DNA of 57,176 nt, from positions 1 through 57,176 of the forward strand of contig NZ_WIPH01000016.1 in assembly GCF_009547075.1 (NCBI RefSeq), written 5' to 3'. The notes under the pieces were generated by a model, which ran no database searches, had not been told where the DNA came from, and saw only the letters and a program-made list of their open reading frames with translations. A program made the position numbers and the translations under genes. Positions 1 through 57,176 of the stretch are shown here, one piece after another (the first letter of the stretch is position 1; each line of letters starts with the position of its first letter). This DNA is from Gluconobacter aidae. GTDB lineage: Bacteria > Pseudomonadota > Alphaproteobacteria > Acetobacterales > Acetobacteraceae.

Positions 1-2695
1 CAAGGTTCAGTGGAACCGCTCTAGACGGCCCTGCGGCCTGCTTCAGGAAGCCGTACAGTTCTTCCGCCTGCATGTCGTATGTCGCAAGCTGCTCCTTGCA
101 CGGATTGACGTACCCCTCAAAGCGTTCCGGCGCATCCAGAAGCGCGGAGACAGCCTGAACAAGCGTCTGTGGTTTACCATCCAGCGGCAGCCACGTCCCG
201 TTTACCCCGTCCACAACGTCTTCTGATTGCCCCCCCGGAGACGTCGTGACGACCCAGACATCCCGCGCCAGCGCTTCCCGCACCGTCAGGCCGTAGCTTT
301 CCTTCCACTGCGACGGAAACAGCAGAACATCGATCTGGTCATAGAAGTCATCGAGTCCGGCCTGTGTATAGGCCGGCACAACCCGGAGCGTCCCACGAAC
401 GGTCCAGTCCTCCGGAAAGATCGACTGAAACCCGAGGTTGAGCTTGTTATCGACAACGACAAGCTCCCAGTCACTCCGCGACAGGGACTGCATGGCCTCT
501 TTCAGCAGACCATATCCCTTGACAGCTTCCGTCCCGCCAACAAATCCAAATCGCAGCGGCGTTCCGGGAAGCCGCGGCCTGCGCGCACGTTTCGGCCAGC
601 AGAAACCGTTGCGATTGACCACGATCCGTTCAGGCGCAATCCCGTTCGCAAGATAAAGCTCTCGATGTGCCTGCGACGGACTGATCAGAAGGGCCGCACC
701 CGCCAGGGCCTGCCGCATTACGACAGCCCGATCCGCAAGATGCCGCACACCCGGCACACAGACCTGACAGACCGCAGGGTCAATGGTCGTCTGGAAACAG
801 TACCGTCCGTCTCCCCGGACCATGAACTGCCGCTCGCAAAGCCACCAGGCATCGTGCAGCGTGAGGACGTAAGGAATCCCCCTCTCCTGACAGATCCGCA
901 GGATCCCCGTTCCCAGCCCCTGCGCAGCATGAACATGCACGACATCCGGCTGACAGGCTTCAAGCACCTCCGCAAACCGGGAAGCCATTGCCGGATTATC
1001 CAGATGCCCCACCCCGTCCAGACCGTCAGACAGCACGGAAGCAAAGACCATCATGCCATCCACGTCGTAACGGACGTCCCCATCAGGAATATCCACAGCC
1101 GGTGGTCTGGACGTCATGACGCTGACCTGAGCCCCTTGCCGGACCAGCCGACGCCCCATCTCCTCGGCCACAATCGTGGCACCGCCAAAAGAGCGTGGCG
1201 CGAAATAGACATTCGCCATCAGGACCCTGAGGCCTTCCGCTTCCCGACGGGACGGAAGACCAAACAACGCCCGGGCCTGTGTCTGCGCCATCGCCTCGGG
1301 CGCATACCGCGCCATCACGTCCTTATAAGCCGTTTCCGCCAGACGTTTCCGGTAATCCCCATCCCGCGCCAGGGTCAGGAATCCGTTCCGCCATGCTGCG
1401 GTATCCGCGGCAAGGAGGCCGTTCTTCCCGTCGCGCACAACTGTCAGGAACGCGGCACTGGGAGAACAGATGGCGGCGACCCGGACAATGGCCGCCTCAA
1501 GAAACTTGATGTTGCTTTTACAGTCGTTGAACAGCGTCTTTTCCAGCGGAGCAATCGCGATATCCGTCTGGGACAGGGCCTTCAGATATTCCGGATAAGT
1601 CAGCTCCGTAAGACGCTCAATCCGGTCCCCGAACCGGTTGAAAGCCGAAGACAGCTGCAACTGCCCGATAACCCTCAGGCAAAGCCGGGGTTCTTCATCC
1701 ATCGCTGCCAGCAGTCCCGCCTCGGCCTGCCTGAAATCGGCATCATGAGTATTGGTTCCCGACCCATACGAAATCCAGATCCGACCTGATGGCACAGGAG
1801 CAGGAAGAGCTTCTGCAATTCCAAGCGTCTGTTCGTCCAGGGCATTTTCCAGAACAGCGACATCCGTCAGCCCCGCCTCTCGCATGGCGCCCGCAAGAGC
1901 CGCCGTCGAGGCAATGCCCCGACCACAGGCCAGCATACACCGGCGGAACAACGCCACCCCCGAGAGCAGGAGATCACGCTCGGCCGCCGGAAGCGTGTCG
2001 ATATTCCCGTTCTGCCGATACTCCCCTTCATCGAAGATGAGGTCATCCACTTCCCAGCGCGGAGCCAGTCCCAGCCGATGCGCTTCCCGCACCAGCTTCA
2101 TGACATCGTCGAAGCCCGGAACCCGATAGAAAATGACATGCGTGCAAAGCTGAAGGGCAGACTGGGCTTCGGCAAGATCCCGCCAGTCCACCACGTGAAC
2201 CGACCAGCCCAGCGTCTTCAGGAAATCCCGCTTCTGCCAGACACGATACTTGGCACACTGCTTAAGGCTGAGTTCCGCAATGATGAGAATCTGCGGTTTC
2301 AGTCTCACGGTTCCAAATGTGGAAGGAGCACTGTAAGGATGAGGAAGATCCGTATCACCGGGAACCACCTTCTTCCGGCCTCCATGGATCCGCTTCAGGC
2401 GGGAGATACGGTGAATAACGGCTTTCCTGATCCCCAGCAGCCCGTCCCGCCTCCAAAGACGCAGAAACCGTCCCGGAAGCTCACTCACAGGTCGGCCAGA
2501 AAGCAGTCTGCCAAACATCAGAGCCCGGACAGCACGCAGCGGAAGCGTCACACGCCAGGACAGGGACATCTGAATCAGGGACAACTGAAGCCGAAGCTTC
2601 TGGTTTTCCTTCTGTAGATGTTCAGCTCTCAAACCATTCAGGCGGGCAGCGCTGCGATAGCTTTCAGTCAGGATTTCGCGCGGGTCGTCCCGCAT
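1..2695 (-). CDS. Large two-module glycosyltransferase, C-terminus cut by the window edge
   Basis: This is an open frame on the minus strand with 898 codons visible and no stop before base 1, so the C-terminus is missing. The start is the ATG at 2695-2693; no strong Shine-Dalgarno sequence precedes it. Residues 20-45 look like a short coiled coil, followed by SWRVTLPLR (46-54), a motif common just before polysaccharide glycosyltransferase modules. A first GT-B-like module (about 115-480) contains DIAIAPLE and NIKFLEAA. A second module from about 490 is GT4-like: it starts RVLMANVYFAPRSFGGA, carries VVHVHAAQGLGTG, and ends with the ESYGLTVREAL block typical of the GT4 nucleotide-sugar site. 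It probably builds a surface polysaccharide or decorates a surface protein at the cytoplasmic face of the membrane. The sugars are unknown. It follows the RTX-like gene on the same strand, with a terminator between them. Confidence 0.85.
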   Translation of the reverse strand, partial: MRDDPREILTESYRSAARLNGLRAEHLQKENQKLRLQLSLIQMSLSWRVTLPLRAVRALMFGRLLSGRPVSELPGRFLRLWRRDGLLGIRKAVIHRISRLKRIHGGRKKVVPGDTDLPHPYSAPSTFGTVRLKPQILIIAELSLKQCAKYRVWQKRDFLKTLGWSVHVVDWRDLAEAQSALQLCTHVIFYRVPGFDDVMKLVREAHRLGLAPRWEVDDLIFDEGEYRQNGNIDTLPAAERDLLLSGVALFRRCMLACGRGIASTAALAGAMREAGLTDVAVLENALDEQTLGIAEALPAPVPSGRIWISYGSGTNTHDADFRQAEAGLLAAMDEEPRLCLRVIGQLQLSSAFNRFGDRIERLTELTYPEYLKALSQTDIAIAPLEKTLFNDCKSNIKFLEAAIVRVAAICSPSAAFLTVVRDGKNGLLAADTAAWRNGFLTLARDGDYRKRLAETAYKDVMARYAPEAMAQTQARALFGLPSRREAEGLRVLMANVYFAPRSFGGATIVAEEMGRRLVRQGAQVSVMTSRPPAVDIPDGDVRYDVDGMMVFASVLSDGLDGVGHLDNPAMASRFAEVLEACQPDVVHVHAAQGLGTGILRICQERGIPYVLTLHDAWWLCERQFMVRGDGRYCFQTTIDPAVCQVCVPGVRHLADRAVVMRQALAGAALLISPSQAHRELYLANGIAPERIVVNRNGFCWPKRARRPRLPGTPLRFGFVGGTEAVKGYGLLKEAMQSLSRSDWELVVVDNKLNLGFQSIFPEDWTVRGTLRVVPAYTQAGLDDFYDQIDVLLFPSQWKESYGLTVREALARDVWVVTTSPGGQSEDVVDGVNGTWLPLDGKPQTLVQAVSALLDAPERFEGYVNPCKEQLATYDMQAEELYGFLKQAAGPSRAVPLNL

Positions 2696-2743
2696 TCTGT
2701 CAGGCTTTCACAAAAGGAGATAAAAAAGTACTTCAGAAACACG

Positions 2744-2772
2744 AAAGGCCGGACCCTTCCGGATCCGGCCTT
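2744..2772 (-). terminator. Rho-independent terminator after the RTX-like gene
   Basis: On the minus strand, AAGGCCGGA pairs with TCCGGCCTT across a nine-base loop and is followed by a short T-run. It lies between the RTX-like gene stop (2812) and the glycosyltransferase start (2695), so the two genes are probably not simply one transcript. Confidence 0.7.
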
Positions 2773-2811
2773 CCTGAACAATGCCGGCCTGTCCGAAGAC
2801 AGATGCCATCA

Positions 2812-4191
2812 TTAGCTCAGGGTAAAGTTAGAAGCGTTCAGGTCGGTGATACCAACGAACGTGATCTTCGAGTTGTCGGAAAGCTCGATCGTGGTGTTAC
2901 CACCAGCAACCGTAGCATTCGACAGAACACTTGCCAGACCATTGTTGTTCTCAAGGCCGTACTTGTACAGAGCCATCAGGTTACCGGCTGCGCTTCCGAA
3001 GTCGGTGATCGTGTAGTCACCGCCCGCAGAACCCTTGATCAGCGCGAACAGGTTTGCCGCGCCCGAACCACCCGTAAGAGTAGCCGCGCCCGAACCGCCA
3101 ACCAGCGTATCGGCAGAGGAACCACCGATGATGGTCTCGTCGCCCGTCCCCGCGAAGGCATGCAGCGTGCCATTGGAAGACGCCGCCGAAACGGTCTCGT
3201 CGCCCTCGTTACCAACGAACAGATTGGTGGAGCTTGCGGAGCCACCGACCAGCATCAGGTCCAGACCCGAAGCACCAAACAGCGTGGACGTCCCGGCGGA
3301 AACGGTCGTCGCACCCGTCCCGTTCAGGAACGTCAGCGCCCCCGAAGCAGTGATCGAGTTGCCCGTGCCGCGGATCTGCCAGAGATCGGCGGAAGCCGAG
3401 ATGGTGTCGTTCAGACCGCCCGAAACCGTACTGAGCGCACCGGTTGAGAAATAGGTGCTGGAACTGCCGCCCGTGATGAAACTGTTGTTGCCACCCGAAA
3501 CGGTGTTGTGCGACGTCTTGTTGTAAACCGTTGCGTCTGCGCCCAGCGTAACCATGGAACTGCCACCGAGCAGCGTGACAGTGTCGGTACCAGTCGTGCC
3601 GTCGATGGTGTCCTGACCTTCGGAACGGACAACATTCGTACCGCTTCCCAGCTTGATGAGATTATTGCCGTCACCCGTGCTGATGGTGTCGTTACCATTG
3701 GTGCCCGTCACGGTGTCGTTGCCGTCACCTGTGGCGATGGTCCAGTTCCCGGTGGAATTGGCGCCATTGAACGTGTTGTTGCCAACGCCGCCAATGAAGG
3801 TGCCGTCCTGGTTACCGGCCGTCACGGACACACCGGCGAAGTCACCAGCAAGAACACTGACGTTCTTGACCGTGCTGCCAGAGAGATCCAGGCTGACAGC
3901 AGAATTCAGAGAGTCTTCACCGGTCGTGGAATAGCTGCCAACAGCGATATACTGTGTGGTACCGCCAGAAACGGTGTAATCACCACCCTGGCTGATCAGA
4001 CCCTGACCCGTCGTAGTACCCGTAGCGCCATTAATGCCCGGAACCAGATCGTAAGAAGCAAGCCCACCACTCGTGTGGAGGGTGGAAACAGCAGTCTGAT
4101 ACTGCTGCGCCATCAATTGGGTCTGTCCTCCACTGACCGTGACCACAAAGGTCTGTCCGGAGGCGCCAACTACTGTAGTAATGCCAGCCAT
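2812..4191 (-). CDS. RTX-like, Ser/Thr/Gly/Asn-rich repeat protein
   Basis: This protein of about 459 residues is built almost entirely of Gly, Ser, Thr, Asn, Ala and Val, the composition of a secreted beta-solenoid. Calcium-binding nonapeptide-like segments occur near residues 153-180 (GDGNDTVTGTNGNDTI) and 350-370 (GTGDETIIGGSSADTL). There is no N-terminal signal peptide and no cysteine. The C-terminus ends ITFVGITDLNASNFTLS, which resembles the uncleaved type I secretion signals of RTX proteins. AGGAG lies nine bases before the ATG at 4191; an in-frame ATG at 4197 is only three bases from it, so 4191 is preferred. No type I transporter is visible nearby. It is probably an extracellular or surface protein, perhaps an adhesin or biofilm component. 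The flanking genes are glycosyltransferases, so it may be glycosylated, but that is inference. Confidence 0.75.
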   Translation of the reverse strand: MAGITTVVGASGQTFVVTVSGGQTQLMAQQYQTAVSTLHTSGGLASYDLVPGINGATGTTTGQGLISQGGDYTVSGGTTQYIAVGSYSTTGEDSLNSAVSLDLSGSTVKNVSVLAGDFAGVSVTAGNQDGTFIGGVGNNTFNGANSTGNWTIATGDGNDTVTGTNGNDTISTGDGNNLIKLGSGTNVVRSEGQDTIDGTTGTDTVTLLGGSSMVTLGADATVYNKTSHNTVSGGNNSFITGGSSSTYFSTGALSTVSGGLNDTISASADLWQIRGTGNSITASGALTFLNGTGATTVSAGTSTLFGASGLDLMLVGGSASSTNLFVGNEGDETVSAASSNGTLHAFAGTGDETIIGGSSADTLVGGSGAATLTGGSGAANLFALIKGSAGGDYTITDFGSAAGNLMALYKYGLENNNGLASVLSNATVAGGNTTIELSDNSKITFVGITDLNASNFTLS

Positions 4192-4197
4192 TACCAT

Positions 4198-4563
4198 GCA
4201 CTCCTAAAAAAGGTTGCCTCGCACCGGCGGCCCTCGGACCACCCAAGTGATCGAGCGACGAGTCTCGCATATATCAGAGCAAGACTATCAAAAGCAATTA
4301 ACTTTGCGCATGATACAGAGTTCCGTTATCTCTTATTTAAGGGTTTAATAAAGCCGTCCCGACAAAGAATTTCGCGTTTCATGTTGCGACAGAGAAAAAG
4401 AGCAGGCCATCCAGCGCTTTTAACAAAAAGCTTTCAGACAAAAATTTTTCGTTAATGTTAACTTTATGAGAAATAAATATCGGGAATACTGCCGCAGACC
4501 GGACTACATTTTTCGCGAAACAAGCCGCCCTTAACACGCCCATCAATCCTGACAGGTTCATCT
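4198..4563. promoter_or_regulatory. Divergent intergenic region between the RTX-like gene and the large glycosyltransferase
   Basis: This 366-base gap is clearly more AT-rich than its surroundings, especially from 4290 to 4490. It must hold the divergent promoters of the two flanking genes. A possible minus-strand -10 box (TATATG, 4268-4273) is weak. No RNA gene or small ORF is convincing here. Confidence 0.5.
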
Positions 4564-7479
4564 GTGAATTTCTCCAACCCCGCTTCACTGTCGTTTCCAG
4601 GGGCTGATCATCATCTGGCACAGCTTGCGCTTCTGCTGGCATCCGGAAAGTCAGAGGCCGAAACCTTCTCTCATCCTCAGGATCACATTTTTTTGACTGT
4701 CTGGCTGGCTATAATCCTGGCCGGGGAAAGAGAGCTTTCCGGCGGCCGGATCGAATGCGCTCCTCGCCTTGAGGCCCAGATACGTCCTGCACTTCGCACA
4801 ATGCTGGAAATACATTTTCCCCACAGCGATATCCGGATCGTTCCCCCCAGCGGCCGGAACGACGGAACCTGCCTGCCGCTGCTGTACCACATTACCGAAG
4901 TTTCGACGCACAGCCCTTCTGCTCGGCCAGTTCTCCAGATCGGCCCCAGTCATCCCGCAGGGTCCGTCACCTTGACCCCCGAAAGCGCCCTGATTGACGC
5001 AGGCGATTCACCCTTTCTGGGATTCCTGATATCTGAAACACCAGAAAGCCTCACCCTCCGTCGCAATATCAGGCTGCTGCTTGATGACAGTCGGAAAACC
5101 CACCTTCTGAGATCCCGGGTACAAACGATACAGAAGACATCACTCGAAAAAACACAGACCATCCAGGAACTCCGGGTCTCTCTGCGGATGCTCTCCGCAA
5201 GGACTACGCCTTTGCCGCGCCGGACACGACCGCCCGAGCAGACAGAACCGCCACCGATCGCCTCTCCCCATTCCAAACCGCCGGTTCCTGACGCGGTTTC
5301 GATACCTCCGCTCTGGTTCCGGGCTGGCCGCCGCCTCAAACGCATTCTTTGTCCTCCCCGTTCCCTCCCCCCGGTTCAGGAGAAAACCGATCCGGACGAG
5401 AACAGCGCCCCATTCTCTCCGGTCACGGCCCCAGAGGCAGAGGCAGAGGCAGAGGCAGGAGCAAAGCCTGTACCTTTCTTCGTACGCCGTGTGCTGTTCG
5501 TCGCGGGAGAACCCGACACGCCTGGCGTTCTATACCGTTGCTACCGGAATGCCGCAGCCGCACGGGATGCCGGCTTCGACGCCAGGGTCCAGTCCTGCGC
5601 CGCAGTCAGTTACGACGACATCCACTGGGCGGACGTCATGGTATTCTGGCGCGTCGAATACAGTGGCCATGTCAGTACGATTTTCGATCTCGCTGAAGCG
5701 GAAAACGTACTGACCGTCTTCGATGCGGACGATATTGTCTTCGTTCCCCATTATGCCCGCGTGGACATGATCGACGGCATCCGTTCGATTGGCGCCACGG
5801 AAGAGCGGATCGAACGCTGCTTCTCGGAAATGCGCCGCACCTTCCTGCGCTGCGATCAGGGATCGACGACCACCGCCGAGCTACTCTTCGCCATGCACAG
5901 CCTGCGTCCCGTCGTTCACCTGCTTCCAAACGTCTATGACACACTCTCCCTGAAACGGGCGCGCATGGCGCTGCGCATGCGTGGCGAGCCCGGCTGCGTC
6001 AACGCCGGCGACGGCCTGGTCCGGATCGGTTACGCCACAGGCTCCCGGACCCATCAGCGAGACTTCGCCCCCATCTGTCCCACCATCGCGGAAGTCCTGC
6101 GCCAGCGTCCCGAAGCACGTCTCGTCCTGTTCCGCGAGCCCGTCACCCATCGCCCGGTTCTGCTGATGGAAGAATTTCCCAGCCTGATCCCCGTGCAGGG
6201 CCAGATCGAATGGCGTGACATGGTTCCCCTTGAAGAACTGCAGGACGAGTTCGCACGCTTCGACATCTCTATCGCTCCCCTGGAGACGGGAAACGTCTTC
6301 TGTGAAGCCAAAAGCGAGATCAAGTTCTTCGAGGCCGCCCTCTCCGGCGCGGCGACAGTCGCCTCACCGACCGGACCGTTCCAGCGCGTCATCCGCCACG
6401 GCGAAACAGGATTTCTGGCTGACAGTCCAACGGACTGGTACGACGCCCTGGTCGCACTGATCGACAATCCGGAACGCCGCGTCCGCATGGCACGGGACGC
6501 CTATCATTCCGTCCTGTGGCCCTTCGGCCCACAGGCGCAGGCCCGGCGCATGAAGCTCGCCCTGACGTCCATGTCCGGAGACGAAGCCGCAGCCCTTGCC
6601 GGGGAAACACGTCTCGCCAGAGACCGTCTCGCTCCCTCCGCCCTTCCCGTCATCCCGGCCAGCCGTACCCTTTTCCATCATGACGCGCTGGGAGAAGCGT
6701 CCGTCACCGTCGTCATCACGTCCTATAATTATGAGGCGCATCTCCTCGACGCGCTGGAATCCGTCGCAGCACAGACCCTCCCCATTCTGGATCTGATTGT
6801 CGTGGATGATGGGTCCTCCGACGGCTCGGTTGTTCTGGCCCGCACGTGGATGGAACGGCATTGCGACCGCTTCAACCGCCTGATCCTGCGCCAATCCATG
6901 ACAAACGCAGGACTGGGCGGCGCACGGAATATCGGAATGGATGCAGCCGAAACTGTCCATGTCATGCAACTGGACGCCGACAATACCCTGCGCCCCGAAG
7001 CCTGCGAAACACTTCTGGCCTCCATGGATGACGGCACAGCCTATGCCTATCCGCTCATCGCCTGCTTCAACGAAAACGGCCCTGTCCTGATGGATATGAG
7101 TGCCGACATCCACCATCAGCCCGGCGCGCCAGAACTCCTGGGAGACCTGCCGTTCAACCCGCTTTCCCTCGTTTCCGGAAACCGCATCGATGCGATGGCC
7201 ATGGTCACCAAATGGGCCTGGGCCGCCGTGGGTGGCTACTATGTTTCACGTGAAGCAATGGGCTGGGAGGATTTCGATCTGTGGTGCTCACTGGCGGAAC
7301 GCGGCCTCCCCGGCCATCACGTCCCGCGGATCCTGGCCGATTACCGCCAGCATGAGACATCCATGACGAACGCCTCGACCGAAAAGGAAGCCCACAAGGC
7401 CCACGTCGTGGCATTTGTTCAGGCCAGACACCCCTGGATCCGCCTTAGCGCCGAACGGGCCAAACCCCGGAAAAGCTGA
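4564..7479 (+). CDS. Large glycosyltransferase with a GT-B-like module and a C-terminal GT2 module
   Basis: This is a 971-residue protein. The start is a GTG at 4564 with only a weak AGG upstream; no better start lies close. Residues 1-250 are unrecognised, followed by a low-complexity Glu-Ala and Pro-rich linker near 285-300. A GT-B-like module (about 305-670) carries FDISIAPLE and EIKFFEAA, the same signature as the first module of the divergent glycosyltransferase ending the window at base 1. From about 712 a GT2 (GT-A) domain follows, with VVITSYN, VVDDGSSDGS, a metal-binding LDADN and the GWEDFDLW acceptor-side motif. No membrane segment is seen, so it is probably cytoplasmic and acts on lipid- or protein-linked glycan. 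A parS-like site lies inside the coding sequence at 7242-7257. A strong terminator follows. Confidence 0.85.
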   Translation: MNFSNPASLSFPGADHHLAQLALLLASGKSEAETFSHPQDHIFLTVWLAIILAGERELSGGRIECAPRLEAQIRPALRTMLEIHFPHSDIRIVPPSGRNDGTCLPLLYHITEVSTHSPSARPVLQIGPSHPAGSVTLTPESALIDAGDSPFLGFLISETPESLTLRRNIRLLLDDSRKTHLLRSRVQTIQKTSLEKTQTIQELRVSLRMLSARTTPLPRRTRPPEQTEPPPIASPHSKPPVPDAVSIPPLWFRAGRRLKRILCPPRSLPPVQEKTDPDENSAPFSPVTAPEAEAEAEAGAKPVPFFVRRVLFVAGEPDTPGVLYRCYRNAAAARDAGFDARVQSCAAVSYDDIHWADVMVFWRVEYSGHVSTIFDLAEAENVLTVFDADDIVFVPHYARVDMIDGIRSIGATEERIERCFSEMRRTFLRCDQGSTTTAELLFAMHSLRPVVHLLPNVYDTLSLKRARMALRMRGEPGCVNAGDGLVRIGYATGSRTHQRDFAPICPTIAEVLRQRPEARLVLFREPVTHRPVLLMEEFPSLIPVQGQIEWRDMVPLEELQDEFARFDISIAPLETGNVFCEAKSEIKFFEAALSGAATVASPTGPFQRVIRHGETGFLADSPTDWYDALVALIDNPERRVRMARDAYHSVLWPFGPQAQARRMKLALTSMSGDEAAALAGETRLARDRLAPSALPVIPASRTLFHHDALGEASVTVVITSYNYEAHLLDALESVAAQTLPILDLIVVDDGSSDGSVVLARTWMERHCDRFNRLILRQSMTNAGLGGARNIGMDAAETVHVMQLDADNTLRPEACETLLASMDDGTAYAYPLIACFNENGPVLMDMSADIHHQPGAPELLGDLPFNPLSLVSGNRIDAMAMVTKWAWAAVGGYYVSREAMGWEDFDLWCSLAERGLPGHHVPRILADYRQHETSMTNASTEKEAHKAHVVAFVQARHPWIRLSAERAKPRKS
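5434..5458 (+). repeat. Four tandem copies of GAGGCA inside the glycosyltransferase gene
   Basis: GAGGCA is repeated four times from 5434 to 5457, in frame, encoding alternating Glu-Ala in the linker before the GT-B-like module. A six-base unit changes linker length without breaking the frame. Confidence 0.9.
7242..7257. other. parS-like site (one mismatch)
   Basis: TGTTTCACGTGAAGCA differs from the widely conserved chromosomal parS palindrome TGTTTCACGTGAAACA at one base. It lies inside the GT2 module of the glycosyltransferase gene. It is one of four such sites in the window. Confidence 0.6.
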
Positions 7480-7503
7480 GACCTCTTTCCCAGACCGTCC
7501 AAG

Positions 7504-7542
7504 AAAAAACCCGCTTCCGGACAGATCCGGAAGCGGGTTTTT
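7504..7542. terminator. Bidirectional terminator between converging genes
   Basis: A 13-base stem (AACCCGCTTCCGG paired with its complement) with a six-base loop is flanked by A-run and T-run. It serves the plus-strand glycosyltransferase and possibly the minus-strand aldehyde dehydrogenase. Confidence 0.9.
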
Positions 7543-7595
7543 CATGGCCTGAAAAGGTCGAACCGGGCTTCACAAAGAAGCCCGATACGCCTCAA

Positions 7596-8987
7596 TCAGA
7601 ACGGTGCATCGATATCAACGACGTCGATCAGCTTGTGATTGACGAATTCCTTGATGCCCAGACCGATCAGCTCACGGCCATAACCCGAACGGGCCACACC
7701 ACCGAACGGCAGATCAGCCTTCACCATCGTCGGATGGTTGATATAGACCATGCCCGTATAGATCTGCTCGGCAACCTTCACGCCGCGCTTCGTGTCCTTC
7801 GTAAAGACCGAACCACCCAGACCGAACGGCGAGTCATTGGCAATACGGATGGCATCCGCATCGTCCTTGGCACGATAGAGCTGCGTCACCGGGCCAAAGA
7901 ACTCCCACAGACGGGCTTCATTGTTCTCGTGCAGATTGGTCATCAGCAGCGGCTGGAAGAAAGCGCCCTTCGCCGGCACGGACGGGCCAATGGCCTCCAC
8001 AACCGCACCATGCTTCTTGGCTTCCTCGACCTGAGCCTTCAGATCGTCCGCCGCCTTCTGCGAGGACAGCGGCGCCAGCGTGGTCTTCGGGTCCATCGGA
8101 TCGCCCGGGATCAGCTTGGCGACTTCAGCCTTGTAAAGCTCCAGAAAGCGGTCATACACGGCATCCGCCACGATAAGACGCTTGGCGGAAACGCAGACCT
8201 GACCGGCATTCCAGTGACGGCCGAAAGCAGCCCACTTCGCGGTCTTTTCCAGATCCGCGTCGTCCAGAACGAGGAATGCGTCAGAACCACCCAGTTCCAT
8301 CGTGGACTTCTTCAGCGCCTGTGCGGCAATGCCTGCAACAACGGCGCCTGCCCCTTCGGACCCCGTGAGCGCCACGCCACAGACGCGCGGATCCTTGAGG
8401 ATCGTCTCGGTGTGATGACGGGCAGCATACAGATTGCGGAACCCACCCTTCGGCAGACCGGCTTCCTTCATCAGGTCATCGAACGCGGCAGCACACTGCG
8501 GCACGTTGGAAGCGTGCTTGAGAATGACCGTGTTACCGGCGGAAAGCTGCGGCGCAATGATGCGGGCAATCTGGTAGAACGGGAAGTTCCACGGCTCGAT
8601 CGCGAACACGATGCCCTGCGGCTGGTGGATCAGGACGGCCTCGCCTTCTTTCGGATCCGCAACCGGCAGCTTCTCGGCCTTCAGCAGATCTTCGGCGTTC
8701 TTGGCGTAATATTCGAAGATCTCGGCGGACAGGATCGTCTCGGCCTTGGCCTCGGCATAGATCTTGCCCATCTCAAGCGTCAGAAGCCTGGAATACTTGT
8801 CGATATCACGGCGAAGGATGTTCGCGGCTGCCGTCATGATCTTTGCGCGCTCGGCGAACGGCGCATGACGCCAGCTCTTGAACGCATCATAGGCTTCCGT
8901 CAGCGCGGTCTGGACTTCCTGGTCGGTTGCATCCGGGAAGGTCTTGAGCGTCTCACCGGTATAAGGGTTGATCGTAGCGTAAGCCAT
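7596..8987 (-). CDS. NAD(P)-dependent aldehyde dehydrogenase, succinate-semialdehyde dehydrogenase type
   Basis: This is a 463-residue protein with the complete aldehyde dehydrogenase fold. It has the cofactor region around PWNFPFYQIAR, the catalytic glutamate in MELGGSDAF and the catalytic cysteine in GQVCVSAKR. The start MAYATINPYTGE and its length match the short succinate-semialdehyde dehydrogenase subfamily (Sad/GabD2-like). It oxidises an aldehyde to the acid in the cytoplasm. Succinate semialdehyde is the likeliest substrate, but the subfamily is broad and the true substrate could be another small aldehyde. No GABA transaminase gene is adjacent. In acetic acid bacteria such soluble dehydrogenases also detoxify acetaldehyde-like compounds. 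Confidence 0.88.
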   Translation of the reverse strand: MAYATINPYTGETLKTFPDATDQEVQTALTEAYDAFKSWRHAPFAERAKIMTAAANILRRDIDKYSRLLTLEMGKIYAEAKAETILSAEIFEYYAKNAEDLLKAEKLPVADPKEGEAVLIHQPQGIVFAIEPWNFPFYQIARIIAPQLSAGNTVILKHASNVPQCAAAFDDLMKEAGLPKGGFRNLYAARHHTETILKDPRVCGVALTGSEGAGAVVAGIAAQALKKSTMELGGSDAFLVLDDADLEKTAKWAAFGRHWNAGQVCVSAKRLIVADAVYDRFLELYKAEVAKLIPGDPMDPKTTLAPLSSQKAADDLKAQVEEAKKHGAVVEAIGPSVPAKGAFFQPLLMTNLHENNEARLWEFFGPVTQLYRAKDDADAIRIANDSPFGLGGSVFTKDTKRGVKVAEQIYTGMVYINHPTMVKADLPFGGVARSGYGRELIGLGIKEFVNHKLIDVVDIDAPF

Positions 8988-9079
8988 GACGAGTCATGTT
9001 CCTATGTGGTGGCGGGTTTCCAACATATTGGCACGGATACGGCCAGACAAAACCCCCCACCCTCCTGCACATCAAAACT

Positions 9080-11113
9080 TCACGAATGTGTGTTCGTTTT
9101 AGGTACATTATCACAAAGTTCCGCAAGCCATGCCGTTGCCATGCCATCGGACGGCGCCCGCCAATCGCCCCGTGGGGAGAGAGACCCACCGGCAACCAGC
9201 TTCGGACCATTGGGCATGGCCGAGCGTTTGAACTGGCTTGTCCCGAAAAACCGCCGCAGAAACACCTCCAGCCAGTGCCTGATCTCGCCCAGATCGTAGG
9301 CAATCTTCCGGTCCTGCGGATAATGCTCGGGCCATGTTCCGCGGGATGCGTCGCTCCAGGCCACCTCCGCCAGGAACGCGATCCGTGACGGTCTGAAGCC
9401 GTGACGCAGAATATGATAAAGTGTGAAATCCTGAAGCGGATACGGCCCGATCGTCTGTTCCGTACTCTGAACGCCCTGTCCCATATCGGGCACAAGTTCC
9501 GGTGTGATCTCAGCGCTGACGATCCGTTCCAGAACCGGCCTCACGCCCTCACCCAGTTTTCCCTCACGCGCCAGCCAGCGGATAACGTGCTGGATCAGCG
9601 TCTTCGGCATCCCGGCATTGACGTTGTAATGGGACATCTGGTCCCCCACGCCATAGGTACACCAGCCCAGCGCCAGTTCCGACAGATCCCCCGTCCCGAT
9701 GACGATCCCGTTGCGGTAGTTGGCGATCCTGAACAGGAAATCCGTCCGCAGACCCGCCTGCACGTTCTCGAACGTAATGTCATGAACAGGCTGCCCCCCG
9801 GCGAAAGGATGGCCGATCCCCGCCAGCATCGTCTGAGCCGTCGGCCGGATATCCAGTTCGTTCACCTCAACGCCCAGCGCCTCCATGAGCGCATGAGCCA
9901 GCGAGCGGCTCTCCGTTCCCGTCGCAAAACCGGGCATGGTGTAGGCGAGAACATGCGTCCGCGGCCAGCCAAGCTCATCCGCCGCCCGCACCGCTACAAG
10001 GAGCGCCAGCGTACTGTCCAGGCCGCCTGAAACGCCGATCACAGCCCGCCGCGCCCCGCTCGCCTGCAAACGGCGACGCAGGGCGCTGACCTGAATGGTC
10101 CAGCCTTCATAGCAGTCCCGCGCCAGCGTCCGCGCATCGGACGGCACGAACGGAAACCGCACGACCTCCCGCTTCAGCCCCAGATCCGTCATGGGCGGCG
10201 CAAGCGTGAACCCAACGGTCCGGAACGCTTGGCCCGGCTGCCCGAACTGGCCCGTCCGCATCCGCTCCTGCCGCAGAAGATCCAGATCCACATCCGCCAC
10301 GACCAGACGCTCGCCCTGCGGAAAACGGTCCGACTGGGCCAGAAGCCGCCCGGCCTCATGGATCGAGACCTGCCCGTCCCAGGCCAAATCGGTCGTGGAC
10401 TCCCCTTCGCCCGCCGCCGCATAGGTATAGGCCGTCAGCGTCCGCATGGACTGCGCCTGACACAGAAGCGACCGGTCATCCGTCCGCCCGATCGTCACAG
10501 GCGACGCGGACGGATTGAGAATGACCGTCGCCCCCGCCTCCGCCAGCTTCCCGCTTGGCGGAGACGCCACCCACAGATCCTCACAGATCTCCACGCCCAG
10601 CGTCAGCCCGCGCATATCCTCGGCCTGGAACAGAAGATCCGTCCCGAACGGCACCTCTTCACCAAACAGCCGGATCGTCCCGGACGTCTGAAGCCCGGAC
10701 GTGAAATACCGTGGCTCGTAGAATTCCCGGTAGCGCGGCAGATGCGATTTCGGCACCACACCCAGAACCCGTCCGCGATGCACGGCCGCCGCACAGTTAT
10801 AAAGCAGATCCCCCCGCACCAGTGGCAGCCCCACAACCGCGACGGACAGCAGTTCCCGAGACCCCGCGACAACCTGCCGGAGCGCCTCGACCGCCCCGTC
10901 GAGCACCACATCCTGAAACCGCAGATCATCCAGCGTGTAGCCCGTCAGCCCCAGTTCCGGAAACACCACCGCCGCTACGCCCTGCCGGTCACAATCGCGC
11001 AGAACCCCCAGAACCCGCTCGCCATTCTTCAGCGGATCGGCAAGCGTCACCGGCAGCGTACAGGCCGCGATCCGGGCGAACCCCTGGTGATACAGGGAAC
11101 GGAACAGGGTCAT
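9080..11113 (-). CDS. nadE: Glutamine-dependent NAD+ synthetase
   Basis: This enzyme converts deamido-NAD+ to NAD+ with ATP and ammonia from glutamine. The N-terminal nitrilase-type amidase domain has its triad visible in VVFPELGLTGYT (Glu), PKSHLPRY (Lys) and VEICEDLW (Cys). The C-terminal synthetase domain has the ATP loop GVSGGLDST. The chosen ATG at 11113 has GGAGG seven bases upstream and gives 677 residues starting MTLFRSLYHQGFARIAACT, the normal start for the family. A longer in-frame reading from 11191 would add 26 unrelated residues. The gene is divergent from a small DUF1328 gene. Confidence 0.95.
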   Translation of the reverse strand: MTLFRSLYHQGFARIAACTLPVTLADPLKNGERVLGVLRDCDRQGVAAVVFPELGLTGYTLDDLRFQDVVLDGAVEALRQVVAGSRELLSVAVVGLPLVRGDLLYNCAAAVHRGRVLGVVPKSHLPRYREFYEPRYFTSGLQTSGTIRLFGEEVPFGTDLLFQAEDMRGLTLGVEICEDLWVASPPSGKLAEAGATVILNPSASPVTIGRTDDRSLLCQAQSMRTLTAYTYAAAGEGESTTDLAWDGQVSIHEAGRLLAQSDRFPQGERLVVADVDLDLLRQERMRTGQFGQPGQAFRTVGFTLAPPMTDLGLKREVVRFPFVPSDARTLARDCYEGWTIQVSALRRRLQASGARRAVIGVSGGLDSTLALLVAVRAADELGWPRTHVLAYTMPGFATGTESRSLAHALMEALGVEVNELDIRPTAQTMLAGIGHPFAGGQPVHDITFENVQAGLRTDFLFRIANYRNGIVIGTGDLSELALGWCTYGVGDQMSHYNVNAGMPKTLIQHVIRWLAREGKLGEGVRPVLERIVSAEITPELVPDMGQGVQSTEQTIGPYPLQDFTLYHILRHGFRPSRIAFLAEVAWSDASRGTWPEHYPQDRKIAYDLGEIRHWLEVFLRRFFGTSQFKRSAMPNGPKLVAGGSLSPRGDWRAPSDGMATAWLAELCDNVPKTNTHS

Positions 11114-11305
11114 GTTGGTCCTCCGGCAGGCAGGATGTCCGAACACAGGAATCCGACCCATGGAAATATCGACAAAGGGCTTCCCAGGCACAGCCCCCGC
11201 ATAAAACGGATGTTGCGAAAATGAACCTGTTCACTCCGCCGCCGTTCAGCCTTTTCACACCCCGCCTCTCCCTCAGAGGGTGCTACTGACAAAGGAGACA
11301 GTCCC

Positions 11306-11482
11306 ATGGACCTGCTACGCTGGACCATTGCCTTCCTTATCCTCGCCTTATGTGCCGCGGTGCTGGGCTTTGGCGGAATTTCGGCAGATTTTGCCTATAT
11401 CGGCAAGATCCTTTTCTTCATCTTCCTGGTGCTGCTGATTATCAGCCTCGTCTTCGGGCGCGGACGCGGCACGCGCCTCTGA
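11306..11482 (+). CDS. Small DUF1328 membrane protein (YtjA-like)
   Basis: This 58-residue protein starts [20 protein letters not shown] and has two membrane segments separated by [14 protein letters not shown], the pattern of the DUF1328 family. It ends with the basic tail [15 protein letters not shown] sits nine bases before the ATG. Family members are small inner-membrane proteins of unknown function, often linked to stress responses. It is transcribed away from nadE and converges on dsbB, whose stop is only ten bases beyond its own stop. Confidence 0.88.
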
Positions 11483-11491
11483 TCCCACCCC

Positions 11492-12007
11492 TCAACGTCG
11501 GGAGCGGCCCATGCGGAAGCTCCCGATCAGAGCTACCACGAACACCACAACCGCATACAGACCACCCAGTTCCGTCATGGAGACGGGCAGACCGAACAGG
11601 TAATCCGGCGAATCACACGGTTTGTTCGGCCGTGCGGGCATCGCCGACATCCAGTCCTTGAAGTTGCCCCCGTGAAAGACCGGGGCCCTGCATTCCGGCG
11701 CCGGGCTGGGCCAGAACCTGTGCTCCACACCCGCATGCAGCACCGCCAGCCCGATACTGGTCATCAGGCACAGAAGCCCGAAGAAAACCCCATACCGGGC
11801 ATAGCGCTTCGGCAGCACGATCGTGATGATCCCGAGCCCGATCAGCACCCACCAAGGGCGCCTTTCCCACAGGCACAGCTCACAGGGCGCAAGCTTCAGC
11901 CAGTGCTCGGCAAACCAGACGACCCCGAGCGCCACCAGTCCCGCCAGAACATACAGACCACCCAGCGCAGACGTTGAAACGGGGCGGTATGTTCTGTTCA
12001 GTGACAC
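11492..12007 (-). CDS. dsbB: Disulfide bond formation protein B
   Basis: This inner-membrane quinone reductase reoxidises the periplasmic DsbA. The 171-residue sequence shows four membrane segments and both cysteine pairs: the quinone-proximal CXXC in PCELC, and the second periplasmic pair in PECRAP and KPCDSP. Its start overlaps the end of otsA by ten bases, so it is probably translated from the same messenger as the trehalose genes, although no functional link is evident. No dsbA is visible in the window. Confidence 0.88.
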   Translation of the reverse strand: MSLNRTYRPVSTSALGGLYVLAGLVALGVVWFAEHWLKLAPCELCLWERRPWWVLIGLGIITIVLPKRYARYGVFFGLLCLMTSIGLAVLHAGVEHRFWPSPAPECRAPVFHGGNFKDWMSAMPARPNKPCDSPDYLFGLPVSMTELGGLYAVVVFVVALIGSFRMGRSRR

Positions 12008-13341
12008 GGACGGATCGCCTCCAGACTATCAAGAAACTGCTTGGACCAGCTCCCCGCCGTATTGCGGGAAACCTCGTCATACATCGCGGACCATGCCGCA
12101 TGACGGGCCTGCACGTCCATGGTCAGGCCGATATGAAGCGCATCGGCCATCCCTTCCGCGTCCAGCGGATTGATCAGAAGCGCCTCGGGCATTTCCGGAG
12201 CCGCCCCCGCAAAGCGCGACAGCACCAGCACGCCTGGATCCTCCTCGTCCTGAGCCGCGATGAACTCCTTGGCGACGAGATTCATGCCATCCCTCAGCGG
12301 CGTGACAAACCCCACATCCGCCATCCGGTACAGCCCGGCCAGAATATCGCGTCCGATCGGCCAGGTCGTGTACCGGATCGGCACCCAGTCCGGCGTACCG
12401 TAGGCACCGTTGATCGTCCCGACCAGCCCGTCCAGCTCTTCCTTGAGCAGACGATAGCTCTCCACCCCCCCCCGGGACACCGGTGTGACCTGAAGAAACG
12501 TCACCTGCCCCCGATGCTCGGGGTAGTTCTTCAGCAGAGCCTCGAATCCTTTCATCCGCTCCGGCAGACCCTTGGAATAATCCAGCCGGTCCACCCCCAT
12601 GATCAGGCGCGTTCCCTCCAGCGTATCCATGATCTTCACCACCTCGTCGGAGGCGGCGCTTTCAATCGCCTGCTGGCGGAAACTGACAGGATCAATCCCG
12701 ATCGGCACGGCCTCGACCGCCACCTTCAGCCCATAGGCCCTGAAACATCCGCTGAGATTGGCCTCGTCTTCCGGCGTCTGCACCCCGATCAGATCACAGG
12801 CCGCCAGTCCGGTCAGCAGCATGTCGAGCCTGGGCAGCAGACGCGCCACGCTCCAGGGCGGAAACGGAATATGCAGGAAGAACCCGATCCGCCCCGTCAC
12901 GCCCCGGTCCCGCAGCATCTTGCCCAGCGGAAACAGGTGATAGTCATGGATCCAGACCGTATCATCCGGCTCCAGAAGCCCGACCAGACGATCCGCGAAG
13001 ACCTCGTTCGCCTCATAATAGGCGTCACAGTCCTCACGGGTGTAGCGGATCAGGTTGGTCCTGTAATGGCACAGAGGCCACAGGACACCGTTGGAAAAGT
13101 TCAGATAGAACCGGTCATACTGCCTCTGGGTCAGGTCGAACGTCACGTAATTGACGTTCCCCACCTGCTCGCTCTGGACAGGCCGGTCGGCCGCATCCGC
13201 ATGCTGATGGCCCGACCACCCGAACCACAGGGTCTCCTGCGTCTGTACCGCATCATACAGACCAACCGTCAGCCCTCCGGCAGGCTGCGTCCGCTCCCCA
13301 GGGGCAGGCGTCCGGTTGGAAACAATGATCAGGCGCCCCAT
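11998..13341 (-). CDS. otsA: Trehalose-6-phosphate synthase
   Basis: This GT20 enzyme joins UDP-glucose and glucose-6-phosphate to trehalose-6-phosphate. The 447-residue sequence begins MGRLIIVSNRTPAP and contains the family blocks WFGWSG, VWIHDYHLFPLG (acceptor site), GVDRLDYSKGLPERM (nucleotide-sugar site) and LRDGMNLVAKEFIAAQ. Length is normal for bacterial OtsA. Its start overlaps the end of otsB by 13 bases, so synthase and phosphatase are translationally coupled. Trehalose is an osmotic and desiccation protectant, sensible for a bacterium of sugar-rich habitats. Confidence 0.96.
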   Translation of the reverse strand: MGRLIIVSNRTPAPGERTQPAGGLTVGLYDAVQTQETLWFGWSGHQHADAADRPVQSEQVGNVNYVTFDLTQRQYDRFYLNFSNGVLWPLCHYRTNLIRYTREDCDAYYEANEVFADRLVGLLEPDDTVWIHDYHLFPLGKMLRDRGVTGRIGFFLHIPFPPWSVARLLPRLDMLLTGLAACDLIGVQTPEDEANLSGCFRAYGLKVAVEAVPIGIDPVSFRQQAIESAASDEVVKIMDTLEGTRLIMGVDRLDYSKGLPERMKGFEALLKNYPEHRGQVTFLQVTPVSRGGVESYRLLKEELDGLVGTINGAYGTPDWVPIRYTTWPIGRDILAGLYRMADVGFVTPLRDGMNLVAKEFIAAQDEEDPGVLVLSRFAGAAPEMPEALLINPLDAEGMADALHIGLTMDVQARHAAWSAMYDEVSRNTAGSWSKQFLDSLEAIRPCH

Positions 13342-14093
13342 CCGCGTCCCTCCGACAGATCATGCAGCCAGCGCCGGAACGTGGCCGCATCTGGAAAATC
13401 ATCGGGAATGAGCCAGCCTGCGCCCCCCATCTGGCGCGCAGCCCTCACCCCGTCGCGGTCCGTGACGTCGTCACCCGCAAAAACCGGAAGCCGCCCCTCA
13501 AAAGGCGGTTCCGCCATCAGCTCCCGCAACGCCTTGCCCTTGTCGATCCCCACTGGCCGGAGTTCGATGGCCATCTGGGCATCCTGGAGATGAAAGCCGT
13601 GACTTTCTGCGGGCCAGGCCGACGCCAGCGCCCGAAAAGCGGCTTCAGCCTCAGGCGCACGACGGTAATGCAGCACCATTCCAGCTTTTTTGTGTTCAAC
13701 ACTGGCGCCCGGATGATCTGCCGCGGCCTTTTCAACAGCCCGCACCCATTCCCCGGGCACAACGGGCAGTTCCCGCTCCCGTAACGCCTGACCGGGCGCG
13801 TGACGCATCATCACGCCGTGCTCGCCGGCCACGGCATGGGGAATATCCGGCAGGAAATGATCGATCTGTGCGATGGGCCGGCCGGTAATGATCGCAAGCG
13901 CGCCATCGAGCATGTCCCGAAGACGCACCAGATCCGCGGCGAGCCCTTCCGGCACCCGGACGCTTTCCGGGGTAGGCGCGATGTCGACAAGCGTTCCATC
14001 GAAATCAAGCAGCAGAGCTGCCCGGGACGGGGGAAAGGGAACCTGAATCATGAAGCTGTCATTTCTTCCTGTTTCTGGGTCATTCCGCCCCAT
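13329..14093 (-). CDS. otsB: Trehalose-6-phosphate phosphatase
   Basis: This HAD-superfamily phosphatase dephosphorylates trehalose-6-phosphate to trehalose. Visible motifs are LLLDFDGTLVD (nucleophile Asp), AIITGRPIAQID and the late FAGDDVTDRDG that binds magnesium. Two starts are possible. The ATG at 14093 has AAGGTG just upstream and sits six bases after the previous stop. The ATG at 14051 gives MIQVPFPPSR, which fits the family better but has a more distant AGGAAG. The gene is first in the coupled otsB-otsA-dsbB set and follows the DUF2155 gene. Confidence 0.93.
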   Translation of the reverse strand: MGRNDPETGRNDSFMIQVPFPPSRAALLLDFDGTLVDIAPTPESVRVPEGLAADLVRLRDMLDGALAIITGRPIAQIDHFLPDIPHAVAGEHGVMMRHAPGQALRERELPVVPGEWVRAVEKAAADHPGASVEHKKAGMVLHYRRAPEAEAAFRALASAWPAESHGFHLQDAQMAIELRPVGIDKGKALRELMAEPPFEGRLPVFAGDDVTDRDGVRAARQMGGAGWLIPDDFPDAATFRRWLHDLSEGRGWGA

Positions 14094-14099
14094 CCCACC

Positions 14100-14789
14100 T
14101 TATTCGAGGCCGGGATCAGCCTCGGGAGGTGACAGGGGCTGCCCCGAAGGCTGCGCTGGCATGGCCGGAGCAAGGGACGGCGCCGCACCGCTGGGAGGCG
14201 CGAGCGGAATGGGATTATGACTGTCCGGAGCAAGCGGTACAGGACCGCCTGAGGCAGAACCGGGCTGGGATGCCGGAGCATCGCCGCCTTCTTCCACCGG
14301 AACCTCCGCACTGGCGAGCACGGGCGCCTTCACCTCAGGCAGAGGCCCCGCCTGAGGTGCCGTCGGCGCTCCCGCGCAGGAGACAACGCGCACATCATAC
14401 AAAGGGCTGCCATAAGTTGCGACAGAAGGTTCCTGAGCCAGCATCCAGCCATCGAAAGGCGGACGCTGCGGATCGCTGCTGTCCTTCAGATGCAGCAGGG
14501 CTCCGGCATCCGCTGCCAGCGTCTGCGGCCGGCTGACACAGGCTTCGACACCCACGGAAAGACCGTGATAGGTCGCGCTCCCGCCCACGGGAATCGTGAG
14601 AAGCTCCAGATGGGCGTCCAGCCGGTCCAGCACACGCACCACGGCCTGCGACTGCCCCTGCCAGGTCGCAGCCGGATACATCGCCGGAGGCGCCACACCT
14701 GTCGCGGCCCACGCGCCCGAAATCCCGCCCAGCAGAATCATTCCGGCAGCCCCGCACCACAGAACCCGGTCCGACCAGAGTGTCATCAT
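14100..14789 (-). CDS. DUF2155 protein, exported
   Basis: This 229-residue protein has an N-terminal signal or anchor sequence (residues 8-29, ending GAWA). The DUF2155 core follows (about 55-140), ending in FDGWMLAQEPSVATYGSPLYDVRVVSC. A long Pro/Ala/Gly-rich, probably disordered tail completes it. DUF2155 is largely alphaproteobacterial and its function is unknown; it often sits next to MlaD-like genes, as here. AGGAG is eight bases before the ATG, which overlaps the preceding stop in an ATGA arrangement, indicating translational coupling. It is probably periplasmic and may act in the cell envelope. Confidence 0.8.
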   Translation of the reverse strand: MMTLWSDRVLWCGAAGMILLGGISGAWAATGVAPPAMYPAATWQGQSQAVVRVLDRLDAHLELLTIPVGGSATYHGLSVGVEACVSRPQTLAADAGALLHLKDSSDPQRPPFDGWMLAQEPSVATYGSPLYDVRVVSCAGAPTAPQAGPLPEVKAPVLASAEVPVEEGGDAPASQPGSASGGPVPLAPDSHNPIPLAPPSGAAPSLAPAMPAQPSGQPLSPPEADPGLE

Positions 14790-15028
14790 GACTCTTTCTC
14801 CTGAGCCTCACCCTGCAAAGGGCTCTTCAGATCGGACAGCATGGCCTGAAACGTCTGCATCATCGCCTGAGGCGCAACACCCATCAGAACCCCATCATCA
14901 AATGCATCCTGAAGGGCCTGACGCAGCTCGGCATCGTTTTCCCGCAGGATCTGGACCTTCTCCACACAGGACACAGGATTGCCCTCGTGGTCGACCCACA
15001 GAAACGCACTTTTCTGCGCATCCGTCAT
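14786..15028 (-). CDS. Small conserved protein of unknown function
   Basis: This 80-residue acidic protein (starts MTDAQKSAFLWVDHEG) has no membrane segment and no recognised motif. It lies between mlaD and the DUF2155 gene, three bases after the mlaD stop and overlapping the DUF2155 start, so the three are one translational unit. The context points to a role alongside MlaD and DUF2155, but nothing in the sequence reveals what it does. Confidence 0.7.
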   Translation of the reverse strand: MTDAQKSAFLWVDHEGNPVSCVEKVQILRENDAELRQALQDAFDDGVLMGVAPQAMMQTFQAMLSDLKSPLQGEAQEKES

Positions 15029-15031
15029 GTC

Positions 15032-15556
15032 TCAGGGCTCATCCGCAAGACTACCCGCCGCAGGCTTTCCCGCAGCGGCCTTCTGGCTCTTCTGCAGCGA
15101 ATCCGTCACGGAGAAAATGAACTTGCTCAGAAGCTGCTCCAGACTGATGGAGCCCTGCGTCTCGGTCATGACACCGCCCGGCTTCACCACCGAATCCGCT
15201 CCACCCGGCGACAACGCGATATATTTTCCGCCCAGCAGACTGTCAGACGTCACGATCGCAGCGGAATCCGTTGGCAGCTTTACATCGGGGGCAAGCGTAA
15301 AGGTTACCTGGGCCTGAAAACTCTTGGGATCGACCACGGCGCCGGTCACATGCCCCACGGTAATGCCCGCAAGCCGCACATCGGAACCGACCGTCAGGCC
15401 GTCGATCTGGCTGAAGGACGCATGGACAGGGTAGCCCCCGTCATCGCTCTGATGGTGCCCGACCATTGCCGCGACCAGAAGAGCCGCAAGACAGGCCAGG
15501 ACTGCGAACCCGGCCAGAAGCTCCAGCCGGTCATGGCGGACCGTGACAGCGCTCAT
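15032..15556 (-). CDS. mlaD: MlaD-type lipid transport protein (MCE domain)
   Basis: This is the periplasmic substrate-binding subunit of the Mla pathway, which moves phospholipids between the outer and inner membranes. The 174-residue protein has one N-terminal membrane anchor (about 10-32). A single MCE domain follows, with FSQIDGLTVGSDVRLAGITVGHV and SDSLLGGKYIALSPGG, and an Ala/Lys-rich tail. Length and single-MCE structure match MlaD. GAGG lies eight bases before the ATG. MlaE and MlaF, the usual ABC partners, are not in the window, so this copy stands apart and leads the mlaD-unknown-DUF2155 set. Confidence 0.88.
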   Translation of the reverse strand: MSAVTVRHDRLELLAGFAVLACLAALLVAAMVGHHQSDDGGYPVHASFSQIDGLTVGSDVRLAGITVGHVTGAVVDPKSFQAQVTFTLAPDVKLPTDSAAIVTSDSLLGGKYIALSPGGADSVVKPGGVMTETQGSISLEQLLSKFIFSVTDSLQKSQKAAAGKPAAGSLADEP

Positions 15557-15754
15557 GACGATACCCTCGTGAAAATCATCGTTCCAGCACTACCCGACTC
15601 CGCTTCGCGCGTCCAATCCTCCTACAGAAATCGTCCCCCGGCGGACCCCGGAAAAATGTTATCCCCCATATCCCCATGTTCCCACCCATTAGCGGCCTTC
15701 CGAAGACCCTTTTCCGGCTTACGGGGCGGTGGGCGCAGAGCGTAGATTCATTCC

Positions 15755-17278
15755 ATGACAGCTCGCCTTCACTGGACCGGCGTTCGCATGAGGACGCTTC
15801 AGGTCATGACCGACCCCGACGACAGCGCCCTGCGCTCCGTCACCCTTCCTGCCGCCTGGGATGACGAGGCCGCGCAGGCCCTCTCGCAGATCACCCTGAA
15901 CGGTGGGCCGGTCAGACTTGCCGCGGAAGCAGCCCGCTGGGTGGACACGATCGATGCGTGCCCACCCCTTCCCGGCACTCCGGCCAACACTCCGTCGCCG
16001 GGCCGGAGCCTGTCCTATCTTCTGCTGATGCAGCAGATGGCTCCCAATACCGCGCTGTGGCAGTGCCAGCCCGACCAGACGCCCGGCTTCACCATCCGCC
16101 TGTCCAGCTTCGTGCAGGAGACCGGATTCGCCGCCGAGCATTTCGTCGCCTGCCTCCGTCTGGCCTGCGATGCCCTGCGACGCCTTCACGCCGCGACCCG
16201 GATCGAACGCACAGGTGAGCTGCCCCTGTTCGATCTACCCGCCCAGCCTGAGGACGAAGCCGCAGGCCTCATTCTCCTGACCGATCTCGATGCCTGCCTG
16301 GCAGCACTCGGTCTGGACTATGACAGTGACGACGCCCGCAACGCGGCCTGCGCCATGGCCGCGCTCGCCACCACCGTAGCCCGCGCCGGAACGAAGCTGT
16401 CCCCGCCTTCCATTCCGGAATCACCCCTGCCGGGACTGCGAACCATCGCCTCCTCGGTCTGCGCTGCCGAAGAGGGACGGCATTTCTGCCGGATCGAAAC
16501 CGGATTTTCCGCCCCGGCCCCCACCGAAGGCCTGCTGGGTGTCGAAACCTGCGGCCTCGCCCCGGCCTTCTCGCCCCTGCGCGAAGATGGACATCTGCGC
16601 GCCTCCACGCTGGCCCGACTGGCCTGCCGCGGCCTGACTCCCGAATCCGCTCTGGCGCTCGCTCTGGCTGGCGAGACCCCGCTTCCCCCCGTTCGTCCGC
16701 AGGCCCAGGCGGCCATGCATACTGCCGTAAAGACCGCCGTGGACTTCCTGCCCGCCGTACCAGAACCCGATCTGGCCGACCTTCAGGCCAAACTGGCCCG
16801 TGGCGTGCGCCGCCCGCTTCCCATGCGCCAGACCGGTTTCACCCAGCGGGCAGCCGTCGGCGGTCACAGTCTTTTTATGCGCACCAGCGAGTTCGAAGAC
16901 GGGTCGCTCGGCGAGATCAGCCTCACCCCGCCCCGCGAGAGCCCCATGGCGCGCGGCCTGATGGACTGCCTCGGCCACGCCGTCAGCATCGGCCTGCAAT
17001 ATGGCGCGCCGCTGGAAGCCTTTGTGGAGCGATTCGCCTATACGCGCTTCGGCCCCGCTGGCACCGTCGAAGGCGATCCGTCCACGGCTTACGCGACCTC
17101 CATGCTCGATTATGCCTTCCGCACCCTGTCGGAAGCCTATCTGGGCGAGCACATGCCGGATGCCCCCCGGATCGAACCGAGTTCGGAAGACCCCGCCCCC
17201 ATGCTGCCTTTCGGACGCAACTCCGGCGAAAGCCCGGAATGGAAGAACCGCGGACGCCGTCTGAAACTGGTCAGCTAG
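15755..17278 (+). CDS. Stand-alone protein related to the C-terminal region of B12-dependent ribonucleotide reductase
   Basis: This is a 507-residue protein. Its last 150 residues closely resemble the C-terminal (TSCPD) region of NrdJ. RQTGFTQRAAVGGHSLFMRT, the GSLGEISLTPPRES block, GLQYGAPLEAFVERFAYTRF and the ATSMLDYAFRTLSEAYLG stretch all have counterparts there. The usual 900-1200-residue NrdJ catalytic barrel is absent. Residues 1-350 show no recognised reductase motif, only scattered cysteines. It is therefore not a normal reductase; it may be a diverged regulator or partner, or serve another role. The ATG at 15755 has no clear ribosome site. In-frame ATGs at 15788 and 15806 are alternatives. 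It lies between mlaD (divergent) and the F0 operon. Confidence 0.7.
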   Translation: MTARLHWTGVRMRTLQVMTDPDDSALRSVTLPAAWDDEAAQALSQITLNGGPVRLAAEAARWVDTIDACPPLPGTPANTPSPGRSLSYLLLMQQMAPNTALWQCQPDQTPGFTIRLSSFVQETGFAAEHFVACLRLACDALRRLHAATRIERTGELPLFDLPAQPEDEAAGLILLTDLDACLAALGLDYDSDDARNAACAMAALATTVARAGTKLSPPSIPESPLPGLRTIASSVCAAEEGRHFCRIETGFSAPAPTEGLLGVETCGLAPAFSPLREDGHLRASTLARLACRGLTPESALALALAGETPLPPVRPQAQAAMHTAVKTAVDFLPAVPEPDLADLQAKLARGVRRPLPMRQTGFTQRAAVGGHSLFMRTSEFEDGSLGEISLTPPRESPMARGLMDCLGHAVSIGLQYGAPLEAFVERFAYTRFGPAGTVEGDPSTAYATSMLDYAFRTLSEAYLGEHMPDAPRIEPSSEDPAPMLPFGRNSGESPEWKNRGRRLKLVS

Positions 17279-17318
17279 GCCGAAAACGGGTTTCGGCAGC
17301 TCCGGCGAGCAGAATACA

Positions 17319-17347
17319 TTGACAGTCAACGGACTCGCCGGTAGCTA
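17319..17347 (+). promoter_or_regulatory. Candidate promoter of the F0 ATP synthase operon
   Basis: A perfect -35 box TTGACA (17319-17324) is followed after 17 bases by a weak -10 box TAGCTA (17342-17347). An eight-base inverted repeat, CCGGCGAG (17302-17309) and CTCGCCGG (17334-17341), encloses the -35 box. Confidence 0.45.
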
Positions 17348-17422
17348 GCGCCTGCGCTGAGAAGGAATCCGGTTAAAATGACCGGACAAGAAGGATGCGT
17401 ACAGGGTAAGGGATCAGATCTC

Positions 17423-17791
17423 ATGGGACACGCCCCTGCCGGTGACGACGGAAACTTCGACGAACGCCTCAGGCGTGCCCGTCAGAAGCTCGATCCCCGT
17501 TCAGGGGAATTCGCCGTAACCGACGAGGGTAATGGTGACAGTTCCATGTCATCCCTTGGACTGGCGATCCGCGTGGGGACGGACCTTGTAGCCGGGCTCG
17601 CGGTCGGTGTAGCCATAGGCTACGCGCTGGGTCACTGGTTCGGGTACAGGGCTCTGTTCCTGTCCGTTTTCGCCCTGGCGGGATGTGGTGCCGGCATGTT
17701 GAATGTCTGGCGGGTTTTGAAGGATTCGGACATGGTGTCCGGACCGAAAGATGACGGGAGAAGCCAGCGTGGCAGCCGGATCGACGATTGA
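17423..17791 (+). CDS. atpI: ATP synthase protein I
   Basis: This small membrane protein heads the F0 operon and is thought to help assemble the c-ring or handle magnesium. After a charged N-terminal part (DERLRRARQKLDP), two membrane segments appear around GTDLVAGLAVGVAIGYALGH and FLSVFALAGCGAGMLNVW, the AtpI pattern. AAGGG lies ten bases before the ATG at 17423 (122 residues). An in-frame ATG at 17378, also preceded by AAGGA, would add 15 residues. The end overlaps the atpB start. Confidence 0.88.
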   Translation: MGHAPAGDDGNFDERLRRARQKLDPRSGEFAVTDEGNGDSSMSSLGLAIRVGTDLVAGLAVGVAIGYALGHWFGYRALFLSVFALAGCGAGMLNVWRVLKDSDMVSGPKDDGRSQRGSRIDD

Positions 17792-18518
17792 CGCGCTCGG
17801 ACAGTTCGAGCTCCATCCGGTTCTTGGACATCTGGGAGAAGCCCTGCGGTTCTCGCAGTCGCCACTGTTCATGCTGATCGCCGCCGCCGTCGTTCTGGTC
17901 TTCCTGTATGTCGGAATGCGCCCCGCCGCCGTTGTGCCGGGCCGCCTTCAGGCCGCCGCCGAGATCAGCTACGATTTCGTGCATGACCTTGCCGTCAGCA
18001 CGATCGGTGAGAACGGTGCGACATTCTTCCCGTTCGTCTTCGCGATCTTCTTCTTCATCCTGGCCGGCAACTATCTCGGTCTGCTGCCCTTCTCCTTCAC
18101 GTACACCAGCCATATCGCCGTGACCTTCGGTCTGGCCATCATGGTGTTCATCATCTCGATCCTTGCTTCCATCCGTTTTCAGGGTGTCGGCTTCCTCAAG
18201 CACTTCCTGCCCGCTGGAACGCCTGTCTGGCTTGCTCCGCTGCTGGTGCCGATCGAGTTCATCTCTTTCCTTTCGCGTCCGGTCAGCCTGTCGATCCGAC
18301 TTTTCGCCAATATGGTAGCGGGTCACGTGCTTCTGGAAGTGTTTGCCGGCTTCACGATCATGCTCGCCGGTCTGGGCGCATTCGGCCATGTCCTGGCTAT
18401 CGCCCCGATCGCGATCAACATCGCGCTGACGGCCCTCGAACTGCTGGTGGGTGTGCTGCAGGCCTATGTGTTCGCCATCCTCACCTGCATCTATCTGCGT
18501 GAGGCCGTCGCTCACTGA
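17769..18518 (+). CDS. atpB: F0 ATP synthase subunit a
   Basis: Subunit a forms the half-channels for protons next to the c-ring. The protein has five or six membrane helices and the conserved [16 protein letters not shown] helix with the essential arginine. It ends with the conserved [19 protein letters not shown] helix. The GTG at 17769 is preferred because GGAGAAG lies just upstream, giving 249 residues. An in-frame ATG at 17751 would overlap atpI by 41 bases. It is followed by atpE after 53 bases. Confidence 0.95.
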
Positions 18519-18571
18519 GCCACACCAGCTTCGCACTAACCCTTTTAATCGACCCAACAAGGAACCTGACA

Positions 18572-18829
18572 ATGGACGTTCAAGCCGCTCACGAATTCGG
18601 CATCAGCATCGCCCAGGCCGCCCGTGACCTCGGTGCCGGTATCGCCGTTTTCGCCCTCGCCGGTGTCGGCATGGGTCTCGGCAACATCTTCTCCACGCTG
18701 ATCAGCTCGGTTGCCCGCAACCCGGCTTCGCGTCCGCATGTCTTCGGCATCGGCATGCTGGGCTTCGCGCTGACGGAAGCCGTCGCGCTGTTCGCCCTGC
18801 TGATCGCCTTCCTGATCCTGTTCGCCTGA
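18572..18829 (+). CDS. atpE: F0 ATP synthase subunit c
   Basis: Subunit c is the proteolipid of the rotor ring. This 85-residue hairpin has a glycine-rich first helix ([17 protein letters not shown]), the polar loop RNPASRP, and a second helix with the proton-carrying glutamate at position 69 ([14 protein letters not shown]). The length is slightly greater than average and normal for alphaproteobacteria. AAGGA precedes the ATG. No sodium-binding signature is obvious, so it is probably a proton ring. Confidence 0.97.
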
Positions 18830-18837
18830 GGTCGAAC

Positions 18838-19398
18838 ATGTACCGTACGCCACGCCTCTTCCTGTTCGCCGCTCCGCTTGCGGCCGTGCCGGGCCGTGCC
18901 GTGGCTGCGGGCATGCCACAGCTGAACTTCCACGATCCGCTGCTGATCGGACAGGTCGTGTGGGGAGCCGTCATTTTCGGCGGCTTCTATCTCGCCCTGA
19001 GCCGCTTCGCACTGCCGCGTGTCGAGCGGGTGCTGACCAGCCGTCGGACCCGGATCCAGAGCGATCTGGATATTGCCCGCAAGGCTAAAGCCGAGGCTGA
19101 CCGCGCCAGCGCGGAACTCCTCAGCGCCCGTCATGAAGCAGCCGAGCAGGCCCGCGCCCATGTGGAGCGGATCCAGAACGAAGCCCGCGCCAGCGCGGAT
19201 GCTCACGCTGCGGAAACGGCCAAGCGTCTCGAAGCCGAGATCGCAAACGCCGAAACCCGAATCACCCAGTCCCGTGAACAGGCCCTGTCCAGCCTGTCCG
19301 AGATCGCCACCAGCACCACCCAGGATCTGGTTTCGCGTCTGATCGGCACGCAGGACGAACAGACTGTCGCCAGCGCCGTCAAACGCGTCAGTGCCTGA
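18838..19398 (+). CDS. atpF': F0 ATP synthase subunit b'
   Basis: This is one of the two stator b-type subunits found in alphaproteobacteria and photosynthetic bacteria. The 186-residue protein has one membrane helix (about 36-56, LIGQVVWGAVIFGGFYLAL) preceded by a hydrophobic leader. A long Ala/Glu/Arg-rich coiled coil follows and reaches F1. GAGG lies six bases before the ATG. It sits directly after atpE and before the second b subunit; because the two resemble each other, the b/b' assignment rests on order. Confidence 0.9.
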   Translation: MYRTPRLFLFAAPLAAVPGRAVAAGMPQLNFHDPLLIGQVVWGAVIFGGFYLALSRFALPRVERVLTSRRTRIQSDLDIARKAKAEADRASAELLSARHEAAEQARAHVERIQNEARASADAHAAETAKRLEAEIANAETRITQSREQALSSLSEIATSTTQDLVSRLIGTQDEQTVASAVKRVSA

Positions 19399-19408
19399 GG
19401 AGACGAAG

Positions 19409-19909
19409 ATGTTCCACGATCCCCGGTTCTGGACCGCCCTCGCCTTCGTCCTGTTCTTCGTCATTTTCGGACGCAAGCTCTGGGTGGCCATCACCGGCCA
19501 TCTGGATGCCCGCGCCGACAGCGTCCGCCACGACCTCGACGAAGCAGCCCGCCTGCGTCGCGAAGCCGAGCAGATGCTGGAAGACGCCACCCGCGAGCGT
19601 GAAAAGACCCTGGCCGAAACACAGGCCATGCTTGCCCGCTCCGAAGCCGAGGCCGCCGGTCTGGCGGAACGCGCCCGTCAGGACGCCGAAGCCGCCGCAG
19701 CCCGTTACGAAAAGATGGCGCAGGATCGTATTCACGCAGCCGAGCGTTCGGCCATCCGTGAAATTCAGGATCGCGCTGCCCAGATCGCAGTCGCCGCAGC
19801 CCGTGACGTCGTGTCGACCCGCCTGACGGAAAGCCCCGACATCGCCTCAAACCTGCTCGACCAGAGCATCAACAGCCTGCCGGAAGCTCTTCGGCGCTCC
19901 GCTGCCTGA
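19409..19909 (+). CDS. atpF: F0 ATP synthase subunit b
   Basis: This is the second stator subunit: a single membrane helix near the N-terminus (FWTALAFVLFFVIFGRKLW) and a long charged coiled coil. The ATG at 19409 follows GAGGAGACGAAG, an excellent ribosome site, and gives 166 residues beginning MFHDPRFW. A GTG at 19391 inside the previous gene is less likely. It closes the F0 set; the F1 genes are not present, as expected where F0 and F1 form separate operons. The next gene starts only four bases after its stop. Confidence 0.92.
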   Translation: MFHDPRFWTALAFVLFFVIFGRKLWVAITGHLDARADSVRHDLDEAARLRREAEQMLEDATREREKTLAETQAMLARSEAEAAGLAERARQDAEAAAARYEKMAQDRIHAAERSAIREIQDRAAQIAVAAARDVVSTRLTESPDIASNLLDQSINSLPEALRRSAA

Positions 19910-19913
19910 TCCG

Positions 19914-20681
19914 ATGCCCACCTCCACGGTGCAAGATTCCTCCCATGACGACGGACAGCCCACAAGGCTCTCCGTTGTCATGGCCGTTCTGAACGAGGCA
20001 GAAAACATTCTGCCAGTCTGTCAGGAACTGGCGGACACCTTCGGCGCCGATCCTTCCGTAGAAATTCTCGCGATCGATGACGGAAGCACGGACACCACCG
20101 TCAAAAAGCTTCTGGAAGCCCGGCAGACGCTCCTGCCCCGCCTGCGCATCATCAGCCATCCAAAGCGTCTTGGAAAATCCGCCGCACTCCGCACCGGCAT
20201 TACAGCCGCGAGGGGACCATGGATTGCTACCATCGACGGTGACGGGCAGGACGACCCCTCCGCCATCCTGAAAATGCTGGACCACGCGACATCGGCTCCT
20301 GATACAACGCCCCTCGTTGTCGGTGTCCGGCGCAAGCGCAATGACCGCCTGTCCCGCCGGATCGCCACACGCCTTGCCAACGGCCTGCGTCGCCGCCTTC
20401 TGAACGACGGCTGCCCCGATACCGGCGCACCGCTCAAACTGTTCTCCCGCGATCTCTTCCTGAAGATCCCGCAATTCGAAGGCGTCCACCGCTTTCTGCC
20501 TGCCCTTCTGGGACATTACGGCGCACCACTGATCTGCATCGAGGTCCAGCACCGGGCCCGACTGCACGGCAGCTCGAAATATACGAATTTCAACCGGGCC
20601 CTCGTGGGAATCCGTGACCTTCTGGGCGTCATGTGGCTTCAGAACCGCACGCACCTGCCCGATCATCTGACCGAACACTGA
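19914..20681 (+). CDS. GT2 glycosyltransferase, polyprenyl-phosphate sugar synthase type
   Basis: This 255-residue protein resembles dolichol-phosphate mannose synthase. It has LSVVMAVLNEAENI, EILAIDDGSTDTT, the metal motif IDGDGQDDP, a CPDTGAPLKLFSRDLF block and RLHGSSKYTNFNRAL near the end. It probably moves a sugar from a nucleotide to undecaprenyl phosphate on the inner face of the membrane. The C-terminal membrane helices of ArnC-like relatives are missing. The following GT39 gene could use the product as donor. It starts four bases after atpF with no ribosome site, suggesting coupling to the F0 operon. Confidence 0.82.
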   Translation: MPTSTVQDSSHDDGQPTRLSVVMAVLNEAENILPVCQELADTFGADPSVEILAIDDGSTDTTVKKLLEARQTLLPRLRIISHPKRLGKSAALRTGITAARGPWIATIDGDGQDDPSAILKMLDHATSAPDTTPLVVGVRRKRNDRLSRRIATRLANGLRRRLLNDGCPDTGAPLKLFSRDLFLKIPQFEGVHRFLPALLGHYGAPLICIEVQHRARLHGSSKYTNFNRALVGIRDLLGVMWLQNRTHLPDHLTEH

Positions 20682-20755
20682 AGCCGTCACCGGATCCGGA
20701 CCTTCCGGGATCCTGCCGCATGCCCGGCCTGACAGAACGGCGCGGAGAGTCCCCC

Positions 20756-22408
20756 ATGACCCTGAACCTCCGGCATTATGCTCTTCTCGGGCTGCTGGCC
20801 TTTCTGCTCGCGCTCCCCGGCCGCATGACGCTCCCACCGCTCGATCGGGACGAGCCCCGCTATATGGAAGCATCCGAACAGATGCTTCTCTCCCATAACT
20901 TCATCGACGTCCGCTTTCAGGACAAACCGCGCTATCTGCAACCCGCCGAAATCTACTGGCTGGAAGCGGCTTCAACAGCCATTGCCGAAAAAATCTTCGG
21001 CCCCTCGGTCCTGCGCAAAACCTGGCCCTACCGGATTCCAAGTCTCCTCGCCGCAACCGTCATCGTCCCCCTGACCGCTTGGATCGGCGCAACTCTCTTC
21101 GGGGGTGCGACGGGCCTGATGGCAGCAGGCCTGCTGATGGTCTCGACCCTGTTCGTCGCCGAAAGTCGCATGGCGACCATCGACACGGTCCTGCTGCTGG
21201 ACATCCTGTGCATCGAAGCCGCCCTTCTGTGTACTCTTACCGACCGTCAGAAAAACCTCCCCACTCATCCGCGCGTCGCCGTTGCCTACTGGCTCGCCCT
21301 AGGCGTTGGCCTGATGCTCAAGGGACCGGTCGTCCTCATTCCAGGCTTTGGCACGCCTTTGGCCCTGTGGTTTCTGGAAAAGGACCGCTCATGGTGGTCG
21401 CGCCTGCGCCCGCGCTGGGGCTGGCTGCTCATGCTTGCCGTCGTCGTTCCCTGGTGCGTCGCCATCGAAATCATCAGCGGCGGGGACTTCTTCGCCCGCG
21501 CGGTCGGGCGCAACTTCCTGGGGAAAGTAGCCCATGGTCAGGAAGCTCACGGCCTTCCCCCCGGCTTTCACCTGCTGGTTTTCGGACTGGCCTTCTGGCC
21601 TGGCTCGCTTTTCGCCGCCATGGCCATTCCGGCAGTCTGGAAAAACCGCAAACTCCCGCAGGTTCGCTTCCTCCTCAGCTGGATCATCCCGCACTGGCTG
21701 GTATTCGAACTGATCGCCACCAAACTCCCGCATTACGTCCTGCCAACCTATCCGGCGATTGCCATCCTTACCGCCGCAAGCCTCATGGCATGGCGCCCTC
21801 CCGCACTCTCACGATGGGCAAAGGCTCTTCTCGGTATTTATGGCGTTCTGTGGGCCGTCATCGGCATCGCTTTCTGTCTCGCCGGCAGCATCGCACTCTA
21901 CAGACTTGAGCACACCTTCTCACTCTCTGCCCTGATCGCATTGGGGGGGTCCTTACCCCTGATACTCGGTGCCATCATGATGCTTCTGAAGCAGCAGCGG
22001 CAGCAGGCAGCCTTCTGCGCCATGGGCGCAGCCGTCATCGCTCATGCCGGCCTGTTTCTGAGCGTCATCCCCAACCTCCAGACCCTGCGTCTCAGCCCCC
22101 GAATTGCCGACCTCTTCGAAAATGTCCGACCTTGCGATAAGAGTATTTTGATATCCTCCTCCTATTCCGAACCGAGCCTTGTCTTTCTCGTCGGCCCCGA
22201 TACCCAACTCATTGGCCCTGCCGCCGCCGCAACATATCTGCACGATCACCCTCAATGCAGTCTGGCGCTGATTGACCGCCGGGACGAAGCTGTTTTTAGG
22301 CATACACTTCTTGATTACGGTCTGGATGTCGTGGAATACGGTCGCCTTGAAGGGCTTAATTATTCAAACGGCCATCATCTCGACCTTGGACTTTTTGCTC
22401 CACGATAA
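20756..22408 (+). CDS. ArnT-like GT39 membrane glycosyltransferase
   Basis: This 550-residue protein has about ten or more membrane helices. The first periplasmic loop carries PPLDRDEPRYMEASEQML, the acidic catalytic motif of the PMT/ArnT family, followed by FQDKPRYLQPAEIYWLEA. Family members take a sugar from polyprenyl phosphate and transfer it in the periplasm, for example to lipid A. GGAGAG lies seven bases before the ATG at 20756. A longer in-frame reading from 20633 would overlap the previous gene. It forms a likely donor-and-transferase pair with the upstream GT2. The sugar and acceptor are unknown. Confidence 0.85.
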   Translation: MTLNLRHYALLGLLAFLLALPGRMTLPPLDRDEPRYMEASEQMLLSHNFIDVRFQDKPRYLQPAEIYWLEAASTAIAEKIFGPSVLRKTWPYRIPSLLAATVIVPLTAWIGATLFGGATGLMAAGLLMVSTLFVAESRMATIDTVLLLDILCIEAALLCTLTDRQKNLPTHPRVAVAYWLALGVGLMLKGPVVLIPGFGTPLALWFLEKDRSWWSRLRPRWGWLLMLAVVVPWCVAIEIISGGDFFARAVGRNFLGKVAHGQEAHGLPPGFHLLVFGLAFWPGSLFAAMAIPAVWKNRKLPQVRFLLSWIIPHWLVFELIATKLPHYVLPTYPAIAILTAASLMAWRPPALSRWAKALLGIYGVLWAVIGIAFCLAGSIALYRLEHTFSLSALIALGGSLPLILGAIMMLLKQQRQQAAFCAMGAAVIAHAGLFLSVIPNLQTLRLSPRIADLFENVRPCDKSILISSSYSEPSLVFLVGPDTQLIGPAAAATYLHDHPQCSLALIDRRDEAVFRHTLLDYGLDVVEYGRLEGLNYSNGHHLDLGLFAPR

Positions 22409-22508
22409 GCCTGGAAATCCATCTATTTCCCGCGAATACCACGAAAGTACAGTTCCACCCGCTAATTTTTAGAAATTTCCATGACTTGAAACCCTCAACA
22501 GAAAATCT

Positions 22509-22536
22509 TTGAATAAACCAGTTTTTATCCTACACT
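22509..22536 (+). promoter_or_regulatory. Candidate promoter of the double-GT2 gene
   Basis: TTGAAT (22509-22514) and TACACT (22531-22536) are separated by 16 bases in an AT-rich stretch ending 50 bases before the start codon. Each box matches the sigma-70 consensus at four of six positions. Confidence 0.4.
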
Positions 22537-22586
22537 TTAAATACTACATGAAATTAAATAATCAATACTTCCTGAGGAGATGATTA

Positions 22587-25217
22587 ATGATAATATGCCA
22601 TATAGATGGATTTTTCGTTAATGGTATCCGGGGCTGGGCCACAGACACTGAAAATCCCTCAGAGCCTGTCTTCCTGCATGCTCTGGCAGACGGTCAGGAA
22701 TTCCTCCAGTTTCAATGCTCGGACCTGCGTGAAGATGTCCACGCTGCAGGAATTCAATCCAGAAATACTGGTTTCCACATCCCCATCCCCCCCAGTCTGC
22801 TTGACGGTAAAAAACACAATATCACCTTCAAAAATCGTCTGAAGCCGATCGAAATCTATTCACAGAATCAAAAGCTGGAATACATCTCCTTTTCTGGAAA
22901 ATTTCCCATAGAAACACGTTCTTTCGTGGATGGCCTGAAACAGGGCGTCCTGAGCGGCTGGGTCGTCCGCGGCAATGATATCGAAGGCTGGAAAGGAAAC
23001 CAGCAGATCCTCGTGACCTGTAATGGCCAGAAAATTGGTCAGCTTGAAGCCAACCGATATCGGGGGGATGTCGGAAAAACCCTCTCCTGCGACCCCTATT
23101 GCGGTTTCCAGTTCTCACCGCCAGAACTGTATCGTAAACCCTATCAACAGGAATTCCGCTTTTACGTTCTGCCTGACATGATCGAGGTCACGAACAGCCC
23201 CTGCCTGACCAGCTTCGTCACCAATGAACATGAATCGCTTATCATCGACGTGATCGATCAGATCGACGCCCTGCATGTAGAACTAACCCGCCTGCGCCGT
23301 CGGGTACGGGAAATCCTGCCACAGCCCGGCTTCACAATCGCTGACTATCACGCCTGGGCGACAGCCTATTTCCCGGTACTGCGCAAATATGTCGATCGTA
23401 CGCGCGATGAGGCCGCCATCGACGGGAATCCGCTGGTCAGCATTATCTGCCCGGTATGGAATCCTGACCTGACGGACTTCAAGGCAGCCATCCAGAGCGT
23501 TCTGGCCCAGACATGGCAGAACTGGGAACTCATCCTTGTCGATGATTGCAGCAAAAACCCCAAACTACGCGCCGTCATAGAAAATTTTGCCGAAACCGAC
23601 GCCCGCATAAAGCCGGTCTTCCAGGAAAAGAACGGCGGAATCAGCATCGCCACCAACGCAGGACTGGCAGTCGCCAAAGGAGAGTGGATCGCTTTCTTCG
23701 ATCACGACGATCTACTCGCGGACGTGGCCATCGAATACATGCTGAGAGAGGCCACAAGAAGTCAGGCCGATCTCATTTATTCCGACGAGGACAAAATTGA
23801 CGCAAGAGGGTATTACAGGGAACCCGCCTTCAAGACGGACTGGAATTACAGACTTCTCCTTGGTGTGAACTACGTCTGTCACTTCGTGATGATCCATCAA
23901 TCCGCGTTGCAGAACATCGGTGGGCTGAACAAGGAATATGATGGCGCACAGGACCATGATTTCCTTCTCCGTGCTTCCGAACACATCCCGGCAGAAAAGA
24001 TCCACCACGTTCCGGAAATCCTGTATCACTGGCGCATCACGGCAAACTCAACGGCTTCCGACATCGGGAACAAGCGCTATGCCATTGAGGCTGGCATCAA
24101 GGCCGTCCATGACCACCTCGTCCGTCGTAACCTGCCAGCCAAAGTAGACTCCCAGATGGGAATGACACTCTATACCGTAAACTGGGACTTCAATCAGTTC
24201 CCGTCGGTTACGATCATCATCCCTTACAAAGATGAGATCGCGACAACAGCGCGCTGCCTGGACGCCATCCAGAAATATACCCGTTACCCCAATTACAAGG
24301 TCATTCTGGTTAACAACTGGTCCATTACAAAGGAAGCCGAGGCTTTTGCCCGAAAAATCGACAAAATTCCCAATGTCGAAATCCTGACCATCAAGGAACC
24401 GTTTAATTATTCCCGCATCAACAATCTGGCAGCAAAAGACGAAACCTCCGACTTTCTGCTGTTCCTGAATAATGATGTCTTTGTCGAGCAGGAAAACTGG
24501 CTGGGAATCCTGGTCAATGAAGCCCTTGCGGATCCGCTCGTCGCCATCGTTGGGGGTAAATTCGTTTATCCGAACCAGACCGTTCAGCATGCTGGCGTCC
24601 TTCTCGGAATCGGCGATGTTGCCGGCCATGCGCATGTCGGCATTCCACGCGATGAAGGCGGCTATGCGGGCCGCGCCTATTTCCCCCAGGAAATTTCGGC
24701 CGTCACAGCCGCCGGAATGCTGATTCGCCGCCCGGCCTTTGAACTGGTCGGTGGTTTTGACGAAGAAAATCTGAAAGTCGCCTTCAACGACATTGACCTG
24801 TGCCTCAAGGTCAGGGACGCGGGCTACAAAGTTGTATGGACTCCCGATTTCTGCGCCGAGCACCATGAAAGCCTCAGCCGCGGCAGCGACGACCGTCCCT
24901 CAACGGAACGCCGCTTCTTCCACGAAACGCAATTCATGATTGAAAAATGGGGCAACACGCTCCGTACGGACCCGTTCTACAACCCACATTTCACGCTCGA
25001 CCGGCAGGTCTTTTTTGATCTGACGATTCCGGGAGTTGATGAAACACGCTATCCCCCTCTCGCATCAACAAGAACGAAAATGCGTCCTCTCTGGCCCATT
25101 CCGACTTTCACAACCCCGGCGAAAAAAGCACTTGAAAAACATACGCCCAAGAACATAGCATCCGAAATCCGACAGAAAAAATCATCGTCTTCAGGCCGTA
25201 CTCCTCAGATCGATTGA
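22587..25217 (+). CDS. Large glycosyltransferase with two GT2 modules
   Basis: This is an 876-residue protein. The ATG has GAGGAG seven bases upstream. Residues 1-90 and about 112-215 look like two copies of one beta-sandwich domain: G.I.GWA and GVLSGWV lead into dG, a YRGDV-like motif and GF. GT2 module one (about 280-500) has SIICPVWNPD, ELILVDDCS, the metal motif FDHDD and SDEDKID. GT2 module two (about 538-790) has SVTIIIPYKDE, VILVNNWS, LNNDVF and FNDIDLCLKVRDAGY. The architecture matches O-antigen or exopolysaccharide glycosyltransferases that add two sugars. The gene and its upstream region are AT-richer than their neighbours, suggesting later acquisition. Confidence 0.87.
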   Translation: MIICHIDGFFVNGIRGWATDTENPSEPVFLHALADGQEFLQFQCSDLREDVHAAGIQSRNTGFHIPIPPSLLDGKKHNITFKNRLKPIEIYSQNQKLEYISFSGKFPIETRSFVDGLKQGVLSGWVVRGNDIEGWKGNQQILVTCNGQKIGQLEANRYRGDVGKTLSCDPYCGFQFSPPELYRKPYQQEFRFYVLPDMIEVTNSPCLTSFVTNEHESLIIDVIDQIDALHVELTRLRRRVREILPQPGFTIADYHAWATAYFPVLRKYVDRTRDEAAIDGNPLVSIICPVWNPDLTDFKAAIQSVLAQTWQNWELILVDDCSKNPKLRAVIENFAETDARIKPVFQEKNGGISIATNAGLAVAKGEWIAFFDHDDLLADVAIEYMLREATRSQADLIYSDEDKIDARGYYREPAFKTDWNYRLLLGVNYVCHFVMIHQSALQNIGGLNKEYDGAQDHDFLLRASEHIPAEKIHHVPEILYHWRITANSTASDIGNKRYAIEAGIKAVHDHLVRRNLPAKVDSQMGMTLYTVNWDFNQFPSVTIIIPYKDEIATTARCLDAIQKYTRYPNYKVILVNNWSITKEAEAFARKIDKIPNVEILTIKEPFNYSRINNLAAKDETSDFLLFLNNDVFVEQENWLGILVNEALADPLVAIVGGKFVYPNQTVQHAGVLLGIGDVAGHAHVGIPRDEGGYAGRAYFPQEISAVTAAGMLIRRPAFELVGGFDEENLKVAFNDIDLCLKVRDAGYKVVWTPDFCAEHHESLSRGSDDRPSTERRFFHETQFMIEKWGNTLRTDPFYNPHFTLDRQVFFDLTIPGVDETRYPPLASTRTKMRPLWPIPTFTTPAKKALEKHTPKNIASEIRQKKSSSSGRTPQID

Positions 25218-25260
25218 TCGGGTATCCGTTTTAACTCATCGGATCTTCAAATGAGCGCCG

Positions 25261-25325
25261 AACATCCGCAGTCGCCCTTCTAACCCCTGTTCCAACAGGG
25301 GCGGACAGTCAGCATGCCGGATGTT
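25261..25325. repeat. Nested inverted repeats downstream of tRNA-Ala
   Basis: AACATCCG (25261-25268) pairs perfectly with CGGATGTT (25318-25325). Inside lies a second perfect hairpin, CCCCTGTT with AACAGGGG (25284-25301). Neither strand has a T-run immediately after, so it is not a simple terminator. It lies 3' of the minus-strand tRNA. Confidence 0.6.
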
Positions 25326-25363
25326 GCCGCCTGCCTGGTCATCGCTGAAAATTAGAATTGCCG

Positions 25364-25439
25364 TGGTGGAGCTGAGGGGAATCGAACCCCTGACCTCCTC
25401 ATTGCGAACGAGGCGCTCTCCCATCTGAGCTACAGCCCC
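25364..25439 (-). tRNA. tRNA-Ala, anticodon CGC
   Basis: The 76-base cloverleaf reads GGGGCTGTAGCTCAG at the 5' end and ends with an encoded CCA (25364-25366). The acceptor stem GGGGCTG pairs with CAGCTCC with one G-U. The anticodon loop TTCGCAA has CGC at 25404-25406, reading the alanine codon GCG. The T arm carries GGTTCGATTCC. It stands alone. Confidence 0.97.
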
Positions 25440-25450
25440 ACGACAGGACA

Positions 25451-25479
25451 ATAGTTCTCTTCTTCTCGCAGACTGTCAA
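25451..25479 (-). promoter_or_regulatory. Candidate promoter of tRNA-Ala
   Basis: On the minus strand a perfect TTGACA (25474-25479) is followed after 17 bases by AACTAT (25451-25456). This places the transcript start a few bases before the tRNA. Confidence 0.5.
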
Positions 25480-25581
25480 GCAGCCCTGCACGCAAGACAT
25501 TGTTCTGTGCTATCGCTATGGCTACAAGCGTTCCTAAACCAGCCTTTCGGCTGCCCTTCCCGACATTCGACGAGGTTTTAT

Positions 25582-25887
25582 ATGGTTGCCCTGCATTCCA
25601 TTATCCTGATGCTGATCCAGGCTTTTGTGTGGATTCTACTGGCGTACTGCATCCTGTCGATGCTGCTGGGTTTCGGGATCCTGGATATCCGCAACCGGTT
25701 TTTCTATTCCATTTTCAACACGCTGGCCCGGATCGTCGAACCTGTCATGGCTCCGATCCGCAGCATCCTTCCCAACACGGGCGGCATGGATTTTGCGCCA
25801 ATGGTCGTCCTGCTGCTGATCCAGTTTCTGGTCTACCCGGCGGTCAACAGGATCTTCTTCATGCTCGCGACGCATAACAGCTTCTGA
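25582..25887 (+). CDS. YggT family membrane protein
   Basis: This 101-residue protein has two hydrophobic regions, each of one or two helices (starting VALHSIILMLIQAFVWILLA and FAPMVVLLLIQFLVYPAVN). Between them lies the RIVEPVMAPIRSILPNTGG segment characteristic of the YggT family. These inner-membrane proteins have been linked to osmotic shock and to cell-division or secretion genes, but their role is not settled. The ATG at 25582 follows GAGG at seven bases; a longer reading from 25507 is less likely. It is divergent from the tRNA and converges on the next gene. Confidence 0.85.
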   Translation: MVALHSIILMLIQAFVWILLAYCILSMLLGFGILDIRNRFFYSIFNTLARIVEPVMAPIRSILPNTGGMDFAPMVVLLLIQFLVYPAVNRIFFMLATHNSF

Positions 25888-25894
25888 AAACGAC

Positions 25895-26104
25895 CTATCT
25901 CAGGGCGCGCCACACCTCTTCCAGCGCTTCGACCAGCGTATCGCGCGTCTCCTGATGCAGCGTCCCATCCGGGCGCTGCATCCAGACCGACCATCCCGTC
26001 CCCTGCTGACGCTCCATTTTTACTGCCCAGTCCACGGGTAAACGGGAAAAAACCCGCTCCATCCGGGCTTCCGCCGTCAGGGGCTTGGCGTAATTATGAC
26101 CCAT
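25895..26104 (-). CDS. Small unknown protein
   Basis: This 69-residue protein has no membrane segment and two tryptophan-containing blocks (VDWAVKMERQ and GWSVWMQRPDG). It ends EALEEVWRALR. I do not recognise the family. The ATG at 26104 is preferred over the GTG at 26107. It lies between tldD, upstream on the same strand with a gap of about 40 bases, and the converging yggT-like gene, so it may be the last gene of a tldD transcript. Confidence 0.6.
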   Translation of the reverse strand: MGHNYAKPLTAEARMERVFSRLPVDWAVKMERQQGTGWSVWMQRPDGTLHQETRDTLVEALEEVWRALR

Positions 26105-26146
26105 CACGAATAGCTTTCGTCTCTCGAACGGCCCGGCGTTTCCGGA

Positions 26147-27613
26147 TCAGGCCGTACCACCCACCGTCAGACCCGAAATCTTCAGGGTCGGCTGACCGAC
26201 ACCCACCGGCACGCCCTGACCGGCCTTGCCGCAGGTTCCAATACCAGGATCCAGCGCCACATCGGAGCCGATCATGGAAATCTGGTTCATCGCATCCGCC
26301 CCATTGCCGATCAGCGTGGCGCCCTTCACCGGACGGATGATTTTACCGTCCTCGACCAGATAGGCTTCCGAAGCCGCAAACACGAACTTGCCCGACGTGA
26401 TATCCACCTGACCGCCCCCGAAGTTCACGGCATAAAGCCCGCGCTTCATCGAGCGGATCATCTCATCGGTGGTCGCACTTCCTTCCAGCATGAGCGTATT
26501 GGTCATGCGCGGCATCGGAGCATGTGCATAGGATTCCCGGCGTCCGTTCCCGGTGGATTTCGTGCCCATCAGACGGGCATTCAGCCGGTCCTGAAGGTAT
26601 CCGGTCAGAATCCCGTCCTCGATCAGAACGGTCCGGGACGTCGGCGTTCCTTCATCATCAACACTCAGCGAGCCACGACGCTCCGGAAGCGTTCCATCAT
26701 CCACCACAGTCACGCCTGGAGACGCCACACGCTTACCGATCATCCCCGAGAAGGACGAGGTCCCCTTGCGGTTGAAATCGCCTTCCAGCCCGTGCCCGAC
26801 GGCCTCATGCAGCAGAATGCCCGGCCATCCCGGACCAAGCACCACATCCATTTCCCCTGCGGGCGCCGGTGCGGCTTCCAGCGTAATCAGAGCCTGTTTC
26901 AGGGCCTTATCGACGGCATCCCGCCACGTTTCCGGCGCCAGCAGACGGTCCAGTTCATAGCGCCCCCCCAGACCACAGCTTCCGCTCTCACGCTGACCGT
27001 TCTTTTCCACAACGACAGACACGTTCATGCGCACCAGCGGACGCAGGTCCGCCACATCGCCGCCGGAGTCCGCGCGCCGCATGATCTGCACGGCCTGCCA
27101 TTCGGAACTCAGTACGGCACTGACCTGCACCACCCGGGAATCCAGCCCCCGCGCATAGGCATCGATCTCACTCAGAACTGCTGCACGCGCTGCAAAATCC
27201 GTTCCTTCAAGCGGGCGGGAGTCGCCATAAAGCCGCTGGTTCGTCGCTTGCGGTCCCGGCGCCATGATGCCGCTGCGTCCCTGCCGCACGGCACCCACCG
27301 TACTGACAGCCCGCTCCAGAGCATCCCGGCTGATATCGTCCGCATGCGCAAAAGCCGTCTCCGTTCCCAGGACAGCCCGCAGCCCGAACCCCGAGGACGT
27401 GTTGAAGCTCGCCGAACGGATCGTCCCGTCATCCAGGCTGATGCTTTCGTTCTCCCGGTATTCCAGGAACAGCTCGCCATCATCCACGCCATCAAGCCCC
27501 CGATTAACGAGCGCCCGGGCATCGTCACGGGTCAGCTTTGAATCGGGTCGCCCGAAAAACAGGGCGTCGGTCGTCGCAAGAGCGCCCAGAGCATCATCAG
27601 CAGCAACAGACAT
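26147..27613 (-). CDS. tldD: TldD metalloprotease
   Basis: TldD and its partner TldE/PmbA form a cytoplasmic zinc protease that degrades unfolded peptides and matures some modified peptides and antitoxins. The 488-residue sequence contains the HEAVGHGLEGD motif, whose HEXXXH binds zinc. It also has VDDGTLPERRGSLSVDDEGT and the YAHAPMPRMTNT block typical of TldD. GGAG lies seven bases before the ATG. The tldE/pmbA gene is not in the window. The length is normal and no residue looks missing. Confidence 0.94.
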   Translation of the reverse strand: MSVAADDALGALATTDALFFGRPDSKLTRDDARALVNRGLDGVDDGELFLEYRENESISLDDGTIRSASFNTSSGFGLRAVLGTETAFAHADDISRDALERAVSTVGAVRQGRSGIMAPGPQATNQRLYGDSRPLEGTDFAARAAVLSEIDAYARGLDSRVVQVSAVLSSEWQAVQIMRRADSGGDVADLRPLVRMNVSVVVEKNGQRESGSCGLGGRYELDRLLAPETWRDAVDKALKQALITLEAAPAPAGEMDVVLGPGWPGILLHEAVGHGLEGDFNRKGTSSFSGMIGKRVASPGVTVVDDGTLPERRGSLSVDDEGTPTSRTVLIEDGILTGYLQDRLNARLMGTKSTGNGRRESYAHAPMPRMTNTLMLEGSATTDEMIRSMKRGLYAVNFGGGQVDITSGKFVFAASEAYLVEDGKIIRPVKGATLIGNGADAMNQISMIGSDVALDPGIGTCGKAGQGVPVGVGQPTLKISGLTVGGTA

Positions 27614-27689
27614 GAGAAATCTCCAGACAGAACAGACCGGCTTTTCCGGCAGACAGATTGAACACAGAGCGGATCACAGCACAGGGCTT

Positions 27690-28853
27690 TTAAGAAAGGG
27701 CCTTTTCCAGCCGTTTCAAGGCCTCCCGCAGGATCTCCGGCTTTTTGCAGAACGCGAACCGGATCAGGTTCCGCGGCGCGACATCACCCTGCGGGTCATA
27801 GAAAGCCGAAACCGGGATCGTGGCCACACCCGCATGTTCCACCAGCCAGCGCGCGAATTCAACATCGCCCCGTCCGGCCGCATGACGCGAAATATCCGCC
27901 ACGATAAAATAACTGCCATCCGCAGGCAGCGTCTCAAAACCCAGCCGGTGCAGACCATCCCGCAGCAGATCCCGCCGTGTTTCCATCTGCGCCGACAGCC
28001 CTTCGTAATAGCTGTCATCCTTGTTCAGCCCGTAAGCCACGGCCCGCTGAAGGTTCGGAGCAGTTGCGAACACCAGAACCTGATGCGCCTTCGCCACCAC
28101 GGACGCCAGCGCCGCCGGTGCCGTCACATACCCGACTTTCCATCCCGTCAGGGAGAAGCTCTTGCCAGCGCTCCCGATCCGCATGCATCGCTCGCGCATC
28201 CCTGGCAGGGTCATCAGCGGGATGTGTTTCACGTGAAACGTCAGATGCTCGTAAACCTCGTCACAGATCGCATAGACATCATGCTCCCGCACCAGTTCCG
28301 CAATCAGCTCCAGCTCCTCGCGGACAAACACCTTCCCGGACGGGTTCATCGGTGAATTGAGCATGATCGCCTTGGTCTTCGGACCAAACGCGGCCCGAAG
28401 CTCCGCCTCCGGCACGGACCAGTGTGGCGGTGCAAGCCGCACACAGCGTGGCACCGCCCCCAGAAGCTTCAGAGCCGGCAGATAGGTGTCATAAAGCGGC
28501 TCGATCACCACCACCTCATCCCCCGGCTCCACGACCGCCATCAGACAAGCCGCCAGAGCTTCCGTCGCGCCGGACGTCACGACAACTTCCGCCGCAGGAT
28601 CGACCTCAAGCCCATAGAAACGCCGGCTGGACGCCGCCACAGCCTCACGCAGTTCCGGCAGGCCCGTCAGCGGCGCATACTGGTTGCGCCCGTCGCGCAA
28701 CGCATCCGCCGCGACCTGGATGATGTCCTGCGGCCCTTCCGTATCCGGGAATCCCTGCCCGAGATTGATCGCCCCATGCTTCACGGCAAGCTGTGACATA
28801 ATCGTGAAAATGGTCGTCGGAAGGCTCGCAAGATACTGATTGGGCGTTTTCAT
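27690..28853 (-). CDS. PLP-dependent aminotransferase, class I/II
   Basis: This 387-residue fold-type I aminotransferase has NLGQGFPDTEGP near the N-terminus, the VVVTSGATEAL cofactor block, LNSPMNPSGKV, and the pyridoxal lysine in GSAGKSFSLTGWKVGY. The tail carries NLIRFAFCKKPEIL. The closest families are methionine aminotransferase (YbdL) and kynurenine/glutamine transaminase; the substrate cannot be fixed from sequence. The ATG at 28853 is chosen over a TTG three bases before it. A parS-like site lies within the gene at 28225-28240. Confidence 0.85.
   Translation of the reverse strand: MKTPNQYLASLPTTIFTIMSQLAVKHGAINLGQGFPDTEGPQDIIQVAADALRDGRNQYAPLTGLPELREAVAASSRRFYGLEVDPAAEVVVTSGATEALAACLMAVVEPGDEVVVIEPLYDTYLPALKLLGAVPRCVRLAPPHWSVPEAELRAAFGPKTKAIMLNSPMNPSGKVFVREELELIAELVREHDVYAICDEVYEHLTFHVKHIPLMTLPGMRERCMRIGSAGKSFSLTGWKVGYVTAPAALASVVAKAHQVLVFATAPNLQRAVAYGLNKDDSYYEGLSAQMETRRDLLRDGLHRLGFETLPADGSYFIVADISRHAAGRGDVEFARWLVEHAGVATIPVSAFYDPQGDVAPRNLIRFAFCKKPEILREALKRLEKALS
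28225..28240. other. parS-like site (one mismatch)
   Basis: TGTTTCACGTGAAACG matches the parS palindrome TGTTTCACGTGAAACA except for the last base. It lies inside the aminotransferase gene, where on the minus strand it encodes the FHVKH stretch. Confidence 0.65.
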
Positions 28854-28972
28854 CAACGGATTCCAGAACTGACGGAAAACATAAAGCCCTGCACCATCGC
28901 AGGCTGAAGGAGCGCTGAAAAGCCTTTCGCACTCCCCTTCCGTTCCATAATGGAAATCCCGTCTCCCGCCCC

Positions 28973-29599
28973 TCAGTCCAGCCCCTGCGTTTTGCGGCGC
29001 ATATCCCGCAACAGGAGCTGCCCCAGCCCCCGCAAAAGAAGCATCGCCAGCACGACGAGGACGATTCCGATACCGCAGCAGAGGATCGCATATCCCCAGG
29101 AAAGCGGGATACCATTCCCGGGCACACCATCCGTGGTGACAGTGATCGAGAACGGGTTGTCGTCCACCACGAAAAGATCCTGCGGAACAAAGAGCCGCAG
29201 CACGGGCATCGCTGCCAAAAGAAGCCCCGTCAGCCCAAGCACGATCACGACAAATCCGCCCACAAACGCCAGCAGACTCCCCGCCGCCAGCCGCAGAAGA
29301 ACCCAGAACAGACCAAAGGGATTCGACTGCTGCACACCAACGGACAGCTCATGCCGGATCGTAAAGCGTGCGGCGAGCCTGTCCGGCTTTCCCAGTCTTT
29401 CCAGTAGCGCCAGCGCCGCCCCTTCCCCCAGCCGGGCCTGCGCCGCGACCTGAGCCCGCACTTCAGCGACGATCACATCGCGTTCGCTTTCAGGCAGGCT
29501 GAGCAGACCGCCCCGGAACTCGTGCAGGTACCGTTCGAGCGGCAGGGAAAGCAGATCGCTGTCTTTCAGGCCGTCCGGGGATGAGGAAGCAGGCATCAT
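28973..29599 (-). CDS. HAAS/DUF1700-like membrane protein
   Basis: This protein of about 208 residues has an N-terminal helical region ([20 protein letters not shown], then [10 protein letters not shown] and [14 protein letters not shown]) that resembles the HAAS domain of DUF1700 proteins. Three hydrophobic segments follow, with a short extracytoplasmic stretch between the second and third. Such proteins are often paired with PadR-type regulators, but none is here. Two adjacent ATGs (29599 and 29596) are possible starts. A longer in-frame reading from 29692 would run through the glnA leader region and is less likely. Confidence 0.65.
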
Positions 29600-29792
29600 G
29601 AGGATATTTCCCAAAAAGAGTCTCGCTGCTCTCTTTGCATGCAAGTTCCGGACCAGATGTGGAAAACTCCGGTTCGCTTCCGAAAGATTCAATCATGAAT
29701 CCGCCAAATGGCGTAATTTCCCATACTCGACAGACGGGCATTTGTCGCTTAATCGTTTTGCAGCCGTTTACACGATGCAAGGCGACAGATCG

Positions 29793-31325
29793 ATGGCCAA
29801 GAAAGCCCCCACTTCCTCTACCGTGAAACCGAAGGCCGCTCCCGCGCGCCGTCCCTCGAAGGCCGCAGCCTCCAAGGCTGCTCCCGCAGCCGCTGGCAAG
29901 CCGCCCGCCCCGAACCCGCAGGCCGTCGCCCGCGTCTTCGAGATGATCCAGGAGCACGCGGCGGAATTCGTCGATCTGCGCTTTACGGACCCCAAGGGCA
30001 AGTGGCACCACACGACCCAGACGGTCTCGACCATCGAAGACGGTACCTTTGTTGAAGGCTTCATGTTCGACGGCTCTTCCATCCAGGGCTGGAAGGCCAT
30101 CAACGAGTCCGACATGGTTCTGCTTCCGGATCCGGAAACGGCCGTCATGGACCCGTTCTCCGCCAAGCCGCAGCTGATCCTGTTCTGCGACATCATCGAT
30201 CCGAAGACGGGCAACTTCTACAACCGCGACCCGCGCTCGACCGCCAAGCTCGCAGAAGCCTACCTCAAGGAAGCCGGCTTCGGTGACACGGCGTTCTTTG
30301 GTCCGGAAGCCGAGTTCTTCATCTTCGACAACGTGCAGTTCGGCACAGGCCCGAACTTCGGCATGTACCAGCTCGACAGCATCGAAGGCCCCGGCGCCTC
30401 CCTGAAGGCCTATCCGGAAGGCAACATGGGCCATCGCCCTGTCGTCAAGGGTGGCTACTTCCCGGTCCCGCCCGTGGACAGCGAGAACGACCTGCGCGCC
30501 GAAATGCTCTCCACGATGGGCGAAATGGGCCTGCCGATCGAAAAGCATCACCACGAAGTCGCCCAGTCGCAGCACGAGCTCGGCACGAAGTTCGACACGC
30601 TCGTGAAGTCCGCCGACTTCATGCAGATCTACAAGTACTGCGTACACAACGTCGCCCATTCCTACGGCAAGACGGCCACGTTCATGCCGAAGCCGATTGC
30701 GGGCGACAATGGCTCGGGCATGCATGTCCACCAGTCCATCTGGAAAGACGGCAAGCCGACTTTCGCTGGCGACAAGTACGCTGATCTGTCCGAAGACGCG
30801 CTGTACTACATCGGTGGCATCATCAAGCACGCGAAGGCCCTGAATGCCTTCACGAACCCGTCCACCAACTCCTACAAGCGCCTGATTCCGGGCTTCGAAG
30901 CCCCCGTGCTTCTGGCTTACTCCGCTGCGAACCGTTCGGCCTCCTGCCGTATCCCGCATGCGACCAACCCGAAGGCCAAGCGCGTTGAAGTCCGCTTCCC
31001 GGACCCGACCGCCAACCCGTATCTGGCCTTCGCCGCCATGCTGATGGCCGGCCTCGACGGCATCCGCAACAAGATCCATCCGGGCGACGCCATGGACAAG
31101 GATCTGTACGAGCTGCCGAAGGAAGAGCTGGCCCAGATCCCGACGGTCTGCGGTTCGCTCCGTGAAGCTCTCGAAGCCCTCAAGGAAGACCATGCCTTCC
31201 TGCTCGAAGGCGGCGTCTTCACCAAGGACCAGATCGAAAGCTACATCGACATCAAGTGGCCGGAAGTCTACAAGTTCGAACACACGCCGCATCCGGCAGA
31301 GTTCGAGATGTACTACTCGGTCTGA
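29793..31325 (+). CDS. glnA: Glutamine synthetase type I with an N-terminal extension
   Basis: This enzyme makes glutamine from glutamate, ammonia and ATP. The core is complete: [48 protein letters not shown], the [12 protein letters not shown] block and NRSASCRIP. The adenylylation site region [10 protein letters not shown] is near residue 438. The unusual part is about 42 Ala/Lys/Pro-rich residues ([20 protein letters not shown] and onward) before the normal start region, giving 510 residues instead of about 470. No ATG occurs where the usual start would be. AAGG lies ten bases before the ATG at 29793; ATG 29774 is an alternative. No glnB precedes it, unlike in many alphaproteobacteria. A terminator follows. 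Confidence 0.93.
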
Positions 31326-31351
31326 TCCGGGTCAGAACATCACCTCAACGG

Positions 31352-31379
31352 AAAGCCCGGCCTTCGTGCCGGGCTTTTC
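31352..31379 (+). terminator. Rho-independent terminator of glnA
   Basis: AAAGCCCGG pairs with CCGGGCTTTT across CCTTCGTG-type loop bases. It lies 27 bases after the glnA stop and before the TRIC-like gene. Confidence 0.88.
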
Positions 31380-31411
31380 TGTTTTCACCCCACCACTTCC
31401 AAGACGGCCCG

Positions 31412-32041
31412 ATGATCCCTCCCACCCTTCAGGCCTTCTCCTCCTCCGCCCTGCCCGTCCTCGACATTGCCGGCACGATCGTCTTCGCGATTTCCGGTGC
31501 GATCGAAGCCGCTCGCGCGCGCCTGACCATCGTGACCTTCATGTTTTTTGCCGCCATCACGGGCGTCGGCGGCGGCACCGTGCGGGATCTGCTGATCGGC
31601 GCCCCCGTCTTCTGGATGCACACCTCCGTCCCGATTGCCGCCTGCCTGCTTTCAGCGATCGCGGTCTGGTTTACCCCGGCCCGCTTCTGGCCCGCACGCG
31701 CCGTGGAATGGTTCGACGGCCTCGGGATCGCAGCCTATGGCGTATTCGGCTCAGCCAAGGCTCTGGCCTATGGCATTCCACTGGTCCCGGCGGCTCTCAT
31801 GGGGATCGTCAGCGCCTGCATGGGCGGTATTTTCCGGGATGTGCTGGCAGGCGTACCCTCTATCATCATCCGGCCGGAGCTTTACGTCACAGCCGTTGCC
31901 CTGGCGTCAGGAAGCTATGTCTCCCTGACGGCATTGGGTCTCAATACAAGCTTTGCGGCCATGATTGCCGTCGTGGCTGGCTTCAGCCTGCGCGCCGTCG
32001 CCCTCATAAAAGGACTCGGCCTGCCGCATTACAGACGCTAG
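31412..32041 (+). CDS. TRIC-type (YadS/UPF0126) membrane protein
   Basis: This 209-residue protein has seven predicted membrane helices in two similar halves. Both carry the family signature: GAIEAARARLTIVTFMFF with GVGGGTVRDLL, then GSAKALAYG with SACMGGIFRDVLAG. The family belongs to the trimeric intracellular cation channel group; bacterial members probably conduct potassium or, in some cases, relate to glycine uptake. The ATG at 31412 gives MIPPTLQAF and starts after the glnA terminator. A reading from 31256 would overlap glnA by 70 bases. Confidence 0.85.
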   Translation: MIPPTLQAFSSSALPVLDIAGTIVFAISGAIEAARARLTIVTFMFFAAITGVGGGTVRDLLIGAPVFWMHTSVPIAACLLSAIAVWFTPARFWPARAVEWFDGLGIAAYGVFGSAKALAYGIPLVPAALMGIVSACMGGIFRDVLAGVPSIIIRPELYVTAVALASGSYVSLTALGLNTSFAAMIAVVAGFSLRAVALIKGLGLPHYRR

Positions 32042-32065
32042 GCGGCAGGCCCGTTCAGACGCCTC

Positions 32066-32278
32066 TCAAACGATAACGTCAAACCCGACATCTTCCACGA
32101 CATGCTGCAACGCCACTGGCGTCACTTTCTGCTCGTCATACTGAATGGCAGCCTGCCCCGGATCGAGTGTCACCTGTGCGGACGACACACCCGGAACATT
32201 GGACAGCGCAGACTGCAATTTGCCCGAACATCCGTTGCACGACATTCCGTCAACCCTGAACGTCACCATCGATACCAT
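32066..32278 (-). CDS. Heavy-metal-binding (HMA) chaperone, CopZ-like
   Basis: This 70-residue HMA domain has the metal site GMSCNGC (residues 11-17), followed by the typical SALSNVPGVSSAQVTLDP and the end ALQHVVEDVGFDVIV. Such proteins bind Cu(I) or similar soft metals and pass them to an exporter. GGGAGAG lies six bases before the ATG at 32278; a second in-frame ATG is at 32269. No copper ATPase is adjacent in the window. Its stop faces the TRIC-like gene. Confidence 0.85.
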   Translation of the reverse strand: MVSMVTFRVDGMSCNGCSGKLQSALSNVPGVSSAQVTLDPGQAAIQYDEQKVTPVALQHVVEDVGFDVIV

Positions 32279-32368
32279 AAGAGACTCTCCCGTCTTTCAG
32301 AGGCTGCTCCGCAAAGCAGTCGATCCCCGAATGGGGCATATATTCCGCCCAAAAAGCAAACTGCTTTT

Positions 32369-32680
32369 TCAGACTGCGTCCGCGGCCTCGTCCAGCGGCC
32401 GGATCTTCATGACCTCGGCCTGCGCACCGCATTTCGCAAGCACATCACCCAGAACCTTGAAATGCGGGGACGCCAGATGCGCCTGAAATCCGGCTTCCGA
32501 AGTCCAGATTTCGTTCGCCACGAACCGGCCCGCTTTCTCCACATCCCTGCTGACAACATACTGAAGGCAGGCTTCTTCCTTGCGTGACGCAACGACACAG
32601 GCAGCAAAAGCCCGCTCGGCAGCGACCGCATGTTCAGCGCTCACCGTAACAACGGCCGTGATGTGAACCGTCTGGCTCAT
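32369..32680 (-). CDS. ABM-domain monooxygenase-like protein (YgiN type)
   Basis: This 103-residue protein has one antibiotic-biosynthesis-monooxygenase fold: ITAVVTVSAEHA, then SRKEEACLQYVVSRDV, ANEIWTSEAGFQAHLASPHF and an acidic end. Relatives include quinol monooxygenase YgiN. GAGGAG precedes two consecutive ATGs at 32683 and 32680; the second has the better spacing. It may be co-transcribed with the CopZ-like gene 90 bases downstream. A second ABM gene occurs at 37671. Confidence 0.8.
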   Translation of the reverse strand: MSQTVHITAVVTVSAEHAVAAERAFAACVVASRKEEACLQYVVSRDVEKAGRFVANEIWTSEAGFQAHLASPHFKVLGDVLAKCGAQAEVMKIRPLDEAADAV

Positions 32681-32739
32681 CATAAAACTCCTCATCTTCA
32701 ATAGAGCCGCCCCCTCAATGGTCGTGCAGACGGGGGCAG

Positions 32740-32755
32740 CGTTTCATGTGAAACC
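32740..32755. other. Degenerate parS-like site (three mismatches)
   Basis: CGTTTCATGTGAAACC matches parS at 13 of 16 positions and keeps the GTTTCA and TGAAAC half-sites. It is intergenic, between the ABM gene and gcvP. Confidence 0.35.
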
Positions 32756-32810
32756 ATACCTCACTCCCTTGTGATAAAGAACCCATGCCCGGTATCGGGA
32801 GCCCGCACAG

Positions 32811-32843
32811 AAAAAAGGCGCCCCCCAAAGGAAGACGCCTTTC
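32811..32843 (-). terminator. Rho-independent terminator of the gcv operon
   Basis: On the minus strand, AAGGCG pairs with CGCCTT across a loop of about 15 bases, followed by a run of T. It lies 26 bases beyond the gcvP stop. Confidence 0.75.
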
Positions 32844-32868
32844 CTAAATGCCAGGCTGAAAAAGCCGC

Positions 32869-35724
32869 TCAGCCTTCCGCGTAAGTCGAAATATCCGGGC
32901 AGGAACAGACGAGGTTCCGGTCCCCCCAGGCATTGTCCAGACGCCCGACCGGCGACCAGTATTTGGACGTGTCCACACCGCCGGGGAAACACCCTGCCTC
33001 GCGGCTGTAGGAGCGGTCCCACGCGCCGGCCAGATCCGCCGTGGTATGCGGCGCAAACCGCAGAGGGCTGGCCTCCATCGCCACGCGCCCGGCTTCGACT
33101 TCGGCAATTTCCGCGCGAATGGCGATCATCGCATCGCAGAAGCGATCCAGCTCACCCTTGCCCTCGGATTCCGTCGGCTCGATCATGAATGTCCCCGCCA
33201 CCGGGAAACTGACCGTTGGCGCGTGGAACCCGTGGTCGATCAGACGCTTGGCGATATCGTCCACCGTCACGCCAACCGTGTCCTTCAGCGGCCGCAGATC
33301 CACGATGCATTCATGCGCCGTAAAGCCGTTCGTGCCGCGATACAGAACCGGATAATGCCCTTCCAGACGCGACGCGATGTAGTTCGCATTCAGGATCGCC
33401 ATCGTCGTCGCCTGACGCAGCCCCGCATCGCCCATCATCATGATGTAAGCCGCGGAAATCGGCAGAATGGACGCCGACCCATAAGGCGCCGCGGACACTG
33501 CAACCCCATGCTGCCCCGGCAGATAGGGTGCCAAGTGCTTGCCCACACCGATCGGCCCCATGCCCGGGCCGCCGCCACCATGCGGAATGCAGAACGTCTT
33601 GTGCAGGTTGAAATGCGAGACATCCGCGCCATACAGACCCGGACGTGCCAGCCCAACCTGCGCATTGAGGTTCGCGCCATCCAGATAGACCTGACCACCC
33701 GCCTCATGGACAAGCTCGCAGATCTCGACGATCCGCTCCTCGAACACGCCATGCGTGGACGGATACGTAATCATGATAGCCGCCACGCGCCCGTCATGCT
33801 GCGCGATCCTGGTCTTCAGATCCTCGACATCGACATTGCCGTTCTCGTCACAGGCCACAACGACAACCCGCATCCCGACCATCTGCGCCGAAGCCGGGTT
33901 GGTCCCATGTGCGGAAGCCGGAATCAGGCAGACGTCGCGATTTTCGTCCCCACGCGCGCGGTGATAGCCACGGATCGCCAGAAGTCCGGCATACTCACCC
34001 TGCGCGCCGGAGTTCGGCTGAAGCGACACGGCGTCATACCCCGAAATCGCACAGAGCGCACGCTCCAGATACGCGAACAGTTCGGCATAACCCTGAACCT
34101 GATCGGCGGGCGCGAACGGATGAATCCGCGAAAATTCTGGCCAGGTGATGGGGATCATCTCCGCCGTCGCATTGAGCTTCATGGTGCAGGAACCCAGCGG
34201 GATCATCGTGCGATCCAGCGCCAGATCCTTGTCCGCCAGCGCCCGCATATAGCGCAGCAGATCCGTTTCGGAACGGTGTGCATGGAACACAGGATGCGTC
34301 AGCAGCGGAGCCGTCCGCGACAGCCCCTCCGGCAGCGCATCCGTCACATCCAGCGCCTGCTCGACAGAGGCCAGATCCGCGCCCTCACCCGCGAACGCCG
34401 CCCAGACCGCACGGATCGTCTCCGGCGTCGTGGTCTCGTCACAGGACACACCGATCCGACCATCGCCCGCATCGCGCAGATTGATGCCGGATGCCACGGC
34501 CCGCGCCAGAACCTGCGGTGCGGACTCGCCAGCCTGAACGGTGATGGTATCGAAAAACACCTCCGTCTCGACGCTCGCACCCAGAGTCTTCAGCCCGGCG
34601 GACAGGATCGCCGCCATCCGGTGCGTGCGTGCGGCAATGGCCTTCAGACCTTCCGGCCCGTGATAAACCGCGTACATGGAGGCGATGATCGCCAGCAGCG
34701 CCTGCGCCGTGCAGATGTTGGATGTCGCCTTTTCGCGGCGGATATGCTGCTCGCGCGTCTGAAGCGCCAGACGATAGGCGGGCTTGCCCGCACTGTCGCG
34801 CGACACCCCGACCAGACGCCCCGGCATGTGCCGCTTGAACGCATCGCGCGTCGCCATGAACGCCGCATGCGGGCCACCAGCCCCCATCGGCACGCCATAA
34901 CGCTGCATCGAGCCGATCGCGATATCCGCACCCAGCGCGCCCGGGCTTTCCAGCAGCACCAACGCCAGCGGATCACAGGCCAGAGCCGCGATCGCACCCT
35001 TTTCATGCAGCGCCGCGATCACGCCGCGCAGATCCCGCACCTGCCCCGAAGACCCCGGATAGGACAGCAGCGCGCCAAAAACGGAAGACGCATCCAGATC
35101 CGTCTCCGGATCGCCCACCACAACATCCCAGCCCAGCGGCTCAGCGCGTGTGCGGATTACGGCAACCGTCTGCGGATGCGTGTCGGCATCCACAAAGAAC
35201 GCCGTCGCCTTCGATTTACCCACACGCTGCGCCAGTGCCATGGCTTCCGCACAGGCCGTGCCCTCGTCCAGCAGGGACGCATTGGCGATGTCCAGCCCCG
35301 TCAGATCCGCCACCAGCGTCTGGAAGTTCAGCAGCGCCTCAAGACGCCCCTGGCTGATTTCGGGCTGATACGGCGTATAGGCCGTATACCAAGCCGGATT
35401 TTCGAGAATGTTCCGCTGGATGACCGGCGGCAGAACCGTATCGTAATAGCCCTGCCCGATCATGGATGTCAGAACCTGATTGCGCGAGGCGATCTGCCGC
35501 AGACGCACGAGCGCATCCTGCTCGGTCAGGGCCGCGCCGATCCCGTGATCCCCGCGATCGAGAATGGCGGCCGGAATGGTCCGGTCGATCAGGTCATCGA
35601 GACTGGACGCGCCAACGACCCGCAGCATCTCCCCGATTTCGGAAGGACGCGGGCCGATATGGCGGGAGCTGAAATCTTCGGTCTGGGCAGGCCACAAGGT
35701 CGTCACAGGCAGGTTCTCTGGCAT
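32869..35724 (-). CDS. gcvP: Glycine dehydrogenase (decarboxylating), P-protein
   Basis: This is the P subunit of the glycine cleavage system: it decarboxylates glycine with pyridoxal phosphate and loads the aminomethyl group on GcvH lipoate. The single long chain (951 residues from the ATG at 35724) is the homodimeric type. The N-terminal half starts [17 protein letters not shown]. The C-terminal half holds the cofactor lysine in [17 protein letters not shown] and [12 protein letters not shown]. An in-frame TTG at 35796 is an unlikely start. Ribosome site is weak, consistent with coupling to gcvH 76 bases upstream. It ends the riboswitch-controlled gcvT-gcvH-gcvP operon. Confidence 0.96.
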
Positions 35725-35800
35725 TTCATGAAAGCAGTGGCGGAAATCGGGAGCAGGCTGAAAGAAAAACGGGGCCTGCCAGCGCAGACCCCGCAAGCCC

Positions 35801-36160
35801 TCAGAGGCTCTTGTACTGTTCGGCCGTCAGCAGGCCCTTGAGGTCGTCCGGGTTGGCAACCGTCATGCGGAAGATCCAGCCCTCGCCTTCCGGATCCTTG
35901 CCCACCAGCGTCGGATCATCGGACAGCGCGTCATTGAAGCCAGCCAGCGTGCCCGCGACCGGCGCATAGATGTCGGACGCCGCCTTCACGGACTCGACGA
36001 CCGCCGCCGCATCCCCGGCGGCGACTTCCGTGCCTTCGTCCTTGGCTTCGACGAACACCAGTTCGCCCAGCTCTTCGGAGGCATGAGCCGTGATGCCGAC
36101 AGTGGCCTGATCGCCATCGACGCGGATCCATTCATGGGACTTCGTGTAATAGGTCGTCAT
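35801..36160 (-). CDS. gcvH: Glycine cleavage system H protein
   Basis: This 119-residue lipoyl carrier shuttles the aminomethyl group between GcvP, GcvT and the lipoamide dehydrogenase. The lipoylated lysine is residue 59 in [11 protein letters not shown]. Other family marks are [31 protein letters not shown] and the acidic EGEGWIF near the end. AGGA precedes the ATG at ten bases. It lies between gcvT and gcvP in the operon. Confidence 0.97.
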
Positions 36161-36196
36161 TGCTGCTTTTTCCTGATCTGAAGTTCGACTGTAAGT

Positions 36197-37330
36197 TCAG
36201 CGCTTGAAGCCGGGAGCCACGAACGGCATCGCCCGCACATGCAGCGGCACATACCTGCCCCGCAGTTCCGCAAAGACGGGCGTATCCACCGCCGCGTGAT
36301 CCGACGCGACATAGCCCATCGCAACAGGAGCCTTCACGCTCGGGCCAAACGCTCCGGACGTGACCACCCCGATTTCCTTTTGCCCCTCGGCATCGGCAAA
36401 GAGCTTCGCCCCCGCCCGCACCGGAGCCCGACCTTCCGCCAGCAGCCCGACGCGCTTACGCTCTACGCCATCGCGTGTCTGCTTCAGCACGACTTCCGCA
36501 CCTGGATAGCCCCCCTCGCGGGAACCGCCCTCACGACGCGCCTTCTGGATCGCCCAGCCCAGCGACGCCTCAACCGGCGTGGTCGTGACATCGATGTCAT
36601 TGCCATACAGGCACAGCCCGGCCTCAAGACGCAGCGAGTCCCGCGCGCCAAGCCCGATCGGCAACACATCCGGCTGCCCCAGAATCGCACGCGCGACTTT
36701 CTCCGAATCCGCGCCCGCACAGCCAATCTCGAACCCGTCCTCGCCCGTATAGCCGGACCGCGACACCGTCACCTTCACACCCGCGAGTTCCGTCTCGATC
36801 ACATCCATGAAGCGCATGTCCTTCACGGCCGGGCAAAGCGGCGCCAGAGCCGCTTCCGCAGCAGGCCCCTGAAGCGCCATGAGCCCCCGATCAAACTGGC
36901 GCGTCACCACACACCGATCAGACAGCGCCTTCTCGATCCGGTCCGCGTCCTGAACCTTACAGCCCGCATTCACGACCACCAGCAGGTCATGGCCCATATT
37001 CGCGACCATCAGATCGTCCAGAATGCCACCCTCGTCATTGGTCAGCAGGCCATAACGCTGACGCCCGGCGGCAAGCCCGACATAATCGGCAGGGACCAGC
37101 GTCTCAAGCGCCGCAGCCGCGTCCTTCACGTCGCCGCTTTTCGCGGCAATGCGGATCTGCCCCATATGGGACACATCGAACAGACCGGCCTTCTCGCGCG
37201 TATGCAGATGCTCCGCCATCAGCCCCGCAGGGAACTGGATCGGCATTTCAAAGCCTGCGAACGGCACCATTTTCGCGCCAAGTTCCAGATTCAGATCGTA
37301 AAGGGGAGTACGCTGGAGGGAATCGCTCAT
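36197..37330 (-). CDS. gcvT: Glycine cleavage system aminomethyltransferase, T-protein
   Basis: This enzyme transfers the methylene group from GcvH to tetrahydrofolate and releases ammonia. The 377-residue protein shows LYDLNLELGAKMVPFAGFEM, FDVSHMGQI, SRSGYTGEDGFEI and GLGARDSLRLEAGLCLYGND, all part of the folate-binding fold. It is the first gene of the gcv operon. Its leader holds a tandem glycine riboswitch, and the start codon has no strong ribosome site, in line with regulation of expression by the leader. Confidence 0.96.
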   Translation of the reverse strand: MSDSLQRTPLYDLNLELGAKMVPFAGFEMPIQFPAGLMAEHLHTREKAGLFDVSHMGQIRIAAKSGDVKDAAAALETLVPADYVGLAAGRQRYGLLTNDEGGILDDLMVANMGHDLLVVVNAGCKVQDADRIEKALSDRCVVTRQFDRGLMALQGPAAEAALAPLCPAVKDMRFMDVIETELAGVKVTVSRSGYTGEDGFEIGCAGADSEKVARAILGQPDVLPIGLGARDSLRLEAGLCLYGNDIDVTTTPVEASLGWAIQKARREGGSREGGYPGAEVVLKQTRDGVERKRVGLLAEGRAPVRAGAKLFADAEGQKEIGVVTSGAFGPSVKAPVAMGYVASDHAAVDTPVFAELRGRYVPLHVRAMPFVAPGFKR

Positions 37331-37414
37331 ACGAAAAAGCCCGGTCCATTCTCTCTAAAGACGTGAAGATGCAGACGCCCCCGGCACCACGCGGAACGCG
37401 GCCGGAAAAAACGT

Positions 37415-37572
37415 CGCCCCTTCTGTCCTTTCGCCTGAGATCGCTATCCCGTCGGCGGATGCGGCGCGCGCACCTCTCTCCAGAATGTCCTGACCGCCTC
37501 GGTCCTTTGGCCTGAGAGTTTCCGGGGCGGTTGCTCCTTCGGCGCCAGCCTCTCGGCCGGTCTCTCCCGTGT
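37415..37572 (-). promoter_or_regulatory. Tandem glycine riboswitch before gcvT
   Basis: Two glycine aptamers lie in series on the minus strand. The 5' aptamer (about 37496-37572) has GGGAGAGACC, CGCCGAAGGAGCAA and ACTCTCAGGCCAAAGGACCG. The 3' aptamer (about 37415-37492) has CTGGAGAGAGG, CCGACGGGATAGCGA and TCTCAGGCGAAAGGACAG. The order and spacing are those of the known class. Riboswitches in this position normally switch glycine cleavage on when glycine is plentiful. The exact expression platform, between the second aptamer and the gcvT start, is not clear to me. Confidence 0.95.
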
Positions 37573-37670
37573 CGGTCGCCCCGATCCTGCCAGTTTCCGG
37601 AAAACTCCGCAATCGTTACGATCGCTCATGCGTTGTCTCTTCTGACCTTAAATGCATGAAGGAAAATCCC

Positions 37671-37973
37671 ATGGCTGGCGAACTGACGGTTATTGCCGAA
37701 TTCGAGACCACACCCGCGACCTACGAGAAGTTTCTCGAAGCCTGCGCCTATGACAGCGAACGCTCGGTCGCCGACGAATCCGGCTGCCACAGCTTCACGG
37801 TCCTCTCTCCCGAGACGGAAGCCGACACGGTCATCCTCGTGGAAGTCTATACCGACCGCGCCGCTTTCGAAGCCCATCTCAAAACCCCGCATTTCGGGGT
37901 CTTCGCAAACGCTGTAAAAGAACTGGACATCAAGGAACGCAGCGTCCGCTTCCTGAAGAAAAGGGCTCCCTGA
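37671..37973 (+). CDS. ABM-domain monooxygenase-like protein
   Basis: This 100-residue protein carries one ABM fold: GELTVIAEFETTPATYEKFL, ADESGCHSFTVLSPE, ILVEVYTDRAAFEAHLKTPHF and a basic end. It resembles the protein at 32369 in length and layout, so the two may be distant paralogues. AAGGA lies seven bases before the ATG at 37671. It is divergent from the riboswitch and followed three bases later by a DUF333 lipoprotein gene. Function in vivo is unknown. Confidence 0.8.
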   Translation: MAGELTVIAEFETTPATYEKFLEACAYDSERSVADESGCHSFTVLSPETEADTVILVEVYTDRAAFEAHLKTPHFGVFANAVKELDIKERSVRFLKKRAP

Positions 37974-37976
37974 GCA

Positions 37977-38258
37977 ATGCGTCTTTCAAGCACGAAACGC
38001 CTCCTCGCCATCACCCTCCTGTGCGGCACGGTTTCCGCCTGCGCTTCCCATCCGCAGCACAATCCCGAAGCCCATCTGATCGGTATCCCCAATCCTGCCA
38101 GCGTCTATTGCACCCAGCATGGTGGCCGACACAGCGATGTGCGGAGTGCCGGCGGCGAGACGGGTGTCTGCCTCCTGCCGCCCAATCAGGTCTGTGATGA
38201 ATGGGTCCTGTTCCGCGAAAAGCGCTGCGTGGCGCCACTGGCGAAGATGGAACCCTGA
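37977..38258 (+). CDS. DUF333 lipoprotein
   Basis: This 93-residue precursor has a lipoprotein signal with the lipobox VSAC (cysteine 22). One DUF333 domain follows: NPASVYCTQHGGR, GETGVCLLPPNQVCDEW and FREKRCV. Domain cysteines may form disulfides. DUF333 proteins are small envelope proteins of unknown function, sometimes labelled putative hemolysins without evidence. It starts three bases after the ABM gene and probably shares its transcript. Confidence 0.85.
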   Translation: MRLSSTKRLLAITLLCGTVSACASHPQHNPEAHLIGIPNPASVYCTQHGGRHSDVRSAGGETGVCLLPPNQVCDEWVLFREKRCVAPLAKMEP

Positions 38259-38272
38259 CCACGGCCTGGCGA

Positions 38273-38307
38273 CAAAAAAACCGGGCAGGAAAAAATCCTG
38301 CCCGGCT
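38273..38307 (-). terminator. Rho-independent terminator of speE
   Basis: CCGGGCAGGA pairs perfectly with TCCTGCCCGG, with a run of seven T on the minus strand directly after. On the plus strand the downstream T-run is poor, so it mainly serves speE. Confidence 0.85.
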
Positions 38308-38336
38308 CTTCAGACGTCCCCGGAACCAGGGCCCCC

Positions 38337-39209
38337 TCAGGAGGCCGTTTTCGGAAGATGCTCGGCGATATAGGGCGGCAGATTGAACGACCCGACATGG
38401 ATCTCCGGCGTCCAATAGCGTGTCGTCCCCAAGATCTTCGCAGCCTCCGCACGGGTCCGGATCTGCTCCACCGTCTGGGTGCTTGGCGCCTGACCCTTCG
38501 ACGCCACGCCCAGCGTCATGAATCCGCCGACATAGGTCGGGACAGCCGCCACATACGCGCCCACATGCGGAAAGAACTTCGCACGACGCAGGCTCGTCTC
38601 ATGCAGTTCATCGGCCTGCATGAACGGAACGCCACACTGGTTCACGATCAGTCCTTCGGCTGACAGGATACGTGCGCAGTTGCTGTAGAACTCGTCCGTG
38701 AACAGCACTTCGCCCACACCGATCGGATCGGTGCTGTCGACGATAATCACATCGAACGAGCCATCAGCCGCATTCGCCACATAATCGATCCCATCGCCCA
38801 CGATAACCTCGGCCCGTGGGTCGTTCCACGCATCTCCGGCGATATCCGGCAGATACTGCTTGGAGAGATCGATCACCGCACCGTCGATCTCGACCATCAC
38901 AGCCTGCTCGACCGTCTGATGCTGCAACACGCGACGCAGGACGCCACCGTCGCCCGCACCGATGATCAGCACACGTTTTGCACAGGGATGCGCCAGCAGC
39001 GGGACGTGCGTCAGCATTTCCTGATAGACGAACTCGTCACGCTCGGTGATCTGGATGACACCATCCAGCACCAGCACGCGGCCGTGGCTGGAGCTTTCGA
39101 ACACCACGACGTCCTGAAAATCGGATTTTACCCGTGCGAGTTCGCGCGTAACGAGAAAACGCTGTCCCCAGTCCGGGTACAGGGTCTCGTTGAGCCATGT
39201 TTCAGCCAT
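38337..39209 (-). CDS. speE: Spermidine synthase
   Basis: This enzyme transfers the aminopropyl group from decarboxylated S-adenosylmethionine to putrescine. The 290-residue protein begins with the beta-sheet domain (WLNETLYPDWGQRFLVTREL). It then shows the nucleotide loop LIIGAGDGGVLR and the catalytic VDSTDPIGVGEVLFTDEFY, whose aspartates bind the amine. It lies 65 bases downstream of speD, with a hairpin between them, so the two adjacent steps are encoded together. Confidence 0.95.
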   Translation of the reverse strand: MAETWLNETLYPDWGQRFLVTRELARVKSDFQDVVVFESSSHGRVLVLDGVIQITERDEFVYQEMLTHVPLLAHPCAKRVLIIGAGDGGVLRRVLQHQTVEQAVMVEIDGAVIDLSKQYLPDIAGDAWNDPRAEVIVGDGIDYVANAADGSFDVIIVDSTDPIGVGEVLFTDEFYSNCARILSAEGLIVNQCGVPFMQADELHETSLRRAKFFPHVGAYVAAVPTYVGGFMTLGVASKGQAPSTQTVEQIRTRAEAAKILGTTRYWTPEIHVGSFNLPPYIAEHLPKTAS

Positions 39210-39239
39210 GGATCATCGTTTCCTTGTGGGATGATATTG

Positions 39240-39267
39240 AAAAAGGACCGGTTTCACCCGGCCCTTT
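39240..39267 (-). terminator. Hairpin with T-run between speD and speE
   Basis: On the minus strand AAAGGGCCGG pairs with CCGGTCCTTT (one G-U pair), followed by more T. It could end part of the speD transcripts before speE. Confidence 0.6.
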
Positions 39268-39274
39268 CGTCAGT

Positions 39275-39754
39275 TCAGGCAGCCTGTGCGGCCTTCTCCT
39301 GCACGCGACCGCGCCGTACGGCGTCGACCTCGACCCGGCCGGCCTGGAACAGGCGCTGCATCACCGGAATCGACAGGTTCGGATCACACACACCGCACAT
39401 GAACACGTCCACAGCCGCATAATTCCGTTCCGGCCACGTATGGATCGAGATATGGCTTTCCGCCAGCACGATCACGCCGGACACACCACCATTGGGCGTG
39501 AAGTGATGAAAATGGCTGTGCAGGATCGTGGCACCAGCCGCCACGGCAGCTTCACACAGCGTCTCGTCAATCCGCATCGGGTCGTCGAGATTCCGGGCAT
39601 CCCAGAAATCGATCAGCAGGTGATTGCCGGCAAAACGCTCGCCATCACGCTCAATGAAGTAATCCTTGCGCTCATCCTCGACGAAGTGAGCGGCGCTGTT
39701 CTGGATATCTCTCGGGAGTTCCGATACCATCCCCAGTTGAGCAAGTGCGTTCAT
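39275..39754 (-). CDS. speD: S-adenosylmethionine decarboxylase
   Basis: This pyruvoyl enzyme makes the aminopropyl donor for spermidine. The proenzyme cleaves itself between Glu99 and Ser100 in LAESHISIHTWPE, and Ser100 becomes the pyruvoyl group. Catalytic HFHHF and FMCGVCDPN are also present. At 159 residues it is somewhat longer than the short bacterial class (about 130), with about 25 extra N-terminal residues. The ATG at 39754 follows GGGGG at six bases; a GTG three bases before it is less likely. Its leader contains a dyad and a hairpin. Confidence 0.93.
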   Translation of the reverse strand: MNALAQLGMVSELPRDIQNSAAHFVEDERKDYFIERDGERFAGNHLLIDFWDARNLDDPMRIDETLCEAAVAAGATILHSHFHHFTPNGGVSGVIVLAESHISIHTWPERNYAAVDVFMCGVCDPNLSIPVMQRLFQAGRVEVDAVRRGRVQEKAAQAA

Positions 39755-40060
39755 CACGTACCCCCAAACCAGTAGACAGCCTGTTGGGCAAAATTGCCCC
39801 CTTGGGCCAAGAAGCGCGCTAGTTAGCGGCCCCTCCCCCCCGATGCAAGCACTTTATGGGGTAATTCCCCAATATGTCACATATCTCCGTCATCTCATGT
39901 TCCCACTGCATGAGAAACGGGTTTTCCCTTTCCTGTACACAGGGCTGAGACACGGAACTTTCCTGAATATCCCACGGCAAATACAGTTCGGGCGCCGGAT
40001 CGCCGGGAAACGAATCCCGGAAATCCCGACGCCCGAAAGAAGCCGAGGCTTCCCCGTTCC
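39755..40060 (-). promoter_or_regulatory. speD leader and candidate promoter
   Basis: On the minus strand GTGACA (39875-39880) and CATAAA (39853-39858) are spaced 16 bases apart. TGGGGTAATTCCCCA, a near-perfect dyad (39857-39871), fills the spacer. The predicted leader of about 90 bases contains GGGCC/GGCCC and GGGCA/TGCCC stems between 39790 and 39830. The rest of this gap, up to the ilvC terminator, shows no gene. Confidence 0.45.
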
Positions 40061-40079
40061 AAAGGGCCGAATCCGGCCC
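40061..40079 (-). terminator. Rho-independent terminator of ilvC
   Basis: GGGCCG pairs with CGGCCC across a four-base loop and is followed by TTT on the minus strand, 17 bases beyond the ilvC stop. Confidence 0.6.
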
Positions 40080-40095
40080 CTCAGAATTAGTCCGA

Positions 40096-41641
<1,546 letters not shown>

Positions 41642-41642
<1 letters not shown>

Positions 41643-43435
41643 CAGACCAGCATCTTCCCTTCTTCGGTCAGTCCCGCCGCTTCGGAATCCTGATCCGGAC
41701 CCAGCAGCATCTGGTTATGCGCCGCACCCGACGGGATCATCGGATAGCAGTTCTCGCCTTCGGCCACGCAGATATCGGCCACGACCGGCCCGTCATGCGC
41801 CAGCATCCGGCGGATCACGTCATCCAGCTCACCCACATGCGTCGCCCGCATCCCGGTCGCGTGGAACGCTTCGGCCAGCTTCACGAAGTCCGGCAGCGCC
41901 TCGCTGTAGGACTGTGAATAGCGCGACCCGTGAAGCAGTTCCTGCCACTGACGGACCATGCCCATATAATGGTTGTTCAGGATGAAGATCTTCACCGGCA
42001 GGCGATACTGCGCGATCGTCCCCAGTTCCTGAATGTTCATGAGCGTGGACGCCTCACCGGCGATGTCGATCACCAGCGCATCCGGATGCGCCACCTGCGC
42101 GCCCACGGCCGCCGGCAGACCATAGCCCATCGTCCCCAGCCCACCCGACGTCAGCCAGCGGTTCGGCCTGTCGAACTGGAAGTGCTGGGCCGCCCACATC
42201 TGGTGCTGTCCGACCTCGGTGGACACGAACGTATCCCGTCCCGTCTCCTTCGCCAGTTCATACAGACGACGAACAGCATGCTGCGGACGGATGATGGCGG
42301 ACGGCGTCATGTCCTGCGTGAAGCCGAACCCGTCCACACTCCGCCAGGACGCAATCTGGTTCCACCAGGTGGACAGATCCGGCGCAGGCGTATCGCCCCA
42401 GGCTTCCAGCAGGGCTTCGAGCGTATCGCGCACATCGCCTTCGATCCGCACATCCACCGGCACGATCTTGTCGATCTGGCTGGGGTCGATATCGGCATGA
42501 ACCTTGAACGAATTGGGCGAGAACGCATCCACACGCCCCGTCACGCGGTCATCGAAACGCGACCCCAGCGCAATCAGCAGATCACAGCCATGCGTGGCCA
42601 TGTTCGCCTCGACCGATCCGTGCATCCCCAGCATGCCCAGAAACTGCGGATCGGGAGACGGAAACGCGCCCAGCCCCATCAGCGTGGACGTCACCGGGAA
42701 ACCGGTCTTGCGCGCCAGACGACGCAGCAGCTCCGACGCTTCCGGCCCGGAATTGATGATGCCACCACCCGTATAGAAAAGCGGGCGCTTGGCCGTCTTT
42801 ATCGCCTCGACGGTCCGCGCGATCGCCTCCGCATCCGGCCCACCCTGATGGCTCAGACGCCGCAACCGCGACAGCGCAGGCTTCGTCAGTGGCGCCTTGC
42901 CGACCGTGATGTCCTTGGGGAGATCCACCAGAACCGGCCCCGGACGGCCAGAACGCGCGACTTCGAACGCCTCACGCACGGTCTGCGCCAGCGCCCCCGG
43001 CTCCCGCACGAGGTAGTTGTGCTTGGTCGCAGGACGCGTGATGCCCGTCGTATCGGCTTCCTGAAACGCATCATTGCCGATCAGCTTGGTCGGCACCTGA
43101 CCCGACAGGCAGACGAGCGGGATGGAATCCATCAGCGCATCCATCAGCCCGGTCACGGCATTGGTCGCACCCGGCCCCGACGTCACCAGAACCACGCCAA
43201 CCTTGCCCGTCGAGCGCGCATAAGCTTCGGCAGCATGAACGGCGGCCTGCTCGTGACGCACAAGAATGTGTCGAATCCGGTCCTGCCTGAAAAGAGCATC
43301 GTAAATCGGAAGGACAGCCCCACCCGGATATCCGAATATGACCTCCACACCCTCTTCATCGAGAACGCGCAGAAGCACCTCCGCGCCATTCAGCGCCTCA
43401 TTGCCTGTTCCTGCGTCTCTTTCAGCAGCCGTCAC
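41642..43435 (-). CDS. ilvB: Acetolactate synthase large (catalytic) subunit
   Basis: This thiamine-diphosphate enzyme condenses two pyruvates, or pyruvate and 2-oxobutyrate, for branched-chain amino acids. The 597-residue protein has the catalytic glutamate in RHEQAAVHAAEAYAR, the FAD region GSRFDDRVTGR, and the cofactor motif that starts with VIDIAGEAS and continues to FILNNHYMGM. The GTG at 43435 has a very strong site, GGGAGGAAACG. It lies 30 bases downstream of miaA and leads ilvB-ilvH-ilvC. Confidence 0.95.
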
Positions 43436-43465
43436 CGTTTCCTCCCAAGGTATGAGCGGCGGGAT

Positions 43466-44458
43466 TTAGGACGCCCGCGCAGCGACGTCAACTCGTTCCG
43501 ATATAAAGTTCTCTATTTTTTCATACTGACTTTCCGAATCTTGCGCAGAATTGGTATATCTACGCAACAAAATCATCGCATCCTCACCCTTTCCCAGCGC
43601 ATGATGCCGGAACCATGTCGCCTGCCGCCGCGTATAGCGCCCAATGGCAAGGACCGCGGATTTCCGTGCCTCCTCAAACGTCACATCCCCTCGCAGAACG
43701 GCCGCCAGTTCGGGCACGCCATGCGCACGCATGGCAGGCAGAACCGGATCGAGCCCCCGCTCCAGCAGATGCGACACTTCGTCCAGAGCCCCGGCCTCCA
43801 GCATCTGCCCGAATCTGGAATCGATTGCCCGGCGCAGACCATCCCTCTCCGGGTCCAGCCGAACGGATACGAACCGACAGGAAGCAGGCGGCAGCCCCGG
43901 CTGCGACCGCCACCAGGCCAGCCCATGCCCCGTCCCCGTCCAGACCTCCCAGGCCCGCGAAATCCGCTGCGTGTCGTTCGGACGCAGACCAGACGCCGTC
44001 TCGGGATCAACCTGCATCAGCCGCGCATGCAGCGCCTCCGGCCCGATCTCCTCCGCCAGAGTCCGCGCTTTGGTCCGCGCCGCATCGCCGGGGTCCGGCA
44101 CCTCCACCAGACCATCTGTCAGCGCCCGCAGATACATCCCCGTCCCGCCACACAGGATCGGCAGACGCCCCACGGCCCAAGCCTCGTCCATCTCCCGCAG
44201 CGCCTCGGACCGCCACCAGGCCACACTGCCCGGCACGGCCGCATCCAGCACGCCATAAAGCCGGTGTGGCACAGCGGCTTCGTCAGCCTCGTCGGGCCGG
44301 GCCGTCAGAATCCGCAGATCACGATAGACCTGCATGGAATCCGCATTGATGACCGTGCCGCCAAAGGTCCGGGCAAGGTCGAGCGCCAGTGCCGACTTGC
44401 CGGAGCACGTCGGGCCAGCCACAATGAGCGCGGTTTTTATTATCTTCGGGGCGTTCAT
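43466..44458 (-). CDS. miaA: tRNA dimethylallyltransferase
   Basis: This enzyme adds the isopentenyl group to A37 of tRNAs that read codons starting with U. The 330-residue protein begins MNAPKIIKTALIVAGPTCSG, containing the P-loop GPTCSGKSA. It continues with INADSMQVYRDL, ILCGGTGMYLRAL and TRRQATWFRHH. GGAGGGGAG lies just before the ATG at 44458; an in-frame start 18 bases earlier is less likely. It is divergent from serB across 41 bases and is the first gene of the set that continues with ilvB, ilvH and ilvC. Confidence 0.95.
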   Translation of the reverse strand: MNAPKIIKTALIVAGPTCSGKSALALDLARTFGGTVINADSMQVYRDLRILTARPDEADEAAVPHRLYGVLDAAVPGSVAWWRSEALREMDEAWAVGRLPILCGGTGMYLRALTDGLVEVPDPGDAARTKARTLAEEIGPEALHARLMQVDPETASGLRPNDTQRISRAWEVWTGTGHGLAWWRSQPGLPPASCRFVSVRLDPERDGLRRAIDSRFGQMLEAGALDEVSHLLERGLDPVLPAMRAHGVPELAAVLRGDVTFEEARKSAVLAIGRYTRRQATWFRHHALGKGEDAMILLRRYTNSAQDSESQYEKIENFISERVDVAARAS

Positions 44459-44499
44459 TCTCCCCTCCTGCCACACGCGCCGGACCGTTACGAGAGCCC

Positions 44500-45393
44500 A
44501 TGTCCCTTCCTGCCGTCCTGACCCTTATCGCCGACCGGGAATCCGGTCCCCTCAAACCCGAGGCCATCGACATGGCCCGCGCGCTCGTCAAGGGCAACGC
44601 GCCCATCGTCCTGTCTCCGGGCGAAGCGGTCGACATTCCCTGCCCACCGCCACGCCCCGGATCGGCCAACATCACTACGATCCGCGCAACGCTTGCGCCC
44701 TACCGCGTCGATGCGCTGCTTCTCAAGACACGCGGCCGCCGCCGGGCCATCCTCGTCGCGGACATGGACAGCACCATCGTCACCGGCGAGACGCTGGACG
44801 AACTGGCGGACCTTCTGGGCTGCGGCGAAGAGGTCGCGGCCATCACCCGCGCCTCGATGAACGGTGAACTCGATTTCGAAACCGCGCTCGAACAGCGCGT
44901 GGCCCTTCTGGCCGGAAAACCGGCTTCGGTTCTCGAACAGGTCTGGGAGTCCGTCACCCTGACGGAAGGCGCGCGCGAACTCGTGCAGACCATGCGCAAA
45001 CACAACGGTCGCACGGCCCTCGTATCGGGCGGGTTCACATGGTTCACCCAGCGCGTGGCCGAACTCTGCGGATTCGACGAGAATTACGGCAATGAACTGG
45101 AAATCGCAGACGGCAGAATCACCGGCCATCTCGCTGGCCCGATCCTCGGCCCCGACGCCAAACGCGACCATCTCGAACGCCTGACGGCCGAGCGCGGCGT
45201 GCAGCTTCGTGCGGCACTGACGACAGGCGACGGCGCCAACGACATCCCGATGCTCGCCAGTGCCGGCCTCGGTCTGGCCTTCCACGCCAAGCCGAATGTC
45301 CGCCGCATCATTTCCACACAGATCAACTTCGCCAGCCTGCGCGCGCATCTCTTCGCACAGGGTTATCACGCGCGGGACTTTGTCACCGACTAA
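44500..45393 (+). CDS. serB: Phosphoserine phosphatase
   Basis: This HAD phosphatase makes the last step of serine synthesis. The 297-residue protein has about 80 N-terminal residues of an ACT-like domain, then the nucleophile in VADMDSTIVTGE (near residue 87). SGGFTWFTQRVAELCGFDE and the magnesium motif TTGDGANDIPML follow. Length and domain order match proteobacterial SerB. Serine feeds glycine and one-carbon metabolism, relevant to the nearby glycine cleavage operon. A bidirectional terminator follows. Confidence 0.95.
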   Translation: MSLPAVLTLIADRESGPLKPEAIDMARALVKGNAPIVLSPGEAVDIPCPPPRPGSANITTIRATLAPYRVDALLLKTRGRRRAILVADMDSTIVTGETLDELADLLGCGEEVAAITRASMNGELDFETALEQRVALLAGKPASVLEQVWESVTLTEGARELVQTMRKHNGRTALVSGGFTWFTQRVAELCGFDENYGNELEIADGRITGHLAGPILGPDAKRDHLERLTAERGVQLRAALTTGDGANDIPMLASAGLGLAFHAKPNVRRIISTQINFASLRAHLFAQGYHARDFVTD

Positions 45394-45417
45394 CCGGACA
45401 TCCGCAGCACCAGAAAC

Positions 45418-45456
45418 GAAAAAGCCGCCGAAGTCCTGAACTCCGGCGGCTTTTTT
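45418..45456. terminator. Bidirectional terminator between serB and the glycine-rich gene
   Basis: AAAAAGCCGCCGGAG-type arms (GCCGCCG with CGGCGGC) enclose a loop and are flanked by A-run and T-run, so both converging genes can use it. Confidence 0.88.
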
Positions 45457-45459
45457 CGA

Positions 45460-46059
45460 TCAGTATCCCCAGGTGTAGGGCGGCACACCCGAATAGGACG
45501 GGGCGGCGTAATAACCGGGAGCATAGCCCGGCGCATATCCATAACCGCTGTAGCCGCCATAGCCATAAGGCGAGGCCACAGCCATTCCGGCCGCCATGCC
45601 AAGACCGACGCCAAGGCCCCAGCCGCCCCAGCCCCAGCCGCCGCCCCAGCCCGGCATGCCCCAGCCGTAACCGAACCAGCCTGGACCGCCCCAGCCGTTC
45701 CAGCCACCCCAGCCCGGATAACCCCAGCCACCAAAGCGCGGGCCACCCCAGCCACCGCCCCAGCCGCCGCCACGGAAACCCCAGCCAGGACGGCCCCCGC
45801 CATAACCGCCTCCCCAGCCACCACGATAACCGCCGCCGGGACCACCACGGAATCCGCCGCCGCCCATGCCGCCGGGCCCCATGCCACCTCCATGGAAACC
45901 GCCACCACCCATGCCACCGCCGCCATGGAAGCCACCGCCTCCACCACCGCCATGCCCGCCACCTCCGCCGCCGCCATGCTGGGCAAAGGCAGGAAGAGAA
46001 ATCGAGGACGCCAGCAGGGCCAGCATCAGTGCGGCAGCGGGTCTGTGTGCAAAGGTCAT
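45460..46059 (-). CDS. Exported glycine-rich protein
   Basis: This 199-residue precursor has a signal peptide (residues about 1-28, ending LPAFAQ). Almost half of the mature part is glycine: first GGGGHGGGG-type His/Gly runs, then Gly/Trp/Tyr/Phe repeats such as GGWGGGWGGPR. A short Ala/Gly hydrophobic segment (LGVGLGMAAGMAVA) and a Tyr/Pro/Gly tail follow. AGGAG lies seven bases before the ATG at 46059. I do not recognise a specific family. The His/Gly runs could bind metal and the Gly/aromatic repeats could be an envelope or matrix material. It may be a low-complexity surface protein. Confidence 0.8.
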   Translation of the reverse strand: MTFAHRPAAALMLALLASSISLPAFAQHGGGGGGGHGGGGGGGFHGGGGMGGGGFHGGGMGPGGMGGGGFRGGPGGGYRGGWGGGYGGGRPGWGFRGGGWGGGWGGPRFGGWGYPGWGGWNGWGGPGWFGYGWGMPGWGGGWGWGGWGLGVGLGMAAGMAVASPYGYGGYSGYGYAPGYAPGYYAAPSYSGVPPYTWGY

Positions 46060-46149
46060 GGCAAGTCTCCTGTGGGAAAGCCTGATCATTTTCCCATATC
46101 GGCATTATCAGATCGCGTGAGAAGGTGGCTTTCCCATGACGAAACAACT

Positions 46150-46165
46150 TGTTTCACGTGAAACA
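46150..46165. other. Perfect parS palindrome
   Basis: TGTTTCACGTGAAACA matches the widely conserved bacterial chromosomal parS consensus at all 16 positions. It lies between the dciA stop (46172) and the glycine-rich gene. ParB is expected to load here. Confidence 0.85.
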
Positions 46166-46171
46166 TTTCCG

Positions 46172-46714
46172 TCACCTTCTCCGGCGCCGCGCGCCCAGAT
46201 GTCCACCCAGGTTTTCAAGCGCCAGCCGAAGCTCCTCATCCTCGATATCCGGCACCTCGATCTGCACCGGTTTCGGACGCTTCGGCGTCGGCCGCTCGAA
46301 CGCGACCAGATCCTGAACAATCTTCAGACGCTCGATTCCGTATTCCCCCCGCAACCCGCAGGCGACGTTGATACGTTCGATGATCTGGGGCGCCCGATGC
46401 TGAAGCTCCATGGCGATCGGCCCCGCACAGGCCAGCGTCAGCGTCCCCGCGGAAAGACGTCTCGGCTCGGTCTGTTTCGCCAGACGCGGTCCGACAAAAT
46501 CTGCCCAGTCCATCATCAGACGCGCCAGAACCGGCGGCTTCTTCTTGAAGACAGGCTGCGTCAATGCCTGTACGAAAGACCCGATCTGCTTCGCCCCCGA
46601 GCGACGCGGTGTCCAGTTCCGTTCTGACGGCACCCAGCCATCAGGCTCGGGAGCGGCCTTCTTTCGGGCCGTGTTTCGTGTGGGGCGCTTGTCCGAACCG
46701 CGATCCTTCGTCAT
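46172..46714 (-). CDS. dciA: DciA-like replication protein (DUF721)
   Basis: This protein of about 180 residues has a DUF721 domain: FVQALTQPVFKKKPPVLARL, WADFVGPRLAKQTEPRRLSA and GTLTLACAGPIAMELQHRAP, then IIERINVACG. DUF721/DciA proteins load the replicative helicase in bacteria that lack DnaC. Charged, basic segments at both ends suggest nucleic-acid contact. The ATG at 46714 follows GGAACGGAT. It begins ten bases from the divergent mutY start. The perfect parS site lies seven bases beyond its stop. Confidence 0.85.
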   Translation of the reverse strand: MTKDRGSDKRPTRNTARKKAAPEPDGWVPSERNWTPRRSGAKQIGSFVQALTQPVFKKKPPVLARLMMDWADFVGPRLAKQTEPRRLSAGTLTLACAGPIAMELQHRAPQIIERINVACGLRGEYGIERLKIVQDLVAFERPTPKRPKPVQIEVPDIEDEELRLALENLGGHLGARRRRR

Positions 46715-46724
46715 ATCCGTTCCC

Positions 46725-47783
46725 GTGACTCCTGATGCATCCGCCCTGCTGCGCTGGTACGACCACCACCGCCGCATTCTGCCATGGCGCAGCCTCCCCG
46801 GCCATCGTCCGGACCCGTACGCCGTCTGGCTGAGCGAAATCATGCTCCAGCAGACAACCGTCAAAGCCGTCATAGCCTATTACGAGCGCTTCCTCACGCA
46901 TTACCCGACGGTGCAGGACCTCGCGGCGGCCCCGCTCGAAGACGTCCTGCACCTCTGGGCCGGCCTTGGCTATTATGCCCGTGCCCGCAATCTCCATGCC
47001 TGTGCGAAACGCGTCTCCGAACGTGGCGGTTTCCCCGATACGGTTGCAGAGTTGCTGACCCTTCCCGGAATTGGCGCTTACACAGCCCGCGCCATCGCCG
47101 CCATCGCCTTCGGACGCCCCGTCGTCCCCGTGGACGGCAATGTCGAGCGCGTCACCGCCCGCCTGAACGCCATCGAAGATCCCCTTCCGACCTCACGCCC
47201 CCTTCTGGCAAAACAGGCAGCACTCCTGAACGACGATCCTGTCGCCCAGAACCGCCCTTCCGATTTCGCACAGGCCCTGTTCGATCTCGGCGCCACGATC
47301 TGCACCCCGCGCAGTCCTGCCTGCCTGACCTGCCCCTGGCAGACATCCTGCATCGCCCATGCCCGCGGCATCGCAGCACAGCTCCCGGCCAAACAGCCCA
47401 GACAGGCCCGCCCCATCCGCTACGGTGCGCATTTCCTCCTGCATGACAACGACGGCCAGATCCTCCTGCGCACACGCCCCCCCACCGGTCTGCTCGGCAG
47501 CATGGACGAACTCCCCGGAACCGACTGGCGCAGCACGCCCTGGACGGACGAAGAAGCCCTCATCCACGCCCCCTGCCTGACCCACTGGATGCGCAGAGGC
47601 GAGATCCGCCATGTCTTCACCCATTTCACCCTGTACCTCACGGTGTACGAGGCTTGCCTTCCGCAGAGCCATAATGCAGGGATCGATTCCTCTTTCGGCA
47701 CGTTCCGTTCAGCAAAGCGCGCCGCCCTGCCCGGCGTCATGAAGAAATGCCTGGCCCTCACCAGGCAGACTCCGGAGACATGA
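46725..47783 (+). CDS. mutY: A/G-specific adenine glycosylase
   Basis: This enzyme removes adenine mispaired with 8-oxoguanine. The 352-residue protein shows SEIMLQQTTVKAV (catalytic Glu). Its helix-hairpin-helix is LTLPGIGAYTARAIAAIAFG, followed by VPVDGNVERV (catalytic Asp). The iron-sulfur cysteines are in CTPRSPACLTCPWQTSC. A C-terminal NUDIX-like domain includes RTRPPTGLLGSMDELPGT. The GTG at 46725 gives the usual start (RWYDHHRRILPWR). No clear ribosome site is seen, and longer in-frame readings overlap dciA. The stop overlaps the next gene. Confidence 0.92.
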   Translation: MTPDASALLRWYDHHRRILPWRSLPGHRPDPYAVWLSEIMLQQTTVKAVIAYYERFLTHYPTVQDLAAAPLEDVLHLWAGLGYYARARNLHACAKRVSERGGFPDTVAELLTLPGIGAYTARAIAAIAFGRPVVPVDGNVERVTARLNAIEDPLPTSRPLLAKQAALLNDDPVAQNRPSDFAQALFDLGATICTPRSPACLTCPWQTSCIAHARGIAAQLPAKQPRQARPIRYGAHFLLHDNDGQILLRTRPPTGLLGSMDELPGTDWRSTPWTDEEALIHAPCLTHWMRRGEIRHVFTHFTLYLTVYEACLPQSHNAGIDSSFGTFRSAKRAALPGVMKKCLALTRQTPET

Positions 47784-48427
47784 TGACTGACACATCCCCG
47801 ACACTGCGCCTGTGGTTCATGGACTGGCATGGCTGGATGCTTGACCACGATCCGCTGAAAGATGCTCCGACCCGCACCCTTTTCCAGCCAGGCCGCCTGC
47901 CCGGACTCTGCGCCATTGTCCCGGAAACCTTCCAGTTCCCCTATCGGCCGTTCATGGAAAAACGCGTGTCCATGCCCCGGGCTTTTCCAGACATGGAAAT
48001 GCAGGAGCTGCCCCATAACCGGGTCGCCTTCTTCCTGCCGAAGTCTGAGACCTACCTGATCAGCGTCCCTTTTGGGTCCGGTTTCGTGGATTACCATTCC
48101 CCGGCGCAGAAGGAGTGGGAAACCTTCTTGCCCCTGACTCTGGAAATGCTGCGGGGCCTCTCCCTGCTCGTGACTCCTGACGCCCTGAAACTGGAAGACG
48201 ACACGAACACAGTCCTGCCAACACCAATATTGCAGGAGAATATGATCCTCAGATTCGGCGACAGGAACCTCCCCCTGTTCTTGAACACCGACGTCCTGAC
48301 CCGGATCGGCCACATCATGCCCGGCACGAATGCCTCGATCGACCTGACATGGCAGATCGACATCGCACCGACCCCTCTTGTCGTGCATCGCCAGGCAGGC
48401 CCGACTCCGGCACCGGAAACACTGTAA
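47783..48427 (+). CDS. Unknown protein coupled to mutY
   Basis: This protein of about 214 residues is rich in Phe, Leu, Pro and Met and has no clear membrane helix or signal. Segments include LRLWFMDWHGWMLDHDPL, ETFQFPYRPFMEKRVSMP and LPHNRVAFFLPKSETYLI. I do not recognise the family. Two ATGs, at 47780 and 47783, overlap the mutY stop; the second is better spaced from GGAG. Translational coupling suggests it is made with MutY, but the job is unknown. Confidence 0.65.
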   Translation: MTDTSPTLRLWFMDWHGWMLDHDPLKDAPTRTLFQPGRLPGLCAIVPETFQFPYRPFMEKRVSMPRAFPDMEMQELPHNRVAFFLPKSETYLISVPFGSGFVDYHSPAQKEWETFLPLTLEMLRGLSLLVTPDALKLEDDTNTVLPTPILQENMILRFGDRNLPLFLNTDVLTRIGHIMPGTNASIDLTWQIDIAPTPLVVHRQAGPTPAPETL

Positions 48428-49083
48428 AACCGGAGACGCGGCCAGTCCCGAAAGGGCCCTCCGGGACGCAGCAACGATATATCCAACCTGAAATGAAAGA
48501 ACCAGACCTTTCTGGTCCTCATCCGTTTCGTGAAAGCCATCCTTCTGTATTAAATTCCCCCTCATGAGAAAGGGTTTTTTCAATTAATTGTAATGTTTGA
48601 TTGATGTCCTTCACAGATAGGATTTTTGTTCTAAATATTCTCGTGTCTGGAGCAGGCAGGTATTTCATACGAAGCCGGTCTGTTTTCCGGCTGTCATGGG
48701 AAGATATGTTATCTAGAGGTTCTTTTCTTGCCGCTTCTGGGGTCCGTCATGACGGAACGGGCCGTCTCTTCTGTTATACTACCCGATATTTAACGACAGA
48801 AAATCGCACACCTGAAGTTCCCGGTTTTTCCACCCCCCTGACGGCACGTCACCTTTCAGCACCCTGCTCCAGACACCTGCCCCCGAACTTCGGTTGGCCT
48901 CATACACTTTTCCCGGACAGGTCCCTTCCCGGCACACCTGTTGTCCCAACTGGCTATGCGGTCCTTCCGGATACCCGTGACCTGTCACCCGCCTTCCTTC
49001 GGTCGGATGACTGCATGGTCCTGTCAGCGAGGCAGATCATCCAGTCATCTGACCGTCCCTATGGCTCCTGAGGTACTGAAATC
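48428..49083 (+). promoter_or_regulatory. Long leader and promoter region of pyruvate decarboxylase
   Basis: This 656-base gap is AT-rich from 48540 to 48800. A weak GTCCCG/CGGGAC stem at 48446-48468 follows the previous gene. A possible -35 box TTCACA (48610-48615) and AT-rich -10 (near 48632) are plausible but weak. An open frame of 156 codons (48601-49071, TTG start) has no recognisable protein character and is probably not a gene. The gap likely holds the pdc promoter and a long untranslated leader. Confidence 0.5.
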
Positions 49084-50775
49084 ATGACTTATACTGTCGG
49101 ACATTATCTTGCCGAACGACTGACACAGATCGGCCTGAAGCATCATTTCGCCGTTGCAGGCGACTACAACCTCGTTCTGCTCGACCAGCTGATCGAACAG
49201 GGCGGCACAAAGCAGATCTATGACTGCAACGAGCTGAACTGCTCCTTCGCCGCGGAAGGTTACGCCCGTGCCAACGGTGCGGCCGCTGCCGTTGTCACCT
49301 TCAGCGTCGGCGCCATCTCCGCCATGAACGGCCTTGGCGGCGCCTATGCCGAAAACCTGCCGATCCTCGTGATTTCGGGCGCGCCGAACTCCAACGATCA
49401 CGGTTCGGGCCACGTCCTGCACCACACGATCGGCACGACGGAATACAGCTATCAGAGGGAAATGGCGAAGCACGTCACCTGTGCCGCCGAGAGCATCACA
49501 TCCGCTGAAACCGCCCCGGCCAAGATTGACCACGTCATCCGCACAATGCTGCGCGAGAAAAAGCCGGCCTATCTCGAAATCGCCTGCAACATCTCGGCCG
49601 CACCCTGCGTCCGTCCGGGTCCGGTCTCGTCCCTGCACGCCCATCCGCGTCCGGACGAAGCCAGCCTGAAGGCCGCTCTGGACGAAAGCCTGAGCTTCCT
49701 CAGCAAGGCCAACAAGGTCGCCATCCTGGTCGGCACCAAGCTGCGCGCAGCCGAAGCCCTCAAGGAAACGGTCGAACTGGCTGACAAGCTCGGCTGCCCC
49801 GTCACGGTCATGGCGGCTGCAAAGAGCTACTTTCCCGAGACGCACCCCGCCTTCCGTGGCGTGTACTGGGGCTCTGTCAGCAGCCCGGGCGCACAGGCCA
49901 TCATTGAAGGCGCTGACGCCGTGATCTCTCTGGCTCCGGTCTGGAACGACTACTCGTCGGAAGGTTGGACGAGCGTTATCAAAGGCGCAAAGGTTCTCGA
50001 GGTCGATCCCGACCGCGTCACCGTCAACGGCAAGACCTTCGACGGCTTCCGCCTCAAGGAATTCGTCAAGGCCCTGACCGAGAAAGCCCCGAAGAAGTCC
50101 GCAGCCCTGACCGGCGAATACAAGCCCGTCATCCTGCCGAAGGCCGACCCGGCCAAGCCGCTGTCCAACGACGAAATGACCCGCCAGATCAACGAACTGG
50201 TCGACGGCAACACCACCCTCTTCGCCGAGACCGGCGACTCATGGTTCAACGCCATGCGCATGCATCTTCCCGAAGGTGCGAAGGTCGAGACGGAAATGCA
50301 GTGGGGTCACATCGGCTGGTCCGTTCCGTCCATGTTCGGCAACGCCACCGCGTCGCCGGAGCGCAAGCACGTCCTGATGGTCGGTGACGGTTCCTTCCAG
50401 CTGACGGCGCAGGAAGTGGCCCAGATGGTCCGCTACGAACTGCCGGTCATCATTTTCCTGGTGAACAACCACGGCTACGTCATCGAAATCGCCATCCATG
50501 ACGGCCCGTACAACTATATCCAGAACTGGGACTACGCGGCTCTGATGCAGTGCTTCAATCAGGGCGTCCCCGGCAAGGAAAGCGGCAAGTACGGTCTTGG
50601 TCTGCATGCCACGACGGGTGCTGAACTCGCCGATGCCATCGCAAAGGCCAAGAAAAACACCCGCGGCCCGACGCTCATCGAATGCAAGCTCGATCGCACG
50701 GACTGCACCAAGACCCTCGTGGAATGGGGCAAGGCCGTGGCCGCTGCCAACTCCCGCAAGCCGCAGATCGTCTGA
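49084..50775 (+). CDS. pdc: Pyruvate decarboxylase
   Basis: This thiamine-diphosphate enzyme converts pyruvate to acetaldehyde and carbon dioxide in the cytoplasm. The 563-residue protein keeps the active-site residues known from the Zymomonas enzyme: Asp27 (AVAGDYNL), Glu50 (DCNELNCSF) and the His113-His114 pair (VLHHTIGT). The cofactor motif begins [17 protein letters not shown] and ends [15 protein letters not shown], and contains the second catalytic glutamate. GAGG lies about ten bases before the ATG. Acetic acid bacteria use Pdc to pass pyruvate to acetaldehyde and acetate. Few bacteria have this gene, so it supports the assignment to this group. A strong terminator follows. Confidence 0.98.
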
Positions 50776-50814
50776 ACAGAACGTCTGATCCTTCCCGGAT
50801 CGTCCGTGTGACAT

Positions 50815-50851
50815 AAAAAAACCCCCCCGTGCCCGGCACGGGGGGTTTTTC
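50815..50851. terminator. Strong terminator after pdc
   Basis: A 12-base GC-rich stem (ACCCCCCCGTGC with GCACGGGGGG) is flanked by A and T runs. It can serve pdc and the converging transporter gene. Confidence 0.92.
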
Positions 50852-50877
50852 TTCTGAAGAGGCTCTCAACCGAAAAA

Positions 50878-51942
50878 TCAGAGCAGACGCGCAATCTTCA
50901 TGAACAGAAACGTCACGGTCATGAAGACGAAACAGACAATGCCCGCCTCCACGGTCCCCATCTGCCCCTGCGCCAGAAACATCCCGCCGGTATTCATGCC
51001 GAAAAACCCGGTCACGAAGGTCGCAGGCAGCATCAACGTGGTTCCGACCGAGACGATATACAGCCGCCGGTTGGTCTCTTCCGCCTGATTGGACCCCAGC
51101 TCGTCCTGCAAAGACCGCGCACGGTCCTGAAGCGCGATCAGATCGTCCAGCGCCGCATGAACCTGCCGCTCGGCCCTGTCCCGAAGTTCGTCCTCGGCCC
51201 AGTCCGGAAGATCCAGATCCTCGTCTTTCAGAACACGATCGATCGGCGTCACCACCCGCCGCAATTCAGTTGCACGACGGCGCACCTTGCCGACAATGCT
51301 ACCCAGATGCCCCAGATCGGAGCGATGCTCGATCAGCAGGAGCACGTCTTCCGCCCGGTCCAGCTCGTCATCCAGATGTCCGAGCTGCCGCCGTACCGTC
51401 CCCGTGAACTCACGCAAGGCGCGGTCGATGATTCCCGCAGGTGTCTTCGGAATCTGATCCGGCTTAAGCGAACGATACGCCGCGCCCAGAACCGGAATGG
51501 GGTTGCGGCGCGTCGTGAGCAGCAGATCGGGCCGCATCGCAAAACGCCAGGCGCAGATGTCCCGGTCTTCTTCGGACAGGGCATCGTCAAACGCCGGCAG
51601 CGCACCCCAGATCAGATCCCCGAACGCCTCGAGCGCAATGCCATATTCCGTCTCGGCCAGCATGGCGCAGACGTCTTCGGGCAGATCCGGCAGATGCGCG
51701 ACATAGCCCCGCGCCGAACTATGTACCGTATCGAAATGCAGCCAGTACCAGCCATCGGTCTCAAGCGGCCGCTCCGGCGCCAGAAGCATTTCCACTTCCG
51801 CCGATCCAAGCGTGCGCAGCTCCTGCCCCGGCACGGCATGAACCGCCCAGACGAGACCGTTTGCAAAAGCGGGCGCGCCGGTTTCCTGATGTTCCGGGTC
51901 CAGAACCGTGAAGGGGAAGTTGTAGGCAGTGCTGTCTGACAC
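50878..51942 (-). CDS. CorA/ZntB-type divalent metal transporter
   Basis: This 354-residue protein has a large N-terminal cytoplasmic domain with long charged helices (RQLGHLDDELDRAEDVLLLI onward). Two C-terminal membrane helices follow. The pore signature FFGMNTGG comes after the first helix (SVGTTLMLPATFVTGFFGMN). The length and the sequence after GMN fit ZntB, a zinc transporter, better than CorA, but the metal cannot be fixed. No metal-responsive regulator lies adjacent. Confidence 0.85.
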   Translation of the reverse strand: MSDSTAYNFPFTVLDPEHQETGAPAFANGLVWAVHAVPGQELRTLGSAEVEMLLAPERPLETDGWYWLHFDTVHSSARGYVAHLPDLPEDVCAMLAETEYGIALEAFGDLIWGALPAFDDALSEEDRDICAWRFAMRPDLLLTTRRNPIPVLGAAYRSLKPDQIPKTPAGIIDRALREFTGTVRRQLGHLDDELDRAEDVLLLIEHRSDLGHLGSIVGKVRRRATELRRVVTPIDRVLKDEDLDLPDWAEDELRDRAERQVHAALDDLIALQDRARSLQDELGSNQAEETNRRLYIVSVGTTLMLPATFVTGFFGMNTGGMFLAQGQMGTVEAGIVCFVFMTVTFLFMKIARLL

Positions 51943-52183
51943 GACATCCTCCTGTTCTCAGGGGGTTCAGGACCGGCAGAACCGGCATGCAGGTTCAACA
52001 GAAACGATAGGACAGTAATCCAGTCCGGCTTCTCGCATGGTCCGCAGATCGACGCAATATACCCCTCTTTCCGCAAACAGAGCCCTCCGCGATGCAACTC
52101 CGACGGGTTGCAGCGGTTATTCCCACACTCCCTGATGAGTCAGCCCCTGACGCAGGGGAACTCCCCTCCGGAAAGGAATGTTC

Positions 52184-52561
52184 ATGTCCATCCGCACGTC
52201 ATTTTTCGTTGCCAGCCTTCTGCTGGGCACTGCCGCCGCCACTCCGGCCGTCATGGCCCAGGCCGTCAGCGCACCCAGCAACGACCAGACGCAGACCTCG
52301 ACTTCGGCCATCCAGAAGGCCCAGAACTCCACGATCAGCCAGCCGAACAACAGTCTGCCGACCAATCCGCGCACGATAACGGAACAGCCGGACCAGCCAG
52401 CGCCGGCCGCCCCCGGCGCCATGAGCCGCACCACGAACGAAACCGGTCCTGTCCCGTCAGACCAGAAGAACGTGCACAAACTCTCCGGCAAGCATCACCG
52501 CTCGCACAGGAAAACGTCTGCTGCGACCGACACGACGCCGCAGACCACATCTCCGCAATAA
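52184..52561 (+). CDS. Exported low-complexity protein
   Basis: This 125-residue precursor begins [20 protein letters not shown] and has a signal peptide probably ending at PAVMAQA. The mature part is Ser, Thr, Gln, Asn and Pro-rich and ends in a basic, His-rich stretch ([12 protein letters not shown]) and a Thr/Pro/Gln tail. I recognise no family. AAGGA is six bases before the ATG at 52184. It is divergent from the transporter and lies upstream of ahcY. It is probably periplasmic or outer-membrane associated. Confidence 0.65.
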
Positions 52562-52655
52562 GACGCACGGACCTATTGCCGGGCCCGCCCTTTCCGCGGG
52601 TCCGCCAAGCCTTTATACAGGCAGCCATCCAAAGATGGGCAGCAAGGGCCATTTC

Positions 52656-53951
52656 ATGACGACGCAGGATTACAAGGTTCGCGACATTACTCTGGCAGAC
52701 TGGGGCCGCAAGGAAATCTCCATCGCCGAAGGCGAAATGCCGGGCCTGATGGCTCTTCGCGAAGAGTACAAGGACTCACAGCCGCTCAAGGGCGCACGCA
52801 TCGCCGGCTGTCTGCACATGACCATCCAGACCGCAGTGCTGATCGAGACGCTGATCGCTCTTGGCGCCACGGTCCGCTGGTCTTCGTGCAACATCTTCTC
52901 CACGCAGGATCACGCCGCAGCAGCCATCGCGGCCGCTGGTATCCCCGTCTTCGCCTGGAAGGGCCTGACGGAAGACGAGTTCAACTGGTGCATCGAGCAG
53001 ACCATCCATGCTCCCGATGGCTGGACACCGAACATGATCCTCGATGATGGTGGCGACCTCACCATCATGATGCACGACAAGTACCCCGAAATGCTCAAGG
53101 ACGTGCGCGGCATCTCCGAAGAGACGACGACGGGCGTGCATCGTCTGTGGGAAATGTCCAAGAAGGGCACGCTGAAGGTTCCGGCCATCAACGTGAACGA
53201 CAGCGTCACCAAGTCCAAGTTCGACAACCTGTATGGCTGCCGCGAGAGCCTCGTGGACGCGATCCGTCGCGGCACGGACGTCATGATGGCCGGCAAGGTC
53301 GCCGTGGTTGCCGGTTACGGTGACGTGGGCAAGGGCTCCGCTGCCTCCCTGCGCAACGCAGGCTGCCGCGTGCTCGTGACCGAAGTCGATCCGATCTGCG
53401 CCCTTCAGGCCGCCATGGAAGGCTATGAAGTCGTCACGATGGAAAACGCGGCCCCGCGCGGCGACATCTTCGTCACCTGCACGGGCAACGTGGACATCAT
53501 CACGATCGACCATGTGCGTGAGATGAAGGACCGTGCGATCGTCTGCAACATCGGTCACTTCGACAGCGAAATCCAGGTCGAAGCCTTGCGCAATTACCGC
53601 TGGAACAACATCAAGCCGCAGGTTGACGAGATCGAACTGGCTCCGAACCGCCGCATCATCCTTCTGTCCGAAGGCCGTCTGGTGAACCTGGGCAACGCGA
53701 CAGGCCACCCGTCCTTCGTGATGTCCGCGTCCTTCACCAACCAGACCCTGGCGCAGATCGAACTGTGGACGGCAAAGCCGGGCCAGTACGAAGTCAAGGT
53801 CTACACCCTGCCGAAGTCTCTGGACGAGAAAGTCGCCGCCCTGCACCTCGCAAAGGTCGGCGCGGAACTTTCCAAAATGTCACAGAAACAGGCCGACTAC
53901 ATCGACGTTCCCGTCAATGGTCCGTTCAAGCACGAAGAATACCGCTACTAA
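52656..53951 (+). CDS. ahcY: Adenosylhomocysteinase
   Basis: This enzyme hydrolyses S-adenosylhomocysteine to homocysteine and adenosine, keeping methylation and the methyl cycle running. The 431-residue protein has [35 protein letters not shown] (catalytic lysine and aspartate region), the NAD loop [11 protein letters not shown] and the C-terminal KHEEYRY that reaches the neighbouring subunit. AAGGG lies before the ATG at 52656. It suits the speD-speE and one-carbon genes elsewhere in the window. A hairpin terminator follows. Confidence 0.97.
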
Positions 53952-53967
53952 GACAAGGCGGATCAGG

Positions 53968-53995
53968 AAGGGCGAAACCCCGGTGACGCCCTTTT
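53968..53995 (+). terminator. Terminator of ahcY
   Basis: AAGGGCG pairs with CGCCCTT across a loop of about 12 bases, followed by TT. It lies 17 bases past the ahcY stop. Confidence 0.7.
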
Positions 53996-54027
53996 CCGGA
54001 TTTCCTTAACCAACAGGAGTTACACCC

Positions 54028-54420
54028 ATGGGTCTTTTCAGCACCATCATGTCCAAGATCTTCGGACATGCCGAAGCCGCAACGCCGTCCACCAGTGCAG
54101 CCCCGGCCGCCACTGCACCTGCCGCCGCTCCGGCTGCTCCCGCAGCAGCGCCTGCCGCAGCTCCGGTGGACGTGGACGCCGTCCTGTCCGATCTGGCATC
54201 CAAGGCCGGCCAGCCGCTGAACTACAAGACCTCCATCGTGGATCTCCTGAAGCTGCTCGGTCTCGACAGCTCGCTCCAGTCCCGCAAAGAACTGGCCGGC
54301 GAACTGCATTATTCGGGCAGCACGGACGACACCGCGACGATGAACGTCTGGCTCATCAAGCAGGTCTATGCCGAGCTGGCCAAGAATGGCGGCAAGGTCC
54401 CGGCTGACTGGACGCACTGA
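54028..54420 (+). CDS. DUF3597 protein
   Basis: This 130-residue protein starts MGLFSTIMSKIFGHAEAATP, has an Ala/Pro-rich linker (about 24-46), and then a globular domain with VDVDAVLSDLASKAGQPLNY, SIVDLLKLLGLDSS and VYAELAKNGGKVPADW. This matches the DUF3597 family, small proteins of unknown function common in alphaproteobacteria. AGGAG lies eight bases before the ATG. It lies between two terminators, so it is probably a single-gene transcript. Confidence 0.85.
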   Translation: MGLFSTIMSKIFGHAEAATPSTSAAPAATAPAAAPAAPAAAPAAAPVDVDAVLSDLASKAGQPLNYKTSIVDLLKLLGLDSSLQSRKELAGELHYSGSTDDTATMNVWLIKQVYAELAKNGGKVPADWTH

Positions 54421-54447
54421 TCCGCGTCCCGTCCGCACGGACACCAT

Positions 54448-54484
54448 AAAAAAAAGCCCGGCTGGTGACAGCCGGGCTTTTTTT
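54448..54484. terminator. Bidirectional terminator after the DUF3597 gene
   Basis: AAGCCCGGCTG pairs with CAGCCGGGCTT across a four-base loop, with A-run and T-run on either side. It can serve the converging phosphatase gene too. Confidence 0.9.
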
Positions 54485-54498
54485 ATGAAACGCTGACC

Positions 54499-55674
54499 TC
54501 AGGGAAGGATCGCATTCCCCGGCTCCAGCGTCTGCATCGACCGCTCCACACCGGATGCCTGCCCCGCACGCAGTTCCTCAAGCGACTGATGGAAAATCCG
54601 CACTTTGACTTCCACATGCCGGTCCGGATAACGCCACCGCTCGAACGCCAGAACCGTATCCGGCGCCGTACTGTCCGGCTGATCCTCAAACGCCCAGGAC
54701 AGCCCGAAAATCGCCGCCACGGCATCCTGATTGGTATCATGCCCCGCCAGCACCAGAAGCCGCGTGGACCCCGTCACACCCGGAATCTCCGTCACCGGAA
54801 GGTCCGCCAGAAACGCCTGAATGCCCTCAGCCATCACCCCGTTACGCGCCGCAGCCACAACAGGCAGACGCCGCAACATCCGGCTCTCCGCCTCATGAAC
54901 CGGCAGAACGGCTTTCAGAAGCCCCGGAACATCCGCTTTCGCAGACCCGAAAACATCCATCCCAAAGCCCTCGGAATACAGCAGCAGCAGATTTTCCGCC
55001 GCCATGCCACCCCTTGCCACCCCTCCCGAGAGATGCGGCGCGCCTTTCTTCCATTCAAGCACCGCATCATCGCGCAGACACCACGCCGTATGCGCAACAC
55101 CATCACACGCGCCGGGCGCCATTAATGTCTGCAAAGCCTGCAAACCACGCCGAACGTCCGAACTCTTTGAAACGGGCAGCATGGAGACAAACGCCTGCTC
55201 CGTATCCTGCTTCGAAGGCACCGCGCGTCCTGCCGCAATGGCATTGAACACAGGGTCCGGCCCATGCTCCTGCCATTGCGCAGAAACATGACAATTCAGC
55301 GCCAGATTCCGCGCCCAGACCTGGCCGGTCTGCTGCGTCCGATGATCCGCGCCATCCGCCCAGATCCGTACGCCATCGGAACATGATCGTAACGGATCAA
55401 ATCCGAGATCCACATAATGCGTTCGGACAGCCTGAACCATGGCTGCCAGCGCAACGGCCCCGTGCGGCGTCATCTCCCCGGGAGCAACAGACCATTCCGG
55501 CCAATCGAAACCGGTCTTCTCCCGCAAAACCGTCGCAGATGCCGTCGGGCTCCGGATCCCGTGCCGCGACAGAAGCACGACTTTTTCCAGAACTGCCCCC
55601 GACGGCACAGAGGCACCGTCCGAACATCCCGTCAGGGACAGGAGCAGCAGAAGGACAGAAGGCGTCTTTTTCAC
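54499..55674 (-). CDS. Histidine acid phosphatase (lipoprotein), phytase/glucose-1-phosphatase-like
   Basis: This 391-residue lipoprotein has the lipobox LTGC (cysteine 17). The histidine-acid-phosphatase motif LLSRHGIRSPT is at residues 35-44 (phosphorylated His38), and the late proton-donor motif LAGHDTNQD is near residue 308. The family includes periplasmic glucose-1-phosphatase, phytase AppA and related phosphomonoesterases; the substrate is not clear. The start is GTG, overlapping the stop of the upstream TonB-dependent receptor (GTGA), so the two are translationally coupled. The pair may capture a phosphorylated compound at the surface and release phosphate or sugar in the periplasm. 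Confidence 0.88.
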   Translation of the reverse strand: MKKTPSVLLLLLSLTGCSDGASVPSGAVLEKVVLLSRHGIRSPTASATVLREKTGFDWPEWSVAPGEMTPHGAVALAAMVQAVRTHYVDLGFDPLRSCSDGVRIWADGADHRTQQTGQVWARNLALNCHVSAQWQEHGPDPVFNAIAAGRAVPSKQDTEQAFVSMLPVSKSSDVRRGLQALQTLMAPGACDGVAHTAWCLRDDAVLEWKKGAPHLSGGVARGGMAAENLLLLYSEGFGMDVFGSAKADVPGLLKAVLPVHEAESRMLRRLPVVAAARNGVMAEGIQAFLADLPVTEIPGVTGSTRLLVLAGHDTNQDAVAAIFGLSWAFEDQPDSTAPDTVLAFERWRYPDRHVEVKVRIFHQSLEELRAGQASGVERSMQTLEPGNAILP

Positions 55675-57176
55675 GGGAAAGTCGCCGTCATGTTGAAGAA
55701 CACACTCCGTCCGGCCAGCCGCCAGTAAAGCGGCGCATCACCATAAGACTGATTGCCCGCAAAATCGCTGATGGAGCGATTATTAAAGAGGTTGGAAATC
55801 TTGAGGCTCGGCGTCACATCACGCATGAAGCCACCGATGTTGTGAATACGCCAGCCCAGAGCCAGATCCGCCGTCACATTGCCGTGGATTCTGTACTGGT
55901 TTTCAAACACTGTATGACCAGCCGAATTGGTGGTGCTGTCCAACCCCCAGTGATGCCCGACATATTTCCCCATCAACGAAAAATAAGGCCCCTTCGGATT
56001 TTCATAAAGCAGGCCGAACGATGCCAGAGAATCCGGCGTCGTCGCAACACGCACCGTGCTGTGTTTGTAGCGCGCATCATTCACGCTGTAATTGCCGTAA
56101 AGCGAGAAGCCGTATCCGATGACATACTGTCCCTCAAGCTCGATGCCCCTATAAATCGCGCCACCGCTGTTCACATATGTCGAAGTCGTCCCGATTCCAT
56201 CGACCTTGATCTGTGCAGATGCGATATAATTGGAAAAATCGATGTAATATCCATCCAACGACAACATCCAGTTCTTGCCGTGATAAACCGACCCGATCTG
56301 ATAATTCAGCGTCGTTTCGGGCTTCACATTCCCAACCGATTTAACCTGAAAAACCGACATGGGAGGGGCCAGAAAGCCACGCGCGATCTGCGCGTACGCA
56401 CTCCAGTTTTTCATAATACGTTGATTGATCGCAACGGATGGCTGCCAGGACCCATAATGCTGGGTATCTTTTAGTGGCACCTTCGTGGATTTGTTGATTG
56501 CCGCATTATAGTCCCTGGTAAACATTGAATATTTTACACCAGGCTTGATAACCGCCCCTTTCCAGGAATGAATATTAAACTCAAGATAGGGCTGGATCGT
56601 CGTGTTCAGATCAGAAATATCATAGCTGTAAGCCGAGCCGGTTTTGGACGGAACCGGGGTCGCATTTTTACTCAGATCCAGTGCGTATGTGTAGCGGCGG
56701 TCCTTCTGCACATCCGCCCATACCCCGAACAGAACATCGGCATAGGACGTATGTGCCTTGAACCGCAACGTATCGCCATAGGAACGGAATTTGGCGTCTG
56801 CATATTTTCCGGGAATGTCATTGGCATAGGTCGCCACCTTCTTCCCGGCCGCATTATAGAACGTCACGCCATTCGCAGCCGTGCTCGTCTGGCTGGCATC
56901 CGTGCTTTCCGTATAATCATGCTCGAACCCGCTCATATAAAGCTGGTTTTCCATCGTCAGCCACGATGCAAGACGGCTTTTGAGGCTGACATAATCAAAA
57001 TCGGACGTGTAGGTGCTGGGATTATATCCATAATAACACTGTTTGGACGGATCGTTGCACAACCCGTAATTTTTGCCGTATTTCGCATATTCGGCGAGCG
57101 TCGCGCCCTGCGTCGTATACTGCCATTCCTTGTTATAGGTCGTCTCGAATGTCAGTGTCGTCTCAGGCGCAAGATC
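55671..57176 (-). CDS. TonB-dependent receptor, N-terminal part beyond the window
   Basis: The minus-strand frame is open from the right edge of the window to the stop at 55671, giving about 501 codons of C-terminal sequence with no start. Strands alternate aromatic and polar residues as in an outer-membrane beta-barrel. TonB-receptor features include PETTLNYQIGSVYHGKNWML, GIELEGQYVIGYGFSLYGNY and PSLKISNLFNNR, and the end is FNMTATFP. The plug domain and TonB box are outside. It probably brings a bound substrate, such as a siderophore or a phosphorylated compound, across the outer membrane. It is coupled to the phosphatase gene downstream. Confidence 0.88.
   Translation of the reverse strand, partial: DLAPETTLTFETTYNKEWQYTTQGATLAEYAKYGKNYGLCNDPSKQCYYGYNPSTYTSDFDYVSLKSRLASWLTMENQLYMSGFEHDYTESTDASQTSTAANGVTFYNAAGKKVATYANDIPGKYADAKFRSYGDTLRFKAHTSYADVLFGVWADVQKDRRYTYALDLSKNATPVPSKTGSAYSYDISDLNTTIQPYLEFNIHSWKGAVIKPGVKYSMFTRDYNAAINKSTKVPLKDTQHYGSWQPSVAINQRIMKNWSAYAQIARGFLAPPMSVFQVKSVGNVKPETTLNYQIGSVYHGKNWMLSLDGYYIDFSNYIASAQIKVDGIGTTSTYVNSGGAIYRGIELEGQYVIGYGFSLYGNYSVNDARYKHSTVRVATTPDSLASFGLLYENPKGPYFSLMGKYVGHHWGLDSTTNSAGHTVFENQYRIHGNVTADLALGWRIHNIGGFMRDVTPSLKISNLFNNRSISDFAGNQSYGDAPLYWRLAGRSVFFNMTATFP

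Follow-up and report, generated by a model that had tools for sequence, protein, structure and literature searches.

The window, by which we mean the whole 57,176-nucleotide stretch of DNA analysed, is contig C36 of a draft Gluconobacter genome (127 contigs, 3.004 Mb) and contains four parS-like palindromes, which we term S1 to S4 (Table 1). Counting mismatches against the 16-bp palindromic consensus TGTTTCACGTGAAACA, these are the only matches in the window at up to three mismatches; 100 dinucleotide shuffles of the window gave a mean of 0.21 sites and a maximum of two, and none reached four. The centre is CACGTG in three of the sites and CATGTG in the remaining one. With 0, 1, 1 and 3 mismatches, the sites conform to the 16-bp palindrome of chromosomal parS, S3 qualifying only through its orthologues. 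All four had been picked out by a sequence-only reading and were found exactly as written there; its counts of one mismatch for each of the first two sites and none for the last were correct, and the third, rightly placed, had been given no count and has three.

Table 1. Features of the window and of the adjoining contig C106
Feature	Position	Strand	Evidence and context
S1, parS-like TGTTTCACGTGAAGCA	7242..7257	+	1 mismatch; inside glycosyltransferase gene, codons Y-V-S-R-E-A
S2, parS-like CGTTTCACGTGAAACA (gene strand)	28225..28240	-	1 mismatch; inside aminotransferase gene, codons T-F-H-V-K-H
S3, parS-like CGTTTCATGTGAAACC	32740..32755	+	3 mismatches; intergenic, downstream of gcvP
S4, parS-like TGTTTCACGTGAAACA	46150..46165	+	0 mismatches; intergenic, 6 bp beyond stop codon of DciA-like gene
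Glycosyltransferase gene (group 1 and family 2 domains)	4564..7479	+	Pfam Glycos_transf_2 and Glyco_trans_1_4 above cut-off; S1 near 3' end
Class I/II aminotransferase gene with S2	27690..28856	-	NF006488 above cut-off
gcvP (glycine dehydrogenase), flanks S3	32869..35796	-	TIGR00461 above cut-off
DciA-like gene, flanks S4	46172..46873	-	PF05258
parB and parA-like gene	C106 95710-97407		parB: TIGR00180 above cut-off; beside rsmG and mnmG

Searching all 127 contigs at up to two mismatches, we found five sites, three on C36 and two on C106, where one lies in rsmG and the other in an mnmE-like frame, beside parB. C36 and C106 lie end to end by synteny with one relative. The sites are therefore not spread evenly around the genome, the pattern that had been named as fatal to an origin-proximal placement: all five are on C36 or on the abutting parB contig. 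A reversed control pattern gave no match in this genome at up to two mismatches and none in 60 genomes at up to one; it matched once in the relative G007 at up to two mismatches, and once among 120 genomes (in G086). If the contigs abut, the six sites (S1 to S4 and the C106 pair) share a chromosome arm, on which they extend over about 65 kb and lie 17.5-83 kb from the hemE-maf neighbourhood, the junction and these distances being taken from one relative's synteny because the genome is a draft. The number of sites is above the family median.

The probable origin was placed by GC skew and hemE-maf, with reference to two relatives assembled as two contigs each, G005 and G012. Five of five sites at up to one mismatch fall inside 51 kb in G005, 12-63 kb from the GC-skew minimum, and four of four inside 59 kb in G012, 47-106 kb from the minimum; under uniform placement the chance of such clustering is about 1.5e-6 and 5e-5, respectively. 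One caution is that within the window's clade the two markers do not coincide, the skew minimum being about 12-37 kb to the far side of hemE-maf. By both markers the sites are clustered near the origin rather than scattered, which supports the earlier placement of the window in an origin-proximal centromere zone. We rejected dnaA as a proxy for oriC: in G005 and G012 a distance of about 1 Mb separates the gene both from the skew minimum and from the cluster, so that proximity to oriC does not imply proximity to dnaA. This is contrary to two Acetobacter genome papers, which in their accessible text predict oriC near dnaA (PMC3751514, PMC13209655). A single cluster of three DnaA boxes in 600 bp lies at the skew minimum of G005 (968631-968738); no such cluster was found at the skew minimum in G012 or in most of the other stretches examined, and three-box clusters occur elsewhere in C106 and G007.

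From these observations, we propose that the four palindromes are very probably chromosomal parS sites of a Gluconobacter ParABS system and make up the outer portion of a single centromere zone near the origin, with two more sites on the adjoining contig. Judged by its sequence, it is an ordinary ParABS centromere zone of a known kind, and such a zone has thereby proved recognisable from raw sequence.

It is unlikely, in our estimation, that only some of the sites work and that S1 and S2, which are coding, and S3 are look-alikes arising by chance or driven by protein sequence. Among 26 Gluconobacter genomes, the S1 codons are identical in 21, bar one GCC for GCA, and are replaced by other codons in four (G001, G009, G012 and G022, hereafter the S1-losing clade); the glycosyltransferase gene is missing from G006. 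The residues in those four are YVSREA, YVSRDA or YVSKDA, with one or two changes in three of them, so a protein constraint does exist there; however, the fourth encodes the same six residues with different codons, while the codons themselves are fixed in the 21. S2 is found in 26 of 26 genomes, five of which carry TTC and hence two mismatches. It is missing from 18 of 18 outgroup homologues, where the residues differ too (12 have D-W at the position of the Gluconobacter H-V), so the sequence is not one that the protein requires. Synonymous conservation peaks at the S1 and S2 windows of their genes (the top one of 459 windows and the two top ones of 302), and the codons of both sites appear frozen to preserve the parS site.

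For S3, its three mismatches favour the look-alike explanation, as does the observation, in the portion of PMC5098823 available, that Pseudomonas aeruginosa sites with two mismatches were not enriched in vivo. Against this, 19 of the 20 genomes aligned have an orthologue with one or two mismatches, although presence counts for S3 and S4 are not independent because the alignment rows were mostly picked through a prior match to the search pattern. Column conservation is 0.98 at S3 and S4, and 0.66 and 0.80 in their flanks. S3 in G015 falls at a contig end and is unreadable; the flank of the S4 row in G005 is unalignable, and the site at 1000889 was assigned to S4 by position only. Judged by its aligned orthologues, S3 is a weakened copy of the one- or two-mismatch site of the relatives, and it could well be a weak site in the present strain. 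Across the sites, the pattern is one of conservation by selection on DNA, not protein.

A cognate parAB lies in the same region, on C106. The best PDB match of the C106 ParB is Caulobacter ParB (6t1f, E 1.4e-64); for the neighbouring parA-like gene, none of the 25 family matches listed is above its own cut-off. This ParB carries the sequence GERRWRA, containing the GERR motif, which we take to bind CTP. It also retains R173 and G201, as read from the 6t1f alignment, two residues described in the accessible text of PMC7383237 as invariant across ParB orthologues, and so combines parS-specific residues with the GERR motif. That the palindromes are bound instead by a different protein, either a ParB paralogue resembling Noc or some other regulator, is highly improbable. 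Three further ParB_N matches do occur in the genome, and the NCBIfam Noc model scores the chromosomal ParB at 209.5 bits, under its cut-off of 315; but the further matches reach at most 45.3 bits against 116.7 for the C106 ParB, which adjoins two sites. At four positions that discriminate ParB from Noc the C106 protein has R, T, N and G, where Noc has Q/K/K/R. The Noc consensus TATTTCCCGGGAAATA, as given in the available part of PMC7383237, differs from the sites, so that a Noc binding site (NBS), defined by this sequence together with a Noc protein, does not describe them, and coding frames hold S1, S2 and both C106 sites. Least credible of all is that the sites mark a plasmid or an integrated element. 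The draft state of the genome and the chance that the other ParB_N matches are on plasmids speak for it, but gcvP and a DciA-like gene are present in the window, and most of the region maps by synteny to contigs of 2.16 and 2.48 Mb in G005 and G012.

If the sites are chromosomal parS, ParB would most likely load on them as a CTP-dependent clamp, as in well-studied systems, and by the same analogy would spread onto adjacent DNA, be moved poleward by ParA and recruit SMC. We would expect strong binding at S4, good binding at S1 and S2, and weak or no binding at S3. Dispersed origin-proximal sites are also known from Bacillus subtilis Spo0J/parS; the host and the gene contexts differ from those of Gluconobacter, though the spacing is similar. 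According to the available text of PMC5815017, the intervals between the four strongest B. subtilis sites are about 5, 13 and 39 kb. The ParABS system of Caulobacter crescentus, the source of the closest solved ParB structure, shares the 16-bp consensus, the class and a one-arm cluster near ori; in contrast to the six Gluconobacter sites over about 65 kb, its five strongest sites are described in that text as confined to 5 kb of DNA at a distance of about 8 kb from ori. In P. aeruginosa, nine of ten predicted sites (parS1-10) are most likely in coding sequences, as far as the accessible portion of PMC4368675 reports, and the four near-oriC sites are bound in vivo, the bound sites being TGTTCCACGTGGAACA or ending in ACC (PMC5098823, likewise in part). 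We found no literature on Gluconobacter parS or on synonymous constraint at parS, an absence that proves little as most subscription papers lay outside the search.

Finally, we suggest, while leaning slightly against it, that the centromere spread into and edited protein genes: S2 would have arisen, together with residue changes, in the ancestor of the genus and then have frozen its codons in all 26 genomes, S1 would have been erased in one clade where its gene is now far from the origin, and sites would be born, kept and lost by chromosomal position. If true, this would be the natural counterpart of the experiments on the parS permissive zone. Assigning S1 and S2 by gene alignment and the remaining positions by order and spacing, we found that, of the 125 sites that the 26 genomes contain at up to one mismatch, 121 occupy six positions; each of the remaining four is 7-48 kb from one of these. 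In G012, the one genome in which this was measured, the distance between the S1 gene and the skew origin is about 198 kb, and the gene is on the other arm. Of the 21 S1-keeping genomes, 16 have another site on the contig of the S1 gene; in G010, G017, G018, G020 and G025 the gene sits on a separate contig, so that its position there is inferred, which weighs slightly against the reading proposed here. The idea that relocation alone explains site loss is weakened, in that the S1-losing clade also has no S3 or S4 site at up to one or two mismatches. In G012 the distance from the skew minimum to the S3 and S4 flanks is still about 28-43 kb, so that turnover occurs inside the zone as well. The accessible text of PMC5815017 and PMC7333895 treats the expansion of parS clusters, and the reason why they stay clustered, as an open question; since both the in-gene gain and the site loss can be placed on a tree, this set of 26 genomes, in which parS sites have been fixed, gained or lost, would allow a comparative test of that question. 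At up to two mismatches, the relatives have a few extra sites on other contigs or the other arm, and a further site lies beyond parB in three of the four genomes of the S1-losing clade.

Scanning the window against TGTTTCACGTGAAACA, we recovered the four palindromes at the positions assigned by the sequence-only reading, which had also correctly given the first two one mismatch and the last none; in shuffled windows the mean number of such sites was 0.21, and four were never reached. The window is an entire contig (C36) of a 3.004-Mb draft genome in 127 contigs. A genome-wide search at up to two mismatches, the check which that reading had proposed, returned exactly five sites, confined to C36 and to the contig carrying chromosomal parB (C106), and the reversed control pattern gave 0 matches in this genome at the same threshold. 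All five sites lie on a single contig in the relative G021, on which the final base of the window aligns at 89564 and base 32 of C106, reversed, at 89561; from this we conclude that C36 and C106 abut.

ParB_N matches four times in the genome, with 116.7 bits for the C106 protein and at most 45.3 for the three others. The closest solved structure to the C106 protein is Caulobacter ParB (E 1.4e-64), and the alignment to it, as we read it, has R, T, N and G at the four positions deciding between parS and Noc-site preference; two of these reference positions, R173 and G201, are described in excerpts of PMC7383237 as absolutely conserved in ParB orthologues.

Sites and genes on the window (C36) and C106; genome counts refer to sites with at most one mismatch
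Feature	Contig	Position	Mismatches to pattern	Genomes (of 26)	Remarks
S1	C36	7242-7257	1	20	in glycosyltransferase gene; one further genome with 2 mismatches
S2	C36	28225-28240	1	21	in aminotransferase gene; 2 mismatches in the other 5
S3	C36	32740-32755	3	12	intergenic; eight further with 2-3 mismatches, the window's own genome among these
S4	C36	46150-46165	0	22	intergenic; G005 assigned by position only
S5	C106	100229		26	in open frame 99823-101142, taken as mnmE from position and sequence
S6	C106	97943		20	in rsmG, codons 3-8
parB	C106	around 96190-96471			ParB_N best match; TIGR00180 above cut-off; three Pfam ParB domains
parA-like gene	C106	near parB			among 25 families listed, none above its own cut-off
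rsmG and mnmG	C106	near parB
SerB-like protein	C36	44500-45393			our reading; HAD family in Pfam

In G012 and G005, two relatives of two contigs each, we sampled GC skew over ~815 kb of a 2.477-Mb contig and 540 kb of a 2.163-Mb contig, respectively. It switches from negative to positive, with cumulative minima at 1.052 Mb and 0.969 Mb, and parB lies at 1.115 Mb and 0.979 Mb, respectively. All sites with at most one mismatch fall within 1.099-1.158 Mb in G012 (4/4; 47-106 kb from the minimum) and 0.981-1.032 Mb in G005 (5/5; 12-63 kb); uniform placement would give arcs this short with probabilities of ~5e-5 and ~1.5e-6, respectively. In both relatives hemE-maf, the region in which alphaproteobacterial oriC usually lies, is no more than ~1.5 kb from the minimum; in the window's genome it is found at C106 ~80.3-80.6 kb (a partly read hemE and a Maf-like gene, neither reaching its NCBIfam cut-off). 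Taking hemE-maf as oriC and the two contigs as abutting, the six sites lie on one arm, 17.5, 19.8, 43.7, 57.1, 61.6 and 82.6 kb away. The skew of the window is negative in every 4-kb step, as expected for one arm. The clusters in the two relatives and these distances bear out the earlier placement of the window in an origin-proximal centromere zone.

The skew minimum coincides with hemE-maf in G005, G006, G012 and G013, and lies ~12-37 kb past it in the window's genome, G003, G007, G011, G016 and G021; G008, also sampled, fell clearly into neither group. In the window's clade right-arm-like skew persists over this distance (C106 ~45-80 kb in the window's genome, loci L169 and L170), with the gene order of G013, and is weak farther out. 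An origin shift or an old rearrangement might lie behind this. A frame at C106 42356-44512 (locus L169), presumably resembling a phage or plasmid primase, lies near both the AT-richest stretch and the skew minimum of C106. The dnaA gene is at base 412 of contig C1 in G012 and base 415 of C1 in G005. This puts it ~1 Mb from the cumulative minimum and, assuming circular contigs, roughly 0.3 Mb or less from the opposite switch; in the window's genome it is at G000:C1:236945, where the surrounding skew is near zero.

Across the 26 Gluconobacter genomes we tabulated 125 sites with at most one mismatch, 121 of which fall at positions S1-S6 (S1 and S2 assigned via gene alignment, the others via order and spacing). 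Four sites fall elsewhere: G005 carries one ~7 kb from S5, and G001, G009 and G012 each have a single one ~44-48 kb past the rsmG site. A search at up to two mismatches, covering 14 of the 26 genomes, added three sites off the cluster contigs (G006 C5, G022 C1, G023 C1), two in G005 left of the origin (11 and 108 kb), and one each in G012 (1170173) and G006 C3 (16338). The median per genome at up to one mismatch is 5 (mean 4.81), versus 2 (mean 1.77) in 117 other family genomes, seven of which have at least four.

The S2 codons ACG, CAC, GTG and AAA are invariant in 26/26 genomes, F being TTT or TTC, and adjacent codons vary; for synonymous conservation the S2-covering windows are the top two of 302 (307 codons with conserved residue). 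Searching 30 genomes around G026, we obtained 18 outgroup aminotransferases at E-value 1e-100 (15 within the family, 3 outside). S2 is present in 0/18 of these, and 12/18 have D-W where Gluconobacter has H-V.

The S1 codons (TAT GTT TCA CGT GAA GCA) are the same in 21 genomes, bar one GCC, and the S1 window ranks top of 459 (464 scored codons). Of these 21 genomes, 16 have another site on the contig that carries the gene and 5 have the gene on a separate contig; in G006 a search for it found none (best E 1.2e-8). One four-genome clade has different S1 codons, the six residues being intact in G022 and one or two altered in the other three. A tree built from the aminotransferase gene alone, site codons excluded, places this clade as sister to G005 (support 83), nested in a larger clade (93) in which the remaining members carry S1; on this one-gene tree loss is thus the simpler reading of the absence of S1. 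Relocation of the gene might account for such a loss: in G012 it sits at ~854 kb on the other arm, the skew minimum being 198 kb away, and in the clade's other three genomes its contig carries no site. The clade also lacks S3 and S4, however, and in G012 their flanks stay near the origin, which counts against relocation as the sole cause. The G012 gene matches as two separate frames (G012:C1:853541-855525).

Among the intergenic sites, column conservation is 0.984 at S4 versus 0.797 in its flanks, which take in the 3' end of a DciA-like gene (22 rows, one misaligned), and 0.979 at S3 versus 0.662 (20 rows); most rows were chosen for having a site, so these values speak to the contrast with the flanks and not to frequency. 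Of the 20 S3 rows, that of the window is the most degraded, with 3 mismatches versus 1-2 in the others. The perfect parS S4 (46150-46172 region) is downstream of the DciA-like gene, 6 bp from its stop codon, DciA being a helicase loader family.

Overall, this is a ParABS centromere of the standard type. In known systems of this kind ParB acts as a CTP clamp. Here it would nucleate on parS and then associate with adjacent DNA, ParA would move the ParB-parS complex and SMC would be recruited, as outlined for known ParABS systems in the text excerpted from PMC7333895. We predict that S4 and the mnmE and rsmG sites are likely the main ParB loading sites, and S1 and S2 likely additional ones, S3 being weak. 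Two-mismatch sites were without enrichment in vivo in P. aeruginosa, according to part of PMC5098823, so in this strain S3 may not function. Coding-embedded sites are already known, most likely comprising 9/10 of the predicted parS sites of P. aeruginosa in a passage of PMC4368675. Less described, it seems, are genus-wide codon freezing, residue change at site birth and site loss where the gene moved, on which we found no study in the literature searched (coverage incomplete).

Elsewhere in the window, the SerB-like protein shows 93-97% identity to five Gluconobacter records (albidus, sphaericus, kanchanaburiensis, potus, sp. Dm-62) and 83% to G. cerinus. A tandem pair of glycine riboswitch aptamers (37413-37579, minus strand) is followed by a frame that we read as gcvT-like and by gcvP.
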